From NCBI GenBank assembly GCA_947561715.1, contig OX387203.1, positions 1,736,001 through 1,800,000 on the forward strand: a DNA stretch of 64,000 nt. The letters are read 5' to 3'. Positions within the stretch are counted from its first letter, which is position 1; the number at the start of each line of letters is the position of its first letter. The translations under genes were made by a program, and so were the position numbers. The notes beneath the pieces are model-generated. The model worked only from the letters and a program-made list of their open reading frames with translations, did not search any database and was not told the origin of the DNA. Source of the stretch: Ascidia mentula (Eukaryota > Chordata > Ascidiacea > Phlebobranchia > Ascidiidae). This document shows positions 1-64,000 of the stretch, in pieces.

Positions 1-1347
1 TAAAAGCCAGATTTCCTGTAGCTAATGAGCAAGTCCTCTTCATTGGTATACCTTCTAATTTACCCAAGCCTCAGCAACAAAAGGTTTTTTTAGTCTCGTC
101 TCGCTCTTTTGTTACCAAACAACACTGCGGACGTGACAAAGAGTACTGCTCGTAACGAGACGCTAAACACGTTCACTGAAGCGAACATTTTTTTTGGTTG
201 TTGTTTCGTCCTTGCGATACCTGTGGCCGTGACTGAGCATTTATAGCTTCAAAAGGTTTTGATTTAATACTATTATTTCGCCGAGGGTTTTTTTAACAAC
301 CTTTCATCTCAAGCAAAACAAATATTATTCATTGCAACATCAATACAGCACGTTATGTTTGTTTAGGCATTATATTGCAGTGAGCCGTTTGATTTTCAAC
401 ACATACAAGAAAGTTGAGACTTGAAACCCGTCAATTTTTCAGCACACTTTTTGTAACATTTACCAATATGTCCTGACAATTATACGTTCAACCAACATGT
501 GAAATTTTTCCGCAACAAAATCTTGTAGGTTAATCAAGAAACAAAGTATTCAGGAGGTATTTTTTGAACAAGATACACCCTTCGCCCCGAATAATTTCAA
601 CTACCGTTGTTTGTTGTGCGTTCCGCTACACGCGCTGCTGACGACCATGGTGACGAACATTGCTGCTTTGAATGTCAAGTCAAGTTGCTTCGCACGCGAT
701 TGCCTGGTATTATCCTCAATATAGACTTGTTTGTCAACGTAGAATCTGTTCAATCGCGACATTTTTACTATTCAATTTAATGTTTTGAATAATTGATTTA
801 TGATAGTTGGAACAAAATAAACGAAACTTTTTCTAGCCAGATACTTATTCGTGTTAAGATTGCTACTGCTTTGGGTGAAGAATATCGAAATTCCGCGTCG
901 TTTAAACTGTTCGTTGGTTCAAAGTTGTATACACTCTTGTGTGTCGGTAACGTTAAATACTATTACTTTGTTGATTTGAGTTTTCTACATAACACTCTGC
1001 CTAAATAAGCATATATATAAACAGTTTTTATCTTGTTCAAGAATATTGATGATGATTTCTATTTGATATTTAGGTGGGCACCTTAACAAAGGAGGCCAAC
1101 CGCTCGACTCGCTGACAGACCAAATTTTTGACTGAGTTGCGCCACCACGACGTCTAGCGACAACTTCCACTGAATTAAAATAGTAGTAGGCAATTTTTTT
1201 TCCATGGTTAATGAACTGAAGCTTTGTATCGAGAAAACAGCTGGTATGAAAAAAATCAATATTGTTCTAAAAAAAGATCACGTTTTTCACCTTTTTCCGA
1301 AACGAGGGACAAAATGCAATCGAAAAAAACAATTCAACAGCAAAATA
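1..1347. repeat. Diverged copy of the type-A upstream flank
   Basis: No gene is supported here. Bases about 430-730 resemble stretches at about 11690-11950, 21030-21300 and 26340-26610, which include the 5' flanks of the type-A genes. Bases about 790-1000 resemble 26640-26810. This is therefore an older copy of the flank that normally lies upstream of a type-A caspase gene, without that gene. The short reading frames show no conserved pattern. Confidence 0.5.
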
Positions 1348-2245
1348 TCAAACAAAGACGACTTTCTTGCGCAACTGGCTTGTCATTGTAGGAACATATA
1401 GTCCAACCATTCTTGACATCGTTTGTGTAACCAGGAGAAAGCCTGAAAACAACAATATTTCAGTCGTTAATGATCAGTGAACTGCCGTTTATTATAAGCT
1501 TTACATTCAAATCTTATGCAATCATTGCAGACCCCATAATTACTATTACAGAATCATCTACAGAATGATTAATGGTGATTAATGTGTCAGATAACAAAGC
1601 ATTTTATGTAATTGTCAGACGTCTCATGCATGTAAACTTTGGTCTTACGCTGAGCAAATCACATTTTGTGCTGCGCACGTTTCGAAGTTCTTCACACAGT
1701 GTATGGATAAATAAAGTCCCACCTTCACTGTTGGGTTCCGGTTCTGTTCAATAAACAGAAGTATCAGCAAGTTTAGGATGTCCATATATGGACAATCTAT
1801 AGATCTTCATAATATTTTTTATTTTTTTTTATTATTACTAAAACGAACCTGGAGATGTTGAGTAAAAGATCAGCGTGTCCGCAGTGTCTGGAATGATATG
1901 GTTGGTGGTTGGATTGCTCGTCCCAGCATCTACCATTACATCTGTCGCCTAAACAAGAAGTGAACCTGACGTGCCAACCCTTTACCACGATAAACGCATG
2001 GTCACATTCATCTAATGATGACGTTAACTGCTACTAGATAATAAAATTATCATGACCAATTGGTCAACGTTAACTCGCCACTAACAATCTGTTTTCCTAT
2101 GTTTTTTTTTACTTGCTGTATGTTATTTAAAAAGGCCATATAGAGAGATACACAATGCCTCATTGTACCTGAATCATGAATATCTTGGGCTTTCCGCGTA
2201 ACGCTAGGCACTCAATTCCATGAAAGCGTTGAACAAAGAGGCTAA
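1348..2245 (-). pseudogene. Domain-2-only remnant of the double-caspase gene
   Basis: On the minus strand this holds recognisable counterparts of exons 9 (part), 10, 11 and 12 of the double-caspase gene described at 8803-11555 and 33632-36532, all from the inactive second domain. Exon 10 (about 1851-1953) reads through IIPDTADTLIFYSTSP between good splice sites. Exon 11 (about 1646-1754) keeps GGTLFIHTLCEELRN. The last exon has a one-base deletion against its paralogues. Everything upstream of exon 9 is missing, so there is no start and no active domain. It is most likely a dead host-gene fragment. Confidence 0.65.
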
Positions 2246-4019
2246 TCGTTTTCCTGGACAATCAGCATTGGAATGTTTAGCAGGGTGTGAAATAAAATAA
2301 AACAGGACACGAAAAATGTTACGCTTTACCGATCACAACAATTTGTATTTTAATATTACTGCCATTTGCTATGAAGCTATGATAGCCTATAAATGCGTTT
2401 GTACAATGAGGAATGTATGATGAAAGTCTGTCAATTCGCTTTTGTTTGCTCTAGGGTAATTGCAAGAACCAGGATACGTCAATATATACTTTGTGGACTT
2501 TTCTTCACAGCGTGCCTACTTTGTAACCTATAACGTGCCAACTTGACTGTCAAATAATTGTAGTTCGCAGTGCCGTTTACTCAGACAACAGAGCAACGAA
2601 ACGGCAGCAAAAGTTGAATAAGGGAGTACGTACAATATAACTGGTTGATTACTGAGATGCGAATTAACCAATCGTATTCCATACCCATAATATTCGTTTA
2701 AATAATCTCCTAAACCTGGTGAAGTCGGGACGTTCGCCTTGCACGTGGTGTGTCCGGTGCCGTGGAAAGAACCTTGTATTTAAAGCTTTTAGATGTGACG
2801 TTTCCGAGTACATATGTAATGTAAGTTATGTTTATTACAGGTGCTACGACGGGACAACAAGCAGACAAACATTTACACGGCAAGTTATACACAAACCACC
2901 AGACTCAAATTATGCGGAAATAAGGCGCAAAAAAGGAACCTACTGCGTTAGATATGGTAACAAACGTTGCACCTAATTTTGATACGAACAGCACAGGTAA
3001 TATCTGATAAATGTCGTAAGGTACAGTCAGTATCGAACTCATCCTATTTAAAAAAAAAACATTTGCAAAGTCCACGGCTGCCACAAGGTTTACGGTGCAG
3101 GCAAATTTATCACAAGATTATGAAACTTTATTGGCCTTTTACACCTTTTTATTTTCGTATTCTTACAAACAAAGGAGAGTTACGAAATACAACGTAGATA
3201 TTATTGCATCAACCTGAAGATGCCAATCATATAAGCTTTGTTTGTTGTGCTGAGAATTCGTTTCCGGCTTTCCACCACCTCCGCATTACGCACATTTGTG
3301 ACGTGAGTGGCCAAGTCAATATTTATGCACTTTGCCTTTTTAAAGGCTGTCCATGCAAGAAAATATTGACCTGACTTTTCGAAAATGTCCCTTTTCATAT
3401 TTCACCTTGCTTCGTACATTATTAAACGACCAATTTTTTGGGGTGTTATCCAAAGAATGTGTTCCAAACCTCCGAATATGTTACCACTTCCACGTTTAAG
3501 CGTCCAACGCATATTACTGTGGAGTGAATTGTGGGTGTTGTGGGTTATGGTATTTTGAACGTCACATCTGGAGCTTGTTCAGTCGTATACTATAATTGCA
3601 TGAGATGTTTTGAGGGATGTTTATTTTTGAAACTGCGAGTCAATCAATCTTCTCACATTCCAAAAAATACCTATAAATTCGCCTCGCACCCCAAAAATGC
3701 CTTTGTAATTAAATCGTTTATCTGTGACGTTATACTTGCCGATTAAACATATAAATATAGTATTTATACAAACTAACAGCACAAGCGTTGGGGAATATAA
3801 TAACAAATCACAAATATCCTACTAAAAGACTTGTGACACTAATTTCCAAAGCTTAAATTACACTTTCTCATAACAGCATTACGAAATAACACGCAACAGA
3901 TAAGTGAAAACGCTAAAACTTTGAATATCATTGAAATCTTGTAATATACAACTGATATTTGCTCTGAAAAGGTGAATAGCGCTTGATGTGATGTTTGTGC
4001 AAAATATTAGCATAACATA
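2246..4019. other. Intergenic, old duplicated flank
   Basis: No gene is supported. Bases about 3200-3400 resemble 18560-18730, so part of this is an older copy of an array flank. A reading frame of 85 codons at 2719-2976 overlaps another on the opposite strand and shows no recognisable family. Confidence 0.4.
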
Positions 4020-4665
4020 TCAATTAAAGACAACTTTCTTGCGCAGCTGGCTGGTCATTGTGGGAACATGTAGTCCAACTACTTCTGACATCGTTTGTGT
4101 TACCAGGGAGAGAGCCTGAAAACAACAATTATTTCTTTCCAAGCCCTTTATGCTGCGAAACTTCACCACTTACTGAATGTAAATCACATCTTGAGCTCCG
4201 CATGTTTCGCAGTTCCTCACACATGGATAAATAACGTTCCGCCTTTAGTGCTGGTTTGGGGTTCTGTTGAATCAAAAAGATGCATATATACTTTATAGTA
4301 ACAAGGCGTGTTTGGTAAAAAATCATTGTATCGTGCAAATTCGGTCAATTATAATGAATCCCCCTTTCAAGCAGTTGTAATCGATTGATCACTGGAGATC
4401 GAATGTATGTTCCTGTCCTGGCCTAATTTCCCTCAAAAACAAAATGTCAACATGGAGACGTTATACTTTTCTTTAGTGATTAAATTTTTGGCTTCAACGT
4501 TGCTTTATGTCCGTGTACTTCAAACTTAAGTTATCGCAACCACATAATTTTTTTCAAAAACAAACCTGGAGAAGTTGAGTAAAAGATCAACGTGTCCGCA
4601 GTGTCTGGGATGATGTGTTTGGCCTTCCCTCCGTTATTCTCCGCATACACCACCTCATATGGAGC
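4020..4665 (-). pseudogene. Domain-2-only remnant, exons 10-12
   Basis: Minus-strand counterparts of exon 10 (from 4665, beginning APYEVVYAENN and ending YSTSP), exon 11 and exon 12 of the double-caspase gene. Exon 10 opens with Ala-Pro exactly where an active caspase has Ala-Cys, as in the intact genes. Exons 1-9 are absent. The spacing between exons 10 and 11 is larger than in intact copies. I take it as a broken piece of a former array unit. Confidence 0.6.
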
Positions 4666-5149
4666 CTAGAAAAATTCCGCCATAAAGAAATGAAAAAATA
4701 TTTATCACTGTTTCGGCAAGATAACATAACACATTACTTATAGTATCGTGCATTGAAAAGAAAGCATTACGTTAGAAATAGCTTTAATTTACTGAGCAAA
4801 AAAGTGTTGGTAGAGTACTGATTCCGTTTCGAAAGGAACTTTAATCGGTCTGTATAAGAAGCTTAACTACGCCTGAATCCGTTGTAGTTGGAAATAAACA
4901 CAAAAAGTGAAAGTCAGTGTTTGCTTTCCACCAAACATACTTTCTGCCTTTCATACCTTGTTCACACTTAAGTCTGAATGCCTAAAAACACCAATAATTC
5001 AGTTGTAAATGATCAGGGAGCTGCCGCTCATTACAAGCTTTACATTCAAATCTTATGCAAGCATTGCAGACCCCACAAGTACCTTTACAGAATCATGTAC
5101 AGAATGACTAATGTGTCAGATAACAAAACATATTATGGAATTGTCTGAC

Positions 5150-5388
5150 GTTCAATGCACGCAAACTTTGGTACTTACGCTGAGCAATCGCATCTTGTGC
5201 TCCGCATGTTTGCGGTTCTGTTGAATAAACACAAGTATTAGCAAATAGGAACGTCCACAGAATTTTGTTTATGTATGTTTTGGACAAAGTAAACTTTGCG
5301 CTATTTTATTATTACTAATACGAACCTGGAGAAGTTGAGCAAAAGATCAGCGTGTCCGCAGTGTCTGGAGTGATGTGGTCGGTGGTTA
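5150..5388 (-). pseudogene. Interrupted domain-2 exons 10-11 fragment
   Basis: Part of exon 11 (about 5180-5230, internally shortened) and the 3' half of exon 10 (about 5325-5388) of the double-caspase gene are recognisable on the minus strand. The exon-10 similarity stops abruptly at about 5388, where unrelated TTCGGCCGAA-rich sequence begins, so another element interrupts or truncates it. Confidence 0.5.
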
Positions 5389-5740
5389 AAATTTTTGCAA
5401 AATTCGGCCGAAACCGAAACTTTTGTACTGCATGCAACACTGGTACGCAAAGTTTAGTATAGTTTAGAATCATAGTTCAAACTGTACTAGTGTGTTTTAT
5501 TTGTTAATTGTCACCGAAATCAACATTAAGCAGTTGGTACAGCATTCTTTAAGTGCCAATAAAAGGTTGTATGATAGGATCAGATGCATTCTAGCACATG
5601 TTTTGTTTAAATTTATTGCGATTTTAAGGAGATGGATACCAAAATTAGTTTCGGTTCATTCGGCCGAATTTGTTCGGCAAATTTTGCCGAATATTCAGTT
5701 TCGGCCGAATAAAAAAAATGCTGTTTCGGTGCATCACTAG
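5389..5740. mobile_element. hAT-like MITE, one end visible
   Basis: The stretch is rich in TTCGGCCGAA and TTCGGCAAA motifs and ends in TTTCGGTGCATCACTA at 5724-5739. That terminal pattern is widespread at the ends of hAT-superfamily elements in animals. The opposite end is not recognisable and abuts a caspase exon at 5388, so the copy looks truncated. No transposase reading frame is present. The superfamily is inferred from the terminal motif only. Confidence 0.4.
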
Positions 5741-7824
5741 TTTACGGGACCTCTAAAGCGATTAAGTCAGCTTAAACCCAGTTGCGACAAATGCCGCGAA
5801 GAAGTTAGGATTAGGTAATTTGTTTATGAGGTTGTGCGTTGAGGGTTTGCTGTTTACAATAAACCTTAAAAGTAATAAACTAGTTCTAGTACAACTACGT
5901 GGGTATGCTCTATGCTGCAGGGGCGAGAAGGGTGTGCTTACTCGAGTTAATTTTGATAAATACTGCGCAAGTGTTAAATGAATTGCACAAGCATCAAGAT
6001 ACAAACAAGCAGCATTCGTTTTGAGGACCTAAGTTGCATTTTGGAGACCTGAAGGAAACAAATGCATTGCAGGAATGATGACACTTTTGAAAGAAGAATG
6101 CACTTGTGTTAACTGTTTTCATTTGCTGCTGGATGTGCTATAATATAATAAGTCAATGCAAACTGGTTGTTTATTCATATTTAGGCTACTGCATCTTATT
6201 TATGCAAGGATTATTTGAACAACAATCAACCATAAAATACAAAAGCAGGCTTATTTAAACCTTTTCTGTTTGACACAAGTTTATGTTATGTAACTATCAC
6301 ATCTTCTGTATATTTGTTTTAAATTAATTAACATTGGGCTGGTATGAAACATTCCATTTAGTCTTTTCTGACACTCAATTGTACATGGGATTACGGAATT
6401 AGACAGCTTCTGAAAAGGATCCTGTGAAGAAGAACAGAGATAATTAATACTAACATGAAATTTTCACTTGAATACTCTTACCATGGTGTTGTTGTGAACA
6501 CATTCCAGGAAAATGCAGCCTTTTAGTTTAATCAGAAATTAAAAAATATGGGTTGCAGCAGGCTTTCTAGTTAAATCATCTATTATATCTGGAAAAGTAA
6601 ACTCACATTATAATCAAGGACCAATTTGCAGCAAGCATTTGCGTAAACTAACTGCCAATAACTTTTCTCTGCATGCCTAGGTTAGAAATATTGAGTCTGA
6701 ATTTACAGCCTGTCAGCCCGAGACAGCTTAACTTAAGCTGACTTAAAAGCCCCATGTAAATTCGTCGTTTTCGCGCGTCGAATTTGAAAATCACGTGACC
6801 CGGTCACTAGTCGACTTGATGCTCAAGTCGACTTGGCCATGTAAACAGGGTTACTATTAAATACCAAAAATCTAGTTTTGAAGGCTATCACCATTTATAC
6901 TGAGTGATTTGCTTTTTTGCCAACAACAATTCCTGTAGTCAGTGACCCATGAAGATCTATTGGTATTATTCATAGAGAAAAAAAATTGATTGCAGCTGCA
7001 TCCGCCAAAACACAGCAAGGATCTGAGGAGCCTCCAGGAGGATCTTTTTGTCCTATAGGATAGCTTTCCTGTGACAATTTTTTTTGCCATTGCGCAGAAA
7101 AGGGTTAGGGCCAACATTAAATTGCAAATTGGATGAGGTTTTTGTGATTCATTTTTTCGCAAAACCATCTTACATTTTTTTGCAGCCCATTTAGCTAAAA
7201 TAATGACTGATCGGGGGCCGAAATGACCCCTAGGGGGTGCTTTAAACAACTATCTTGCAACTAATTTTCACCTTACTGCGTAGCCAAGAGGCGGGCCTAA
7301 CATAAAATCACAAATTAAGGTATACGTCTGTGATTCAATTTTGAGCTACATCCCCTTGAACATTTTGATGGTATTTCAACTAAACTTTTCACAGCACCCT
7401 GCACCAAACGTCTGACTGACTGAGAAGACTGCACCAAACACGCTGAAAATCGCCCTGTCTACACCACGTGACTTCTTGCTCATTCAACCAGAAAATTGAC
7501 CCCAATGCATCACCGGTTGCTTTGTGACGAAACTGAGACTCTCTATGACAGGGGAGTACAAAACGGGCATTCCCCGCGGGCAAAACTATTTTAATAGAAT
7601 TACTGATATGCGGTTGAAACAAAAAGTGAACTTTACCAAGATATACACATGGTTACGTACATTGATTTACTAATGATGATGTTAACATCTACAGGAAAAT
7701 AAATTACCATGACCCATTGTCCAACATTAACTTGCAAGCCACAATGTGCTTTTTTCTACTCTTTTTTTTAAAGTTGTTCGTTATGGAAAAGGCCATATAT
7801 AGAGGTACATAATGTCTCAATGTA
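5741..7824. other. Intergenic, no gene recognised
   Basis: No coding region is supported. A 125-codon frame at 6872-7249 on the minus strand resembles no family I know. A short perfect palindrome lies at 6809-6833, followed by GGCCATGTAAACAGGG, which looks like the edge of a small transposon, but I could not find a matching opposite end. Confidence 0.35.
6809..6833. repeat. Perfect 11-bp inverted repeat, 3-bp loop
   Basis: AGTCGACTTGA and its reverse complement are separated by TGC. This is a possible subterminal hairpin of a small DNA transposon; nothing else supports an element here. Confidence 0.4.
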
Positions 7825-7975
7825 CCTGAATTATGATTATCTTGGGCTTTCCGAGTAACGCTGGCACTCGATTTCATGAAATTGTTGATAAATTTCTTTA
7901 AGTTTGTACACCTGTTGGTCGCCGTCCAAAAGTTCGTCGTGGGTTTTGCTGTACGTTTTTATCACATTAACAAAC
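7825..7975 (-). pseudogene. Exon-9 fragment of caspase domain 2
   Basis: Minus-strand sequence reads VIKTYSKTHDELLDG followed by YKLKE, matching exon 9 (the p20-like core of the inactive domain). A reading-frame change occurs before the conserved KPK-I-IIQ end. A similar but open exon 9 lies at 22450-22597, about 14.6 kb to the right, so this belongs to the large block duplication. It is a lone exon and should not be functional. Confidence 0.55.
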
Positions 7976-8802
7976 AAACTTTATGACGGAGAAACGTTCA
8001 TCTACCGTAAGACTGCAACCGTTCGCACTGGCAAGTGATTGGTTTGTAGCGTTGGGTGGCGCAATAGACAACGCAAGAAGTGATGCAGCCAACAGTGATT
8101 TGACTCAGTTGGCTTGCAAACACAAAAGATACACGTCTCCGCTTTTGCTGTTTCGCCGACGTGATGAAATTAGTAAAATAAACATTGCCAAAGTAAAAAG
8201 TTTTATTTTCGATTGCTCATCTTTTCCGAAGCTTGGCCACCTGCACATTTAAGCTTCCAACGCATATGACTGTAGAGTATATTCTGGGATTGTGTGCGTA
8301 AGTGCTGGTATTTCCGGTGTGGACTGATCATCTGGAATTTGCCTAATAATATCCTTAAATTTTGCGACGTCGTAAACTGGTAACAAGCTATTTATTAATT
8401 CTGTTCGCTACCTCCGATTACAGTATGTACATTGTCACCTCGCCCTTTAAACATTATGCAAGATGCGTGTCAAAAAATGTAGTGAAAATATTAAACTTTA
8501 CAATCAAGGTGTTAAGTTAAGGCCAATGCAAGTAACAACATAGCACTGTAGTATTTACTGCTGCAAAATAGATTGTGATTTTTGATCTACATTGGTCCGG
8601 TCAAAACGGTTTAACTCAAATGCAATGAAAAAATTGAAGATTTCAAACAAGCACGTACTCGTAGCGTTTGCACGTACAGTAAAAATTGCAATTTAGCACT
8701 TTACCATAAGACGAGCGAGACAAAACTATGAATTAAATTTTCGACAACGCTTATAATTTCATGCTTTGATTGATATCCAATGTCAAAATTCTTTTTCTGT
8801 GT
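7976..8802. other. 3' flank of caspase gene A1, duplicated block
   Basis: This is nearly identical to 22604-23425. An 89-codon frame is open in both copies, but the copies differ mostly at amino-acid-changing positions, so I do not call it a gene. It is the downstream flank of the minus-strand gene A1. Confidence 0.5.
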
Positions 8803-11555
8803 TTAAGTTCTCTCTTCAACCACCCCTAACTTTATATTTTTACGTAGTTGACTTGTCATTGTTGGGACGTGAAGTCCAACCACTTTGGACATCCGTTGAG
8901 TAACCATAGTTAGAACCTGAATAAAACTGTGTTTGTTTGTTTTATTTTATTTGAAAGTGCATACTTACAGTTTTTATGTCAATTACTTTAAATTTTGCCT
9001 TCATAAGTTCTCGGCATAACGTAGATATGAACAGAGTACCCTTATCCAAGCTCCCCGGCTCTGGTTCTATGAAAGTGATTTATAGAAGGAATAAAATCAT
9101 AATTGTCGCTCGCAAAAATTTCGAAAGAGAAAGTTGCTGCTTTTGTCATTGCATCTCATGATACCAGATAAAACATGATGTTTGTTTTAACCAACTGTTA
9201 CTCATATTGACTAACCTGGAGAAGTGGAATAAAAAATCAACGTGTCGGCAGTTTCCGGAATAATGTGGTGTTCTACACAAGGAGTCGCTGCAGGCACTCT
9301 TTTTAGGGGTGCCTTGCAAAACAATAATCATTAATATTACGTTATCATGCCGCTAATGCAATTTAGGCATACCTGGATGACAAATAGTTTTGGAATTCCT
9401 TCTAACCTATAGCAATCTCTTCCACGAAAGTTGTTCACAAAATCTTTGAGTTTGTATGTACCACCATGTTCATCGTAAAGTACGTCATGCGTTTTGGAGT
9501 ATGTTTTAATAACACACACCAAGCAGTCAGTTTGAAAAGTTGGGTGCAGCGAACCTTAGTAGGGCAGGTATTTAAAGGGTGCATCAAACAATGTTATTGT
9601 CATTTGTTTTGTTTAATGCGGTTTTAGTGCTAACAAATTGCACTTCATTGCAGTTTTGCAATATGCTTATTGGCAACCACAGATTTTTTTCTGGTAAGGA
9701 TCTCTTACTTTTGATATTCTCGGTCATGGCTTGCTTGTTAGTAATCTCACGGAACACAGTTTGAAAATTTAGATAAAGTCCCACTTCACACAGAAATCGC
9801 GTATCATCGTCTGTCTAAGAAAACAATTTTTTTGTCGGGTGGAAATTCTTTCAGTTTGTGAAAAAAATAATTTTAACTTATTTTAAGGATTTTATATGCA
9901 CTGAAACAACATCGTTTTTAATACAATTGTTCAACTGATCTCCATCTGAAAATATCGCCGAACACAGGAAAACTGTTTTTGTGATAATCGCCAAATTGGA
10001 CAAAATTGGGAATATCGAGCGACACAAGATTATCCACTTTGCAAAAGTACCTCGTTACCGAAAATCACCAATAGGCCTGGTCGATATCTTTTCTGATAGA
10101 AACTGAAATTTTGTAAAAACATGACTTTGCTGATACAACCCGACAAATAGCGACAATCTATTCGGCCGAATACTTACACTTTTTGCGTGTACTGTGGTGT
10201 TATTGGTTCTCGCAGATGCAACGCAGCTGTTAGCTGGCTTGAAAACGTTGGCATCTGTATGTCCTTCAAACTTGTCTCGTTTGCAGTTGACTTATTTACC
10301 AATGTCAAAATCTAAGGCCAAGATTAAGTACATTTAAACGTCTTAAAACTTGGTCATAGTGTAGATCAGTTTGTAGGTGGAAGTGTTGATGAGCCGCACC
10401 GATCCAAAATATATAAATAATTATAGCCTAAATAAATAAAAAAAAAATTAAGTATGGATCCCTAAAAAACTTACATCCACCAAATCGTGAAGGTTTTGGT
10501 CTTTTATAGCTTTGCCAAACTCAACAATGTAATCAGAACCATCTCTCACATCCACCCACGTCTTGTAATCTTGAAAATCAGTATTTATGTTTATTTTATC
10601 ATTACTTTCTGTATATGTAGCAATAAAATAATTAGAGGCATCGAACCTGGACAAGTTGAATGAGCAACTATAAAGTGTGCTTCCTGTGGTACAGTTAATG
10701 TGCTACTTGTTAATGTGCTACGGTTTTCTGCAAACGTTGTTGCAGATGTTGCCCGGTTTTCTTGGTCTCCTCTGCACACCTGCAGAAAGGATGGTATTAC
10801 CCAAAAGAAAAATAAATACAACAGTGTAAGTATATTAATAGCCATCGGTATTCGTCACACAAACAAGTAAATTGGTTTTGTTTAAAGACCAGTACATAAA
10901 TAACAATAAAATATAAATAAAATATCATCATCATAAGTAAATCCATTGAGATCTTTGAGTCTGGAACAACCAGAAAGTTGGTAAATATGAAGATCTTGAT
11001 AGATGCAAAATGTATGTATTCTTACATTTAAAAGAAAAAACTTAGGTTTTTCAGCTAGACTTGTGCAATTTTTTGAAGTAAATTGTTCCAAAACGTAGGA
11101 TAGATCAAACTTAATTCCGTCCGATGCGTACATAGTATCGTTGCATCCACCGTGAGTCAGAATCGCCATTGCAAAGCAGGTAGCGTCACTATGATCTTCT
11201 TTTGAATCTACTGGACAACATAGTTGTGTTTTACATGTTCTATTTTAATCATTGCAATCGACAAACATTCATTAAGTAGCCTGTAGAAGTCTTCACAATT
11301 AGTGTTGCCATGTGTTTTCACATCAAATCCTACATCTTTTACAGCATTTTCCAATGTTTTGACATCTTGAGTGAATCCTTCTAGAGATGAAAAACCTGAA
11401 ACGTTCTAAAAAATATTTTTTCTTCTGAAACTAATTTTTTGATCCGTTTAAATTAAGGAGCAGAATTATACTTTGTTGGAGAAAATTGCAAATTTTCCCA
11501 TCCTCTTCCCTTGTGCGTACACTCGTATTTGATCCTCGCCTCCAGTTTCTTCCAT
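8803..11555 (-). CDS. Double-caspase protein A1, active-like plus dead domain
   Basis: Twelve exons with matching phases encode about 471 residues: 11472-11555, 11267-11405, 11026-11207, 10647-10779, 10475-10569, 10178-10311, 10051-10102, 9709-9814, 9373-9554, 9216-9312, 8969-9066, 8803-8916. Domain 1 (residues about 20-256) is a caspase p20/p10 fold without a long prodomain. It keeps the catalytic His93 (LTHGG) and Cys137 (VCRGD), and PQEAHFIVAHSTCP marks the p10 start. Domain 2 (about 257-471) repeats the fold: RPGLLVIFGNE, VCVIKTYSKTHD, PKLFVIQ, ETADTLIFYSTSP. Tyr327 stands for the His and Pro371 for the Cys. ATG 11555 is chosen because caspase homology begins at once after it. A cFLIP-like regulatory role for domain 2 is inference. 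Substrates are unknown. Confidence 0.8.
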
Positions 11556-13674
11556 ATTACTTGTTTTACTTAAACTCTTCTTTTACTTACGATAAAGCAG
11601 CTTGCGTATGTGGAGGTAGCCTTTAGTTATTTTTCTGTTTAGTTTTACACCTAACTTTGAACCTGATTTGCATACAAACGGTACAATTAACCCTGTTTCA
11701 CGAAATAGTTGCAAAATTTTGCAGGCTAATCAAGAAAAGAGGCTTTGGGGCAGAATATCCTGTAACAAATACAGCCAGCCGAAGCTTAAGGGAATTCAGA
11801 GCAAGATATACCCTTCAACTACGATTGTTTGTTGTACGTTTCGCTGCTGACGACCATTGGGGTTTTGAATGCCAATAGCGTATTCGAGAAAGTTGCTTCG
11901 CACGTGGATTGCCCAGCGGTCTCCTCAATATAGACTTGGTCGTTACAAAATCATTAAACTGTACCCCAAAGCCAAAGTACAATCTGATAAATCGTGATAA
12001 TTATTTATTTGGTGAACTTAAACGGCCTGTTTTATTTTGCTTCAGTGCCTTATACCTCAATTCTGGACCTCAATCCCCCATCGAATCCCCTTTTTTCGTC
12101 TGCAACCCACCACTGGTATAATGGTACAATTTGAAAGGAACTGTTAGGTGCTTAGCAATCATTGAAGACTTGGCAACATTTATCTTTGCCTTTTCCTAAA
12201 AGTCATGATGTGTTTCTGAGACATATATCACTTCCTGTAAACTTTTGCTTCATCTAACTTTGTGCAGCTGCAAACTGATTGTGTTTTATTTTCTCTTCTG
12301 TTTCTCAATCCTCTTTTTTCTCTGGGATTTTATGACTTTGTGGAACTGTGTGCAAAACATGTTTGCTTTTTCGTGTCAACGAACTCAGCGCAGTTTCGAT
12401 GGGGTTTCGTTGGCTGTTCTTGTGTTTACACACTTGTTGCGAGCGTGAAAATATTGCAAAACATACTTGAATTTATATGGGTTAACCTTTTGTACGCTAT
12501 CAGTCCTGCAAATTAAAACATACAAACAGACTATAGCCTACCAACAAATTACAAGAAACAACCCAGCCATTGCCCAACGCAACATAACTCAAATTGTACT
12601 ACAGATTATAACGGGGTAACTTTGACTTCCATCCGAGACTTTTTACCAAGAGCTGCTTAACTTTAAACTATTGCAACAAATTTAGGTCAATGCCAAAACC
12701 TCCACATGTTGTGGCAAACACCCAGTTTGAGAGCACGCATAAGTGCTACATGCTTGCCCTTGAGATGACAGGATCGCCCCATTGCGCGGGCCTCCTTAAT
12801 TTCTGTGATCTTAGCTCACCTTGAACATGAGATGATGTAAATGCCGTAAATTTATGCAACAAACGCTTTGTTAAGCCGAAGTGCTTTAGGAATCTACTGT
12901 GTATTGATACAGTTCAAACAGATAAGGTAACGTTAGGTTCCCAGGAATCATCAACCATGTCACCCTGCATGAGACACAAGTTTTTTTTTCTTTGCGTCAG
13001 CTTAGTATGCTTGTATTGTGTAACGTTTTCTCCTATTCGTTATATGACAATGTACGCAATAGGTAGCGCTTAGCTTATATTGTTAGTCGCAGAGTTCGTC
13101 CGTGAACCTTAGAGTGATTATTGTCGTTTTTGAGGACTGATATGTCCCGAAAAACCCGGCTTTCTTCTATCTTCTTCAGTAAATAACATTCTCAATCGTC
13201 CCTTTAAAATATGTTTGTTCCTTCGAGCCTTGTGAATCCTAATAGTTATGTGTTACACGGTTAACATTGCATCGAGTCTCGTGGTGAAGAATTAGTATAA
13301 AACAACCAAGAACCACACATCAAACAAAGGCAGCTCTAAGCGACGAAAATAATTTACACTGTACACATAAAGGTTGATATGCGTCAACAACATTAACTTT
13401 ATAACCTATAAACTTGTTACACAATGACGAGGTTGGGTGTGCGAATATGTAACTTATTGTTACCAGCAATCAACCCCTTTCATATTTTCTTCCTGTACCC
13501 ACTGCACTTGCTTGGTGACGTTATTCAAGGGTGTGAGTAATAAATTTGTTTTCGTGTATATTCATTTTTCACAGAAGTTGATTGCCAAGCAAAGATCATT
13601 TGTACAAAATTGCTTCAAAATCATCTCCAGACATTTATTCGAATTAAACTTTAATGTTCTTTCAAATGAATATG
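11556..13674. other. Intergenic between A1 and B1
   Basis: It holds the 5' flank of A1 and the 3' flank of B1. Bases about 12245-13600 recur at about 27213-28500 and 32230-33600. Overlapping frames of 67-84 codons at 12245-12516 are open in two frames at once and show no family resemblance. No promoter element is clear enough to name. Confidence 0.5.
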
Positions 13675-16410
13675 CTAATTAATGGCGATTTTCTTGCGCA
13701 GCTGGCTGGTCACCGTTGGAACATGTAGTCCAACTACTTCTGACATTGTTTGTGTCACCAGAGAGAATGCCTAAAAACAAGAATTACTTAATTATTGTAG
13801 GATGTTGTACCCACAGAAACTACGTACGCTGAGCAAATCACGTTTTGTGCTGCGCATGTTTCGAAGTTCGTCACACAGTGTGTGGATAAATAAAGTCCCG
13901 CTTTCACTGTTTGGTTGTGGTTCTGTTGAATGAACAATGTCAGAAAAATAATATTGCACATTAACTAAGTTGCACATCTTGTTTTCAAGTAAAATCAAAT
14001 ATTAGATCTAGCAAAGTGTGAACGTTGTGCTATTTTATTCCTAATTAAACGAACCTGGAGAAGTTGAGTAAAATATCAGCGTGTCCGCAGTGTCTGGAAT
14101 AACATGTTCGGTGCCTGGATTACTATCCCCGGCAGGTACCATGACATATGGCGCCTTAACAAAAGACGAAAGTTAACTGGCATCGGACAACACGTCTGTT
14201 TCAACATGTTTGATTCACTGCTGGGTTTATGGTATTTGAAAACCATATATGGAGACACAATGCATCATCGTACCTGAATTATGAATATCTTGGGCATTTT
14301 AAGTAGCGATTGGCACTCGATTCCATGAAAGCGTTGAACAAATTCTTTAAGTTTGTACGCCTGGTTGTCGCCGACCAAAAGTTCGTCGTGGATTTTACTG
14401 TACGTTTTTATCACACAAACGAAGCAATCGTGGTCCTGGTGATTTGCCTTGATATCTGAAAATGCAGAAATGCATTAGTATTATGGGGTAATTTTTTTAA
14501 TGTTTGTCAGAAAGCTATTTGATGCATGTAACCATGCAAAATATGAATCAGCTGTTAGTTTTTGTAAAAGAAAGTTACTCACATTTAGTTGCAATATCCT
14601 GTAAATCTTGCTTGCTTTTCTTCGAAAAGAACTCGACTTCAAAATTTAGATCTCCTGCAACTGCTTCCAGCTTTTCCACGTCATCATCCCTCTAAAATTT
14701 CATAAATGTTTTGTCGTATATGTGTATTTTTGGTTACCGTATCCATGGTAATTGTTATATTTGTTATTAACAAAAACAAAAATACCTCATTGCTGAAAAT
14801 GTAAAACAACCCACGGTTTGCCTGTCTCATAGTGTAAGACCTAAAAAAAGTTTTGCGTATGATGCAAAAACAATTATTCTGAAATAATGAGAGGTGCTTT
14901 TATTATAAAGTCATCTGTTACAAATGCAAACTTTACCATGGTGCATTCATTTAGGTTTGTTGTTGATGATTTCTGTTCAAAAATCTCAAGATATACCATT
15001 TTTTCGAGAGTGTTTCGGTGCTTGGCTCCCGCAAATGGAATTCAGGTGTGAGTTGACTTGAGAAGGTAGGCATTTGCAGAAAATCTGAATCGTATTCCTC
15101 AGCACTTATTTCTGCCGTCGTCCCACTCACCCAAGTCAACATCTGTTTAATTCGACACCACGCTAAATTTTTACACAATTTCTGTGTGATGCGAAAACTT
15201 GTGTATATTTGTTTGAAATCTGTTTAACAATTCATGCACAACAAGACGGTCACATTGAACAAGGTATGTGCATTGTTGTTAGCGTACGTAACAGCTCAGG
15301 GAAGTGTGTTAGTCGCGTATAGCCTAATAATAAGTTTATGTGACCTTACGTCATGTATGTCGTGGAAGTCGTTGTTTCGAATTGCCTCGCAAAACTTGTT
15401 GACGTAAAAGGATCCAATACTTGGCCCGACAAACGACTTGTGGTCTAAACAAATCATTTGCTTTGATTTGTTGAAACAAAACTTCAAACAGATCATACCT
15501 GCTGGACAGGTAGAATGAGCGACCAAGAAGTCCGCTTCTTTTGGTATTGTTAGCACTTTGGTTTTTCTCTCTTCCTGAGGTAGAGTCGAAAAAGTTTTGG
15601 GAGCGCCTCTGCTGTACTGTTCCCCTCTGCATGTCTCATAAATAAAATATCTTTTCATTTCGACGTCAGAACAACACATATTCCACCGCTTTTTTGAAAG
15701 TGCCAAAGAAACAACAAAATTACTTACGTTTAGAAGAAAAAATTTAGGTTTTCCTTTCAGACTTTTGCAGGAGTTAACCGTAAACTTTTCCAACGCAAAT
15801 GAAAGATTGTACTGCGCACCATCAGATGCATATATGTTATCTTCATAATCGCCATGAGTAAAAATTGCCAGTGCAAAACATGAAGAATCGCTGTGATCTA
15901 CTTCTGTGGCATCTACAGAGCATAACAAAACTTATAAAATTCCTAGAACCTAAGTATGAAAATACTGTAGATCGAAGTTTAATACAACATTAACACCAAT
16001 ATATAGTATCTTTTGATTGACACTGGGGTCATACTACTGAATTTCATGACATCATCGAGGGTCATTACCTTCCACATTCTACAACATGTAATGTTTTAGT
16101 TAAACGTTATTTCGATTATTGACAAACATGATGAAATTAACATATCTGCATGCATAAAATAGACTGTTTGGCAAACAAGCATACCACAATTACGTGTTTA
16201 AAATGTCTTAATATATATACGACGTAAATACGATATTTAATAACAGCTTAAAATATCTACGACGTGTTGAAGAATTGCTTAATTTTGTACTCTAATGTAA
16301 AGTTTGGTCCCAACCGTGTTGTAAATTATCACAAACTTTCCCATTTTCTCCATCTTCTTGTAAACCTTTGATTTCGCTGGTTTCAAGGGTTTCCCATCAA
16401 CTGTTTGCAT
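13675..16410 (-). pseudogene. Double-caspase gene B1, domain 1 missing exon 2
   Basis: Exon 1 (16315-16410) and exons 3-12 (15728-15912, 15499-15634, 15350-15444, 14997-15142, 14786-14840, 14583-14691, 14274-14455, 14055-14154, 13828-13922, 13675-13770) are open with correct phases. Exon 2, the first helix of the p20 fold, is cut to a stub near 16050-16080: about 0.28 kb present in B2 and B3 is gone, and the join runs into a stop. Domain 1 otherwise keeps IFTHGDYED and TCRGEQY. Domain 2 is complete and inactive-type (IIQ then APYVMVPAGD). Exon 1 could not splice to exon 3 in phase. I take it as a decaying copy that might still express domain 2 alone. Confidence 0.7.
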
Positions 16411-16855
16411 TGTTGTATCTTTACTTCGAGCAATGATTGAAAAACACCAACTGCTTTGTAACAAACCGTTTTCTAAATTGCAAATGAACTTGAAATCAAC
16501 ATTCCAAAATCGTTACGGAGTAATTGACAAAAAAAGATTTAATTTATTTGGTTCCAATATAAGTTGCCACAACAACGAAACATTTACATCACGTCAATGC
16601 AAAAAAGGTTTGTGCCGTGAGGAAATGAGCATTACGTTTATGTGACGTGACAGAGTTTCAGTTCCTTCGCGTGCTTTACCGCGCACTCATTTTAAGGCTT
16701 ACTCCAGGTCGTTGCAGTTAAACTACCTCCCCTCCATATTGGCACAAAACCACATTCGAAACGCACTACAAAAGCGGGTACTTCAAACCTGGGTAAGTTT
16801 AACACCGGTCTGTATAGCCAGCGGCTGTACTGATTGCTTTTTGAAGGCATCGTAA
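16411..16855. other. 5' flank of B1, duplicated upstream of B2 and B3
   Basis: No gene is seen. The sequence is close to 31300-31540 and 36533-36966, the upstream flanks of B2 and B3, so it is the likely promoter-bearing region of type-B genes. I cannot name individual promoter elements. Confidence 0.45.
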
Positions 16856-17550
16856 AGGCCCGTTTACACTACAGACGATTCCGTGTTTGTTTTATTGTGC
16901 GCGTGTGCTGAGTTGTGCTGGGATGGGATGTGCCGGTCTGTGCTAGGATGTGCTCGCTTTTGCTCGACGCGCATAAATTCGGGCACAGTTGGGCACATTT
17001 CGGCACACATTGATGCGAAAGTGCAGCGCGACTGCCTAAAAATGTAGGACGTATATTATTTTGGTGGTGGTTGTGTGATGTGACCGCGTTTGACATGTGA
17101 GCGATTGTTTTGAGCGTATGAAATGGTGCCGTAGCTGCATTACAAAGCGGTATGTGGAATGGCGTCTCAGCGGGATGCTGCTGTGGAAAACCATTGTCCT
17201 GGTTCAATTATACCATCTTTGTTTTCATAATCTGTGGTGTTTGGTTCAATAAACTGTAGTGTTACCTTGCGTCGTAAAAAATTATGTAAAACAGTACATG
17301 TCTTAACTATGTAAAACAGTACATGCCCTTTTGTTCATAAATATCTACAGCCAATAGAAACAACTTCAATTTGTACTTATAATATCGCTGGCGAGGCAGA
17401 GAAATGCAAGGCAAGAGTGACATCCCTAAAAAATTATCAACGTAACTTGTCACTTGCACTTGTCGTGCTCGATTATTCCAGTAGTGTAAACACCGTGTGT
17501 GCCAGACTGTGCTGTGCCGTGCCAAACTGTGTTCGTGTGTAAACGGGCCT
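16856..17550. mobile_element. PIF/Harbinger-type MITE, 695 bp
   Basis: The ends are perfect 14-bp inverted repeats, AGGCCCGTTTACAC at 16856-16869 and its complement at 17537-17550. They are flanked by TAA on both sides (16853-16855 and 17551-17553). The sister copy upstream of B3 has the empty site: there ATCG-TAA-GCGTTGCC runs on without interruption at about 36970-36985. A 3-bp TAA target duplication fits the TWA preference of PIF/Harbinger elements. The interior is rich in GTGC/GGCAC repeats and has no transposase, so it is non-autonomous. The insertion is younger than the duplication of the flank. Confidence 0.85.
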
Positions 17551-17553
17551 TAA

Positions 17554-19696
17554 GCGTTGCCTTTCTGATACCGACTTCTTTACCCACATGATTAACTCCG
17601 ATTGCTTTTTGACATTCTTTACCAAACTACTGAATAATAACTTGTCATTCTATGATAACTTGTCATTCTATGGTTCATACAGCGCACCAAAGCTGTCGAA
17701 AACTCGCTAAACAAAGATCCGCTTCTACGCTCAAACCGTCGTGGGTGAATGTGATCCCTGCCTGAAGCTTAGCCGCCAACACCGTTACGCATGACTGGGT
17801 TTGAATAGTGGGATGGCATCATATTTAATCCGGCAGTCCAATTGGTTAACGTGTACGGACTGTAATCCTAGAAATTGCGCACAATGGCGTCGTTCAACAT
17901 GGATTTCATGTAGAAGTTTTTCCATGTTTGGGGAATAGTAGAACTTATATCTGTTGCTTTGACATTACGTTAGTTTTTTTTTAAATCTGGTTATACAACA
18001 ATCATTATCATTGTTTGACTTGAAAAAGTCGGTGAAGTACATTCGCAAACATGTGGGCTTACCATCTGGCAATCGTTTGATCGAATAATATGTTTTCCGG
18101 ATGAGTTTCTCTCGAAATGACATTTGCGGTCAGACCAAACACTTCAACGTTTCCTATTTTTATCCACCTCAACGCTTAGGAACTTGTTGTGGCCAAAAGA
18201 TCGCTTTTTCTCAAAGGAAGTCAAGCCCAAAAAATCAAGTCCCAATCCGGCAAAGATAATAGCTAAATTTCCATATAAATCACAAACACCTATTGTCCGT
18301 AACGTGTTGTGTCATCCGGACCTACGTTGTCTTACTTGAAAAACAGGACAGAGGCAAAACTATTTGTGTGATTGCCAATAAAACATATCGTCTTGTCAGC
18401 TTACTGTTTGTACTGCAATCTAGTTGTTGCCTGTTCAGTGGAATTTTTTTTTTTTCAATTGACCAACGCTTACTTGTATTTAGACGACGTTTTCAACGCT
18501 TTACCTAATCCGCAGTTTCACGTGTCCAAAATTCCGCCTTACATTTGTTTGCATTAGAACATCAACATAACTGACATGCCAATAAGATAAACTTTGTTTG
18601 TTGTTACCTTGCTATATAGCTGATGGTTCGTTTTCAGCTTTTAACCACCTCCGCATTACGCACACATTTGTGACATGAGTGACAAGTCAATATTTATGCA
18701 TTTTGCCAAGGCTATCAATGCAAGAAGATAATGTCCTGACGATACGGAAATGCCAATATATGGATTTGTCTCGAGCTTTTGATATGGATATACCAATTTA
18801 TGACATACGGTAAGACCAATAGGCCTATGTGATATACAACATAAAAATATCCTTAACTTTTTACCTTCGCTTTGCACATCGTGCACAAAATATTATTATA
18901 GTGCATAAAGACCTCAGGCTTATTAAGCCGTCACGCACACTAATATTGATGTTTGTATTTTATGCTTCAATAAAGGTTTTGAATGGTTTGGTGTAATTTG
19001 GCATACCAAACAAAATACTTGCTACCTTCGATACGTTGTTCGTTCAACTCTGGCAATCTGTTAATTTTTACCAAACTGCTCAATGGTTGCTGACAACTGG
19101 TCGTTTACTGACGACTTGTCATTCTATGGTTCATACAGCACAACAAAGCGGTTAAAAATTCCCTTAACATAGATCCGCTTCTACACTCAAACCGTCGTGG
19201 GTGAATGTGATTCTATTACCGACCTGCCCCAGGCTCCGCCGCCTACACTATTACACATGACTTGGTTTGTAAAGCGGTAGATGGCTCCGTCAATGGAATG
19301 ACGTTTGTGGACTCCGTAATCCAAGCAGGAGAGGACAACGACGGCATTCAACATCTATTTGTTTTGGAACTTTTCCTGTGTTTGGATAGCAGGTTTTATT
19401 TCTGAGGCTCTGATTTTCATCACTTTTTTGTTATACATGGAATCCGAATTAACATTTATGACCATATGTGTGGAAATTTTGAATAGCATCAAAATCCTAT
19501 TGTATGGCTTTAACATCACATCACAATCGTTGTACAAAATTTGTATTTTTTACAAAATTCAGGATGTGCCGCTCTTAAAATGATATGTGTGTGGTCATAC
19601 TGAACACTTTAACGTTTCCTAATTTTATATTATGAATTTGTTGTGTAAAACATTTGTTCTATCCGCCCGAAAAGCACAACATCATTTTACAACGCA
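17554..19696. other. Array flank with two copies of the R2 segment
   Basis: Bases about 17690-18500 match 31545-32090 and 37010-37735. A second, more diverged copy runs from about 19130 to 19690. On the minus strand the first copy holds a degraded version of the small secreted-protein candidate described at 37174-37598; its start codon and first donor site are lost. Bases 18560-18730 resemble 3200-3400. No intact gene is seen. Confidence 0.45.
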
Positions 19697-19707
19697 CGAT
19701 TTGAAAC

Positions 19708-20011
19708 ATTCCTAGAGCTCCAAAGGGAGTAAAAGACGATCAGCGCCAGAATACGATGTTTATTTCACAGAAATATTAATTTCGCCTATTTGGCATCTTC
19801 AGTTTCTGTCTAAAACAGAATAGCAATAAAAAATAAAAAATTAAAACCACAACAAAAACAAAAACTCAACAATAAGTCCACTATCGGGACTGCCAAGACA
19901 AAAGCCGAAGCGGTTAAAACGATAAAAACTGTTTTCTACAACAAGCCGCTGTGGTACCAAGAGAAACAACGAGAGACTATGCACTGAAGGTGTTAGTAGC
20001 CGAACGCAAAA
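19708..20011. repeat. Left inverted arm of the GIY-YIG element
   Basis: This is the reverse complement of 20640-20942 with only a few differences, including two extra bases near 19978. It begins ATTCCTAGAGCTCC. It holds a compact double-hairpin motif at about 19780-19820. Confidence 0.85.
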
Positions 20012-20127
20012 AAATGGGACGAGCAAGGGTAGTGACGTAGAACTGCGATAAGGCGATGACGAACACAGAATACAAAAACAGTGAGGGAAATGAAAACAAA
20101 AAAAGAGACGGGAGAGCGCAAAAATGG

Positions 20128-20652
20128 TCATTTTATGCGGGGTAAAATCATTGGCTGAATGTTTATTGACGCCCTGAGGTCGTTTAGCCATTTGTCTTCA
20201 CAAATGTCTAAAAAAGCCATGGGAGGTTCTTGGGCGAAAGTTACCGTGAAATAATCTGCAATGTCCGGTTTATTTTTAAATGCGATGGGGTGTTTATTTA
20301 AATAGTGTTTTGCCAGTGCCATCTTGTCCCCTTTGGCATCTTTAAAACAACCTGCTCGCCATGTGGAACGGTGTGAATTCCACCTCGTGCTGAAACGATT
20401 TTTTGTTTGTCCAACATATTGTTCTTTACATGTTGTGCAGGTAGCCACGTAAATTCCATAATTCTTGCAAGTAAGTTTTTGTCGTAATAGGATGGTGTGG
20501 TGGAAAGGGGTGGTAATACAGGTGGCAGAGTAAACCATTGTCTTAAAATTCTTTCGGCCCCCGCATAATGCGCATTTCCCGCAAGGCTGAGAATACCCAT
20601 CAGCCTGTGTATTTCCAAGTGCAAGGGCACGGTGGTTTGTTTTTGCGTTCGG
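20128..20652 (-). CDS. GIY-YIG endonuclease domain of a Penelope-like element
   Basis: The frame is open for 174 codons down to its stop at 20128; the first Met is at 20538. It has a CGKCALC zinc-knuckle-like motif, then the GIY motif (YGIYVATC), then YVGQT with R and H downstream (FSTRWNSHRS), and ends DKWLNDLRASINIQPMILP. The CxxCxxC motif upstream of GIY-YIG is a hallmark of Penelope-like endonucleases. It would nick target DNA for insertion. There is no in-frame start upstream of the zinc motif, as expected for the 3' part of a longer polyprotein. An overlapping frame at 20298-20699 is a shadow. Confidence 0.65.
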   Translation of the reverse strand, partial: PNAKTNHRALALGNTQADGYSQPCGKCALCGGRKNFKTMVYSATCITTPFHHTILLRQKLTCKNYGIYVATCTTCKEQYVGQTKNRFSTRWNSHRSTWRAGCFKDAKGDKMALAKHYLNKHPIAFKNKPDIADYFTVTFAQEPPMAFLDICEDKWLNDLRASINIQPMILPRIK

Positions 20653-20942
20653 CTACTAACACCTTCAGTGCAGTCTCTCGTTGTTTCTCTTGGTACCACA
20701 GCGGCTTGTTGTAGAAAACAGTTTTTATCGTTTTAACCGCTTCGGCTTTTGTCTTGGCAGTCCCGATAGTGGACTTATTGTTGAGTTTTTGTTTTAGTTG
20801 TGGTTTTAATTTTTTATTTTTTATTGCTATTCTGTTTTAGACAGAAACTGAAGATGCCAAATAGGCGAAATTAATATTTCTGTGAAATAAACATCGTATT
20901 CTGGCGCTGATCGTCTTTTACTCCCTTTGGAGCTCTAGGAAT
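20640..20942. repeat. Right inverted arm of the GIY-YIG element
   Basis: This is the mirror of 19708-20011 and ends CTCTAGGAAT at 20942. The hairpin motif with CTGAAGA and GAAA lies at 20830-20871. Bases 20943-21026 lie between this arm and the distal target duplication and are unique in the window. Confidence 0.85.
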
Positions 20943-21026
20943 TATATTGATTCGTAAAGACAGATCCGTCGGTCACCGACTTGCAAAGGCTGATTCCTGT
21001 AGTCAATTTTTTGACGTTTTCTCTAT

Positions 21027-21596
21027 CGATTTGAAACATTTAACAATATTTTCTGACAACAACGTTTCACAAACATGTGAAATTTTTCCGCAAGAAAATT
21101 TTTTGTAGGTTAATCAAGAAAAAAGGTTTTAGGCAGATTATCCTGCAACGAAGTTTTAAGGTATTTTTGAACAAGATACACCCTTCGCCCCGAATGATTT
21201 CTACCATTGCTTGTTGTCGTTTGGGTGCTTACGATCATTGGGGCGTTGAATGTCAAGTAAGGTGTATGAGAAACGTTGCTTTGTACGCCATGTTTGTTTT
21301 AAATTATTAACTAAATTTCAATAAAATTCAGACTAAATTTTAGACTGAATTGCGCCACCACGACGTCTAGCGACGACTTTTACAGAATTAAAACAATAGT
21401 GGGTAATGAACTCAGGCATTTAGAAAACAATTGTTCTAAAGAAGATCACGTTTTTTTGTTTTAAAGAACAATGGTGATTTTTTCCCGAAACGAGAAACGG
21501 AAAACAAAAATGGAATCGCATTATTTGTGTTAAATTTCTCCCTCCAGCCCCTTCTTTTTTCAAAAAAGCACAAATCAACAGCAAAATATCAATTAA
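21027..21596. other. Diverged type-A upstream flank
   Basis: Bases about 21030-21300 resemble 430-730 and 11690-11950. No type-A gene follows on the minus strand, because the element at 19711-21026 and older rearrangements intervene. No gene is seen. Confidence 0.4.
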
Positions 21597-22597
21597 AGGA
21601 AACTTTCTTGCATAGTCATTTTGGGAACATGTCGTCCAACCACTCCTGACACTGTTTGTGTAACCAGAGAGAGCCTGAAAACAACAATAATTCAGTCGTT
21701 AATGAGCAGTGAGCTGCCGCTCATTATAAGCTTTACATTCAAATCTTAATCAAGCATTCCAGACCCCACAAGTACCCTTACAGAATCATCCACAAAATGA
21801 CTCATTGTGATTAATGTGTCAGATAACAAAGCATTTTCGGGAATTGTCAGACGACCAATGCACGCAAAGTTTGGTACTTACGCTGAACAAATCACATTTT
21901 ATGGTGCGCATGTTTCGAAGTTCTTCACAGAGTGTGTGGATAAATAAAGTCCCGCCTTCACTGTCGAGTTGCGGTTCTGTTCAATAAATTGAAATATCGG
22001 CAAGTTTAGGATGTCCATATATGGACAATCTATACATGTCCATAGAATTTTATTTATGTGTGTGTTTTGGACAAATTAAACGTTGTGCTATTTTATTATC
22101 ACTAAAACAAACCTGGAGAAGTTAAGCAAAAGATAAGTTTGTTCGCAGTGTCTGGAATGATATGGTTGGTGGTTGGATTGCTCGTCCCCGCAGCTAACAT
22201 TACATCTGGCGCCTAAACAAAAAGTGAACCTGACGTGCCAACTCTTTACCACGATATACTCATGGTCACGTTCATTGCTTTGTACATTTATTTACTAATG
22301 ATTACGTTAACATCTACTGGAATATAAATTTAGTATGACTAATTGGCCAACGTTAATTCGCCACTAACAATCTGTTCTCCTATTATTATTTTTTTACTGA
22401 CTGTTTGTTATTTAAAAGGCCATGTATAGAGATACACAATGCCTCATTGTACCTGTATTTTGAATATCTTGGGCTTTTTAAGTAGCGATGGGCACTCGAT
22501 TCCATGAAATCGTTGAATAAATTCTTTAAGTTTGTACGCCTGGTTTTCGCCGTCCAAAAGTTCGTCGTGGGTTTTGCTGTACGTTTTTATCACATCA
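21597..22597 (-). pseudogene. Domain-2-only remnant, exons 9-12
   Basis: Exon 9 (about 22450-22597) is open and reads VIKTYSKTHDELLDGEN and KPKIFKIQ before a GTACAA donor. Exon 10 (about 22113-22214) begins APDVMLAAG and has lost the TADTLIFYS core (now TANKLIFCL). Exon 11 (about 21884-21982) is open. Exon 12 (about 21600-21677) is shortened and out of frame. There is no domain 1. It is a decaying fragment of the same family, positioned downstream of gene A2 as 7825-7975 is downstream of A1. Confidence 0.6.
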
Positions 22598-23425
22598 ACA
22601 AACAAACTTTATGACGGAGAAACGTTCATCTACCGTAAGACTGCAACCGCTCGCACTGGCAAGTGATTGGTTTGTAGCGTTGGATGGCGCAAAAGACAAC
22701 GCAAGAGGTGATGCAACCAACAGTGATTCAACTCAATTGGCTTGCAAACACAAAAGATACACGTCTCCGCTTTTGCTGTTTCGCCGACGTGATGAAATTA
22801 GTAAAATAAACATTGCCAAAGTAAAAAGTTTTATTTTCGATTGCTCATCTTTTCCGAAGCTCGGCAACCTACACATTTAAGCGTCCAACGCATATTACTG
22901 TAGAGTAACTTCTGGGATGGTGTGCGTAAGTAGTATTTCCGGTGTGGACTGATCATCTGGAATTTGCCTAATAATATCCTTAAATTTTGCGACGTCGTAA
23001 ACTGGTAACAAGCTATTTATTAATTCTGTTCGCTACCTCCGATTACAGTATGTACATTGTCACCTCGCCCTTTAAACATTAGGCAAGAAGCGTGTCAAAA
23101 ATGTAGTGAAAATATTAAATTTTACAATCAAGGTGTTAAGTTAAGGCCAATGCAAGTAACAACATAGCACTGTAGTATTTACTGCTGCAAAATAGATTGT
23201 GATTTTTGATCTACATTGGTCCGGTCAAAACGGTTTAACTCAAATGCAATGAAAAAATTGAAGATTTCGAACAAGCACGTACTCTAGCGTTTGCACGTAC
23301 AGTAAAAATTGCAATTTAGCACTTTACCATAAGACTAGCGAGACAAAACTATGAGTTAAATTTTCGACAACGCTTATAATTTCATGCTTTGATTGATATC
23401 CAATGTCAAAATTCTTTTTCTGTGT
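22598..23425. other. 3' flank of caspase gene A2
   Basis: A near-identical copy of 7970-8802. It holds the second copy of the doubtful 89-codon frame. No gene is called. Confidence 0.45.
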
Positions 23426-26201
23426 TTAAGTTCTCTCTTCAACCACCCCTAACTTTATATTTTTACGTAGTTGACTTGTCATTGTTGGGACGTGAAGTCC
23501 AACCACTTTGGACATCCGTTGAGTAACCATAGTTAGAACCTGAATAAAACTGTGTTTGTTTGTTTTATTTTATTTGAAAATGCATACTTACAGTTTGTAT
23601 GTCAATTACTTTAGATTTTGCCTTCACAAGTTCTCGGCATAAGGTATGGATGAACAGAGTACCATTATTCGAGTTCCCCGGCTCGGGTTCTATAAAAGTG
23701 ATTTGTAGAAGGAATAATGTCATAATTGTCGCTCGCAAAAATTTCGAAAGAGAAAGTTGCTGCTTTTGTCATTGCATCTCATGATACCAGATAAAACATG
23801 ATGTTTGTTTTTACTAACTGTTACTCATATTGACTAACCTGGAGAAGTGGAATAAAAAATCAACGTGTCGGCAGTTTCCGGAATAATGTGGTGTTCTACA
23901 CAAGGAGTCGCTGCAGGCACTCTTTTCAGGGGTGCCTTGCAAAACAATAATCATTAATATTACGTTATCATGCCGCTAATGCAATTTAGGCATACCTGGA
24001 TGACAAATAGTTTTGGAATTCCTTTTAACCCATTGTAAACTTTACCACGCAAGTTGTTCACAAAATCTTTGAGTTTGTATGTACCACCATGTTCATCGTA
24101 AAGTACGTCATGCGTTTTGGAGTATGTTTTAATAACACACACCAAGCAGTCAGTTTGAAAAGTTGGGTGCAGCGAACCTTAGTAGGGCAGGTATTTAAAG
24201 GGTGCATCAAACAATGTTATTGTCATTTGTTTAGTTTAATGCGGTTTTAGTGATAACAAATTGCACTTCATTGCAGTTTTACAATATGCTTATCGGCAAC
24301 CACAGATTTTTTTCTGGTAAGGATCTCTTACTTTTGATATTCTCGGTCATGGCTTGCTTGTTGGTAATCTCACGGAACACAGTTTCAAAATTTAGATAAA
24401 GTCCCACCTCACGCAGAAATTGCGTATCATCGTCCATCTAAGAAAACAATTTTTGCATCTACGAACTAGCTGGAAACTACACTTGGCAGTTTCTGGCCTG
24501 CTGTCGGGTGGAAATGCCTTCAGTTTGTGAAAAAAATGATTTTAACTTATTTTAAGGATTTTATATGCACTGAAACAACATCGTTTTTAATACAATTGTT
24601 CAACTGATCTCCATCTGAAAATATCGCCGAACACAGAAAAACTGCTTTTGTGATAATCGCCAAATTGGACAAAATTGGGAATATCGAGCGACACAAGATT
24701 ATCCACTTTGCAAAAGTACCTCGTTACCGAAAATCACCAATAGGCCTGGTCGATATCTTTTCTGATAGAAACTGAAATTTTGTAAAAACATGACTTTTGC
24801 AGATACAACCCAACAAATAGCGACAATCTATTCGGCCGAATACTTACACTCTTTCCGTGTACTGTGGTGTTATTGGTTTTCGCAGATGCAACGCAGCTGT
24901 TAGCTGGCTTGAAAACGTTGGCATCTGTATGTCCTTTTCTTCTGTTTTCTTTGCAGTTGAATTATTTACAAATGTCAAAATCTAAGGCCAAGATTAAGTA
25001 CATTTAAACGTCTTAAGACTTGGTCATAGTGTAGATCAGTTTGTAGGTGGAAGTGTTGATGAGCCGCACCGATCCAAAATATATAAATAATTATAGCCTA
25101 AATAAATAAAAAAAAAATTAAGTATGGATCCCTAAAAAACTTACATCCACCAAATCGTGAAGGTTCAGGTCTTTTATAGCTTTGCCAAACTCGACAATGT
25201 AATCAGAACCATCTCTCACATCCACCCATGCCTTGTAATCTTGAAAATCAGTATTTATGTTTATTTTATTATTACTTTCTGTATAAAATAATTAGAGGCA
25301 TCGAACCTGGACAAGTTGAATGAGCAACTATAAAGTGTGCTTCCTGTGGTACAGTTAATGTGCTACTTCGGTTTTCTGCAAACGTTGTTACAGATGTTGC
25401 CCGGTCTTCTAGGTCTCCTCTGCACACCTACAGAAAGGATTGTATTTACCAAAACAAAAATAAATATAGCAGTGAAAGTATATTAATAGCCATCGGTATT
25501 CGTCACACAAACAAATAAATTGGTTTTGTTTAAAGACCAGTACATAAATAACAATAAAATATAAATAAAATATCATCATCATAAGTAAATCCATTGAGAT
25601 CTTTGAGTCTGGAACAACCAGAAAGTTGGTAAATATGAAGATCATGATAGATGCAAAATGTATGTATTCTTACATATAAAAGAAAAAACTTAGGTTTTTC
25701 AGCTAGACTTGTGCAATTTTTTGCAGTAAATTGTTCCAAAACGTAGGATAGATCAAATTGAATTCCGTTCGAAGCGTACATAGTGTCGTTGTATCCACCG
25801 TAAGTCAGAATCGCCATTGCAAAGCAGGTAGCGTCACTATGATCTTCTTTTGAATCTACAGGACAACATAGTTGTGTTTTACATGTTCTATTTTAATCAT
25901 TGCAATCGACAAACATTCATTAAGTAGCCTGTAGAAGTCTTCACAATTAGTGTTGCCATGTGTTTTCACATCAAATCCTACATCTTTTACAGCATTTTCC
26001 AATGTTTTGACATCTTGAGTGAATCCTTCTAGAGATGAAAAACCTGAAACGTTCTAAAAAATATTTTTTCTTCTGAAACTAATTGTGATCCGTTTAAATT
26101 AAGGAGCAGAATTATACTTTGTTGCAGAAAATTGCAAATTTTCCCATCCTCTTCCCTTGTGCGTACACTCGTGTTTGATCCTCGCCTCCAGTTTCTTCCA
26201 T
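23426..26201 (-). CDS. Double-caspase protein A2, domain-1 His lost
   Basis: The same 12-exon plan as A1, with all phases kept and no stop, starting at ATG 26201 and ending at 23426. Domain 1 reads ILTYGGYND where A1 has ILTHGGCND, so the catalytic His is Tyr. The VCRGD cysteine remains. The residue before the Cys dipeptide is Tyr rather than Asn. Domain 2 has the same double loss as A1 (KTYSKTHD; VIQ then APLKRV). A1 carries a 12-bp in-frame duplication in exon 4 that A2 lacks. A2 would thus be two inactive caspase folds in one chain. It is open throughout, so it may still act as a binding or decoy protein; this is inference. Confidence 0.75.
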
Positions 26202-28570
26202 ATTACTTGTTTTACTTAAACTCTTCTTTTACTTACGATAAAGCAGCTTGCGTATGTGGAGGTAGCCTTTAGTTATTTTTCTGTTTAGTTTTACACCTAA
26301 CTTTGAACCTGATTTGCATACAAACGGTACAATTAACCCTGTTTCACGAAATAGTTGCAAAATTTTGCAGGCTAATCAAGAAAAGAGGCTTTGGGGCAGA
26401 ATATCCTGTAACAAATACAGCCAGCCGAAGCTTAAGGGATATTCAGAGCAAGATATACCCTTCAACTACGATTGTTTGTTGTACGTTTCGTTACACGCGC
26501 TGCTGACGACCATTGGGGTTTTGAATGCCAATTAACCTATTCGAGAAACGTTGCTTCGCTCGCGATTGCCCAGTGGTCTCCTCGATATAGACTTGGTCAC
26601 CATTTATTTATTTGGTGAACTTAAAACGGCCTTTTTTATTTTGCTTCAGTGCCTTTGATTGATTTATGTAAGGTAGCTCGCACAAAATGAAAATTTTTTG
26701 TAGCGACATACTTATGTGTTAGGATTGCCAATGCGTTGTGGCAGAAAATGATGTAATATATATTCCGCGTCGTTTAAACTGTTCGTTGGTAAAAAGTTTT
26801 TTGTAGATACTTTTATGTGGCGGAAAAGGCAAGTATTATTCTATGGTCATTATAATTTTTGTAACATAGTACCCCACATAAAATTAGCATATATAAAAAC
26901 AATCATTTTGATCTTGTATACGAATATTGATGATGATTTCTATTTGAAATTGCCTCCACCAAGAATGTACATCGCCCGACTCGCTACCAGACCAAATTTT
27001 TTATTTAACTGCTCCAATATACCTCAATTCTGGACCTCAATCCCCCATCGAATCCCCTTTTTTCGTCTGCAACCCACCACTGGTATAATGGTACAATTTT
27101 GAAAGAAACTGTTAGGTGCCTAGCAATCATTGAAGATTGGGCAGCATTTATCTTTGCCTTTTCCTAAAAGTCATGATGTGTTTCTGAGACATATGTCACT
27201 TCCTGTAAACTTTTGCTTCATCGAACTTTGTGCAGCTGCAAACTGATTGTGTTTTGTTCTCTCTTCTGTTTCTCAAACCTCTTTTTTCTCTGGGATTTTA
27301 TGACTTTGTGGAACTGTGTGCAATACTTGTTTGCTTCTGGGTGTCAACGACCTCAGCGCAGTTTCGATGGGGTTTCGTTGGCTGTTCTTGTGTTTACACA
27401 CTTGTTGCGACCGTAGAAAATATTGCAAAACATACTTGAATTTATATGGGTTAACCTTTTGTACGCTATCAGTCCTGCAAATTAAAACATACAAACAGAC
27501 AATAGCCTACCAACAAATTACAAGAAACAACCCAGCCATTGCCCAACGCAACATAACTCAAATTGTACTACAGATTATAACGGGGTAACTTTGACTTTCA
27601 TCCGTGACTTTTTACCAAGAGTTGCTTCAACTTTAAACTATTGCAACAAATTTAGGTCAATGCCAAAAACTCCACATGTTGTGGCAAACACCCAGTTTGA
27701 GAGCACGCATAAGTGCTACATGCTTGCCCTTGAGATGGCAGGATCGCCCCACTTTCGGGCCCCTTTCATGTGATCTCAGCTCACCTTGAACATGAGATAA
27801 TGTAAATGCCGTAAATTTATACAATAAACGCTTTGTTAAGCCGAAGTGCTTTAGGAATCTACTGTGTATTGATACAGTTCAAACAGATAAGGTAATGCTT
27901 GTATTGTGTAACGTTTTCTCCTATTCGTTATATGACAATGTACGCAATAGGTAGCGCTTAGCTTCTATTGTTAGTCGCAGAGTTCGTCCGTGAACCTTAG
28001 AGTGCTTATTGTCGTTTTTATTGTCGACTGATATGTCCCGAAAAACCCGGCTTTCTTCTATCTTCTTCAGTAAATAACATTCTCAATCGTCCCTTTAAAA
28101 TATGTTTGTTCCTTCGAGCCTTGTGAATCCTAATAGTTATGTGTTACACGGTTAACATTGCATCGAGTCTCGTGGTGAAGAATTAGTATCAAACAACCAA
28201 GAACCACACATCAAACAAAGGCAGCTCCAAGCGACGAAAACAATTTACACTGTACACACAAAGGTTGACATGCGTCAACACCATTAACTTTATAACCTAT
28301 AAACTTGTTACACAATGACGAGGTTGGGTGTGCGAATATGTAACTTATTGTTACGAGCAATCAACCCCTTTCCTATTTTCTTCCTGTACCCACTGCACTT
28401 GCTTGGTGAAGTTATTTAAGGGTGTGAGTAATAAATTTTTTTTATTTTCGTGAATAATCATTTTTCACAGAAGTTGATTGCCAAGCAAAGATCATTTGTA
28501 CAAAATTGCTTCAAAATCATCTCCAGACATTTATTCGAATTAAACTTTAATGTTCTCTCAAATGAATATG
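26202..28570. other. Intergenic between A2 and B2
   Basis: The duplicate of 11556-13674 with an extra segment at about 26620-27000 that resembles 790-1070 and 32095-32230. Overlapping short frames at 27213-27588 are not supported as genes. Confidence 0.45.
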
Positions 28571-31299
28571 CTAATTAATGACGATTTTCTTGCACAGCTG
28601 GCTGGTCACCGTTGGAACATGTAGTCCAACCACTTCTGACATTGTTTGTGTCACCAGAGAGAATGCCTAAAAATAAGAATTACTTAATTATTGTAGGATG
28701 TTGAACCCACAGAAACTACTTACGCTGAGCAAATCGCATCTTGTGCTCCGCATGTTTCGAAGTTCGTCACACAGTGTGTGAATAAATAAAGTCCCGCCTT
28801 CACTGTTGGGTTGTGGTTCTGTTGAATGAACAATGTCAGAAAAATAACATTGCACATAAACTAAGTTGCACATCTTGTTCTACAAAATTTTCAAGTCACA
28901 ATCAAATTATTAGATCTAGCAAGGTGTGAACGTTGTGCCAACATGTTCGGTGCCTGGATTACTATCCCCGGCAGGTACCATGACATATGGCGCCTTAACA
29001 AAAGGCGAAAGTTAACTCGCATCGGACAACACGTCTGTTTCAACATGTTTGATTCACTGCTGGTTTTATGGTATTTGAAATGCCATATATGGAGACACAA
29101 TGCATCATCGTACCTGAATTATGAATATCTTGGGCTTTTTGAGTAGCGATTGGCACTCGATTCCATGAAAGCGTTGAACAAATTCTTTAAGTTTGTACGC
29201 CTGGTTGTCGCCGTCCAAAAGTTCGTCGTGGGTTTTACTGTACGTTTTTATAACACAAACGAAGCAATCGTGGTCCTGATGATTTGCCTTGACATCTGAA
29301 AATGCAGAAAAGCATTATTATTAAGGAAGAATTTTTTTAATGTTTGTCAGGAAGCTATTTGATGCATGTAATCATGCAAAATATGAATCAGCTGTTAGTT
29401 TTTGTAAAAGAAAGTTACTTACATTCTGTTGCAATATCCTTGACTGTTCCATAGTGTAGGACCTAAAAAAAGTTTTGTGTGTGATGCAAAAACAATTATT
29501 CTGAAATAATGAGAGGTGCTTTTATTATAAAGTCATTTGTTGCAAATGCAAACTTTACCATGGTGCATTCATTTAGGTTTGTTGTTAATGATTTCTATTC
29601 AAAAATGTCAAGATTTACCATTTTTCCGAGAGTGTTTCGGTGCTTGGTTCCCGCAAATGAAATGCAGCTGTAAGTTGACTTGAGAAGGTAGGCATTTGCA
29701 GAAAATCTGAATCGTATTCTTCAGCACTTATTTCTGCTGTCGTCCCACTCACCCAAGTCAATATCTGTTTAATTCGACACCACGCTAAATTTTTACACAA
29801 TTTCTGTGTGATGCGAAAACTTGTGTTTATTTGTTTTAAATCTGTTTACCAATTCATGCACAACAAGACGGTCACATTGAACAGGGTATGTGTATTGTTG
29901 TTAGCGTACGTAACAGGTCAGGGAAGTGTGTTAGTCGCGTATAGCCTAATAATAAGTTTATGTGACCTTACGTCATGTATGTCGTGGAAGTCGTTGTTTC
30001 GAATTGCCTCGCAAAACTTGTTGACGTAAAAGGATCCAATACTCGGCCCGACAAACGACTTGTGGTCTAAACAAATCAATTGCTTTGATTTGTTGATCCA
30101 AAACTTCAAACAGATCATACCTGGACAGGTAGAATGAGCGACCAAGAAGTCCGCTTCTTTTGGTATTGTTAGCACTTTGGTTTTTCTCTCTTCCAGAGGT
30201 AGAGTCGAAAAAGTTTTGGGAGCGCCTCTGCTGTACTGTTCCCCTCTGCATGTCTAATAAATAAAATATCTTTTCATTTCGACGTCAGAACAACACATAT
30301 TCCACCGCTTTTTTGAAAGTGCCAAAGAAACAACAAAATTACTTACGTTTAGAAGAAAAAATTTAGGTTTTCCTTTCAGACTTTTGCAGGAGTTAACCGT
30401 AAACTTTTCCAACGCAAATGAAAGATTGTACTGCACACCATCAGATGCATATATGTCATCTTCATAATCGCCATGAGTAAAAATTGCCAGTGCAAAACAT
30501 GAAGAATCGCTGTGATCTACTTCTGTGGCATCTACAGAACATAGCAAAACTTATCAAATTCCTAGAACCTAAGTATGAAAATACTGTAGACCGAATTTTA
30601 ATACAACATTGACACCACTATATAGTATCTTTTGATTGACACTGGGGTCATACTACTGAATTTCATGACATCATCTGCCGTGTTGACACTTACGTACTTT
30701 GTCTTGATGAAGGTCGATTGCATGAAGACCGTAACGCCGACCAGGAAGATTATTTTTGCCAGAAAAGCTTAAAAATTGGCTATTTTAAATCATTTGCATT
30801 TGCTTACAATAATCAAACTGGGCCAGCACATCCGCACATTTTATATTCGGGTGTGTTATCGCTTCGAATCCGAGGTCTTTTACTTCTTTGGAAAGTGCAT
30901 CTGCATCATCTTTCGTCCCTAGGAGAGGGTCCTTACCTTCCACATTCTACAACATGTAATGTTTTAGCCAAACGTTATTTCGATTATTGACAAACATGAT
31001 GAAATTCATGTATCTGCATCAATAAAATAGAGTAAATGGCCTTTCTTGCAAACAAGCATACCACAATTACGTGTTCAAAATGTCTTAAGTTTTGATATGC
31101 ATACGACGTTAAGTATATACGATATTTAATAACAGCTTAAAATATCTACGACGTGTTGAAGAATTGCTTAATTTTGTACTCTAATGTAAAGTTTGGTCCC
31201 AACCGTGTTGTAAATTATCACAAACTTTCCCATTTTCTCCATCTTTTTGTAAACCTTTGATTTCGCTGTTTCCAAGGGTTTCCCATCAACTGTTTGCAT
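28571..31299 (-). CDS. Double-caspase gene B2, domain 1 whole, domain 2 decayed
   Basis: Exons 1-6 (start ATG 31299) are open and in phase and encode a complete active-type caspase domain: KVYKKMEKMGKFVIIYN, IFTHGDYED with the His, TCRGEQYSRGAP with the Cys, PKEADFLVAHSTCP, and the C-terminal strand LQMPTFSSQLTAAFHLREP. In domain 2, about 0.24 kb is deleted so that exon 7 runs into exon 8 out of frame (near 29440-29452). The 3' half of exon 10 with its donor is also deleted (near 28940). If intron 6 is retained the frame stops at once after SEKW, so B2 could still make a one-domain caspase of about 260 residues. Product length is inferred. Confidence 0.65.
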
Positions 31300-33631
31300 T
31301 GTTGTATCTTTGCTTTGAGCAACGATTAAAAAACACCAACTGCTTTGTAACAAATCGTTTCTAAATTGCAAATGAACTTGAAATCAACATTGAAAATTCG
31401 TTACATAATAATTGACAAAAAAAGTTTTAATTTATTTGGTAACAATATAAGTTGCCACAACAACGAAACATTCACAACGCGTCAATGCAAAAAAGGTTTG
31501 TGCCGTGAGAAAATGAGCATTACGTTTATGTGACGTGACAGCCTGAAGCTCAGTCGGCAACACCGTTACGCATGACTGGGTTTGAATAGTGGGACGGCGT
31601 AATATTTAAGCCGGCAGTCCAATTGGTTAACGTTCACGGACTGTAATCCTAGAGCTTGCGCACAACGACGACGTTAAATATGGATTTGATGTAGAAGTTT
31701 TTCCATATTTGGGGAATAGTTGAACTTATATCTGTTGCTTCGATATCATGTTTTTTTTTAAATCTTTGACCAGAAAAATCGCTGAAGTACCTTCGCAACA
31801 TGTGGGCTTTCAATCGTTGATCGAATAATATGTTTCGTAATTCCGGATGTGTTTCTCTCGAAATTGACATTTGCGGTCAGACCAAACACTTCAACATTTC
31901 CTATTTTTACCCATCTCAACGCTTAGGAATTTGTTGTGGCCAAAAGGTTGCATTTTCTCAAAGGAAGTCAAGCCCTAAAAACCAAGTGCCAGTCCCAATC
32001 CGGCAACGATAAGAGTTAAATTTCCATATAAATCACAAACACCCATTGTCCGTAATGTGTTGTGTAATCTGGACATGCGTTGTCTTACTTGAAAAACTTA
32101 AACGGCCTTTTTTATTTTGCTTCAATGCCTTTGATTGATTTCTGTAAGGTAGCTCGCACAAAATGAAAATTTTTTGTAGCCACATACTTATGTGTTAGGA
32201 TTGCCAATGCGTTGTGGCAGAAAATGATGTAATCTAACTTTGTGCAGCTGCAAACTAATTGTGTTTTGTTCTCTCTTCTGTTTCTCAAACCTCTTTTTTC
32301 TCTGGGATTTTATGACTTCGTGGAACTGTGTGCAAAACATGTTTGCTTTTTGGTGTCAACGACCTCAGCGCAGTTTCGATGGGGTTTCGTTGGCTGTTCT
32401 TGTGTTTACACACTTGTTGCGACCGTAGAAAATATTGCAAAACATACTTGAATTTATATGGGTTAACCTTTTGTACGCTATCAGTCCTGCAAAAATAAAA
32501 TATACAAACATACAATAGCCTACCAACAAATTACAAGAAACAACCCAGCCATTGCCCAACGCAACATAACTCAAATTGTACTACAGATTATAACGGGGTA
32601 ACTTTGACTTTCATCCGTGACTTTTTACCAGTAGTTGCTTCAACTTTAAACTATTGCAACAAATTTAGGTCAATCCCAAAAACTCTACATGTTGTGGCAA
32701 ACACCCAGTTTGAGAGCACGCATGAGTGCTACATGCTTACCCTTGAGATGGCAGGATCGCACCACTGCGGGCCCCTTTCATTTTTGTGATCTCAGCTCAC
32801 CTTGAACATGAGATAATGTAAATGCCGTAAATTTATACAATAAACGCTTTGTTAAGCCGAAGTGCTTTAGGAATCTACTGTGTATTGATACAGTGCAAAC
32901 AGATAGGGTAACGTTAGGTGCCCAGGAATCATCAACCATGTCACCCTGCATGAGACACAAGCTGTTTTTTCTTTGCGTCAGCTTAGTATGCTTGTATTGT
33001 GTAACGTTTTCTCCTGTTCGTTATATGACAATGTAGGCAATAGGTAGAGCTTAGCTTCTATTGTTAGTCGCAGAGTTCGTCCGTGCACCTTAGAGTGATT
33101 ATTGTCGTTTTTGAGGACTGATATGTCCCGAAAAACCCGGCTTTCTTCTATCTTCTTTAGTAAATAACATTCTCAATCGTCCCTTTAAAATATGTTTGTT
33201 CCTTCGAGCCTTGTGAATCCTAATAGTTATGTGTTACACGGTTAACATTGCATCGAGTCTCGTGGTGAAGAATTAGTATAAAACAACCAAGAACCACACA
33301 TCAAACAAAGGCAGCTCTAAGCGACGAAAATGATGTACACTGTACACATAAAGGTTCACATACACTCGTTACACAATGACGAGGTTGGGTGTGCGAATAT
33401 GTAACTTATTGATACCAGCAATCAACCCCTTTCATATTTTCTTCCTGTACCCACTGCACTTGCTTGGTGAAGTTATTCAAGGGTGTGAGTAATAAATTTT
33501 TTTTATTTTCGTGTATAATCATTTTTCACAGAAGTTGATTGCCAAGCGAAGACCATTTGTACAAAATTGCTTCAAAATCATCTCCGGACATTTATTCGAA
33601 TTAAACTTTAATGTTCTCTCAAATGAATATG
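31300..33631. other. Intergenic between B2 and B3, recombinant
   Basis: This is a mosaic. At 31545-32095 there is an R2 segment carrying a degraded copy of the small secreted-protein candidate. At 32095-32230 there is a piece of type-A upstream flank. From 32231 it matches the 12.2-13.6 kb intergenic segment. The two abrupt joins mark past unequal exchange or deletion. No intact gene is seen. Confidence 0.5.
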
Positions 33632-36532
33632 CTAATTAATGGCGATTTTCTTGCGCAGCTGGCTGGTCACCGTTGGAACATGTAGTCCAACCACTTCTGA
33701 CATTGTTTGTGTAACCAGAGAGAATGCCTAAAAACAAGAATTACTTAATTATTGTAGGATGTTGAACCCACAGAAACTACGTACGCTGAGCAAATCACAT
33801 TTTGTGCTGCGCATGTTTCGGAGTTCGTCACACAATGTGTGAATAAATAAAGTCCCGCCTTCACTGTTGGGTTGTGGTTCTGTTAAATGAACAATGTCAG
33901 AAAAATAATATTGCACATTAACTAAGTTGCACATCTTTGTGTTGTGCCATTTTACTCTTAATTAAACGAACCTGGAGAAGTTGAGTAAAAGATCAGCGTG
34001 TCCGCAGTGTCTGGAATAACATGTTCGGTGCCTGGATTACTATCCCCGGCAGGTACCATGACATATGGCGCCTTAACAAAAGGCGAAAGTTAACCCGCAT
34101 CGGACAACACGTCTGTTTCAACATGTTTGATTCACTGCTGGTTTTATGGTATTTGAAATGCCATATATGGAGACACAATGCACCACCGTACCTGAATTAT
34201 GAATATCTTGGGCTTTTTAAGTAGCGATTGGCACTCGATTCCATGAAAGCGTTGAACAAATTCTTTAAGTTTGTACGCCTGGTTGTCGCCGTCCAAAAGT
34301 TCGTCGTGGGTTTTACTGTACGTTTTTATCACACAAATGAAGCAATCGTGGTCCTGGTGATTTGCCTTGATATCTGAAAATGCAGAAATGCATTAGTATT
34401 ATGGGGTAATTTTTTTAATGTTTGTCAGAAAGCTATTTGATGCATGTAACCATGCAAAATATGAATAAGCTGTTAGTTTTTGTGAAAGAAAGTTACTTAC
34501 ATTCTGTTGCAATATCCTGTAAGTCTTGCTTGCTTTTCTTGGAAAAGAACTCGACGTCAAAATTTAGATCTCCTGCAACTGCTTCCAGCTTTTCCACGTC
34601 ATTATCCCTCTAAAATTTCATAAATGTTTTGTCGTATATGTGTATTTTTGGTTACCGTATCCATGGTAATGGTTATATTTGTTATTAACAAAAACAAAAA
34701 TACCTCATTGCTGAAAACGTAAAACAACCCACGCTTTGCCTGTTCCATAGTGTAGGACCTGAAAAAATTAGGGTATGGTGCAAAAACAATTACTCTGATT
34801 AAGAGACGTGCTTTTATTATAAAGCTATTTGTTACAAATGCAAACTTTACCATGGTGCATTCATTTAGGTTTGTTGTTGATGATTTCTGTTCAAATATGT
34901 CAAGATTTACCATTTTTCCGAAAGTGTTTCGGTGCTTGGCTCCCGCAAATGAAATTCAGCTGTAAGTTGACTTGAGAAGGTCGGCATTTGCAGAAAACAT
35001 GAATCGTATTTTTCAGCACTTATTTCTGCCGTCGTCCCACTCACCCAAGTCAATATCTTTTAAATTCGACAACACTTTAAATTTGTTACACAATTTCTGT
35101 GTAATGCGAAAACTTATTTGTGTTTATTTGTTTGAAATATGTTTAACAATTCATGCACAACAAGACGGTCACATTGAACAGGATATGTGCATTGTTGTTA
35201 GCGTACAACAGCCCAGGGAAGTGTGTTAGTCGCGTATAGCCTAACAATAAGTTTATGTGACCTTACGTCATGTATGTCGTTGTTTCGAATTGCCTCGCAA
35301 AACTTGTTGACGTAAAAGGATCCAATACTCGGCCCGACAAACGACTTGTGCTCTAAACAAATCAATTGCTTTGGTTTGTTGCACCGAAAGTTCAAACAGA
35401 CCATACCTGGACAGGTAGAATGAGCGACCAAGAAGTCCGCTTCTTTTGGTATTGTTAGCACTTTGGTTTTTTTCTCCTCCAGAGGTAGGGTAGTGAAAGT
35501 TTTGGGAGCGCCTCTGCCGTACTGTTTCCCTCTACACATCTGACAAAATAAAATATCTTTTCATTTCGATGTGAAAGCAACACGTATTACAAGAAACAAC
35601 AAAATCACTCACGTTTAAAAGAAAAAATTTCGGTTTTCCATTCAGTTTTTTGCAGGATTTTACCGTAAACTTTTCTAACACTTGTGATAGATTGTACTTC
35701 ACGCCATCAGATGCATATATTTCATCTTCATAATCGCCATGAGAAAAAATTGCCAGTGCAAAACATGAAGAATCGCTGTGGTCTACTTCTGTGGCATCTA
35801 CAGAACATAACAAAACTTATCAAATTCCTAGAACCTAAGTATGAAGATACTGTAGATCGAATTTTAATACAACATTAACACCACTGTGTAACATCATTTG
35901 ATTGACACTGGGGTCATACTACTGAATCATCTGCCGTGTTGACACTTACGCACTTTGTCTTGATGAAGGTCGATTGCATGAAGACCGTAACGCCGACCAG
36001 GAAGATTATTTTTGCCAGAAAAGCTTAACAATTGGCTATATTAAATCATCTGCATTTGCTTACAATAATCAAACTGGGCCAGCACATCCGCACATTTCAT
36101 ATTCGGGTGAGTAATAACTTCGAATCCGAGGTCTTTTACTTCTTTGGAAAGTGCATCTGCATCACCTTTCGTCCCTAGGAGAGGGTCCTTACCTTCCACA
36201 TTCTACAACATGTAATGTTTTAGCCAAACGTTATTTCGATTATTGACAACATGATGAAATTAACATATCTGCATGCATAAAATAGACTGTTGCAAACAAG
36301 CGTACCACAATTACGTGTTTAAAATGTCTTAATATATATACGACGTAAATACGATATTTAATAACAGCTTAAAATATCTACGACGTGTTGAAGATTTGCT
36401 TAATTTTGTACTCTAATGTAAAGTTTTGGTCCCAACCGTGTTGTAAAATATAACAAACTTTCCCATTTTCTCCATCTTCTTGTAAACCTTCGATTTCGCT
36501 GTTTCCAAGGGTTCCCCATCAACTGTTTGCAT
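33632..36532 (-). CDS. Double-caspase protein B3, intact type B
   Basis: Twelve exons in consistent phase from ATG 36532 to the stop at 33632 encode about 473 residues. Domain 1 (about 1-262) reads MGKFVIIYN, GTKGDADALSKEVKDLGFE, IFSHGDYED (His98), FFLLN joined to MCRGKQY (Cys142), PKEADFLVAHSTCP and QMPTFSSQLTAEFHLREP. The linker after the Cys has no Asp. Exon 6 ends in phase 2 and joins exon 7, giving the Trp that leads into domain 2 (about 263-473): SYTMEQAKRGLFYVFSNE, CVIKTYSKTHDEL (Tyr335 in place of His), KPKIFIIQ, then AP (Pro379 in place of Cys), PDTADTLIFYSTSP and FIHTLCDELRN. It is the only type-B copy with both domains whole. Its function is presumably in a caspase-related pathway; the role of domain 2 is inferred. 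Confidence 0.8.
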
Positions 36533-37173
36533 TATTGTATCTTTGCTTTGAGCAATGATTAAAAAACACCAACTGCTTTGTAACAAACCGTTTTCTAAAA
36601 TGCAAATGAACTTGAAATCGATTTTCCAAAATCGTTACGCAGTAATTGACAAAAAATGATTTAATTTATTTGGTAGCAGTATAAGTTGCCACAACAACGA
36701 AACATTTGCACCGCGTCAATGCAAAAAAGGTTTGTGCCGTGAGGAAATGAGCATTACGTTTATGTGACGTGACAGAGTTTCAGTTCCTTCGTGTGCTTTT
36801 CCGCGCACTCATTTTAGGGCTTACTCCAGGTCGTTACAGTTTAACTATCTCCTCTCCTTATTGACACAAAACCACATTCGAAAGGCCCTGCAAAAGCGGG
36901 TACTTCAAACCTGGGTAAGTTTAACATCGGTCTGTATAGCCAGCGACTGTACTGATCGCTTTTTGAAGGCATCGTAAGCGTTGCCTTTCTGATCCGACAT
37001 CTTTATGGTTCATACAGCGCATCAAAGCTGTCGAAAACTCGCTAAACATAGATCCGCTTCTGCGCTCAAACCGTCGTGGGTGAATGTGATTCCTGCCTGA
37101 AGCTCAGCCGCCAACACCGTTACGCATGACTGGGTTTGAATAGTGGGATGGCGTCATATTTAAGCCGGCAGTC

Positions 37174-37598
37174 CTAGAGCTTGCGCACAACGACGGCGTT
37201 AAATATGGATTTGATGTAAAAGTTTTTCCATGTTTGGGGAATAGTTGAACTTATATCTGTTGCTTCGATATCATGTTTTTTTTAAATCTTGTTATTTAAC
37301 AAACATTTTTTGACCAGAAAAATCGCTATAGTGCATTGGCAAACATGTGGGCTTACCATCTGGTAATCGTTGATCGAATAATATGTTTCGTAATTCCGGA
37401 TGTGTTTCTCTCGAAATGACATTTGCGGTCAGACCAAACACTTCAACATTTCCTATTTTTATCCATCTCAACGCTTAGGAATTTGTTGTGGCCAAAAGGT
37501 TGCATTTTCTCAAAGGAAGTCAAGCCCTAAAAACCAAGTGCCAGTCCCAATCCGGCAACGATAAGAGTTAAATTTCCATATAAATCACAAAAACCCAT
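37174..37598 (-). CDS. Candidate small secreted protein, three exons
   Basis: Three minus-strand pieces fit together in phase 1: 37535-37598, 37357-37473 and 37174-37262, giving 89 residues. The first exon is signal-peptide-like (MGFCDLYGNLTLIVAGLGLA). The second reads IKIGNVEVFGLTANVISRET and HPELRNILFDQRLPD. The third reads ISSTIPQTWKNFYIKS and ends VVVRKL. I know no such family. Degraded copies lie at about 31675-32050 and 17890-18295, with the start codon, a donor or the frame lost. The first donor and acceptor are weak, so the model is tentative. It lies just upstream of B3 on the same strand. Confidence 0.25.
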
Positions 37599-37735
37599 TG
37601 TCCGTAACGTGTTATGTCATCTGGACATGCGTTGCCCTACTTGAAAAACACAACAGAGGCATATTAAAAAATTTGTGTGATTTTCAACAAAATATATCGT
37701 CTTGTCAGCTTACCGTTTGTACTGTAATGTAGTTG

Positions 37736-38130
37736 AATAGTTTCAGTATTCTATTTGAATAAGAATACTAAGGATGCCGTATAGGCGAAATATATATATA
37801 AAAAACAATATCTTGGTTGGATGATTTAGCAGCAATCTCGGCCAGTCCCAGGATTCACTTTTTACTGTTATCTAATAATCGTACTTAGTCTTGTTCTATC
37901 ATTTGTAGCGGACATATGTCTTTAAAGGCCTTTTGAAAACGTTACCCATAGCCTCTATCTTATCTCAAAGTTCAACCATAGTGTGTTGGATGTTATAAGC
38001 TATAATTAATATGCTGAGTCCTGTCAAGGGCGGAAATACCTGCATGCAAATATAAGAAATTGCTTTTCCAAGACGCCTGTAAATATTTCTATTGTGGCTT
38101 GGATCTTGTTTGAGGCCAGACAAAAACACT
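37736..38130. mobile_element. Insertion of about 0.4 kb carrying a spliced-leader match
   Basis: The copy of this flank at 18420-18440 runs straight from CTAGTTG to CCTGTTCAG. Here about 395 bp separate the two. Near its left edge are the 16-nt spliced-leader match (37748-37763) and a hairpin motif (37746-37793) whose GATGCC and TAGGCGAAAT resemble the arms of the GIY-YIG element. The rest is not recognised. It may be a retrocopy of a trans-spliced transcript or a diverged end of a Penelope-like element. Confidence 0.4.
37748..37763 (+). other. Exact Ciona spliced-leader sequence
   Basis: ATTCTATTTGAATAAG matches, in all 16 positions, the spliced-leader tag known from Ciona intestinalis trans-spliced mRNAs. 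It is not followed by GT, so it is not a donor-bearing SL RNA gene. It lies inside an imperfectly placed hairpin (AGTATTCT with AGAATACT). Confidence 0.6.
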
Positions 38131-39031
38131 TGGCTTTTTGCCTGTTCAGCGGAAATTTTTTATTTTTTTAAATTGACCAATGCTTACTTGTATTTAGACG
38201 ACGTTTTTTAACGCTTTACTTAATTCGCAGTTTCACGTGTCCAAATTTTTGCCTTATATTTCTCTGTATTACAACATCACCATAATTAACACTTGGAAAA
38301 ATATTGAAATGGGATTTAAATCGCACTAATTGCTATAATCATGTCGCTTTAAACATGTCCCGACGATATTAAAAAACCCTTTTGTAGCGAAACCGATACT
38401 GTGAAAGTGTGTCGTAAATTGGCGAAAATACTCCGCGACGATACATCTGCAAAACTCCCAGTCTGTTGGTACTTGTGACTTTTGAACTTTAATTCCACAG
38501 TTACGTGGCCAACTGTCCCCAAATATACTGTGTTAACAAAAGGCCTCAGTATGCGGTAAGCGGTTATTTGATGGTAATTTTGCCGCCCAATTACCGGTAG
38601 CCTTGTTCTGTGCGCCCAAAAGAAACTCATTATCGCGTTCAGACCAGGTAAGGAGAAAGTAACTTGTTACTTGGAAACATCCAACTTCATTTGCATGTTG
38701 AGGGCTAGGAGCCGTAATTCGTCTACTTTGCCCCAATATAAATGTCCGGGAACAGACAGGCTGGGTCAAACAATGGCTACCTCAGCACTGATTCAACATT
38801 AAGAATTAGCAGGATTCTGTTGGGTTCGCATGAAATTTTGTGTGTTTTCTTACTGTGCTCTAACACTATGAGAGCGTCTTTATGCTGTTACTGCGACTTC
38901 ACCAAAACGTGTGCAAGTGTTTTGATTATGCTGAGGTTTAAAGTCGGGTTTCTGCACAATTGACGAAAGCGAAGCTACCTTACATATTGACACACTTTTT
39001 TGTATGTTCTAGGATACTTTAACGTTTAGCA
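38131..39031. other. Array edge and upstream flank of the serpin gene
   Basis: Bases 38131-38280 still match 18430-18550, so the array ends at about 38.3 kb. From there to 39031 the sequence is unique. Minus-strand frames of 93 and 78 codons at 38349-38769 overlap and resemble nothing known. This stretch should hold the promoter of the serpin-like gene; I see no certain element. Confidence 0.45.
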
Positions 39032-42000
39032 ATGGATACAGGAGGAATTTTGTTGATCTTTGTTGTCTCATTGTACGTGAGTGAGGTGACAGTCGAAGCA
39101 ACGTGCGATGTAAAACAGGTAACTTGTCCGGCTGTATGGAATTCCTACAATGTGATTGGTGCAAATAAAGAACCCTCTCATGTGCATTGAACACATAGGA
39201 TGCTCAAATTCTTCAGAAATCGTGTCTTTTTTTTACCTGTATTGTGTCTAATTTATAATCGAACCTATACTTTTGTCAAAAATTGCCACGAAATAAGAGT
39301 TTTTGTTTGAAAATTGGTGTCTTGCAAGAATATTCTTTCTTCAAACAGACTGGCCTCCACAGCCATTACGCCGTGCGTCAATATCACGTAAATCTTCGAA
39401 ACTACACAAGTCACGTGATGTCAATGCCGGGACTGAACCGGCCAAACTTCGAAATCGGCAATGCTGCTTTTTCCGCTTATGGCATCACTGAAATATTCAA
39501 CGCTCTGTACAGAGAGTCAACCGGGAGTTTGAGGTAAAATATAAACAAAATACAAAATATGTACAAATGATTTCTGATTCTGATATTTTTTTGCATTGCT
39601 TTTGATGTTTACAGTGGCGACTCTAACAAAACTTGGTCAATATTCTGATATGGGATTTTATGTAGCAACACGTTTTTTGCAGACGCCAGTTAGAAAGTCA
39701 CCATTTTCTCCGCTTCCTTTCTTTTAACTTCTTCCGCCGAATTTGTGGAATCATCAGAGAAAATGTTTTGGGAAGTTTCTGTTTAAATCGTAACCGTGCA
39801 CCGGATTCCAACGTAATTTCCTTCACCGAGCTTTATCTTCGTCGTTTAAACCAACCTGAGTGGGAAACAAGCGAAGAGATTTTAAATTGGGAAGTTATCA
39901 CATCTGGACGTAGAACTACCGAGGTACTGAGATATTTACATCATAATTATCGGTTTCATTGCGGTGAATCAAACGTTCGTATGAAAAACGTGACATTTAC
40001 TCGAAATTTAGGTCGAAAACTATTGCGTACTGTGTAACAACAATCACGCTGCAAATCAACTTTTGTATCAGACCTTTTATGCTTTAAAATATCCTTAAAC
40101 CATGTGTTTTTTTCAGTAGCTGTTATTTTCGAGACTCACATTAAAACTGTGATAATAAAGATTCACGTGATACGGTGCGCGATCGACAGTCTGTCAAAGA
40201 CCTTCTGGTTCGGACTGATTTTCAAATTGGTTCAATATATTCTGCAAACACAGTGTGCGATAATAAAGGATTACAATTGTAAATAAATCTCTGTAGGATG
40301 GTTTTGCATCGCCCATGGATCGTATGTTGAGTCAGAGGTCAATCATGGGTGTCAACGACCTCCTACGTCATTTCACCGACGGAGAGGAGGAAAGTTTAGT
40401 GGCAATCAATGTGGTAAACTTCAGGGGTTTGTGGAAGTTTTCGGCAACGGAAAGTGAGGAGAGGATTAAGTTCCGGTTAAGCGCCAAGAAAACAAACAAA
40501 CACTTCCAGATGGTGAGGAATTTGCCTGGAATATTTTTGTTTGGGCGTTTCTGTTGAACTTTATAATAATATTAATTCCATTATAATAATTGTAAAATTG
40601 TAAATAAACGATCAATAATAACTGTTGCGTTTATTGCCTTTACTAAATCAAAAATGACTAACGCAGAAAATTTTAAAAAATGTCACAAGAAAATTGTTCC
40701 TGTGACTTTGTGATCTTAATAGCAATCTATATTTTATTCATAACCTATCGTTTCTCCCATTTCGTTGTGCGCAAGCCGCATCACCTCACGTTTCCGATGC
40801 GTAAACCTCCAATATCTTGCGAAATTGTGAGAGTCGCCCGAGGCGTTTGTCAGAATTTTTCACCGCAACTAGTTTCTTTCATCCTTAGCTCGACGGAGTC
40901 GCATCGACGGGAGTTTTTCGCTACTTACTCTGTGAAGAAAACGGCGTGTACACGTGTCACAGAAGGGGAATGCCCAACATTTATGAAATCAGGCTCACGT
41001 AAGTGTGTCGGACGAGGCAGCTTTATTCTTAACAACGATTCTGTACGTGACGCAAATTGAGTGATCCTAATGGATTTCCGCTTCCTGTTAACTTCACTTT
41101 TTTGCAACTTTTGGTTTAGCATTTTATTTGAATCTCGTTTTTAGTAGAAATTTAAATGTATGCGAATTGGGTCAAAGTACCCATGTGCTTTGTATAGGAC
41201 GTTTTTGTGTATTGCTGCTTTCCTATGGCCTATGCACCAATCTAAACAAAACACAAACATTTATTCATAAATATATAGTGCTTCATCGGGACAGGATTTC
41301 CGAATGATGATTTACCAAACCACGCAAAACCTGACCATTGAAAGCATACAAGACCAGTTTCGAAAGGAAGGAACGAAGAAATGGAAACTGGGAAAGTCGA
41401 GTTTTCTGCTTCAACCGGCGCAGTTAATTCTACCAAAGATTAATGTGAGTTTAGGAACAAAATGACACAACAAGGTCCAATAACCTGATGTTTGGCGAAA
41501 AATGTCCTTGTTAACGTACAGTCCGAGATTTTATGGTGATTTCAAATTAACTGGTCGTTCGTTGCTTCTCCATATAAACAAAAGAAGATGCTTAATGGCG
41601 AAATATGTAAATTAAAAGAAACCCAACTGATTCTAACGAAGGAAATTCACTTTTAAATCAAATCTATTTCTTTTGCACGCAAAGTTATTCTGCACATTAA
41701 CAATAAACGTGATACAGAAAATGGCATGGGTTCCGACGAACCCATAAGAGTTATCGAGTTAGACGACCATTTCCATTAATGTAAACTAAATAGTCGTAAT
41801 GTGTAATAGAAACATGATTGAATTTTTTATGTTTTCTTACAGATAACCACGTGTTACGACTTGATTAACCACATGGTTAAAAAAGATACGGATACTCATT
41901 TTATGAGAGAATATCTGGACATTTACGGATCTTCTGATGTCATACCTGTGACGTACAAGGCAACGAAATGTGAGTATATCCAAGCACCTATGGCAAATGC

Positions 42001-42252
42001 AAAGCTCTTCTTTTGTTTCATTCCGTAAAATCTTTTATTTTTGTTGTAGTACTTGCACTGACTCAGTTTAGCATCACCGATAGGGGAATATCCCCGGGGA
42101 ATTCCCCGCCAGTCAACAGACGCCCTTCACCGCCTCCAGTGTCCGAGGGCGATCAGGTTCGCTTGAAAGTCGATTCGCCGTTCATGTTTGCCATCGAACA
42201 CGAAGCTACAGGAACGCTTGTGCTGGCTGGCAGAGTCCTTGGAAACTCGTGA
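39032..42252 (+). CDS. Secreted serpin-like protein
   Basis: Exon 1 (39032-39118) encodes a signal peptide (MDTGGILLIFVVSLYVSEV). Exon 2 is 39349-39533. Exon 3 begins at 39683; its 3' end is uncertain (no later than 40037). An exon at 40297-40512 reads SIMGVNDLLRHFTDGEEE and AINVVNFRGLWKF, the serpin VN-x-FKG-W breach region. A probable exon lies near 40778-41000. An exon ending at 41444 reads NLTIESIQDQFRKEG and AQLILPKIN, like the serpin L-P-K-F segment. Then 41843-41969, and the last exon 42050-42252 with DSPFMFAIEHEATGTLVLAG, the classic serpin C-terminus. The hinge and reactive loop are short and Pro-rich and lack the Ala-rich inhibitory hinge, so it may be a non-inhibitory serpin. Middle exons are approximate. 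Confidence 0.6.
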
Positions 42253-43130
42253 GTCGGTCTCTAGCGCCTCAGACATGCTTTTAAATTGGATACATTTTGC
42301 ACGACCACTCATCCAAACTTTGGCTGGTTTGTATTTTACGCGCCTGCTGCAATTTTCTTTTCTGTCAATTTGTCAGTCAAGTGCACTATCTCTATCTTTT
42401 TTTGCACCGTTGCTCCATATTGGTTTCATTTTACACACCTGATTAATACCCAATACAGTAACATGATGTTTTGTTTTTAATTGGATTATAGACACGAATA
42501 GGTCAAAATTAAAGACCTGTAAGACATACTGAAGACATGAAAAGGTTAAAAGTTTCATTGAACAGGTTCAATCCACACAATTATTGCAAACATGCGCAAA
42601 GAAGTGTAATAAAAATGTGTGGGAAGTAACAGGTCTCGTAGCAAAATAGGCACACAGCAGGTCTTGTTATGTGTCACAATTGACGAACATTGAAAGCCAC
42701 ATAAATAAATCGGCTTTACAAGATTACATTAGGGATGTGCCGAACCAAATTCAAATTTTCCTAATAGTAGACATATATAAATATTCCATCGAATCCGAAT
42801 TTAATCACTAAACACATACGTTGAACGTGTATCCAACATTCACATGTTTAAAACAACAGTGCTTGGTATCGTGCATTGTCGTTGGTGCGCGAAAGTGGAA
42901 TTACAAACACTAGCAAATAAAACAGAAATATGTTGAACTCGTTGGTGCCTCAACCTAACTAAGGCCTTTAACAAACATGGTTTCGTGCACACAAGAAATT
43001 GTTAATCATTGACCTGGAGAGTAAATATTGACAAGAAATATTCCTTTCGAACGGTTAAAGCTAGCAGAGAAATCACGCTTTGCGAACAGTTTGAAAATTG
43101 TTTTTACCCCAAACTGAAGTTAAAGTCTCA
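42253..43130. other. Intergenic between convergent genes
   Basis: This lies between the 3' ends of the serpin-like gene (plus) and the TPR gene (minus). It is AT-rich. A stretch near 42735-42900 has the mixed character of old repeat DNA, but I could not assign it. No gene is seen. Confidence 0.4.
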
Positions 43131-46100
43131 CTATTTAGAAGAAGATTTGGACAAAACGGTCAAGGATTTGTCAATCAATTTCAAACAGTCAATATTTCTT
43201 GAGTATTTTGACCGTTTCATGTCAAGAAGGAATTTGTAATTTCGTTTAAAACACTTAAGTGCATCAGAACACGTGTTACAGCTTTCCATTTTATCCAACC
43301 ACTTCTTCACAGTAGCTTTGTCCCTTCTATGCCGCCAACTTCTCATCAGGATCGAGATAGCCGAAATACCAACATTTACTGCTATTTCGTAGCTATTTCG
43401 CTCGTACAGACATTTTCCTATTCCAAAGAGAGCCTGAAACAAGGATTCACAAGCACGTTGACTTAGTTGGGCTTCGGTACTGATATCACAACTCTCTTCA
43501 AATGTGCTTAGTGCATTCTCAATGTCGCTCGTTTCAAAATAACAAAACCCGATATTGATCAGGCATTCCGCTTCATCCAGTTGATTTTCCTGTTTTAGTT
43601 GTCGTCTTATTCGAAGCTCGCATTGGTAGGATTCCAATGCTTCTTGATACCGTTCCAGTTTCGTTAGCGCCATTGCCTTGTCTGCATGGTGATCCGCCTT
43701 TGCTTTGTCTCTTATTGTTGATGCAAACGTAGTGCCATCCAATATAGAAAGATAGTTGTTTGTGCTCTTGTCTTGGTCCTCAAAAGCCGTAATTGCTTTT
43801 TCGTATTGCCTCAAAGACATGTAGCAGTTTCCTTTCCGGTTTAGTATTTTAGAGCTTTTGTTGGTTTTGGGTGCAGCTTCTAACGCTGTAAGTTCGCGTT
43901 GGTAAATTTCTTGGGCTTTTTCCTGCTTGTTGTTTTCTTCCAACACTTTTCCAAAGCAGTGGAAGCATTCGGCTAGTTGTAGATGACTATCATGGTCTTC
44001 GCAAAATTTGTTTCTGAAATCCACCTCTTTATTAAATAATATTTCAGCTTTGTCGAGACGTTTTAATTCAATGTAGCATTTTCGAAGTAATGCAAACAGT
44101 TCAAGTTTCTCATTGAAGGCAATGCCGCTTGTGTCACTTGTGATCAAAGTGTTTGCTAGATTTCTACTGCTTTCATCAAAGTTTAGATTTTCGATTTCAA
44201 TTGCACACTTCTCAACCAAAACGGACAATTGTACCTCCTTAACTTCATCAATACTTTCTTTCATAAGATTGTCTTCAAGTAAATTATCATAGATGTTAAA
44301 TTCTTTTTGTTTGCATTGATAAGCCTCTTCCCAATCATCAAGTTCAATTAGACATAAAAATTTATTGTTCAGTGTTTTTGCGATTTGCTCATCCATAGTT
44401 TCGTCTGGAGTCAAGTTCTTCTGAAGATGAAGACTTAAACTAAATATGTCTAGCGCATTTTCCGTTTCTCCAAGTTTCAATAAATTATTTGCGATAAGGC
44501 CTAATAATTCTGCTTTCCACAAGTCAGAGTCATTTTCTAATTGTTTGAAAATTGCATTTAAATCCGAATACATTTCTAATTGGTACAAACATTTTCCAGT
44601 CAACAGCAACCATGCATACCCGTCAACTTCACTATTTTCACCGATTTCGTTGTCGGATGTATGACATTGAGTCTTGCACATTTCCAACATTTTTAGGGCT
44701 TCTTCACAACGCTCTAAACATAGCAAGCTCTTTGCATACACAAAAAGTATTTTCTTTTTAAATTCGTTATTTTCCTCCAAAAATAATTTGCACTTTTCGG
44801 TAGCCTCTCGGTGTCTATTTAACATAAAAAGACTATAAACCAATCTGTACTGATGAAAATCACAGGTATTCAAAATAGATAAACACTTCTCGCTTTCGTT
44901 CATTGCTTGTTCGTACATTCCAAGGCAAAATACAATGCGTGTTTTATTCATGGTTTCACATTGTTCGGTTTCATCTTCTATTTTATCATTCCTGAATTCG
45001 TCGGCATCATAATTATCAGGTCTTAAGTTTTGAATGACATTTTCAATGACATACTTTTGCAGGGATAACGAAATCTCAAACAACTTATAAAGACTATAGC
45101 ATCCAACCTCATCCACAAAACCAAAATCGCCATCTTCAGGATTACGTTGACGTGTTATGGAGAAACATTGATTGTCGTACTGGCCCTTGCAGTGTATGTA
45201 GACCTTCAACCTTGTTTCTAACGACACCGAAACAGCAAACTTAAAACTATGACATATTGATCTGTCGCATAAATGTTTCTGTTCCAGTTCTCTGAGAATA
45301 TCAAATGATGAGCCAGCGTCTAGCATGTGATACCGACCCAATGCAGCAATAAACAGCGTAACGCTGCGATATATATCCTTTTTAACATCAAGGTTGCCAA
45401 TAATTTGTAATTTCTGTAGGACTTTCTCAGTATCATACTGGTGCATATCTTCCATAATTTGTTTGCTGAATACTCCACTCTGTGCTGCCTGTTTGCGATA
45501 CTTGATAACCCCTGTTCTAAATTCTTCATATACGCCGTGACATCCTTGTACAAAGCACGTTGCAAGCAGCATATCGGCAAGATGATATCCATTTTTAATA
45601 TCTTTCTCTCTTTCCAGGTATTCCAACATAAGGTTTACTGGTTTTATTAGCTCTGTTATCCATGGTTTCTGAAGGGTTTTTTGACGACCAAGTGGGTGTT
45701 TTGAGGCAAATGGGACAAGTCCATCTGGTGATGCCCCACAAGTTGTGTATGCATCATAAAACCAATTGCTTCCAGATAAGAATTTGAAAATTTGTTTATC
45801 ATCACTTTCATCTGTGAACTCATCGCTACTTTCTCCAGAGTTATCATGAGTGTTTTGATCTATGTAATCATTGCAGTCTTCATCTATGGATCCATCGATC
45901 TCTTCGTCAGTGTCTGAATCTGAACATTCGCGGTGCTTACCGTTATTAACTAAGGAATTTAAACCCTCAATGTCAAGGCGTGGAATAATAGTTTCTCCAA
46001 AGTTTAATACTATTATTTGAAAGATGACAGACACCCAACGAAAATACTCAAGAATTTCTTCATAATTATCTTTTACTTTCACACCTTCCTCAAGAATAAT

Positions 46101-46814
46101 CATGTGTTCAAAATCAGAATATGGAGTGATTTCTTCTCTGGCAAGTGATCCCATCCCAAGTAATGCATATTCACATGGTGGTTTACCTTTTATTTCTACA
46201 CACTCCTCCATTATATTTTTTAGCATATTCAATAATTGATCAGTAATGGACTTTTGGATCCTGGAAACATTTGTAATTTTTGTTTTTTCGTATTGTGTTT
46301 TTTTCTTTTCTTCTAGCTCCACAGTTTTCAGTACTTTTAATCTTTTAACTTTCTGTTTGACTTGACTGCGTATAGTTTTTATTTTCCTATGAAAGGCTTT
46401 GGATTGTTCAACAAGATTTACGTTTGTTAATTCTGCGTTTGCCAAGTTAAGTACATCAGAACAGTGATCGAGTAGTTCCTGTTTTATCTTGTTCACATTT
46501 TTAGGTTTTCTTACAATGGCTGCATTAAACAAGCCAGCACTTTTTATTAAACTCATTTTGTCCGGGCTTCGAAACCGGAAAACCATCGCTAATTGCCGAA
46601 AAATCTCAGCAGTGTAGCTTCCATTCTTCTCAACTCCATTCAAATAACACATCGTTTTCATCTGATTTGTTAGCAGATACTGACAGGCTTGTAAAGCGTA
46701 GTGATCTGTGCCGCGTGTCTCATGTTTTGTCTCGCCATATACAGCCAACCACAAATCGGTTTTCGACAGGCCTTTAAAGGGTGACTTTTCCATATCTACA
46801 GCATGGCTATCCAA
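43131..46814 (-). CDS. Large nucleotidyltransferase-motif TPR protein
   Basis: One uninterrupted frame of 1227 codons. Residues about 15-105 form a helical N-terminal region (CQYLLTNQMKTMCYLNG). Residues about 140-210 are Lys-rich and probably coiled. At 218-240, LLGMGSLAREEITPYSDFE fits the Pol-beta-type nucleotidyltransferase signature (Gly-Ser, then Asp234-x-Glu236), as in the GlnD/DUF294 N-terminal domain; Asp281 (PRLDIEG) could be the third carboxylate. Residues about 298-340 are an acidic Asp/Glu/Ser-rich spacer. The C-terminal half is TPR-rich (for example ECLINIGFCYFETSDIENAL). Long intronless genes of this plan are known in invertebrate deuterostomes. Enzyme activity is untested. The gene is likely cytosolic because no signal or membrane segment is seen. 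An upstream non-coding exon cannot be excluded. Confidence 0.8.
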   Translation of the reverse strand: MDSHAVDMEKSPFKGLSKTDLWLAVYGETKHETRGTDHYALQACQYLLTNQMKTMCYLNGVEKNGSYTAEIFRQLAMVFRFRSPDKMSLIKSAGLFNAAIVRKPKNVNKIKQELLDHCSDVLNLANAELTNVNLVEQSKAFHRKIKTIRSQVKQKVKRLKVLKTVELEEKKKTQYEKTKITNVSRIQKSITDQLLNMLKNIMEECVEIKGKPPCEYALLGMGSLAREEITPYSDFEHMIILEEGVKVKDNYEEILEYFRWVSVIFQIIVLNFGETIIPRLDIEGLNSLVNNGKHRECSDSDTDEEIDGSIDEDCNDYIDQNTHDNSGESSDEFTDESDDKQIFKFLSGSNWFYDAYTTCGASPDGLVPFASKHPLGRQKTLQKPWITELIKPVNLMLEYLEREKDIKNGYHLADMLLATCFVQGCHGVYEEFRTGVIKYRKQAAQSGVFSKQIMEDMHQYDTEKVLQKLQIIGNLDVKKDIYRSVTLFIAALGRYHMLDAGSSFDILRELEQKHLCDRSICHSFKFAVSVSLETRLKVYIHCKGQYDNQCFSITRQRNPEDGDFGFVDEVGCYSLYKLFEISLSLQKYVIENVIQNLRPDNYDADEFRNDKIEDETEQCETMNKTRIVFCLGMYEQAMNESEKCLSILNTCDFHQYRLVYSLFMLNRHREATEKCKLFLEENNEFKKKILFVYAKSLLCLERCEEALKMLEMCKTQCHTSDNEIGENSEVDGYAWLLLTGKCLYQLEMYSDLNAIFKQLENDSDLWKAELLGLIANNLLKLGETENALDIFSLSLHLQKNLTPDETMDEQIAKTLNNKFLCLIELDDWEEAYQCKQKEFNIYDNLLEDNLMKESIDEVKEVQLSVLVEKCAIEIENLNFDESSRNLANTLITSDTSGIAFNEKLELFALLRKCYIELKRLDKAEILFNKEVDFRNKFCEDHDSHLQLAECFHCFGKVLEENNKQEKAQEIYQRELTALEAAPKTNKSSKILNRKGNCYMSLRQYEKAITAFEDQDKSTNNYLSILDGTTFASTIRDKAKADHHADKAMALTKLERYQEALESYQCELRIRRQLKQENQLDEAECLINIGFCYFETSDIENALSTFEESCDISTEAQLSQRACESLFQALFGIGKCLYERNSYEIAVNVGISAISILMRSWRHRRDKATVKKWLDKMESCNTCSDALKCFKRNYKFLLDMKRSKYSRNIDCLKLIDKSLTVLSKSSSK

Positions 46815-47078
46815 ACCTAGTTTCCAAATAGTGAACCACGGCCAACCAGTATACCAACTTTAAAACTACTTTTTTACTGTTGCTACTAAAAACCTTTATT
46901 TTGCACTATCTTTTTCTGTTTTTGAAAAAAAAGCATATCTAAATAACTTTTTTCGAAGTAACTTTTTAGTCGTTTTCGAGGTAATTTTTAGTCTAATTCA
47001 TTGTGATTCAACAAATCCGAGACAGTGCAGTAATGTATAAAGTTACCTTGGCCACAATATACCGCGCGAAACCGCTGA
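46815..47078. other. 5' flank of the TPR gene
   Basis: A short AT-rich flank with no recognised element; the promoter of the minus-strand TPR gene should lie here. Confidence 0.3.
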
Positions 47079-47142
47079 GCTCCTGTAGCTCAGTTGGTAT
47101 AGAGTAGGGCCAAGGTCGTGAGTTCAAACCTCACTGGAGGCT
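47079..47142 (+). mobile_element. tRNA-derived SINE head
   Basis: GCTCCTGTAGCTCAGTTGGT matches a tRNA 5' end with a pol III A box. GAGTTCAAACCTC supplies a B box with a perfect T stem (GTGAG/CTCAC). Only about 12 nt lie where an anticodon arm and variable loop should be, and the acceptor stem pairs poorly, so it is not a working tRNA. Probable SINE; its tail beyond about 47260 is not defined. Confidence 0.5.
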
Positions 47143-48011
47143 TGATTTTCAAATCTCGCTCCGACTTGTCAGGAAAAAGGTTGGTCAAGCTAGGCTGTAA
47201 TGCCTGGGCTGCCAAGCCTGAAAACCAAATGAACTTAAGACAGTGATTAAATTCTCAACCGGTAAATTTTCGGTTCATGTGTTCAACAAAATGGCTGCCG
47301 TGACTCTGCTACCTGTGAATGATTGTACATGGGGCTAAATCATTACTACGTGGTTTGTGACAGCACCAAGAGCTCAAAGCAATCACAGACAGAGTTACAT
47401 TCGTTTGCTCAGTGTCAATATATGCATTCATTCGTAAGCAATACATCAATAGCAAATATATCAAAAAAGCGCTGGTATTCTTTGTCAATTACTAACAGGG
47501 TTTAATTACTTTATAAGGTACACACAATGGACAATGAAGTGCGCATCTGATTAATAATCATCACGGGAGTATCAGATAGAGCTGTGACGTTTGGGGTTGC
47601 ATTCTAAAAAGAACCAGCAAAAACCGAAACGAGGCCATACCTTTCCAGCACTCGTGTGCCGACCTGTTTACATTACACAACGTACTGCAGAGGGCTGGTA
47701 GAAGGTAAACTGGATCAACAACAACACGTTAAATAGTTTAGAGCAATGTTTCTCAAGCTTTACATATAACAAACTATTAATGTTAATCTTTTTAAGCCAG
47801 AACGACACTTCCCCGCAACATTTCCGTCATACCGAAGGCATTTGATGTTTTCAGGCTATTTAACTCAATTTACAGCAAGGAATGCAGGGAATAGAAATGA
47901 AGGTCACCTAGCAAATTAATTAGAGCTGAAATGTTTCCGGGTAGCTGACGCGTTCTTCTCAAACATAATTTTACAATGCATCGCTAAAACTGCACTACTT
48001 CTGACCGATAC
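47143..48011. other. Intergenic
   Basis: The first 100 or so bases may be the body of the SINE. No gene is seen in the rest. Confidence 0.3.
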
Positions 48012-48085
48012 GCTCCTGTAGTGCAATCGCTAAGGCGCGAACCTAAAGACTCGGGAGGTGCATCAGTCCAAACAGCCCTGTAACC
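48012..48085 (+). mobile_element. Second tRNA-like SINE head, diverged
   Basis: It starts GCTCCTGTAGTGCAATCGCT, sharing its first 10 bases with the head at 47079. It has a tRNA-like A box and a weak B-box region near 48062-48075. The cloverleaf is not convincing, so a SINE or tRNA pseudogene is preferred. Confidence 0.35.
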
Positions 48086-48155
48086 TTCGTTAACGCAAAA
48101 CCTTATCTCGGAAAGCTTGCTTCAAAAATATGGAAGTTTCATAAAGCGCTTTGGA

Positions 48156-48362
48156 CTAAACAAAATTTATCAGACCGTAAACAATTGCTAACAACCGAAG
48201 CACCCCTGCAGAGTGCCTTTCATCTTTTTCACATCCATTCGCGTAGCACATGGACTTAAGTAGTTCAGCCAATTGACGCTGGCATGATTCCAGATCGCTA
48301 AGCTTTAACTTTTCATGTTCATTCTTCTCAACAACATCACGCAATTTATCAATTCTCGACAC
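48156..48362 (-). pseudogene. N-terminal fragment of a TPR-gene paralogue
   Basis: The 68-codon frame reads CQRQLAELLKSMCYANGCEK and GVLRLLAIVYG, aligning with CQYLLTNQMKTMCYLNGVEK and IFRQLAMVFRF of the 1227-residue protein (its residues 44-81). The reading frame ends soon after, and no nucleotidyltransferase or TPR sequence follows. It is best read as a truncated relic of a second gene, on the same strand as the intact one. Confidence 0.55.
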
Positions 48363-48374
48363 TTATGCCCTTTG

Positions 48375-48490
48375 AAATTTTCTGCTTTACCCAAACGTAA
48401 ATTTTTCCCACAAATGGATTTACCTCTACGCCACACACATTTTATTCTAGAACTCGTATATAAACCATGCAGTGTATTTACAGCCAACCT
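48375..48490 (-). repeat. Diverged inverted repeat, left copy
   Basis: Read on the minus strand it contains CCATTTGTGGGAAAAATTTA, then CGTTTGGGTAAAGCAGAAA, matching the plus-strand segment at 49150-49280. Both read GKNLRLGKAE in one frame. The family is unknown. Confidence 0.45.
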
Positions 48491-49149
48491 TTACCTACAG
48501 CATTGTGACGTCGGCATGTGCGTAAGTGCATTCTCCTCAATTCTGTTTAGACAAAAAATAATGGTCTAAACATAGCTTTGACATAGAACTACATAATTTG
48601 ACGAATCTCACAATTTACCTATGCTTTTTACACAAATTTTTATGTAGCTAACAATTTCATTAAAAATTAAACTGTCAAAAAATCTAAGTAATTATTTGTG
48701 TTTTTAGGTTAACTACGATTTATCAAAACTGTGTTGCAATGGCAAACTTTTTACAAAGCAGTTTGTATTAAAATTATTGAAGTTTTGTATATGCGCCTAA
48801 TTGCTATTTCGGTTTAATACAGCACACGCTCCCAGCACTTAACAATGGGGCTAGAACCTTTTCTAAGTCAATGTTACTTTGCTTTAAACAGGTAGACACA
48901 CCTGTTGTAGAAACCAATGGGAACAACTTTCAAAAACCTAACTGACAAGCTGCACTCTTTCCTAACTTACCTAAAATTGCTTGCTACAGCCGTACAACCT
49001 GCTGCCACCCACTTCGTTTGACTTCTGAATCAAGCACAAATAACGACGAGATGTTTTGTTTATTTTTTGAACCCAGCGGCCCTAGCCCAGGCTACAGCAA
49101 ACATTGGTTGTTCATTGTTCCGACTTCGCGTCATCAACGCTCCAGGCAA

Positions 49150-49280
49150 TAAAAAGGCTACCCTAAAATACATCGATTTGGATATGAGTTCTTTAATAAA
49201 ACGCTTATTGTATCGTTTGGGTTTATCCTTTTGTGGGAAAAACTTACGTTTGGGCAAAGCTGAAATTGTCCGTGACGAAT
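49150..49280 (+). repeat. Diverged inverted repeat, right copy
   Basis: It contains CCTTTTGTGGGAAAAACTTA, then CGTTTGGGCAAAGCTGAAA, the counterpart of 48375-48490 in opposite orientation about 0.7 kb away. The pair could be the arms of an old element or two dispersed repeat copies. Confidence 0.45.
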
Positions 49281-49979
49281 CAAGTATGCACGTGACCATA
49301 CGTCATAATTTGCTGTTGACTGACTCAATATGTCAATAAGCAGAGAGATAAAAACTTGGCAAACTTTTTATTGTGTATTGCGTGTTTTTACGTTAAAGTG
49401 GCATGCATAGCCCGTACATAGTGAATAACTAAGAAACAAAATACACGTTTTGCGCTGTTTTCAGGAAAAACAATATGGCTAAGATAGCAATAAATAACAT
49501 TATCCTGAAAAGTTTCATCCTTAGTGCATGTCGCATGGCGTATAGGTTATACCTTGCAATTTCAGATAGTATATTGGGATGATGATGTATTGTACACAAA
49601 CTGAATTAAAAACAGTGAAGGTTGTCAAGCAAGCTCTGCTTGTCATTCACTATAACCAATCAATCAATTCCACCCATTATTCATCTGATGTGATCCAAGA
49701 AAAACTTTAATGCAGCAGCTTGACTGCCTTATGAAATTTAGCGACAGTTTTTTTAACAGTATTTTTGATAGGTTGAACTCTCCCATGATATCAAAAACTT
49801 TGTGGTGTATATACTAAGTAATTGCATTTTTCTGACTTTTGTAAAATGGAATTAAACTTTATGAAATAAAAATTACCTGTACGTGCTTAGCAATTTCAGT
49901 AATAAGTTAACTATCAACAAATCTTCAGTAATTAATTGTGTTCTTAGATTAACAAACATTTATCAAAACTTTTGTTGCA
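49281..49979. other. Upstream flank of the first four-pass gene
   Basis: An AT-rich flank. No separate gene is seen. Confidence 0.35.
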
Positions 49980-52900
49980 ATGGCAAATTTTGTAGTTGCC
50001 TCAGCCCAAGCACCTATGACAGTGGCACCACAAGCACCTTTACCAGGGGAAAAATACAAAAAAGCTTACAAAGTTGTGGGGGTAAGGTTAAATAGCTTCA
50101 ATATTTATTAGGCATTATTATAAATAGCTTTTGAATTTATTTATGTTTCGTGTGTTACATGTATTCAATACAGTTTGTATTCAAAATCCTATTTAAAGAC
50201 ATGCAGCTTGTGATTTTGCTTTCCATTCATGTTAATTTGTAACTTTATTTGCAGATTTGTCAGGTGATTGTTGGTTCTTTGGCTGTCATACTGGCCATTG
50301 TTAACCTAGGAATTGAGTCAAGTAGTGGAAATTGGTACAGAACTTTTGGTCTCACGATTGTCTCTGCTGGAATTTGGACAGGGGTGTTAGTAAGTCATAC
50401 GACTATGTTCTGTCAAACTTAGCAACAGGGGCATCAACTCCTGGCAAATGAGGTTGTTATTGATGGCACACAGAGTGATTTATGAGAAGTTGAGAACATA
50501 TTCCATTAACGAATATATACAATCAATGAATCAAATATATTTCATTGTTTAATACACAAACATGTTGGCACAGAAAGTTATTGATATTTTTGACATACAG
50601 TAAAGGTTACAAAAGATCGCTGTTAGTTGTAAATAGGCACCTTGTAGATGTCTACACACCATTCTACATAGTAAAAAAGTAGCTGTTTTTCCACTATGGC
50701 CTGCACAATAGGTTTTTACCCAATTGTATTTTGTAACATACAAGATTTGTTCTATTTTGATGACAGGCTTTCACTGCTGGAGTGCTTGGTATTGTGTCAG
50801 GAGCAAATCCAGAACCTTGCAGGGTACGTATATAATTTTTTTTTTCAATTTTATTGTTAGGTTTCATAATATTTTTCTAGGTTAATGGAGGAATGGTTGT
50901 CAGTATATTTGCTGCCATAGCTGCTGGCCTTATGTTCTCTATTGAAACACCAGCTGCTGTGTATGCATCTGGAGGTAGAGTATACTATTCATATACAGTA
51001 AGTAACAGTTTATTGGTTACTCACCAAACAATTTTACAACCTTTGTGCATTAAAAGTTACTCGTCTATTTGAATTAGTTCATTGTATGTTTTCACAAATT
51101 ATACAGTTCATAATATTTATCAGAGTTCACAAACATGTGGTCTAGTAGGGCTTTTTGTGTGGTCTTTAAAGCATTTTCAAATATTACTCGGTACCAGTTG
51201 GTATGTGTGATCCATTTACTGGAAGTGAAGGATATCTAGAAATAACTAAAAAGTGCTGTTGTTCTTTTGTAAATTTATCTGCAAAGATGGCGATGGCAAA
51301 GTTGATTTTCTTACACACCTAATATTTCTGTTTATCAGTCTTTGCAAGTTTTCGTTTGAATTTCAGACCTTTGTTATAAATACAAAATACTGTTTTTGAA
51401 CAGACAGACGACTTAGGATTATTATCATATTTTGTACAGTTGTACTAATCCGTTACTGAGTTTTGTTAGCCATAGAGACTATACAGGCGATTCAAAGAAA
51501 TCAAACCCTCACTTGTTGAAAATAAACATTTTTTTTAGTCAACTGCGGCAATCCATGGAATCCTCTCCTTCTTGGCTTTTGCTGAGCTGGTGTTGGCGAT
51601 CGTTCATTCAGCCTATTGTTGTGCTGCTGGATGCTGCCATACTTACACTGGACATGTTGTGGTAATTATTTCAAATAGTTTCCTGATTGTCTAACTATGT
51701 ATATTGTGTAACAAAGCCCAGGACAGGGTTTCACCATCCTAAATGGAGTTTAACAAGCAGTTTCACTCCCATAAGTTCTGCTTGGGGCGGACGCAACACA
51801 TCTACGCACCCCTGTAGGCGCACAAAGATTTGCTGTAAACTGTTACATTGTATGAGCAGTAAAAAGCATACTGATTTTTAAAGAAATAGGAAAACATCTA
51901 CCCATAATTATTTATCACATGTCTTGTTGTGGTTAATCATTATGTCTGAAAGTGAATTAAATAATGCTTTGCCATATTTTGCACACAACATAGGTAGTGG
52001 AATGTTTAAGAATATATTCCCACCAAGATAAATGCCATGAACAAACTAGTTGTAGTGAATTCACAATTTTCGTATTTCGAATTCCCTGTGTTTGGTTTCA
52101 TTATTGATTTACTATTTAACAATAGCGTGTAGTAACACAACAGACAATAGAGTCGGACTATGTGATGTCATTCATAACCAGACGTCACAGTATAATATTA
52201 GCACAACAGGAAATGCATCATGTCACATTACATTTGTTGCTAAGTTACCACCATTAAGTTTGATCTACATGGACGTGTAAGAACAAAAAGCACAGCCCTT
52301 TCCTATAGGACATACTACCTTTTGTTGTTCTTAAAAAAGAAAATTATGATACTGAGCTGTGCAAAGTCATATGTAAGCCAACAAATGATCTTGGCAATAA
52401 ATAATTGTGTGCGAACAATTTTCACTAAACTTCTTTGTGTTATGGTGAATTATTTTTACTTCACCTTCATCGATGTTTTTATGCAAAAGACGAAATTTTA
52501 AACTTTATTTCTTCAGGGCCCATCACACACAGTCATCACAACCACAACTTACCCAAATCAAATCCCAGTTACTGCATTGCCAGGCCAGCAAATACAATAT
52601 GGTAAAAAAATTTTTCATTGTGACTTCTTATGAAAACAAAGTATATAAGTTTTACCGACCTTGTTTTTGCAAACTTTTTGTAAGCAGCAATGTTCTTTGT
52701 GGACATCAGTAAAGCTTTTACCAAACTTAGCTGTGTGCCTTTGAATAAGAATAGTAAACTCTTTATCAACCTAATAACATTTTGAAAGGTATAATGTCCA
52801 ATGGCAGTTACAAAAATATTGTTTTGCATGTAAAATTTAAAACCTTGTAGGGTTTATTTGTTTCCAAAAATTGCATGCTAACATAATCTTCTACTAAAAT

Positions 52901-54157
52901 CTCTATTGACTTTTTAGGTTGTTTTAGTACTGATTTAAGTAAATTAATTACTATATATTAGACAAGAGTGGATTGACTTGCCCCCATGCTAAATCAGGAT
53001 ATTATTTCATATTATAGTTCAACAACCAGTTGGATATGTACAAGTTCCAAACCCAGTAATGCATCAGCAACAGCCGTACATGACACAGCCACCCATTGCT
53101 CCGAGCCAACGAATGCCACAGCGTAAGTTCTTTTTTAACTCCATTTGTTTCAATGGATCTTTTTTTAAGCACTTGCGAGTTGCAACATATATTTATTGCA
53201 AAGCTGACATAAAATTTAATAACATAACTCATAAAAATAAAATTACATACAGGTAGTGCATTCATTGTGATGTCTGGCTAAAAATAATGCTAGTCTTCTC
53301 TGCAACAAAACAAGAACATTCTTCTTGGTATATTTCAAATATATGTCTAAACATAGTGACGATTTTTTAGGGAAATGCGTAATGGTTACTTTCAAACACA
53401 AAAAAAAACTTACGAAAATATAATATAAATATGGAAGTTGAGTTATCCCGATACTAGTCATCTACACCAAGACAAACATAAATTCACTTTATTCTGATCA
53501 AAACAACTATTCTGTAAATGTATTGGAATATTACTTTCTAATGGATTGTGTAAGTCATTTGGGCAATTTTTTTCTTAATATATGTCAACAAAATATGTTT
53601 TTGTACTTCAGAGCAAGCAGGATATGTTAGTATGCCAACAAACGAAGCACCGCCACAATACTCGGTAAGTAATTAAGAAGTGCAGTTGCAATTGTAATTT
53701 GGTGGTAAATACATTTCAAAACAGTTGCCTATAACCATAATTTTTTGCCAAACCATCTTTTGAAAACAGTGTAGCTTCCACATATTTCAATTGCTGTGAA
53801 ACCTCCTTGGTGTCATTGCCTAATCAACGTAGGGTGGGCCAAACCTGCGGGTATACTGGGCCACAATACTAGAAAATATTCTGGTGTGCCGTGTGGGCCA
53901 CAAGAAATCATAACGGGGTCGCATGTGGCTCACAGTTTGGATCACTCTGGCCTAACACAATATTTGTCTGTTTGATATTAGTGGTAATAGAATCTTGATC
54001 TACAGTTCTTTTTTTCCCCTGGGGGTTATAGATATGTCACTAGGGGTTAAGTGCCAACTAAATCTGTAGGTTTGGGTTATATATTATGCTGCATTACATC
54101 TATATCAGAACTTTATTTATATTTTTTATTTTTGTGTAGGAGAAAGCTGCTTACTAA
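49980..54157 (+). CDS. MS4A/CD20-like four-pass membrane protein 1
   Basis: Nine exons in consistent phase: 49980-50081, 50255-50389, 50767-50823, 50881-50997, 51539-51661, 52517-52601, 53018-53122, 53612-53664, 54140-54157; 264 residues. Hydrophobic segments lie at about 35-53 (ICQVIVGSLAVILAIVNLG), 66-91, 101-120 (GGMVVSIFAAIAAGLMFSIE) and 142-161 (IHGILSFLAFAELVLAIVHS). A Cys-rich stretch follows TM4 (CCAAGCC). Both termini should be cytosolic. The tail is Pro/Gln-rich and ends with APPQYSEKAAY, a PPxY motif that WW-domain proteins such as Nedd4-type ligases bind. The four-pass plan and the first-TM pattern fit the MS4A/TMEM176 superfamily; the assignment is by motif only. Confidence 0.7.
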
Positions 54158-55423
54158 GAAACTAAGAGTACACAAGACAGTTTTTATCTTCTGTATGTAA
54201 TATCCCCAACAACATTTTCACTAGCATTTCTTGATGATAAGTAACTTGTGTTTACACAGTATTTTTTTTTACTTTTGGATGCTTAATATTGCATAAATGT
54301 TACTTGTGAGTTGTCATATGTATTTTGAATTTACCTGAGTTATTAAGTATTGCATGTTCAAGTGTCAACCAAAGCATTCCAAAAAGGAAAACCTGGTTAA
54401 TTTTGCCTGTTGCTTCCAAAACTATTGTACATTATGTGTTTTTTTAGTGTAGACACAATGCTGTGTTATCAGTTGTTCAACTTTGTCCATTCTGTAAGTG
54501 GTCAGAGCTATTTCATTTTGTGTGACAATTCCACTGATTCTCATTTGTCTCTGCATTTTCTTGTTGAACATATTTTTGAATCGTGTTTTTCTGTTTGGTT
54601 AAACCAATGTATATATTTCTGCTTCCTAAACTGAGTTTGTAGCACTTAAATACCACAAAAAGGGGTCGATGCAGTTTTTCAACTGGTTAAAGCAATTAAG
54701 AAAAATAACAACCGATTGTCATTGTGCTATTTACCCCTGTCACCTAGAGCAATTTATGCTTTGAGTGGGATATTTATTTGAAGATACCGCGTTATTTCTC
54801 GCTTAAACGTAAAATCAGGAGTGCGCTGCACTGCGGCCAGTTTTGAACACGTTGCACTTGCTGAGTGTTCGACGCGACATTTGCACACACAAATCTAAGC
54901 CACTGTCTAACATGCAAGGCTGTGCCTCGGCCGAGCGCTGGAAAATGCGTTTATAGTCCTGTGCAATAGTTAAAATTTTTCAGTTTCAGATCGGATTTTT
55001 ATTATCCGATTCGGAAGTAAAATTAATACGCAATGGGATCGGATTCGGGTTCATTTAATTTGACAGTTCATATTGTTGAAAGGTTTAAGACTTAATCACA
55101 CTTTGCTGTTTTATTTAAAATAAGTAATTTAAACTGCAAGAGTAACCTTGTTGATTGTTGAGGATAAAGTTATGCAAAAAAAAAACGGTTTGGGGGTTCC
55201 GTCTTCTATTTTTTCTTATTAAAAAATGGAAACAAGGAAATCGTATGCGATATTAACTCATCCGTAACGTGTTTGGTACACTTGATTGTGGCGTCCTTAA
55301 CTCCCAGAAAAGGTTGGTTGAAGCCGAATTTAAACTTCAATAAATGATTGAGATTGTATATTAGAACACCATTAGTCGTTTAAGACAAGCATTTTGTGTG
55401 AGAAATAAAAACAGAACTTTACA
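54158..55423. other. 3' UTR of gene 1 and intergenic DNA
   Basis: The first few hundred bases are probably the 3' UTR. Bases about 54950-55080 look like old repeat DNA. No gene is seen. ATG 55424 of the next gene follows ACAGAACTTTACA. Confidence 0.4.
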
Positions 55424-56696
55424 ATGGAAAACGTTGTGGTCACCAATCCACCAACTACACAAGTTGATCCGGAACCTTCGCCTGCTGCAAAATACAAAAC
55501 AACGTTCAGTATAGTTGGAGTAAGTGAAAGTAGTAAAGTGGGGTATTTGCTATTAATGATTGAAATTGTGGTGCTGTTTGTTAAATAAAAGATTTAAAAC
55601 TTCCCTGCATAACCCTCTATACCTGATTGGAAAGTTATAGTAATTTGGATGGAGCATTTTTTTGGCAGAATTGATTGCACGGGCATACTAACTTTTTCCT
55701 TATGTTAATCTTTTTGCATAGATTGCTGATAAAATTAAATACTGCTTCATACTTTTCAATCGGTGACCCTTTTTTGACAATTACGCTTTAATTGGTGTAT
55801 GATTTTGTGGTAGCCTATGTAAATTTTGGAAAATGTTACAGCGTAAGTTCAATTTAAACAACAAAAACGAAGTTTAAACTTTGTTTGTAGATCTCCCAGG
55901 TGATTGTTGGCACTCTTGCAATTATTTTGGGAATTGTGGCTGTGGCAATGGAATCTTCTGGAGGTTTTCAGTATTTTTTAACATATGGACTGACTTCTGC
56001 TTGTTCCGGTATTTGGACTGGAATTTTTGTAAGTTTTTGGTCCTTAAATCTTTTTTTCAATTACTCTTGTCATGAATGCGTAAATTTTTTTCAGCTGTTG
56101 GTAGTCTTCTACTAAATCAAAATGCACTTCTGTTCTTGCTGGGTAGTTGAAAAGCAATAGAAACATGTTTAACTTTTGTTACTTCAATCCTGTCCTTTTT
56201 TTACCACAGGCTGTTGCTGCAGGAATTCTAGCAATTGCTGCTTCGTATACACCAGAATCATGTCAGGTTTGTTTTTTGTAGACAAAAAAAAAAGATATAA
56301 TAACATAACTTATTATAACAACACATATATAACCATATTTTTAGTTTCAAATGCACTTTTTAATAATCTTAAGCAGTACAAAAGGGAGGTATCAGTAACA
56401 AAACCAATGTCAGTTGATGAGTGGATCTAAACAGTAGTGTTTATGCTTGACTTTTTATGAGTCTTGACCACTTTTGCTCTTGCTCGGATTTTAACCACTT
56501 TTGCTCTATTTTTTTGTCAGGTGACAGGTGGAATGATAGTCAGCATTTTTGCAGCAATCAGTGCTGGCATTATGTTTGCTATTGAAACTCCTGCAGCTGT
56601 ATATGCTGGATATGCTAGTGCTGTAAGTTAATGTTATGCTTTATAAACTTGTGAATGATCAGTTAGTATCCAAAGTCACCTAAAACAATATTTATA

Positions 56697-56736
<40 letters not shown>

Positions 56737-58146
56737 TGTTTAAGAGTGTTAACCTTCAAGTTGTGTTCATGGGCAAGTACACTTTATAATGCAAAAGTTT
56801 TGTGAATGATTAAATTTGTTCTCACATGAAAATCATATTTTGTGAATGTTTTCTAGCCAACTACTACTGTTCATGGAATCCTCTCTTTCTTGGCCTTCAC
56901 AGAACTGGTCTTGGCAATTGTTCACTCATCTTGCTGCTGTGCTGGTGGATGTGGAAAAACTTACACTGGAAGAGTTTTGGTAATATTAAATAATTGTTAA
57001 AAAAATCTCACCTGAAGTTGAAAAATGTGAAGTGATTTCTGATGTGATCCTTTGTTGCCAATGCAAACATCCTTGTTTTTAATAGTCAGGTTATTTGTGC
57101 ATTTTGCAGTATTTTTTTTAAACTGTGTTTTTGTTTTGTTTTGATTCACCTCAATATAAAGTTAAATCTTTAACATTTATAGATTTTTGGGTGTAAATGT
57201 GGGAAAATAAATCGTATTCTTATGCCATTGTTTTTTTGTCTTTTAGGGCCCAGCTAATCACACTATTATTACCACAACTTCTTACCCCAATCAAGCACAA
57301 GTTTCAACCATTCCTGGAGTGCAAGTTCAGTATGGTAATACCATGTTCTTGTGATACATAATGGGTTTGCTATATGTGTAGTTTTGAAGGGTATTTGTGT
57401 TTTATTCCAGTGTAGACTATTGTTTCTTTCAAAATTTTTGTCATTCATAAGGCAAATCCATTGCAAGACATAAAGCTTGTCGACTCCACACTCACACCAA
57501 TGAGACAATAAGACTGAAAACAATAGCTTTGTTGCTAGGAATTCCACTTCTATTGTCCTGTTTAATTGTAACATTGGACTTTTGTTTGTTGGTCTTCCAT
57601 ACAGTTTGAAATGTAATACAATATCGGTTGTATGCCTGACAGGTATCTCATTGTTGTTTACCTTTCCAAAATTATATGTTGCAGTTCAACAGCCAACAGT
57701 TTTTGCCACAAATCCCAATGGTCAACACCCAATGCAAGGCCGTAAGTGCATCTATATGTGACAAACATATTACTTATTTAAGTTTGTAAATTAATGATGA
57801 AGTTGCATTGCTTTGCTTTAAAGTTACTTTAAATTAATACACATTTTTTCTTTCTGAGACAATTGTGTGCACCTGTGTGACCACACAAAACAACAAATGT
57901 AATTAAAAAATAAGCATTTTGTTATTCTTTTTGAAATTTTTTTCAGAAATGTACCCGTCCTTGTCGCAACACCAGGCACCCCCTCAATATGTTGTAAGTG
58001 ATTTTGATTTTAGTGGTGTAAGCTGCATAAAAATTTAAGTCTAATTATTTATAGCATTTTTGTATATTTTCTTAAAATAAGTGATGCAATTTTTAACTTT
58101 ACTTTGATTCCTTTTTTTCCTATCAACTTGACAGTATTGTTTGTGA
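55424..58146 (+). CDS. MS4A/CD20-like four-pass membrane protein 2
   Basis: Nine exons: 55424-55519, 55891-56028, 56210-56266, 56521-56622, 56857-56979, 57247-57334, 57685-57741, 57947-57993, 58135-58146; 239 residues. The exon plan and phases are the same as in gene 1. TM segments fall at about 33-52, 65-91, 100-119 and 135-155; the post-TM4 loop is CCCAGGCGKTYTG. The tail ends APPQYVYCL and keeps a PPxY motif. Exons 4 and 5 are almost identical to those of gene 3, while exons 1 and 6 are not. A TA-repeat lies in intron 4. A candidate AATAAA signal at 58761 would give a 3' UTR of about 0.6 kb. Confidence 0.7.
56690..56736. repeat. TA dinucleotide microsatellite
   Basis: A run of about 47 bp of TA units with one interruption near 56702, inside intron 4 of four-pass gene 2. 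Confidence 0.9.
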
Positions 58147-59321
58147 ATTAAGCAATTTTTTCAAGGAAAAGCAAACTTTCTAAAACCAGATCCTTAAGGA
58201 GGAAATTGTATGTATATACTTTTTTATAACAATCTTCACTGATTTCCTACAAACCTTGTGTTAATATAACTGTGCCCAGGTAAACATGTTTTTACATAAG
58301 TTCCTTTGTATGTTTGTCAGTTTTATCATAAATAAGTGACTGTGATGTTCAAGTTTAAGTTTACCATGTTTTCTTCTTTAACGTTGTATTGTCCAGAATT
58401 ATTTTGCAACGTCCATAAACTTAACTGTGTACATTGTGATATATTGTTTCATGCAAACCTGTCTTCACTGTTTAACATGTTGTTTTATGCATAGTAATAG
58501 CACATCTGACTATTGCAAACTGAACACTGTAATTTTTGTGCGTTTTCTAGATTTTTATAATTCATCTTAAATCATGGTTGTTCTTGCCAATATACATTTT
58601 TTTCGTTAGGTTGTGCAAAAATTACGACTCCATTTTTCGTTACTCTGGAAAAGTTTTTTTTTTGCATAAGTTCACAAACATCTTCGGTGATTAGTAATTC
58701 GTGCCTTTTTGTTCAGTGTAATTTAGTATGATTAAATGTGCTGTGTCTTCAAACACTTTTAATAAAATTTTGTGTAGCATAAAAGGTGTATATTTTAATT
58801 TATTTTCCGCCGGTAGTTGTCGCAAAGGAGCAAGTTTACTCCGTGGTAAGTAATCAGAAATCACGATTCACGATGTTATGCTTTAATTTTTATCAACTTG
58901 TGCTTGATATATTAGGGTAAATGACCAGTTCCATGATTTACAATCCAAAGAAAATGTTACAGGAGAGTCCTGAGATTGGTATGAGCACGCAACGTCCGAT
59001 CCCATTGTTCATGCTCCTCTCGTAATAATTGCCAAGGCTGTAAGCTATAATATCTACAGAACACCAGAAATCACCTAAAGATGTTCACCTATAAATTTAA
59101 CAAAGCATAGAAATCGAACACAAAAACAATTCATCTGTAACGTCCAAACACGTGATTTGGGCGTCCTTGACATCGGGTAAACTTTGGATTAAAGTCGAAG
59201 CAAGCACTACCTGTTTGTATATTTCCACAAAGCGTTAAATAAGTTACGCCACACATTTCAGAACAATATTAGTAGGTTTAACTTTTGATTTGGTTGCGGA
59301 AGTAACATCTAAACATTTAAA
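58147..59321. other. Intergenic between four-pass genes 2 and 3
   Basis: It contains the 3' UTR of gene 2 (AATAAA at 58761) and the first copy of the 5'-end-like module at 58807-58930. No complete gene is seen. Confidence 0.45.
58807..58930 (+). other. Conserved module resembling a gene 5' end, copy 1
   Basis: It shares CGCCGGTAGTTG, CGCAAAGGAGCAAGTT, a GGTAAGT donor, CTTGTGCTTG and TTAGGGTAAATGACCAGTT with 62337-62454. The pattern suggests a short untranslated exon, a short intron and a second exon with ATGACCAGT as the start. Downstream of the ATG the frame is open for about 18 codons only. It may be a truncated duplicate. Confidence 0.35.
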
Positions 59322-61599
59322 ATGGGAATGGCAAACGTTGATGTCTCTGATCCACCAACTATAGTGGTTGTTTCCGAACCCTGGCGTGGAGAAAAATACA
59401 GTAAAACATTCAAGATAGTTGGAGTAAGTAAAAGAAGTAAACCAGGCTAGGCTATTATGATTGATATTGTGGTGTGGGTTGCAAAATAAAAGACCTGCAA
59501 ACTACTGAACTTTAGCCTATTCCCCTACTACACCATTTTAGGCCTAATCTGGATCAAATCATTTATATTGATTGTATTTAGTGGTAAATTTGCAACACAA
59601 ATGTTATGTTAAAACAAAACTCTTTTTTGGAAAGGATATTTTTTAATTTCACGCATAAAAAAGCAGTCCTATTCCGGATTGGAAAGTTTGTAATTTGCAT
59701 GAAGGATTTTGATTCAAGTTGATTGTGTGTTCAAACTGATGTTTTTCATATGTTAATGTGTCAGCTAATTGCTTTTGCATGGATTACCGATAAAATTATG
59801 AGAATTTGCATGTCATGTCCTATCAGGGCTCTATTCTAATACTGTTGTTTATCATGTTTGCAGATCCTACAAGTGATTGTTGGCATCCTTGCTATTATTT
59901 TGGCAATTGTAAGCGTGGCAATGGAATCGTCAAGAGCTTTGTGGTATTTGGGAACATATGCACTTACTTCAGCTTGTTCTGGTATTTGGACCGGAATTTT
60001 TGTGAGTTAGTTCTTTAAATTAATTTGATGGTCATATATAATGTCAATAGGTTATTGCCAATTGCATTGTTTTTCATTGCTATTCTGATGGACAGAAAAA
60101 ATCTCCAAGCTTTTAATATTCTGCCACGGGAGCAAAATACACTACTGTTATTACTTGTACCTAACTGGTTTAACAAACTTTTTTGAATTTTGTGTAAGCT
60201 GCAGACAGATAGCCACTGTTTTGACCTAAAAGGTCTCATTTTTAAATTTGTTTACTCTAATCTCATCCTTTTGTGGCCACAGGCTGTTGCTGCAGGAGTT
60301 CTAGCAATTATTGCTTCATATAAACCAGAATCATGTCAGGTTTGTAGACAATGGACTGTAGTAATATAATAACATAGTTTAACAACACGTAGGAATACAT
60401 TTTTAAAGCATCAAGTGCACCTAAATAATAATTTTTACTAAAAGTTAGGCTAAAAAATGTTTTCACTTTGTCTTTTTGTGTCTTTACCATTTTTACATGT
60501 TGTTTCCTTATGTCAGGTGACAGGTGGAATGATAGTCAGCATTTTTGCAGCAATCAGTGCTGGCATTATGTTTGCTATTGAAACTCCCGCTGCTGTATAT
60601 GCTGGATATGCCAGTGCTGTAAGATACTTTTTTTCTTTTTAAAATTTTTAATATTCAATTGTAAAAATCACTTGAATCCTTGAAGAATGTCACTGACTGA
60701 GGTTGTTTTTATTGGCAAGTATCCATTCTAAAATAAATATTTTATTCAATGAATACAGTTTCTCATACGGAAGTAATATTTTGTGAATGTTTCCTAGCCA
60801 ACTACTACTGTTCATGGAATCCTCTCTTTCTTGGCCTTCACAGAACTGATCTTGGCAATTGTTCACTCTTCTTGCTGCTGTGCTGCTGGATGTGGAAAAA
60901 CCTTTAATGGAAAAGTTGTGGTAATTACTTTAACAAGCTTGTCAAAACAATTTTTATCTGAAGTTGAAAAATATAGATTAATTTGTGCTTGTATATATGT
61001 TTTTTGTAAAAGTGAAAGATATTATTTTTTCCCATTGGTTGCATTTTTTTTTCACTTAGAACTCAGCTCATCACACCATTGTGACAACAACCACATATCC
61101 CAACCAAACTGTAGTTACATCTCCTGCTCAAACAGAAATTACATCCCATGCTCAAACAGAAATTACATCCCATGCTCAAAAAGAAATTACATCCCATGCT
61201 CAAACAGAAGTTACATCTCCTGCTCAGACGGAAGTTACATCTCTTGCAACAATGAATATTCAATTTTGTAAGTATCGGTCCTGTTTAGTGTACAATGGAC
61301 TTAATGTGCATGTAAATATAAAGTTGTATAAGTGAAGTTATAAAAGTAAATGTCTGATAACGTAATAGTACTGCCTCCAAGCAAAGAGGAAGTCTTGCTT
61401 GGCTATTTAGCTGGTAAGATGGTTGGAAATCAGATTAAAGCTGCACTGATAGACCTATTGGGTTCAAAAAGTGTACCAGTGTGCATCTCACTAAAAGCAT
61501 CATTGTCCAGATTGCTTATCTATATATGATTGTTAGCTATTTTAAAAAATATGTTTATTAATTTATGTTGCAGTTCAACAGGCAGTTTCACCAGATTAG
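59322..61599 (+). CDS. MS4A/CD20-like four-pass membrane protein 3, altered tail
   Basis: Seven exons: 59322-59423, 59864-60001, 60283-60339, 60517-60618, 60798-60920, 61060-61267, 61574-61599; 251 residues. A second ATG lies two codons in. TMs match gene 2 (about 35-54, 67-93, 102-121, 137-157). Exon 6 is expanded by five 24-bp units encoding TSHAQTEI-like octapeptides. The exon-7 equivalent stops early (QQAVSPD), so the PPxY-bearing end of genes 1 and 2 is lost. The tail is Thr/Ser-rich and cytosolic by topology. Loss of PPxY would uncouple it from WW-domain partners; this is inference. Confidence 0.7.
61117..61236 (+). repeat. Coding minisatellite, five 24-bp units
   Basis: Five tandem 24-bp units, each like ACATCCCATGCTCAAACAGA plus AATT, preserve the reading frame of four-pass gene 3. 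The units differ by a few bases. Confidence 0.9.
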
Positions 61600-62336
61600 C
61601 AAGCAATGCAAGCTTGTAAGTCCATAAAAAATTACTACCCTTTTTAAATTCTGCTATGCTGATATTTTAAGTGACATTACTTTGTATCTAATTTATCTCC
61701 ATTGCTCAATAAGATACTGGCATGCCATTACTAATTCCTGTCAATTCTGTACAGTGTCAGCATTTGTGGATTAAAAATCATTTCAGGAAAATCTGGCTCT
61801 CTAAAACCACAAGGTGGAAATTGTGTGACCTTTTTTACAGTCTTTATTTTTTTTACACAAACCTTGTTTTATTTATAGAAATGTGTGGTAAAATTTTGTT
61901 GCAAATGAGGCTGTTTCTTTCTATCTTTTTTACATAAGTTTCTTTTGTACATTTGTTTCATCATTAACAAGACTGTGATGTTCAAGTCAGGTTAAATTCA
62001 ACTGTGTTTTACTTTGTTATGTACTAAAAATTTTATTGCAACATCCATAAACTGTGTACAATGCTGTATATTGTTTTATTTATAGCTGAAGTTACTGTTA
62101 TTGCAACATTTTTTTGTATTAGCTGTATTTTTGTGCAGGTTTTGTATATTAGTCACCTTAGTTATGCAAACCTTTAGCTCCACAATGAATTATTGCAGAA
62201 AGTTTACCTATGCTTGTTTAACAAAAGACCGCACATGAAAATGCACTTAAGCTTTGTGTACACTGTGATTTTGTGTAGTTGCGCCTTCAAAGACTGAAAT
62301 AATATTGCACAGTGTATGGTTTATGTCGATATATTT
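61600..62336. other. 3' flank of four-pass gene 3
   Basis: AT-rich, probably the 3' UTR and remnants of the lost tail exons. No gene is seen. Confidence 0.35.
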
Positions 62337-62454
62337 CCCGCCGGTAGTTGGCGCAAAGGAGCAAGTTAACTCAGCGGTGAGCAATCTCGATACACAAATA
62401 TTTGTTTCCATTTCCAACAATTTGTGCTTGTTATTTTAGGGTAAATGACCAGTT
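62337..62454 (+). other. Conserved module resembling a gene 5' end, copy 2
   Basis: The counterpart of 58807-58930. A short exon before a GGTGAGC donor, an intron of about 60 nt ending TTATTTTAG, and ATGACCAGT in the next exon are kept. From that ATG (62444) the frame reads MTSYASRSLDNVVRGSLELV, open to a possible donor at about 62522. It could be the first exons of a gene that continues, but I find no clear following exon. Confidence 0.35.
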
Positions 62455-62679
62455 ATGCTTCACGATCCTTGGATAATGTTGTCAGAGGATCCCTGGAATT
62501 GGTGGTGGAGATTACTTGCAAGGTTATCACAGTGTTTCCACTTGTGTAATGCCACTGGGTGGTTTGTTTGCACGACTATTGTCACGACGTTTCAGCCAAA
62601 TTTATTTCAATTCTTTTTTTTCACACACAAGCTTTGCACTCGTCAACTTTTAGTCATAACTTTCAGGTTTTAATTTATA

Positions 62680-63046
62680 CTAGGGTACGGCAGATAAACA
62701 TGTATTCATAAGGACTGTGTAGTCATAAAAGTCCACAGTTAATGTGAACGCATATTTTAGGGCCTCACTGCAAGAACCATCTACGTCAAAACATATTTTC
62801 AAGTAGTACAATTTGTTTCTGGCAGTCCTCAGGTTTTCCAAAAAGCATATTGTCATATAAATATAGATCGCTTGCAATAAGTAGACGGTTCTTGTGAACA
62901 GATATCTGTGGAAGGCTAATTGTTAACGTTATAACCAGAGGTGCGCAGTGCTGCTCACTGCCAGAGCCATCAATATAAATACGAACTTTACTGTATCTGA
63001 TAATGCACCAATCCCTCAACGGATTCACGTCAGTCACGTTGAACAA
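62680..63046 (-). other. Unassigned coding-like frames with a repeated DGSxSE motif
   Basis: Two overlapping minus-strand frames each contain an Asp-Gly-Ser-x-Ser-Glu motif in similar settings (VRIYIDGSGSEQHC near 62950-63000, and ICFDVDGSCSEALK near 62750-62800). This suggests either an internally duplicated exon or old repeat DNA. I recognise no family and see no full gene. Confidence 0.2.
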
Positions 63047-64000
63047 CTTTTTTTACCCCAAAACATTTGTTACAATAGAATCTAACGAACATTTTTAGCC
63101 TTTGGGACACTTCAAAATTACGTTTACAAAAAAATTTAAAACCTGGACATTTCAGGACAAAATTTGCCATGGAGCAGGTTTTTTAAAAAATCCCAGAAAT
63201 CACGGAAAAGCAACCGTAATTTACACCCATACGAAATTTGCCTGAATGCAAGATTTATTTGCACAAATGCTTAAGCAGTGAAGTGAAACAGAATGTAGTA
63301 GACTTCCAAACTTCGCGACGCAACATCTGGTAGTTAACTCGCAAACTTCGCAACTACTGAACAATTGAAACGCTTCGATTCGAGAAATTTCCAAAACCTG
63401 TCGCGCCCGATGATTTTAATTGTTCCAATAATCGCAGCAGTTTAGAAGATCTACGAAGTGTTGAGGGACAATGGACCGATGAACCTTCCTTTATAGTTTA
63501 ATTCCCCCGCGCGTCGTGTAATATTAAATCCTATTGAGAAGTTTAGAAAGTCGCTTTCTTCGTCAACCGAAGTGTTCGATTCATCATATATTTTACTATT
63601 ATTTACGAAAGTAGGCTATGCGTTTATACGGAATTACAATTCAACCTTACGATATATGGTGTCCACCTTTACAACCATACGCGTTCTCGCGACATTATTT
63701 AGTTTTATTTACACGTATTCTCACAAACTATATGCGGACACACGACGCGTCGAAGAAAGTTTAAAACATCGCATGTTTTGCTTTTAACAAACTCGCAATA
63801 AAGATTTAAGATTAGCACTGTGTTCTCACTTTATGCTTGGGTGCAGGGTATCTTTAAATTATAAACTTTTTTAACCGTGTCACGCGCGTAATGCTTTATT
63901 GCCCACTTCCACTTTGTTTTTTTTATTACTGCTTTTCTAGGTTTGTAATCCATTTTTCAAATTTTTTTGTACCTTTTTTTGATTAACAATTATTTTCAAT
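63047..64000. other. Intergenic, nothing recognised
   Basis: No gene, RNA or element can be supported in this stretch on either strand. Confidence 0.4.

Follow-up and report, generated by a model that had tools for sequence, protein, structure and literature searches.

A predicted caspase–pseudocaspase fusion in a gene cluster of the ascidian Ascidia mentula

Does a cluster of caspase-like genes in an ascidian genome encode single chains with two caspase folds, or is each apparent double gene a pair of adjoining genes? The window, i.e. the whole 64,000-nt stretch of DNA analysed, had been described in a sequence-only reading as holding a gene family that fuses two whole caspase domains across a phase-2 intron; that reading took the source for Ciona, and it is Ascidia mentula.

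Gene models and the exon 6–7 join

Three minus-strand genes, A1 (11555-8803), A2 (26201-23426) and B3 (36532-33632), each comprise 12 exons whose frame is open to the stop, with GT-AG borders in 33/33 introns and the same order of intron phases: 0,1,0,1,0 in the first half, 2 at the exon 6–7 join, and 0,1,0,1,0 in the second half. The exon-by-exon models proposed earlier, the A1 exon 6/7 edges at 10178/10102, and the phase-2 join with its frame running through 12 exons in all three copies were right; the product, given there as 471 residues, is computed as 472 aa for A1, 467 aa for A2 and 473 aa for B3.

All coordinates that follow lie on the minus strand. In A1, domain 1 (the caspase, 10178..11555) is encoded by exons 1-6 (11555-11472, 11405-11267, 11210-11026, 10779-10647, 10569-10475, 10311-10178) and domain 2 (the pseudocaspase, 8803..10102) by exons 7-12 (10102-10051, 9814-9709, 9554-9373, 9312-9216, 9066-8969, 8916-8803); intron 6 (10103..10177; 75 nt, phase 2, AGT/gtaagtat ... 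acaaaatttcag) connects the domains. The corresponding parts of A2 are domain 1 (24848..26201; exons 26201-26118, 26053-25915, 25855-25674, 25427-25307, 25239-25145, 24981-24848), intron 6 (24772..24847; 76 nt, phase 2), and the pseudocaspase domain 2 (23426..24771; exons 24771-24720, 24437-24332, 24177-23996, 23935-23839, 23689-23592, 23539-23426). An alternative start of A2 exon 3 at 25858 was rejected, as it lacks an AG; the correct start is 25855. B3 consists of domain 1 (34911..36532; exons 36532-36437, 36202-36064, 35797-35613, 35539-35407, 35352-35267, 35056-34911), intron 6 (34759..34910; 152 nt, phase 2, ATG/gtaaatct ... ttttttcag, with one AATAAA inside), and the pseudocaspase domain 2 (33632..34758; exons 34758-34704, 34609-34501, 34373-34192, 34071-33972, 33879-33785, 33727-33632).

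Just beyond the window (C71:1731601-1728344) there is a fourth and diverged copy, C, which has 12 open exons with the same 11 phases. Exon 7 measures 52 nt in A1 and A2, 55 nt in B1, B3 and C, and 46 nt in D, a copy of domain 2, and is thus always 1 mod 3. Because C keeps the 11 phases and exon 7 keeps this length class, the pattern exceeds chance, which bears out the earlier remark that it would be hard to obtain by chance.

Domain identity and catalytic residues

Peptidase_C14 (PF00656) scores above cut-off in both halves of A1 and B3. Domain 1 matches span nearly the whole model (E 5.1e-35 for A1, 8.2e-28 for C, and 8.7e-40 for B3, where residues 27-248 align to model positions 5-232 of 233), and domain 2 matches (B3 4.8e-27, A1 4.2e-16, C 3.6e-21, D 5.7e-15) begin at model position 22-25 and reach 231 of 233. 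The full predicted B3 and C chains contain two PF00656 stretches each, and both halves match PDB caspases. No CARD or DED was detected: at E 0.01 the complete B3 and C chains match PF00656 alone, and neither prodomain was found at E 10 in the A1 halves scanned separately.

The two halves differ in what remains of the active site. Among the five domain 1 copies counted, which exclude the broken B1, the catalytic dyad is retained in four: Cys in 5/5 and His in 4/5, with Tyr at this position in A2, whose row in the residue table is one codon too long. In domain 2 the dyad is lost in 6/6 copies, Cys being replaced by Pro in all six and His by Y, T or D (Tyr and Pro in A1). The earlier reading missed both this loss and that of the P1-Asp pocket in domain 1. 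At the columns aligned with the S1 pocket residues R64, Q161 and R207 (caspase-3 numbering), none of the three is present in any of the five copies, including A1 and B3, in which His and Cys are kept; in C an Arg lies one residue away from an S1 column. In 11 single-caspase models of the same genome, R64 is found in 10, Q161 in 11 and R207 in 10, with one R64 outside coverage and two models having first exons in common. By reading, no Asp was found in the inter-subunit linker of B3 domain 1.

Copies, history and rates

Within the span 8803..36532, three of five copies (A1, A2 and B3) are intact throughout, which makes four open 12-exon copies counting C. B1 (13675..16410, minus strand) is broken by the absence of most of domain 1 exon 2, its domain 2 (14840-13675) being open; B2 (28574..31299, minus strand) has an open domain 1 (31299-29619), but in its domain 2 exon 8 is largely missing, as are a portion of exon 7 and the end of exon 10. 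A spliced scan also located, among the matches listed, at least four domain 2 remnants on the minus strand: three with no domain 1 seen (21873..22606, 1360..2253 and 4023..4665) and a single exon (7840..7971). As matches without caspase features scored up to ~200 in the first scan, run with a low intron penalty, weak ones were ignored and the regions were rescanned. No domain 1 was found upstream of D (score 24, vs 24-36 for block-shuffled controls and 551 for the positive control), and domain 2 may therefore exist alone. The genome contains at least 87 caspase-like exon matches.

In the tree, in which the A2 row is one codon too long, the N-terminal halves form one clade (100/98) and the C-terminal halves another (100/100), with C joined to A and B through long branches; the domain pair therefore probably arose once and was then copied as a unit. 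Six single-caspase models from this genome have introns at the same places and in the same phases as each half. Single caspases were sampled at 16 loci, of which 14 yielded 15 models (none from L004 and L071) and 11 models entered the tree (L002, L040, L067 and a second L076 model stayed outside). None of the 15 was modelled as a double gene, other arrays having only been sampled. The L075 model, with a 5.7 kb intron and first exons common to L006, is probably a chimera of neighbours.

Domain 1 and domain 2 change at like rates: dN (domain 1/domain 2) is 0.047/0.042 for A1/A2, 0.446/0.463 for A1-B3, 0.661/0.696 for A1-C and 0.589/0.535 for B3-C. For A1/A2, dN/dS is 0.80 in both halves and not clearly below 1; for the B pairs it is 0.29-0.30; and between A, B and C the protein is conserved at saturated dS in both halves. 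Exons and introns of the B pairs show no difference (52/785 vs 56/830; 24/637 vs 19/489), and A1/A2 exons differ more than their introns (61/1404 vs 36/1322; Fisher p 0.02). Nucleotide conservation is therefore no marker of exons here, and the coding signal comes only from the dN/dS of the B pairs and from the deep comparisons.

A whole-genome search with peptides from B3 exons 6-8 (12 matches) and A1 exons 6-9 (11 matches), at E up to 10, found no intronless retrocopy spanning the junction, a result that speaks neither for nor against splicing. One weak match does span the junction (C52:17531885; 32% identity at E 0.041, inside an open frame of 870 aa), but it has no caspase motif by reading and was taken as chance.

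One chain or two, and comparison with known caspases

Support for two caspase folds within a single predicted chain comes from the intron phases and frames, the Pfam hits, the tree, and the comparison of stops and donors below; A1, A2, B3 and C likely encode fusion proteins. The rival of fusion is a two-cistron operon, in which a single-domain caspase would stop at the TAA ending exon 6 and exons 7-12 would form a second gene, its mRNA being trans-spliced to the leader at the acceptor of exon 7. The A. mentula genome uses spliced-leader trans-splicing: the Ciona SL exon has 2157 exact genome copies, and its reversed control has 0. In Ciona, operon genes adjoin without intergenic DNA, account for about one fifth of genes, and are frequently mispredicted as fusions (PMC2760879). 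An in-frame TAA does occur at the exon 6 donor in A1, A2, B3 and C; B exon 7 has an in-frame ATG and B intron 6 the AATAAA, and intron 6 of A and C contains an in-frame ATG. However, any phase-2 GTAA donor yields TAA, and the would-be domain 1 stop falls on a GTAA donor (G before TAA) in 3/3 lineages vs 0/9 single caspases, the nine contexts coming from a motif search in loci at hand, four of which (L006, L033, L042 and L065) share one array and are not independent. B1 reads TAT instead of TAA at this codon, yet retains the GT. Moreover, the lineages have no domain 2 start site in common: exon 7 of A, C and D has a conserved beta-1 strand yet lacks an ATG, and reading upstream in frame from D meets a stop before any ATG. 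AATAAA and ATTAAA are absent from intron 6 of A and C, a weak point because in only 3/9 single caspases does either motif occur within 300 nt of the stop. The stop/donor comparison and the lack of a common start thus weaken the two-cistron explanation, which we regard as unlikely.

The same TAA would also fit a gene that makes both products, the fusion when exons 6 and 7 are spliced and a domain-1-only protein when intron 6 is retained; since that codon arises from any phase-2 GTAA donor and is missing from B1, we consider this distinctly improbable. Finally, the broken B1 and B2, the remnants of domain 2, the loss of the catalytic His in A2 and the dN/dS of A1/A2 would suit a decaying cluster of mostly pseudogenes with the fusion as a functionless relic, an explanation made very improbable by the four open copies, the low dN/dS of the B pairs and the conservation of both halves between A, B and C.

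We therefore favour fusion, with confidence somewhat above even, as the origin of a caspase–pseudocaspase chain that would form an intramolecular heterodimer. An ancestral 6-exon caspase gene would have duplicated head to tail, and the two copies would have fused via the phase-2 intron into one protein with an N-terminal caspase and a C-terminal pseudocaspase; the fused gene would then have multiplied in the cluster as A, B and C, with A1/A2 and B1-B3 arising by local segmental duplication. One mRNA would carry both halves, which, by analogy with caspase-8 and FLIP(L), may fold and pair within the chain. The dead half could keep the live half dimer-like, with neither partner nor cleavage required, as the linker of B3 domain 1, without Asp, would suggest; and because the P1-Asp pocket is gone, the first half might cleave after non-Asp residues or bind and regulate the numerous ordinary caspases encoded in this genome. 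Both the heterodimer and the role given to it are drawn from analogy. More tentatively, and at well below even confidence, we propose a permanently paired single-chain caspase, a non-Asp N-terminal protease held active or silenced by its dead C-terminal twin, that originated independently of those of corals and mammals and in reversed order. Should the fusion be translated, coral, mammal and ascidian would each have a caspase tied to a dead caspase, in both orders, which would suggest that caspase–pseudocaspase tethering is a repeatable substitute for regulated dimerisation; the lost aspartate pocket of the live half in turn raises the question of what a caspase does without P1-Asp recognition.

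Although two caspase folds per predicted chain stand in several copies, the architecture, held earlier to be undescribed, has precedents in Acropora caspase-X, mammalian caspase-16 and Mytilus. Acropora caspase-X (AmCaspases Xa-Xd; cDNA and HeLa assay) likewise has two caspase domains per chain, one without catalytic His and Cys; there the dead domain comes first, and the active C-terminal one is a typical caspase in every respect (PMC4715348). In the ascidian it is the live domain that is N-terminal, and it lacks the Asp pocket. Mammalian caspase-16 similarly owes its doubled caspase domain to exon duplication, with one half lacking catalytic residues and an interaction between the domains proposed, but its dead half is N-terminal and its exons number 11 vs 12 here (PMC12198278); the two fusions probably have separate origins. 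Mytilus coruscus has four caspases with two CASc domains per protein (PMC10967218). In pairing an active caspase with a pseudocaspase, the predicted ascidian chain resembles caspase-8/FLIP(L), which are separate chains with DED prodomains (PMC7586951), unlike B3 and C, in which no DED or CARD was found. The double-domain design is thus already known; in the predicted ascidian chain the live half comes first and the dead half second.

Exon structure and caspase identity

A gene with two caspase units is present in five copies on the minus strand at 36532-8803: A1 (11555-8803), A2 (26201-23426) and B3 (36532-33632) each run through 12 exons open to a stop (472, 467 and 473 aa), and two are broken relative to B3, B1 (16410-13675) lacking most of exon 2, and B2 (31299-28574) missing some of exon 7 and the greater part of exon 8, with the end of its exon 10 swapped for unrelated sequence. 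All five were modelled with a purpose-written spliced protein-to-DNA aligner, A1 and B3 by hand as well. The 33 introns of A1, A2 and B3 are all GT-AG, and their phases run 0,1,0,1,0 through exons 1-6 (domain 1), 2 at the junction, and again 0,1,0,1,0 through exons 7-12 (domain 2); the sequence-only reading, that phase and frame hold across 12 exons with a phase-2 join between exons 6 and 7, is thus borne out. Six single-domain caspase models elsewhere in the genome (L003, L005, L006, L039, L075 and L077) have introns at identical places and phases, so that each half resembles a caspase unit of six exons.

The second caspase fold proposed in that reading also stands: domain 2 matches Pfam C14 in A1, in B3 and in C, a relative outside the window. 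In B3, the domain 1 match spans positions 5-232 of the 233 in the model (E 8.7e-40), that of domain 2 positions 22-231 (E 4.8e-27); the respective values are 5.1e-35 and 4.2e-16 for A1, and 8.2e-28 and 3.6e-21 for C. At E 0.01, C14 is the only family in the full-length B3 and C chains, with two stretches in each. Against solved structures, the top matches were procaspase-7 for the domain 1 profile (5.3e-38) and 3sir (Caspase) for that of domain 2 (2.7e-17). Judged by these profile matches, each half is a caspase domain.

Contrary to the suggestion that a second caspase fold in cis was undescribed, this architecture is known: double caspases are already in print (e.g. in passages of PMC4715348 and PMC12198278). 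Our literature search found no double caspase described for tunicates and no live-dead domain order; urochordate caspases are the subject of Weill et al. 2005 and Terajima et al. 2003, as cited in a passage of PMC2779465.

Genome setting, origin and selection

The 79 contigs of the assembly searched total 195.8 Mb; the published Ascidia mentula assembly has 95 scaffolds and 197.0 Mb (a passage of PMC11109543). The searched assembly holds 87 caspase-domain matches, counted exon by exon (E <= 0.001), on contigs C52, C70, C71 and others; caspases have expanded greatly, many of the matches standing in arrays on C52 and C70. Copy C (C71:1731601-1728344, locus L074), left of the window, is a fourth open copy with 12 exons to a stop, all 11 phases as in A1, A2 and B3, GT-AG in 11/11 introns and an uncertain start codon. 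D (C71:1734652-1733132; L074:5132-6652) is a diverged domain 2 pseudocaspase whose exon 7 retains the phase-2 entry; no domain 1 was detectable upstream of it (score 24 vs 24-36 in shuffled controls). Domain 2 remnants lie at 1360-2253, 4023-4665, 7840-7971 and 21873-22606. The A and B units have undergone repeated local segmental duplication (7631-16855 and 22244-36977, ~90-96% identity). Inside the cluster, a GIY-YIG nuclease domain ORF (20128-20652, minus strand, E 3.9e-7) is flanked by near-identical ORFs on opposite strands, mirrored around 19814-20840, and is probably part of a mobile element.

A 22-row tree places the five domain 1 sequences together on one side of a branch (100/98) and all six from domain 2 on one side of another (100/100, with C_D2 on a long branch); both splits recur in every one of 200 bootstrap trees. 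The branching order differs between the two clades, with weak support within that of domain 2. Most simply read, the pair had a single origin and was then copied as a unit. In comparisons among A, B and C, dN is alike in domains 1 and 2 (0.45/0.46, 0.66/0.70 and 0.59/0.54), with synonymous sites at saturation. dN/dS is 0.29 for B2/B3 domain 1 and 0.30 for B1/B3 domain 2; for A1/A2 it is 0.80 in each half, not clearly below 1. Between A1 (8803-11555) and A2 (23426-26201), divergence is higher in exons (61/1404) than in introns (36/1322; p 0.02) and is concentrated in exon 6 (14/134) and exon 11 (12/98), possibly through diversifying selection or intron conversion.

One protein or two cistrons

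The serious rival to a single fused protein, though in our judgement an unlikely one, is an operon in which domains 1 and 2 are separate cistrons, with a stop after exon 6 and a spliced leader added at the exon 7 acceptor. The genome uses the Ciona spliced leader, whose exon has 2157 exact copies in it and its reversed control none; among the matches listed, a tandem array (period ~720 bases) occupies C1:15239666-15297871. Ciona operon genes have no intergenic DNA between them and are often mispredicted as fused genes (a passage of PMC2760879). An in-frame TAA follows domain 1 in A1, A2, B3 and C, and in B, intron 6 contains AATAAA and exon 7 an ATG. However, that TAA belongs to a GTAA donor in 3/3 lineages, whereas a G precedes the stop in 0/9 single-domain caspases (nominal chance 1 in 220 by our own calculation, although these nine genes are not independent of one another); in B1, TAT replaces TAA and the GT is kept.

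Start sites for a second cistron also count against the rival: exon 7 codes the conserved beta-1 strand, yet lacks an ATG in A, C and D, and D has none before the next stop upstream. Candidate ATGs lie only within intron 6 in A and C but within exon 7 in B, so that the lineages share no start site, whereas they do share the phase-2 acceptor; exon 7 length is 1 mod 3 in all six copies. Intron 6 of A and C lacks AATAAA/ATTAAA, which weighs little because just 3/9 single-domain caspases have such a motif at most 300 nt from the stop. Whole-genome searches with junction-spanning B3 and A1 peptides found no retrocopy joined across exons 6 and 7.

Active sites and proposed pairing

Domain 1 retains the catalytic Cys in 5/5 copies and the His in 4/5 (Tyr in A2), the broken B1 being outside the count. 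Equivalents of R64, Q161 and R207, the caspase-3 residues that hold the P1 aspartate, are missing from 5/5 domain 1 copies; among 11 single-domain models, R64 is present in 10 (one not covered), Q161 in 11 and R207 in 10. In all 6/6 domain 2 copies, both His and Cys are lost and the R64 loop is gapped. By these losses, domain 2 is a pseudocaspase and domain 1 at best a protease with changed specificity.

Caspases act as dimers, and we propose that the putative live half and the dead half of the predicted ascidian protein would pair much as in the following systems, in reversed order. FLIP(L) is missing the critical cysteine, and its dimer with caspase-8 has one active site (a passage of PMC7586951), and a two-domain interaction has been proposed for caspase-16 (a passage of PMC12198278). 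In Acropora caspase-X, as described in passages of PMC4715348, the live half is dampened by the dead half in HeLa cells, and the halves pair through beta-6 in a model; there the dead half is N-terminal and the live half C-terminal, whereas in the ascidian gene the putative live half comes first and the dead half second.
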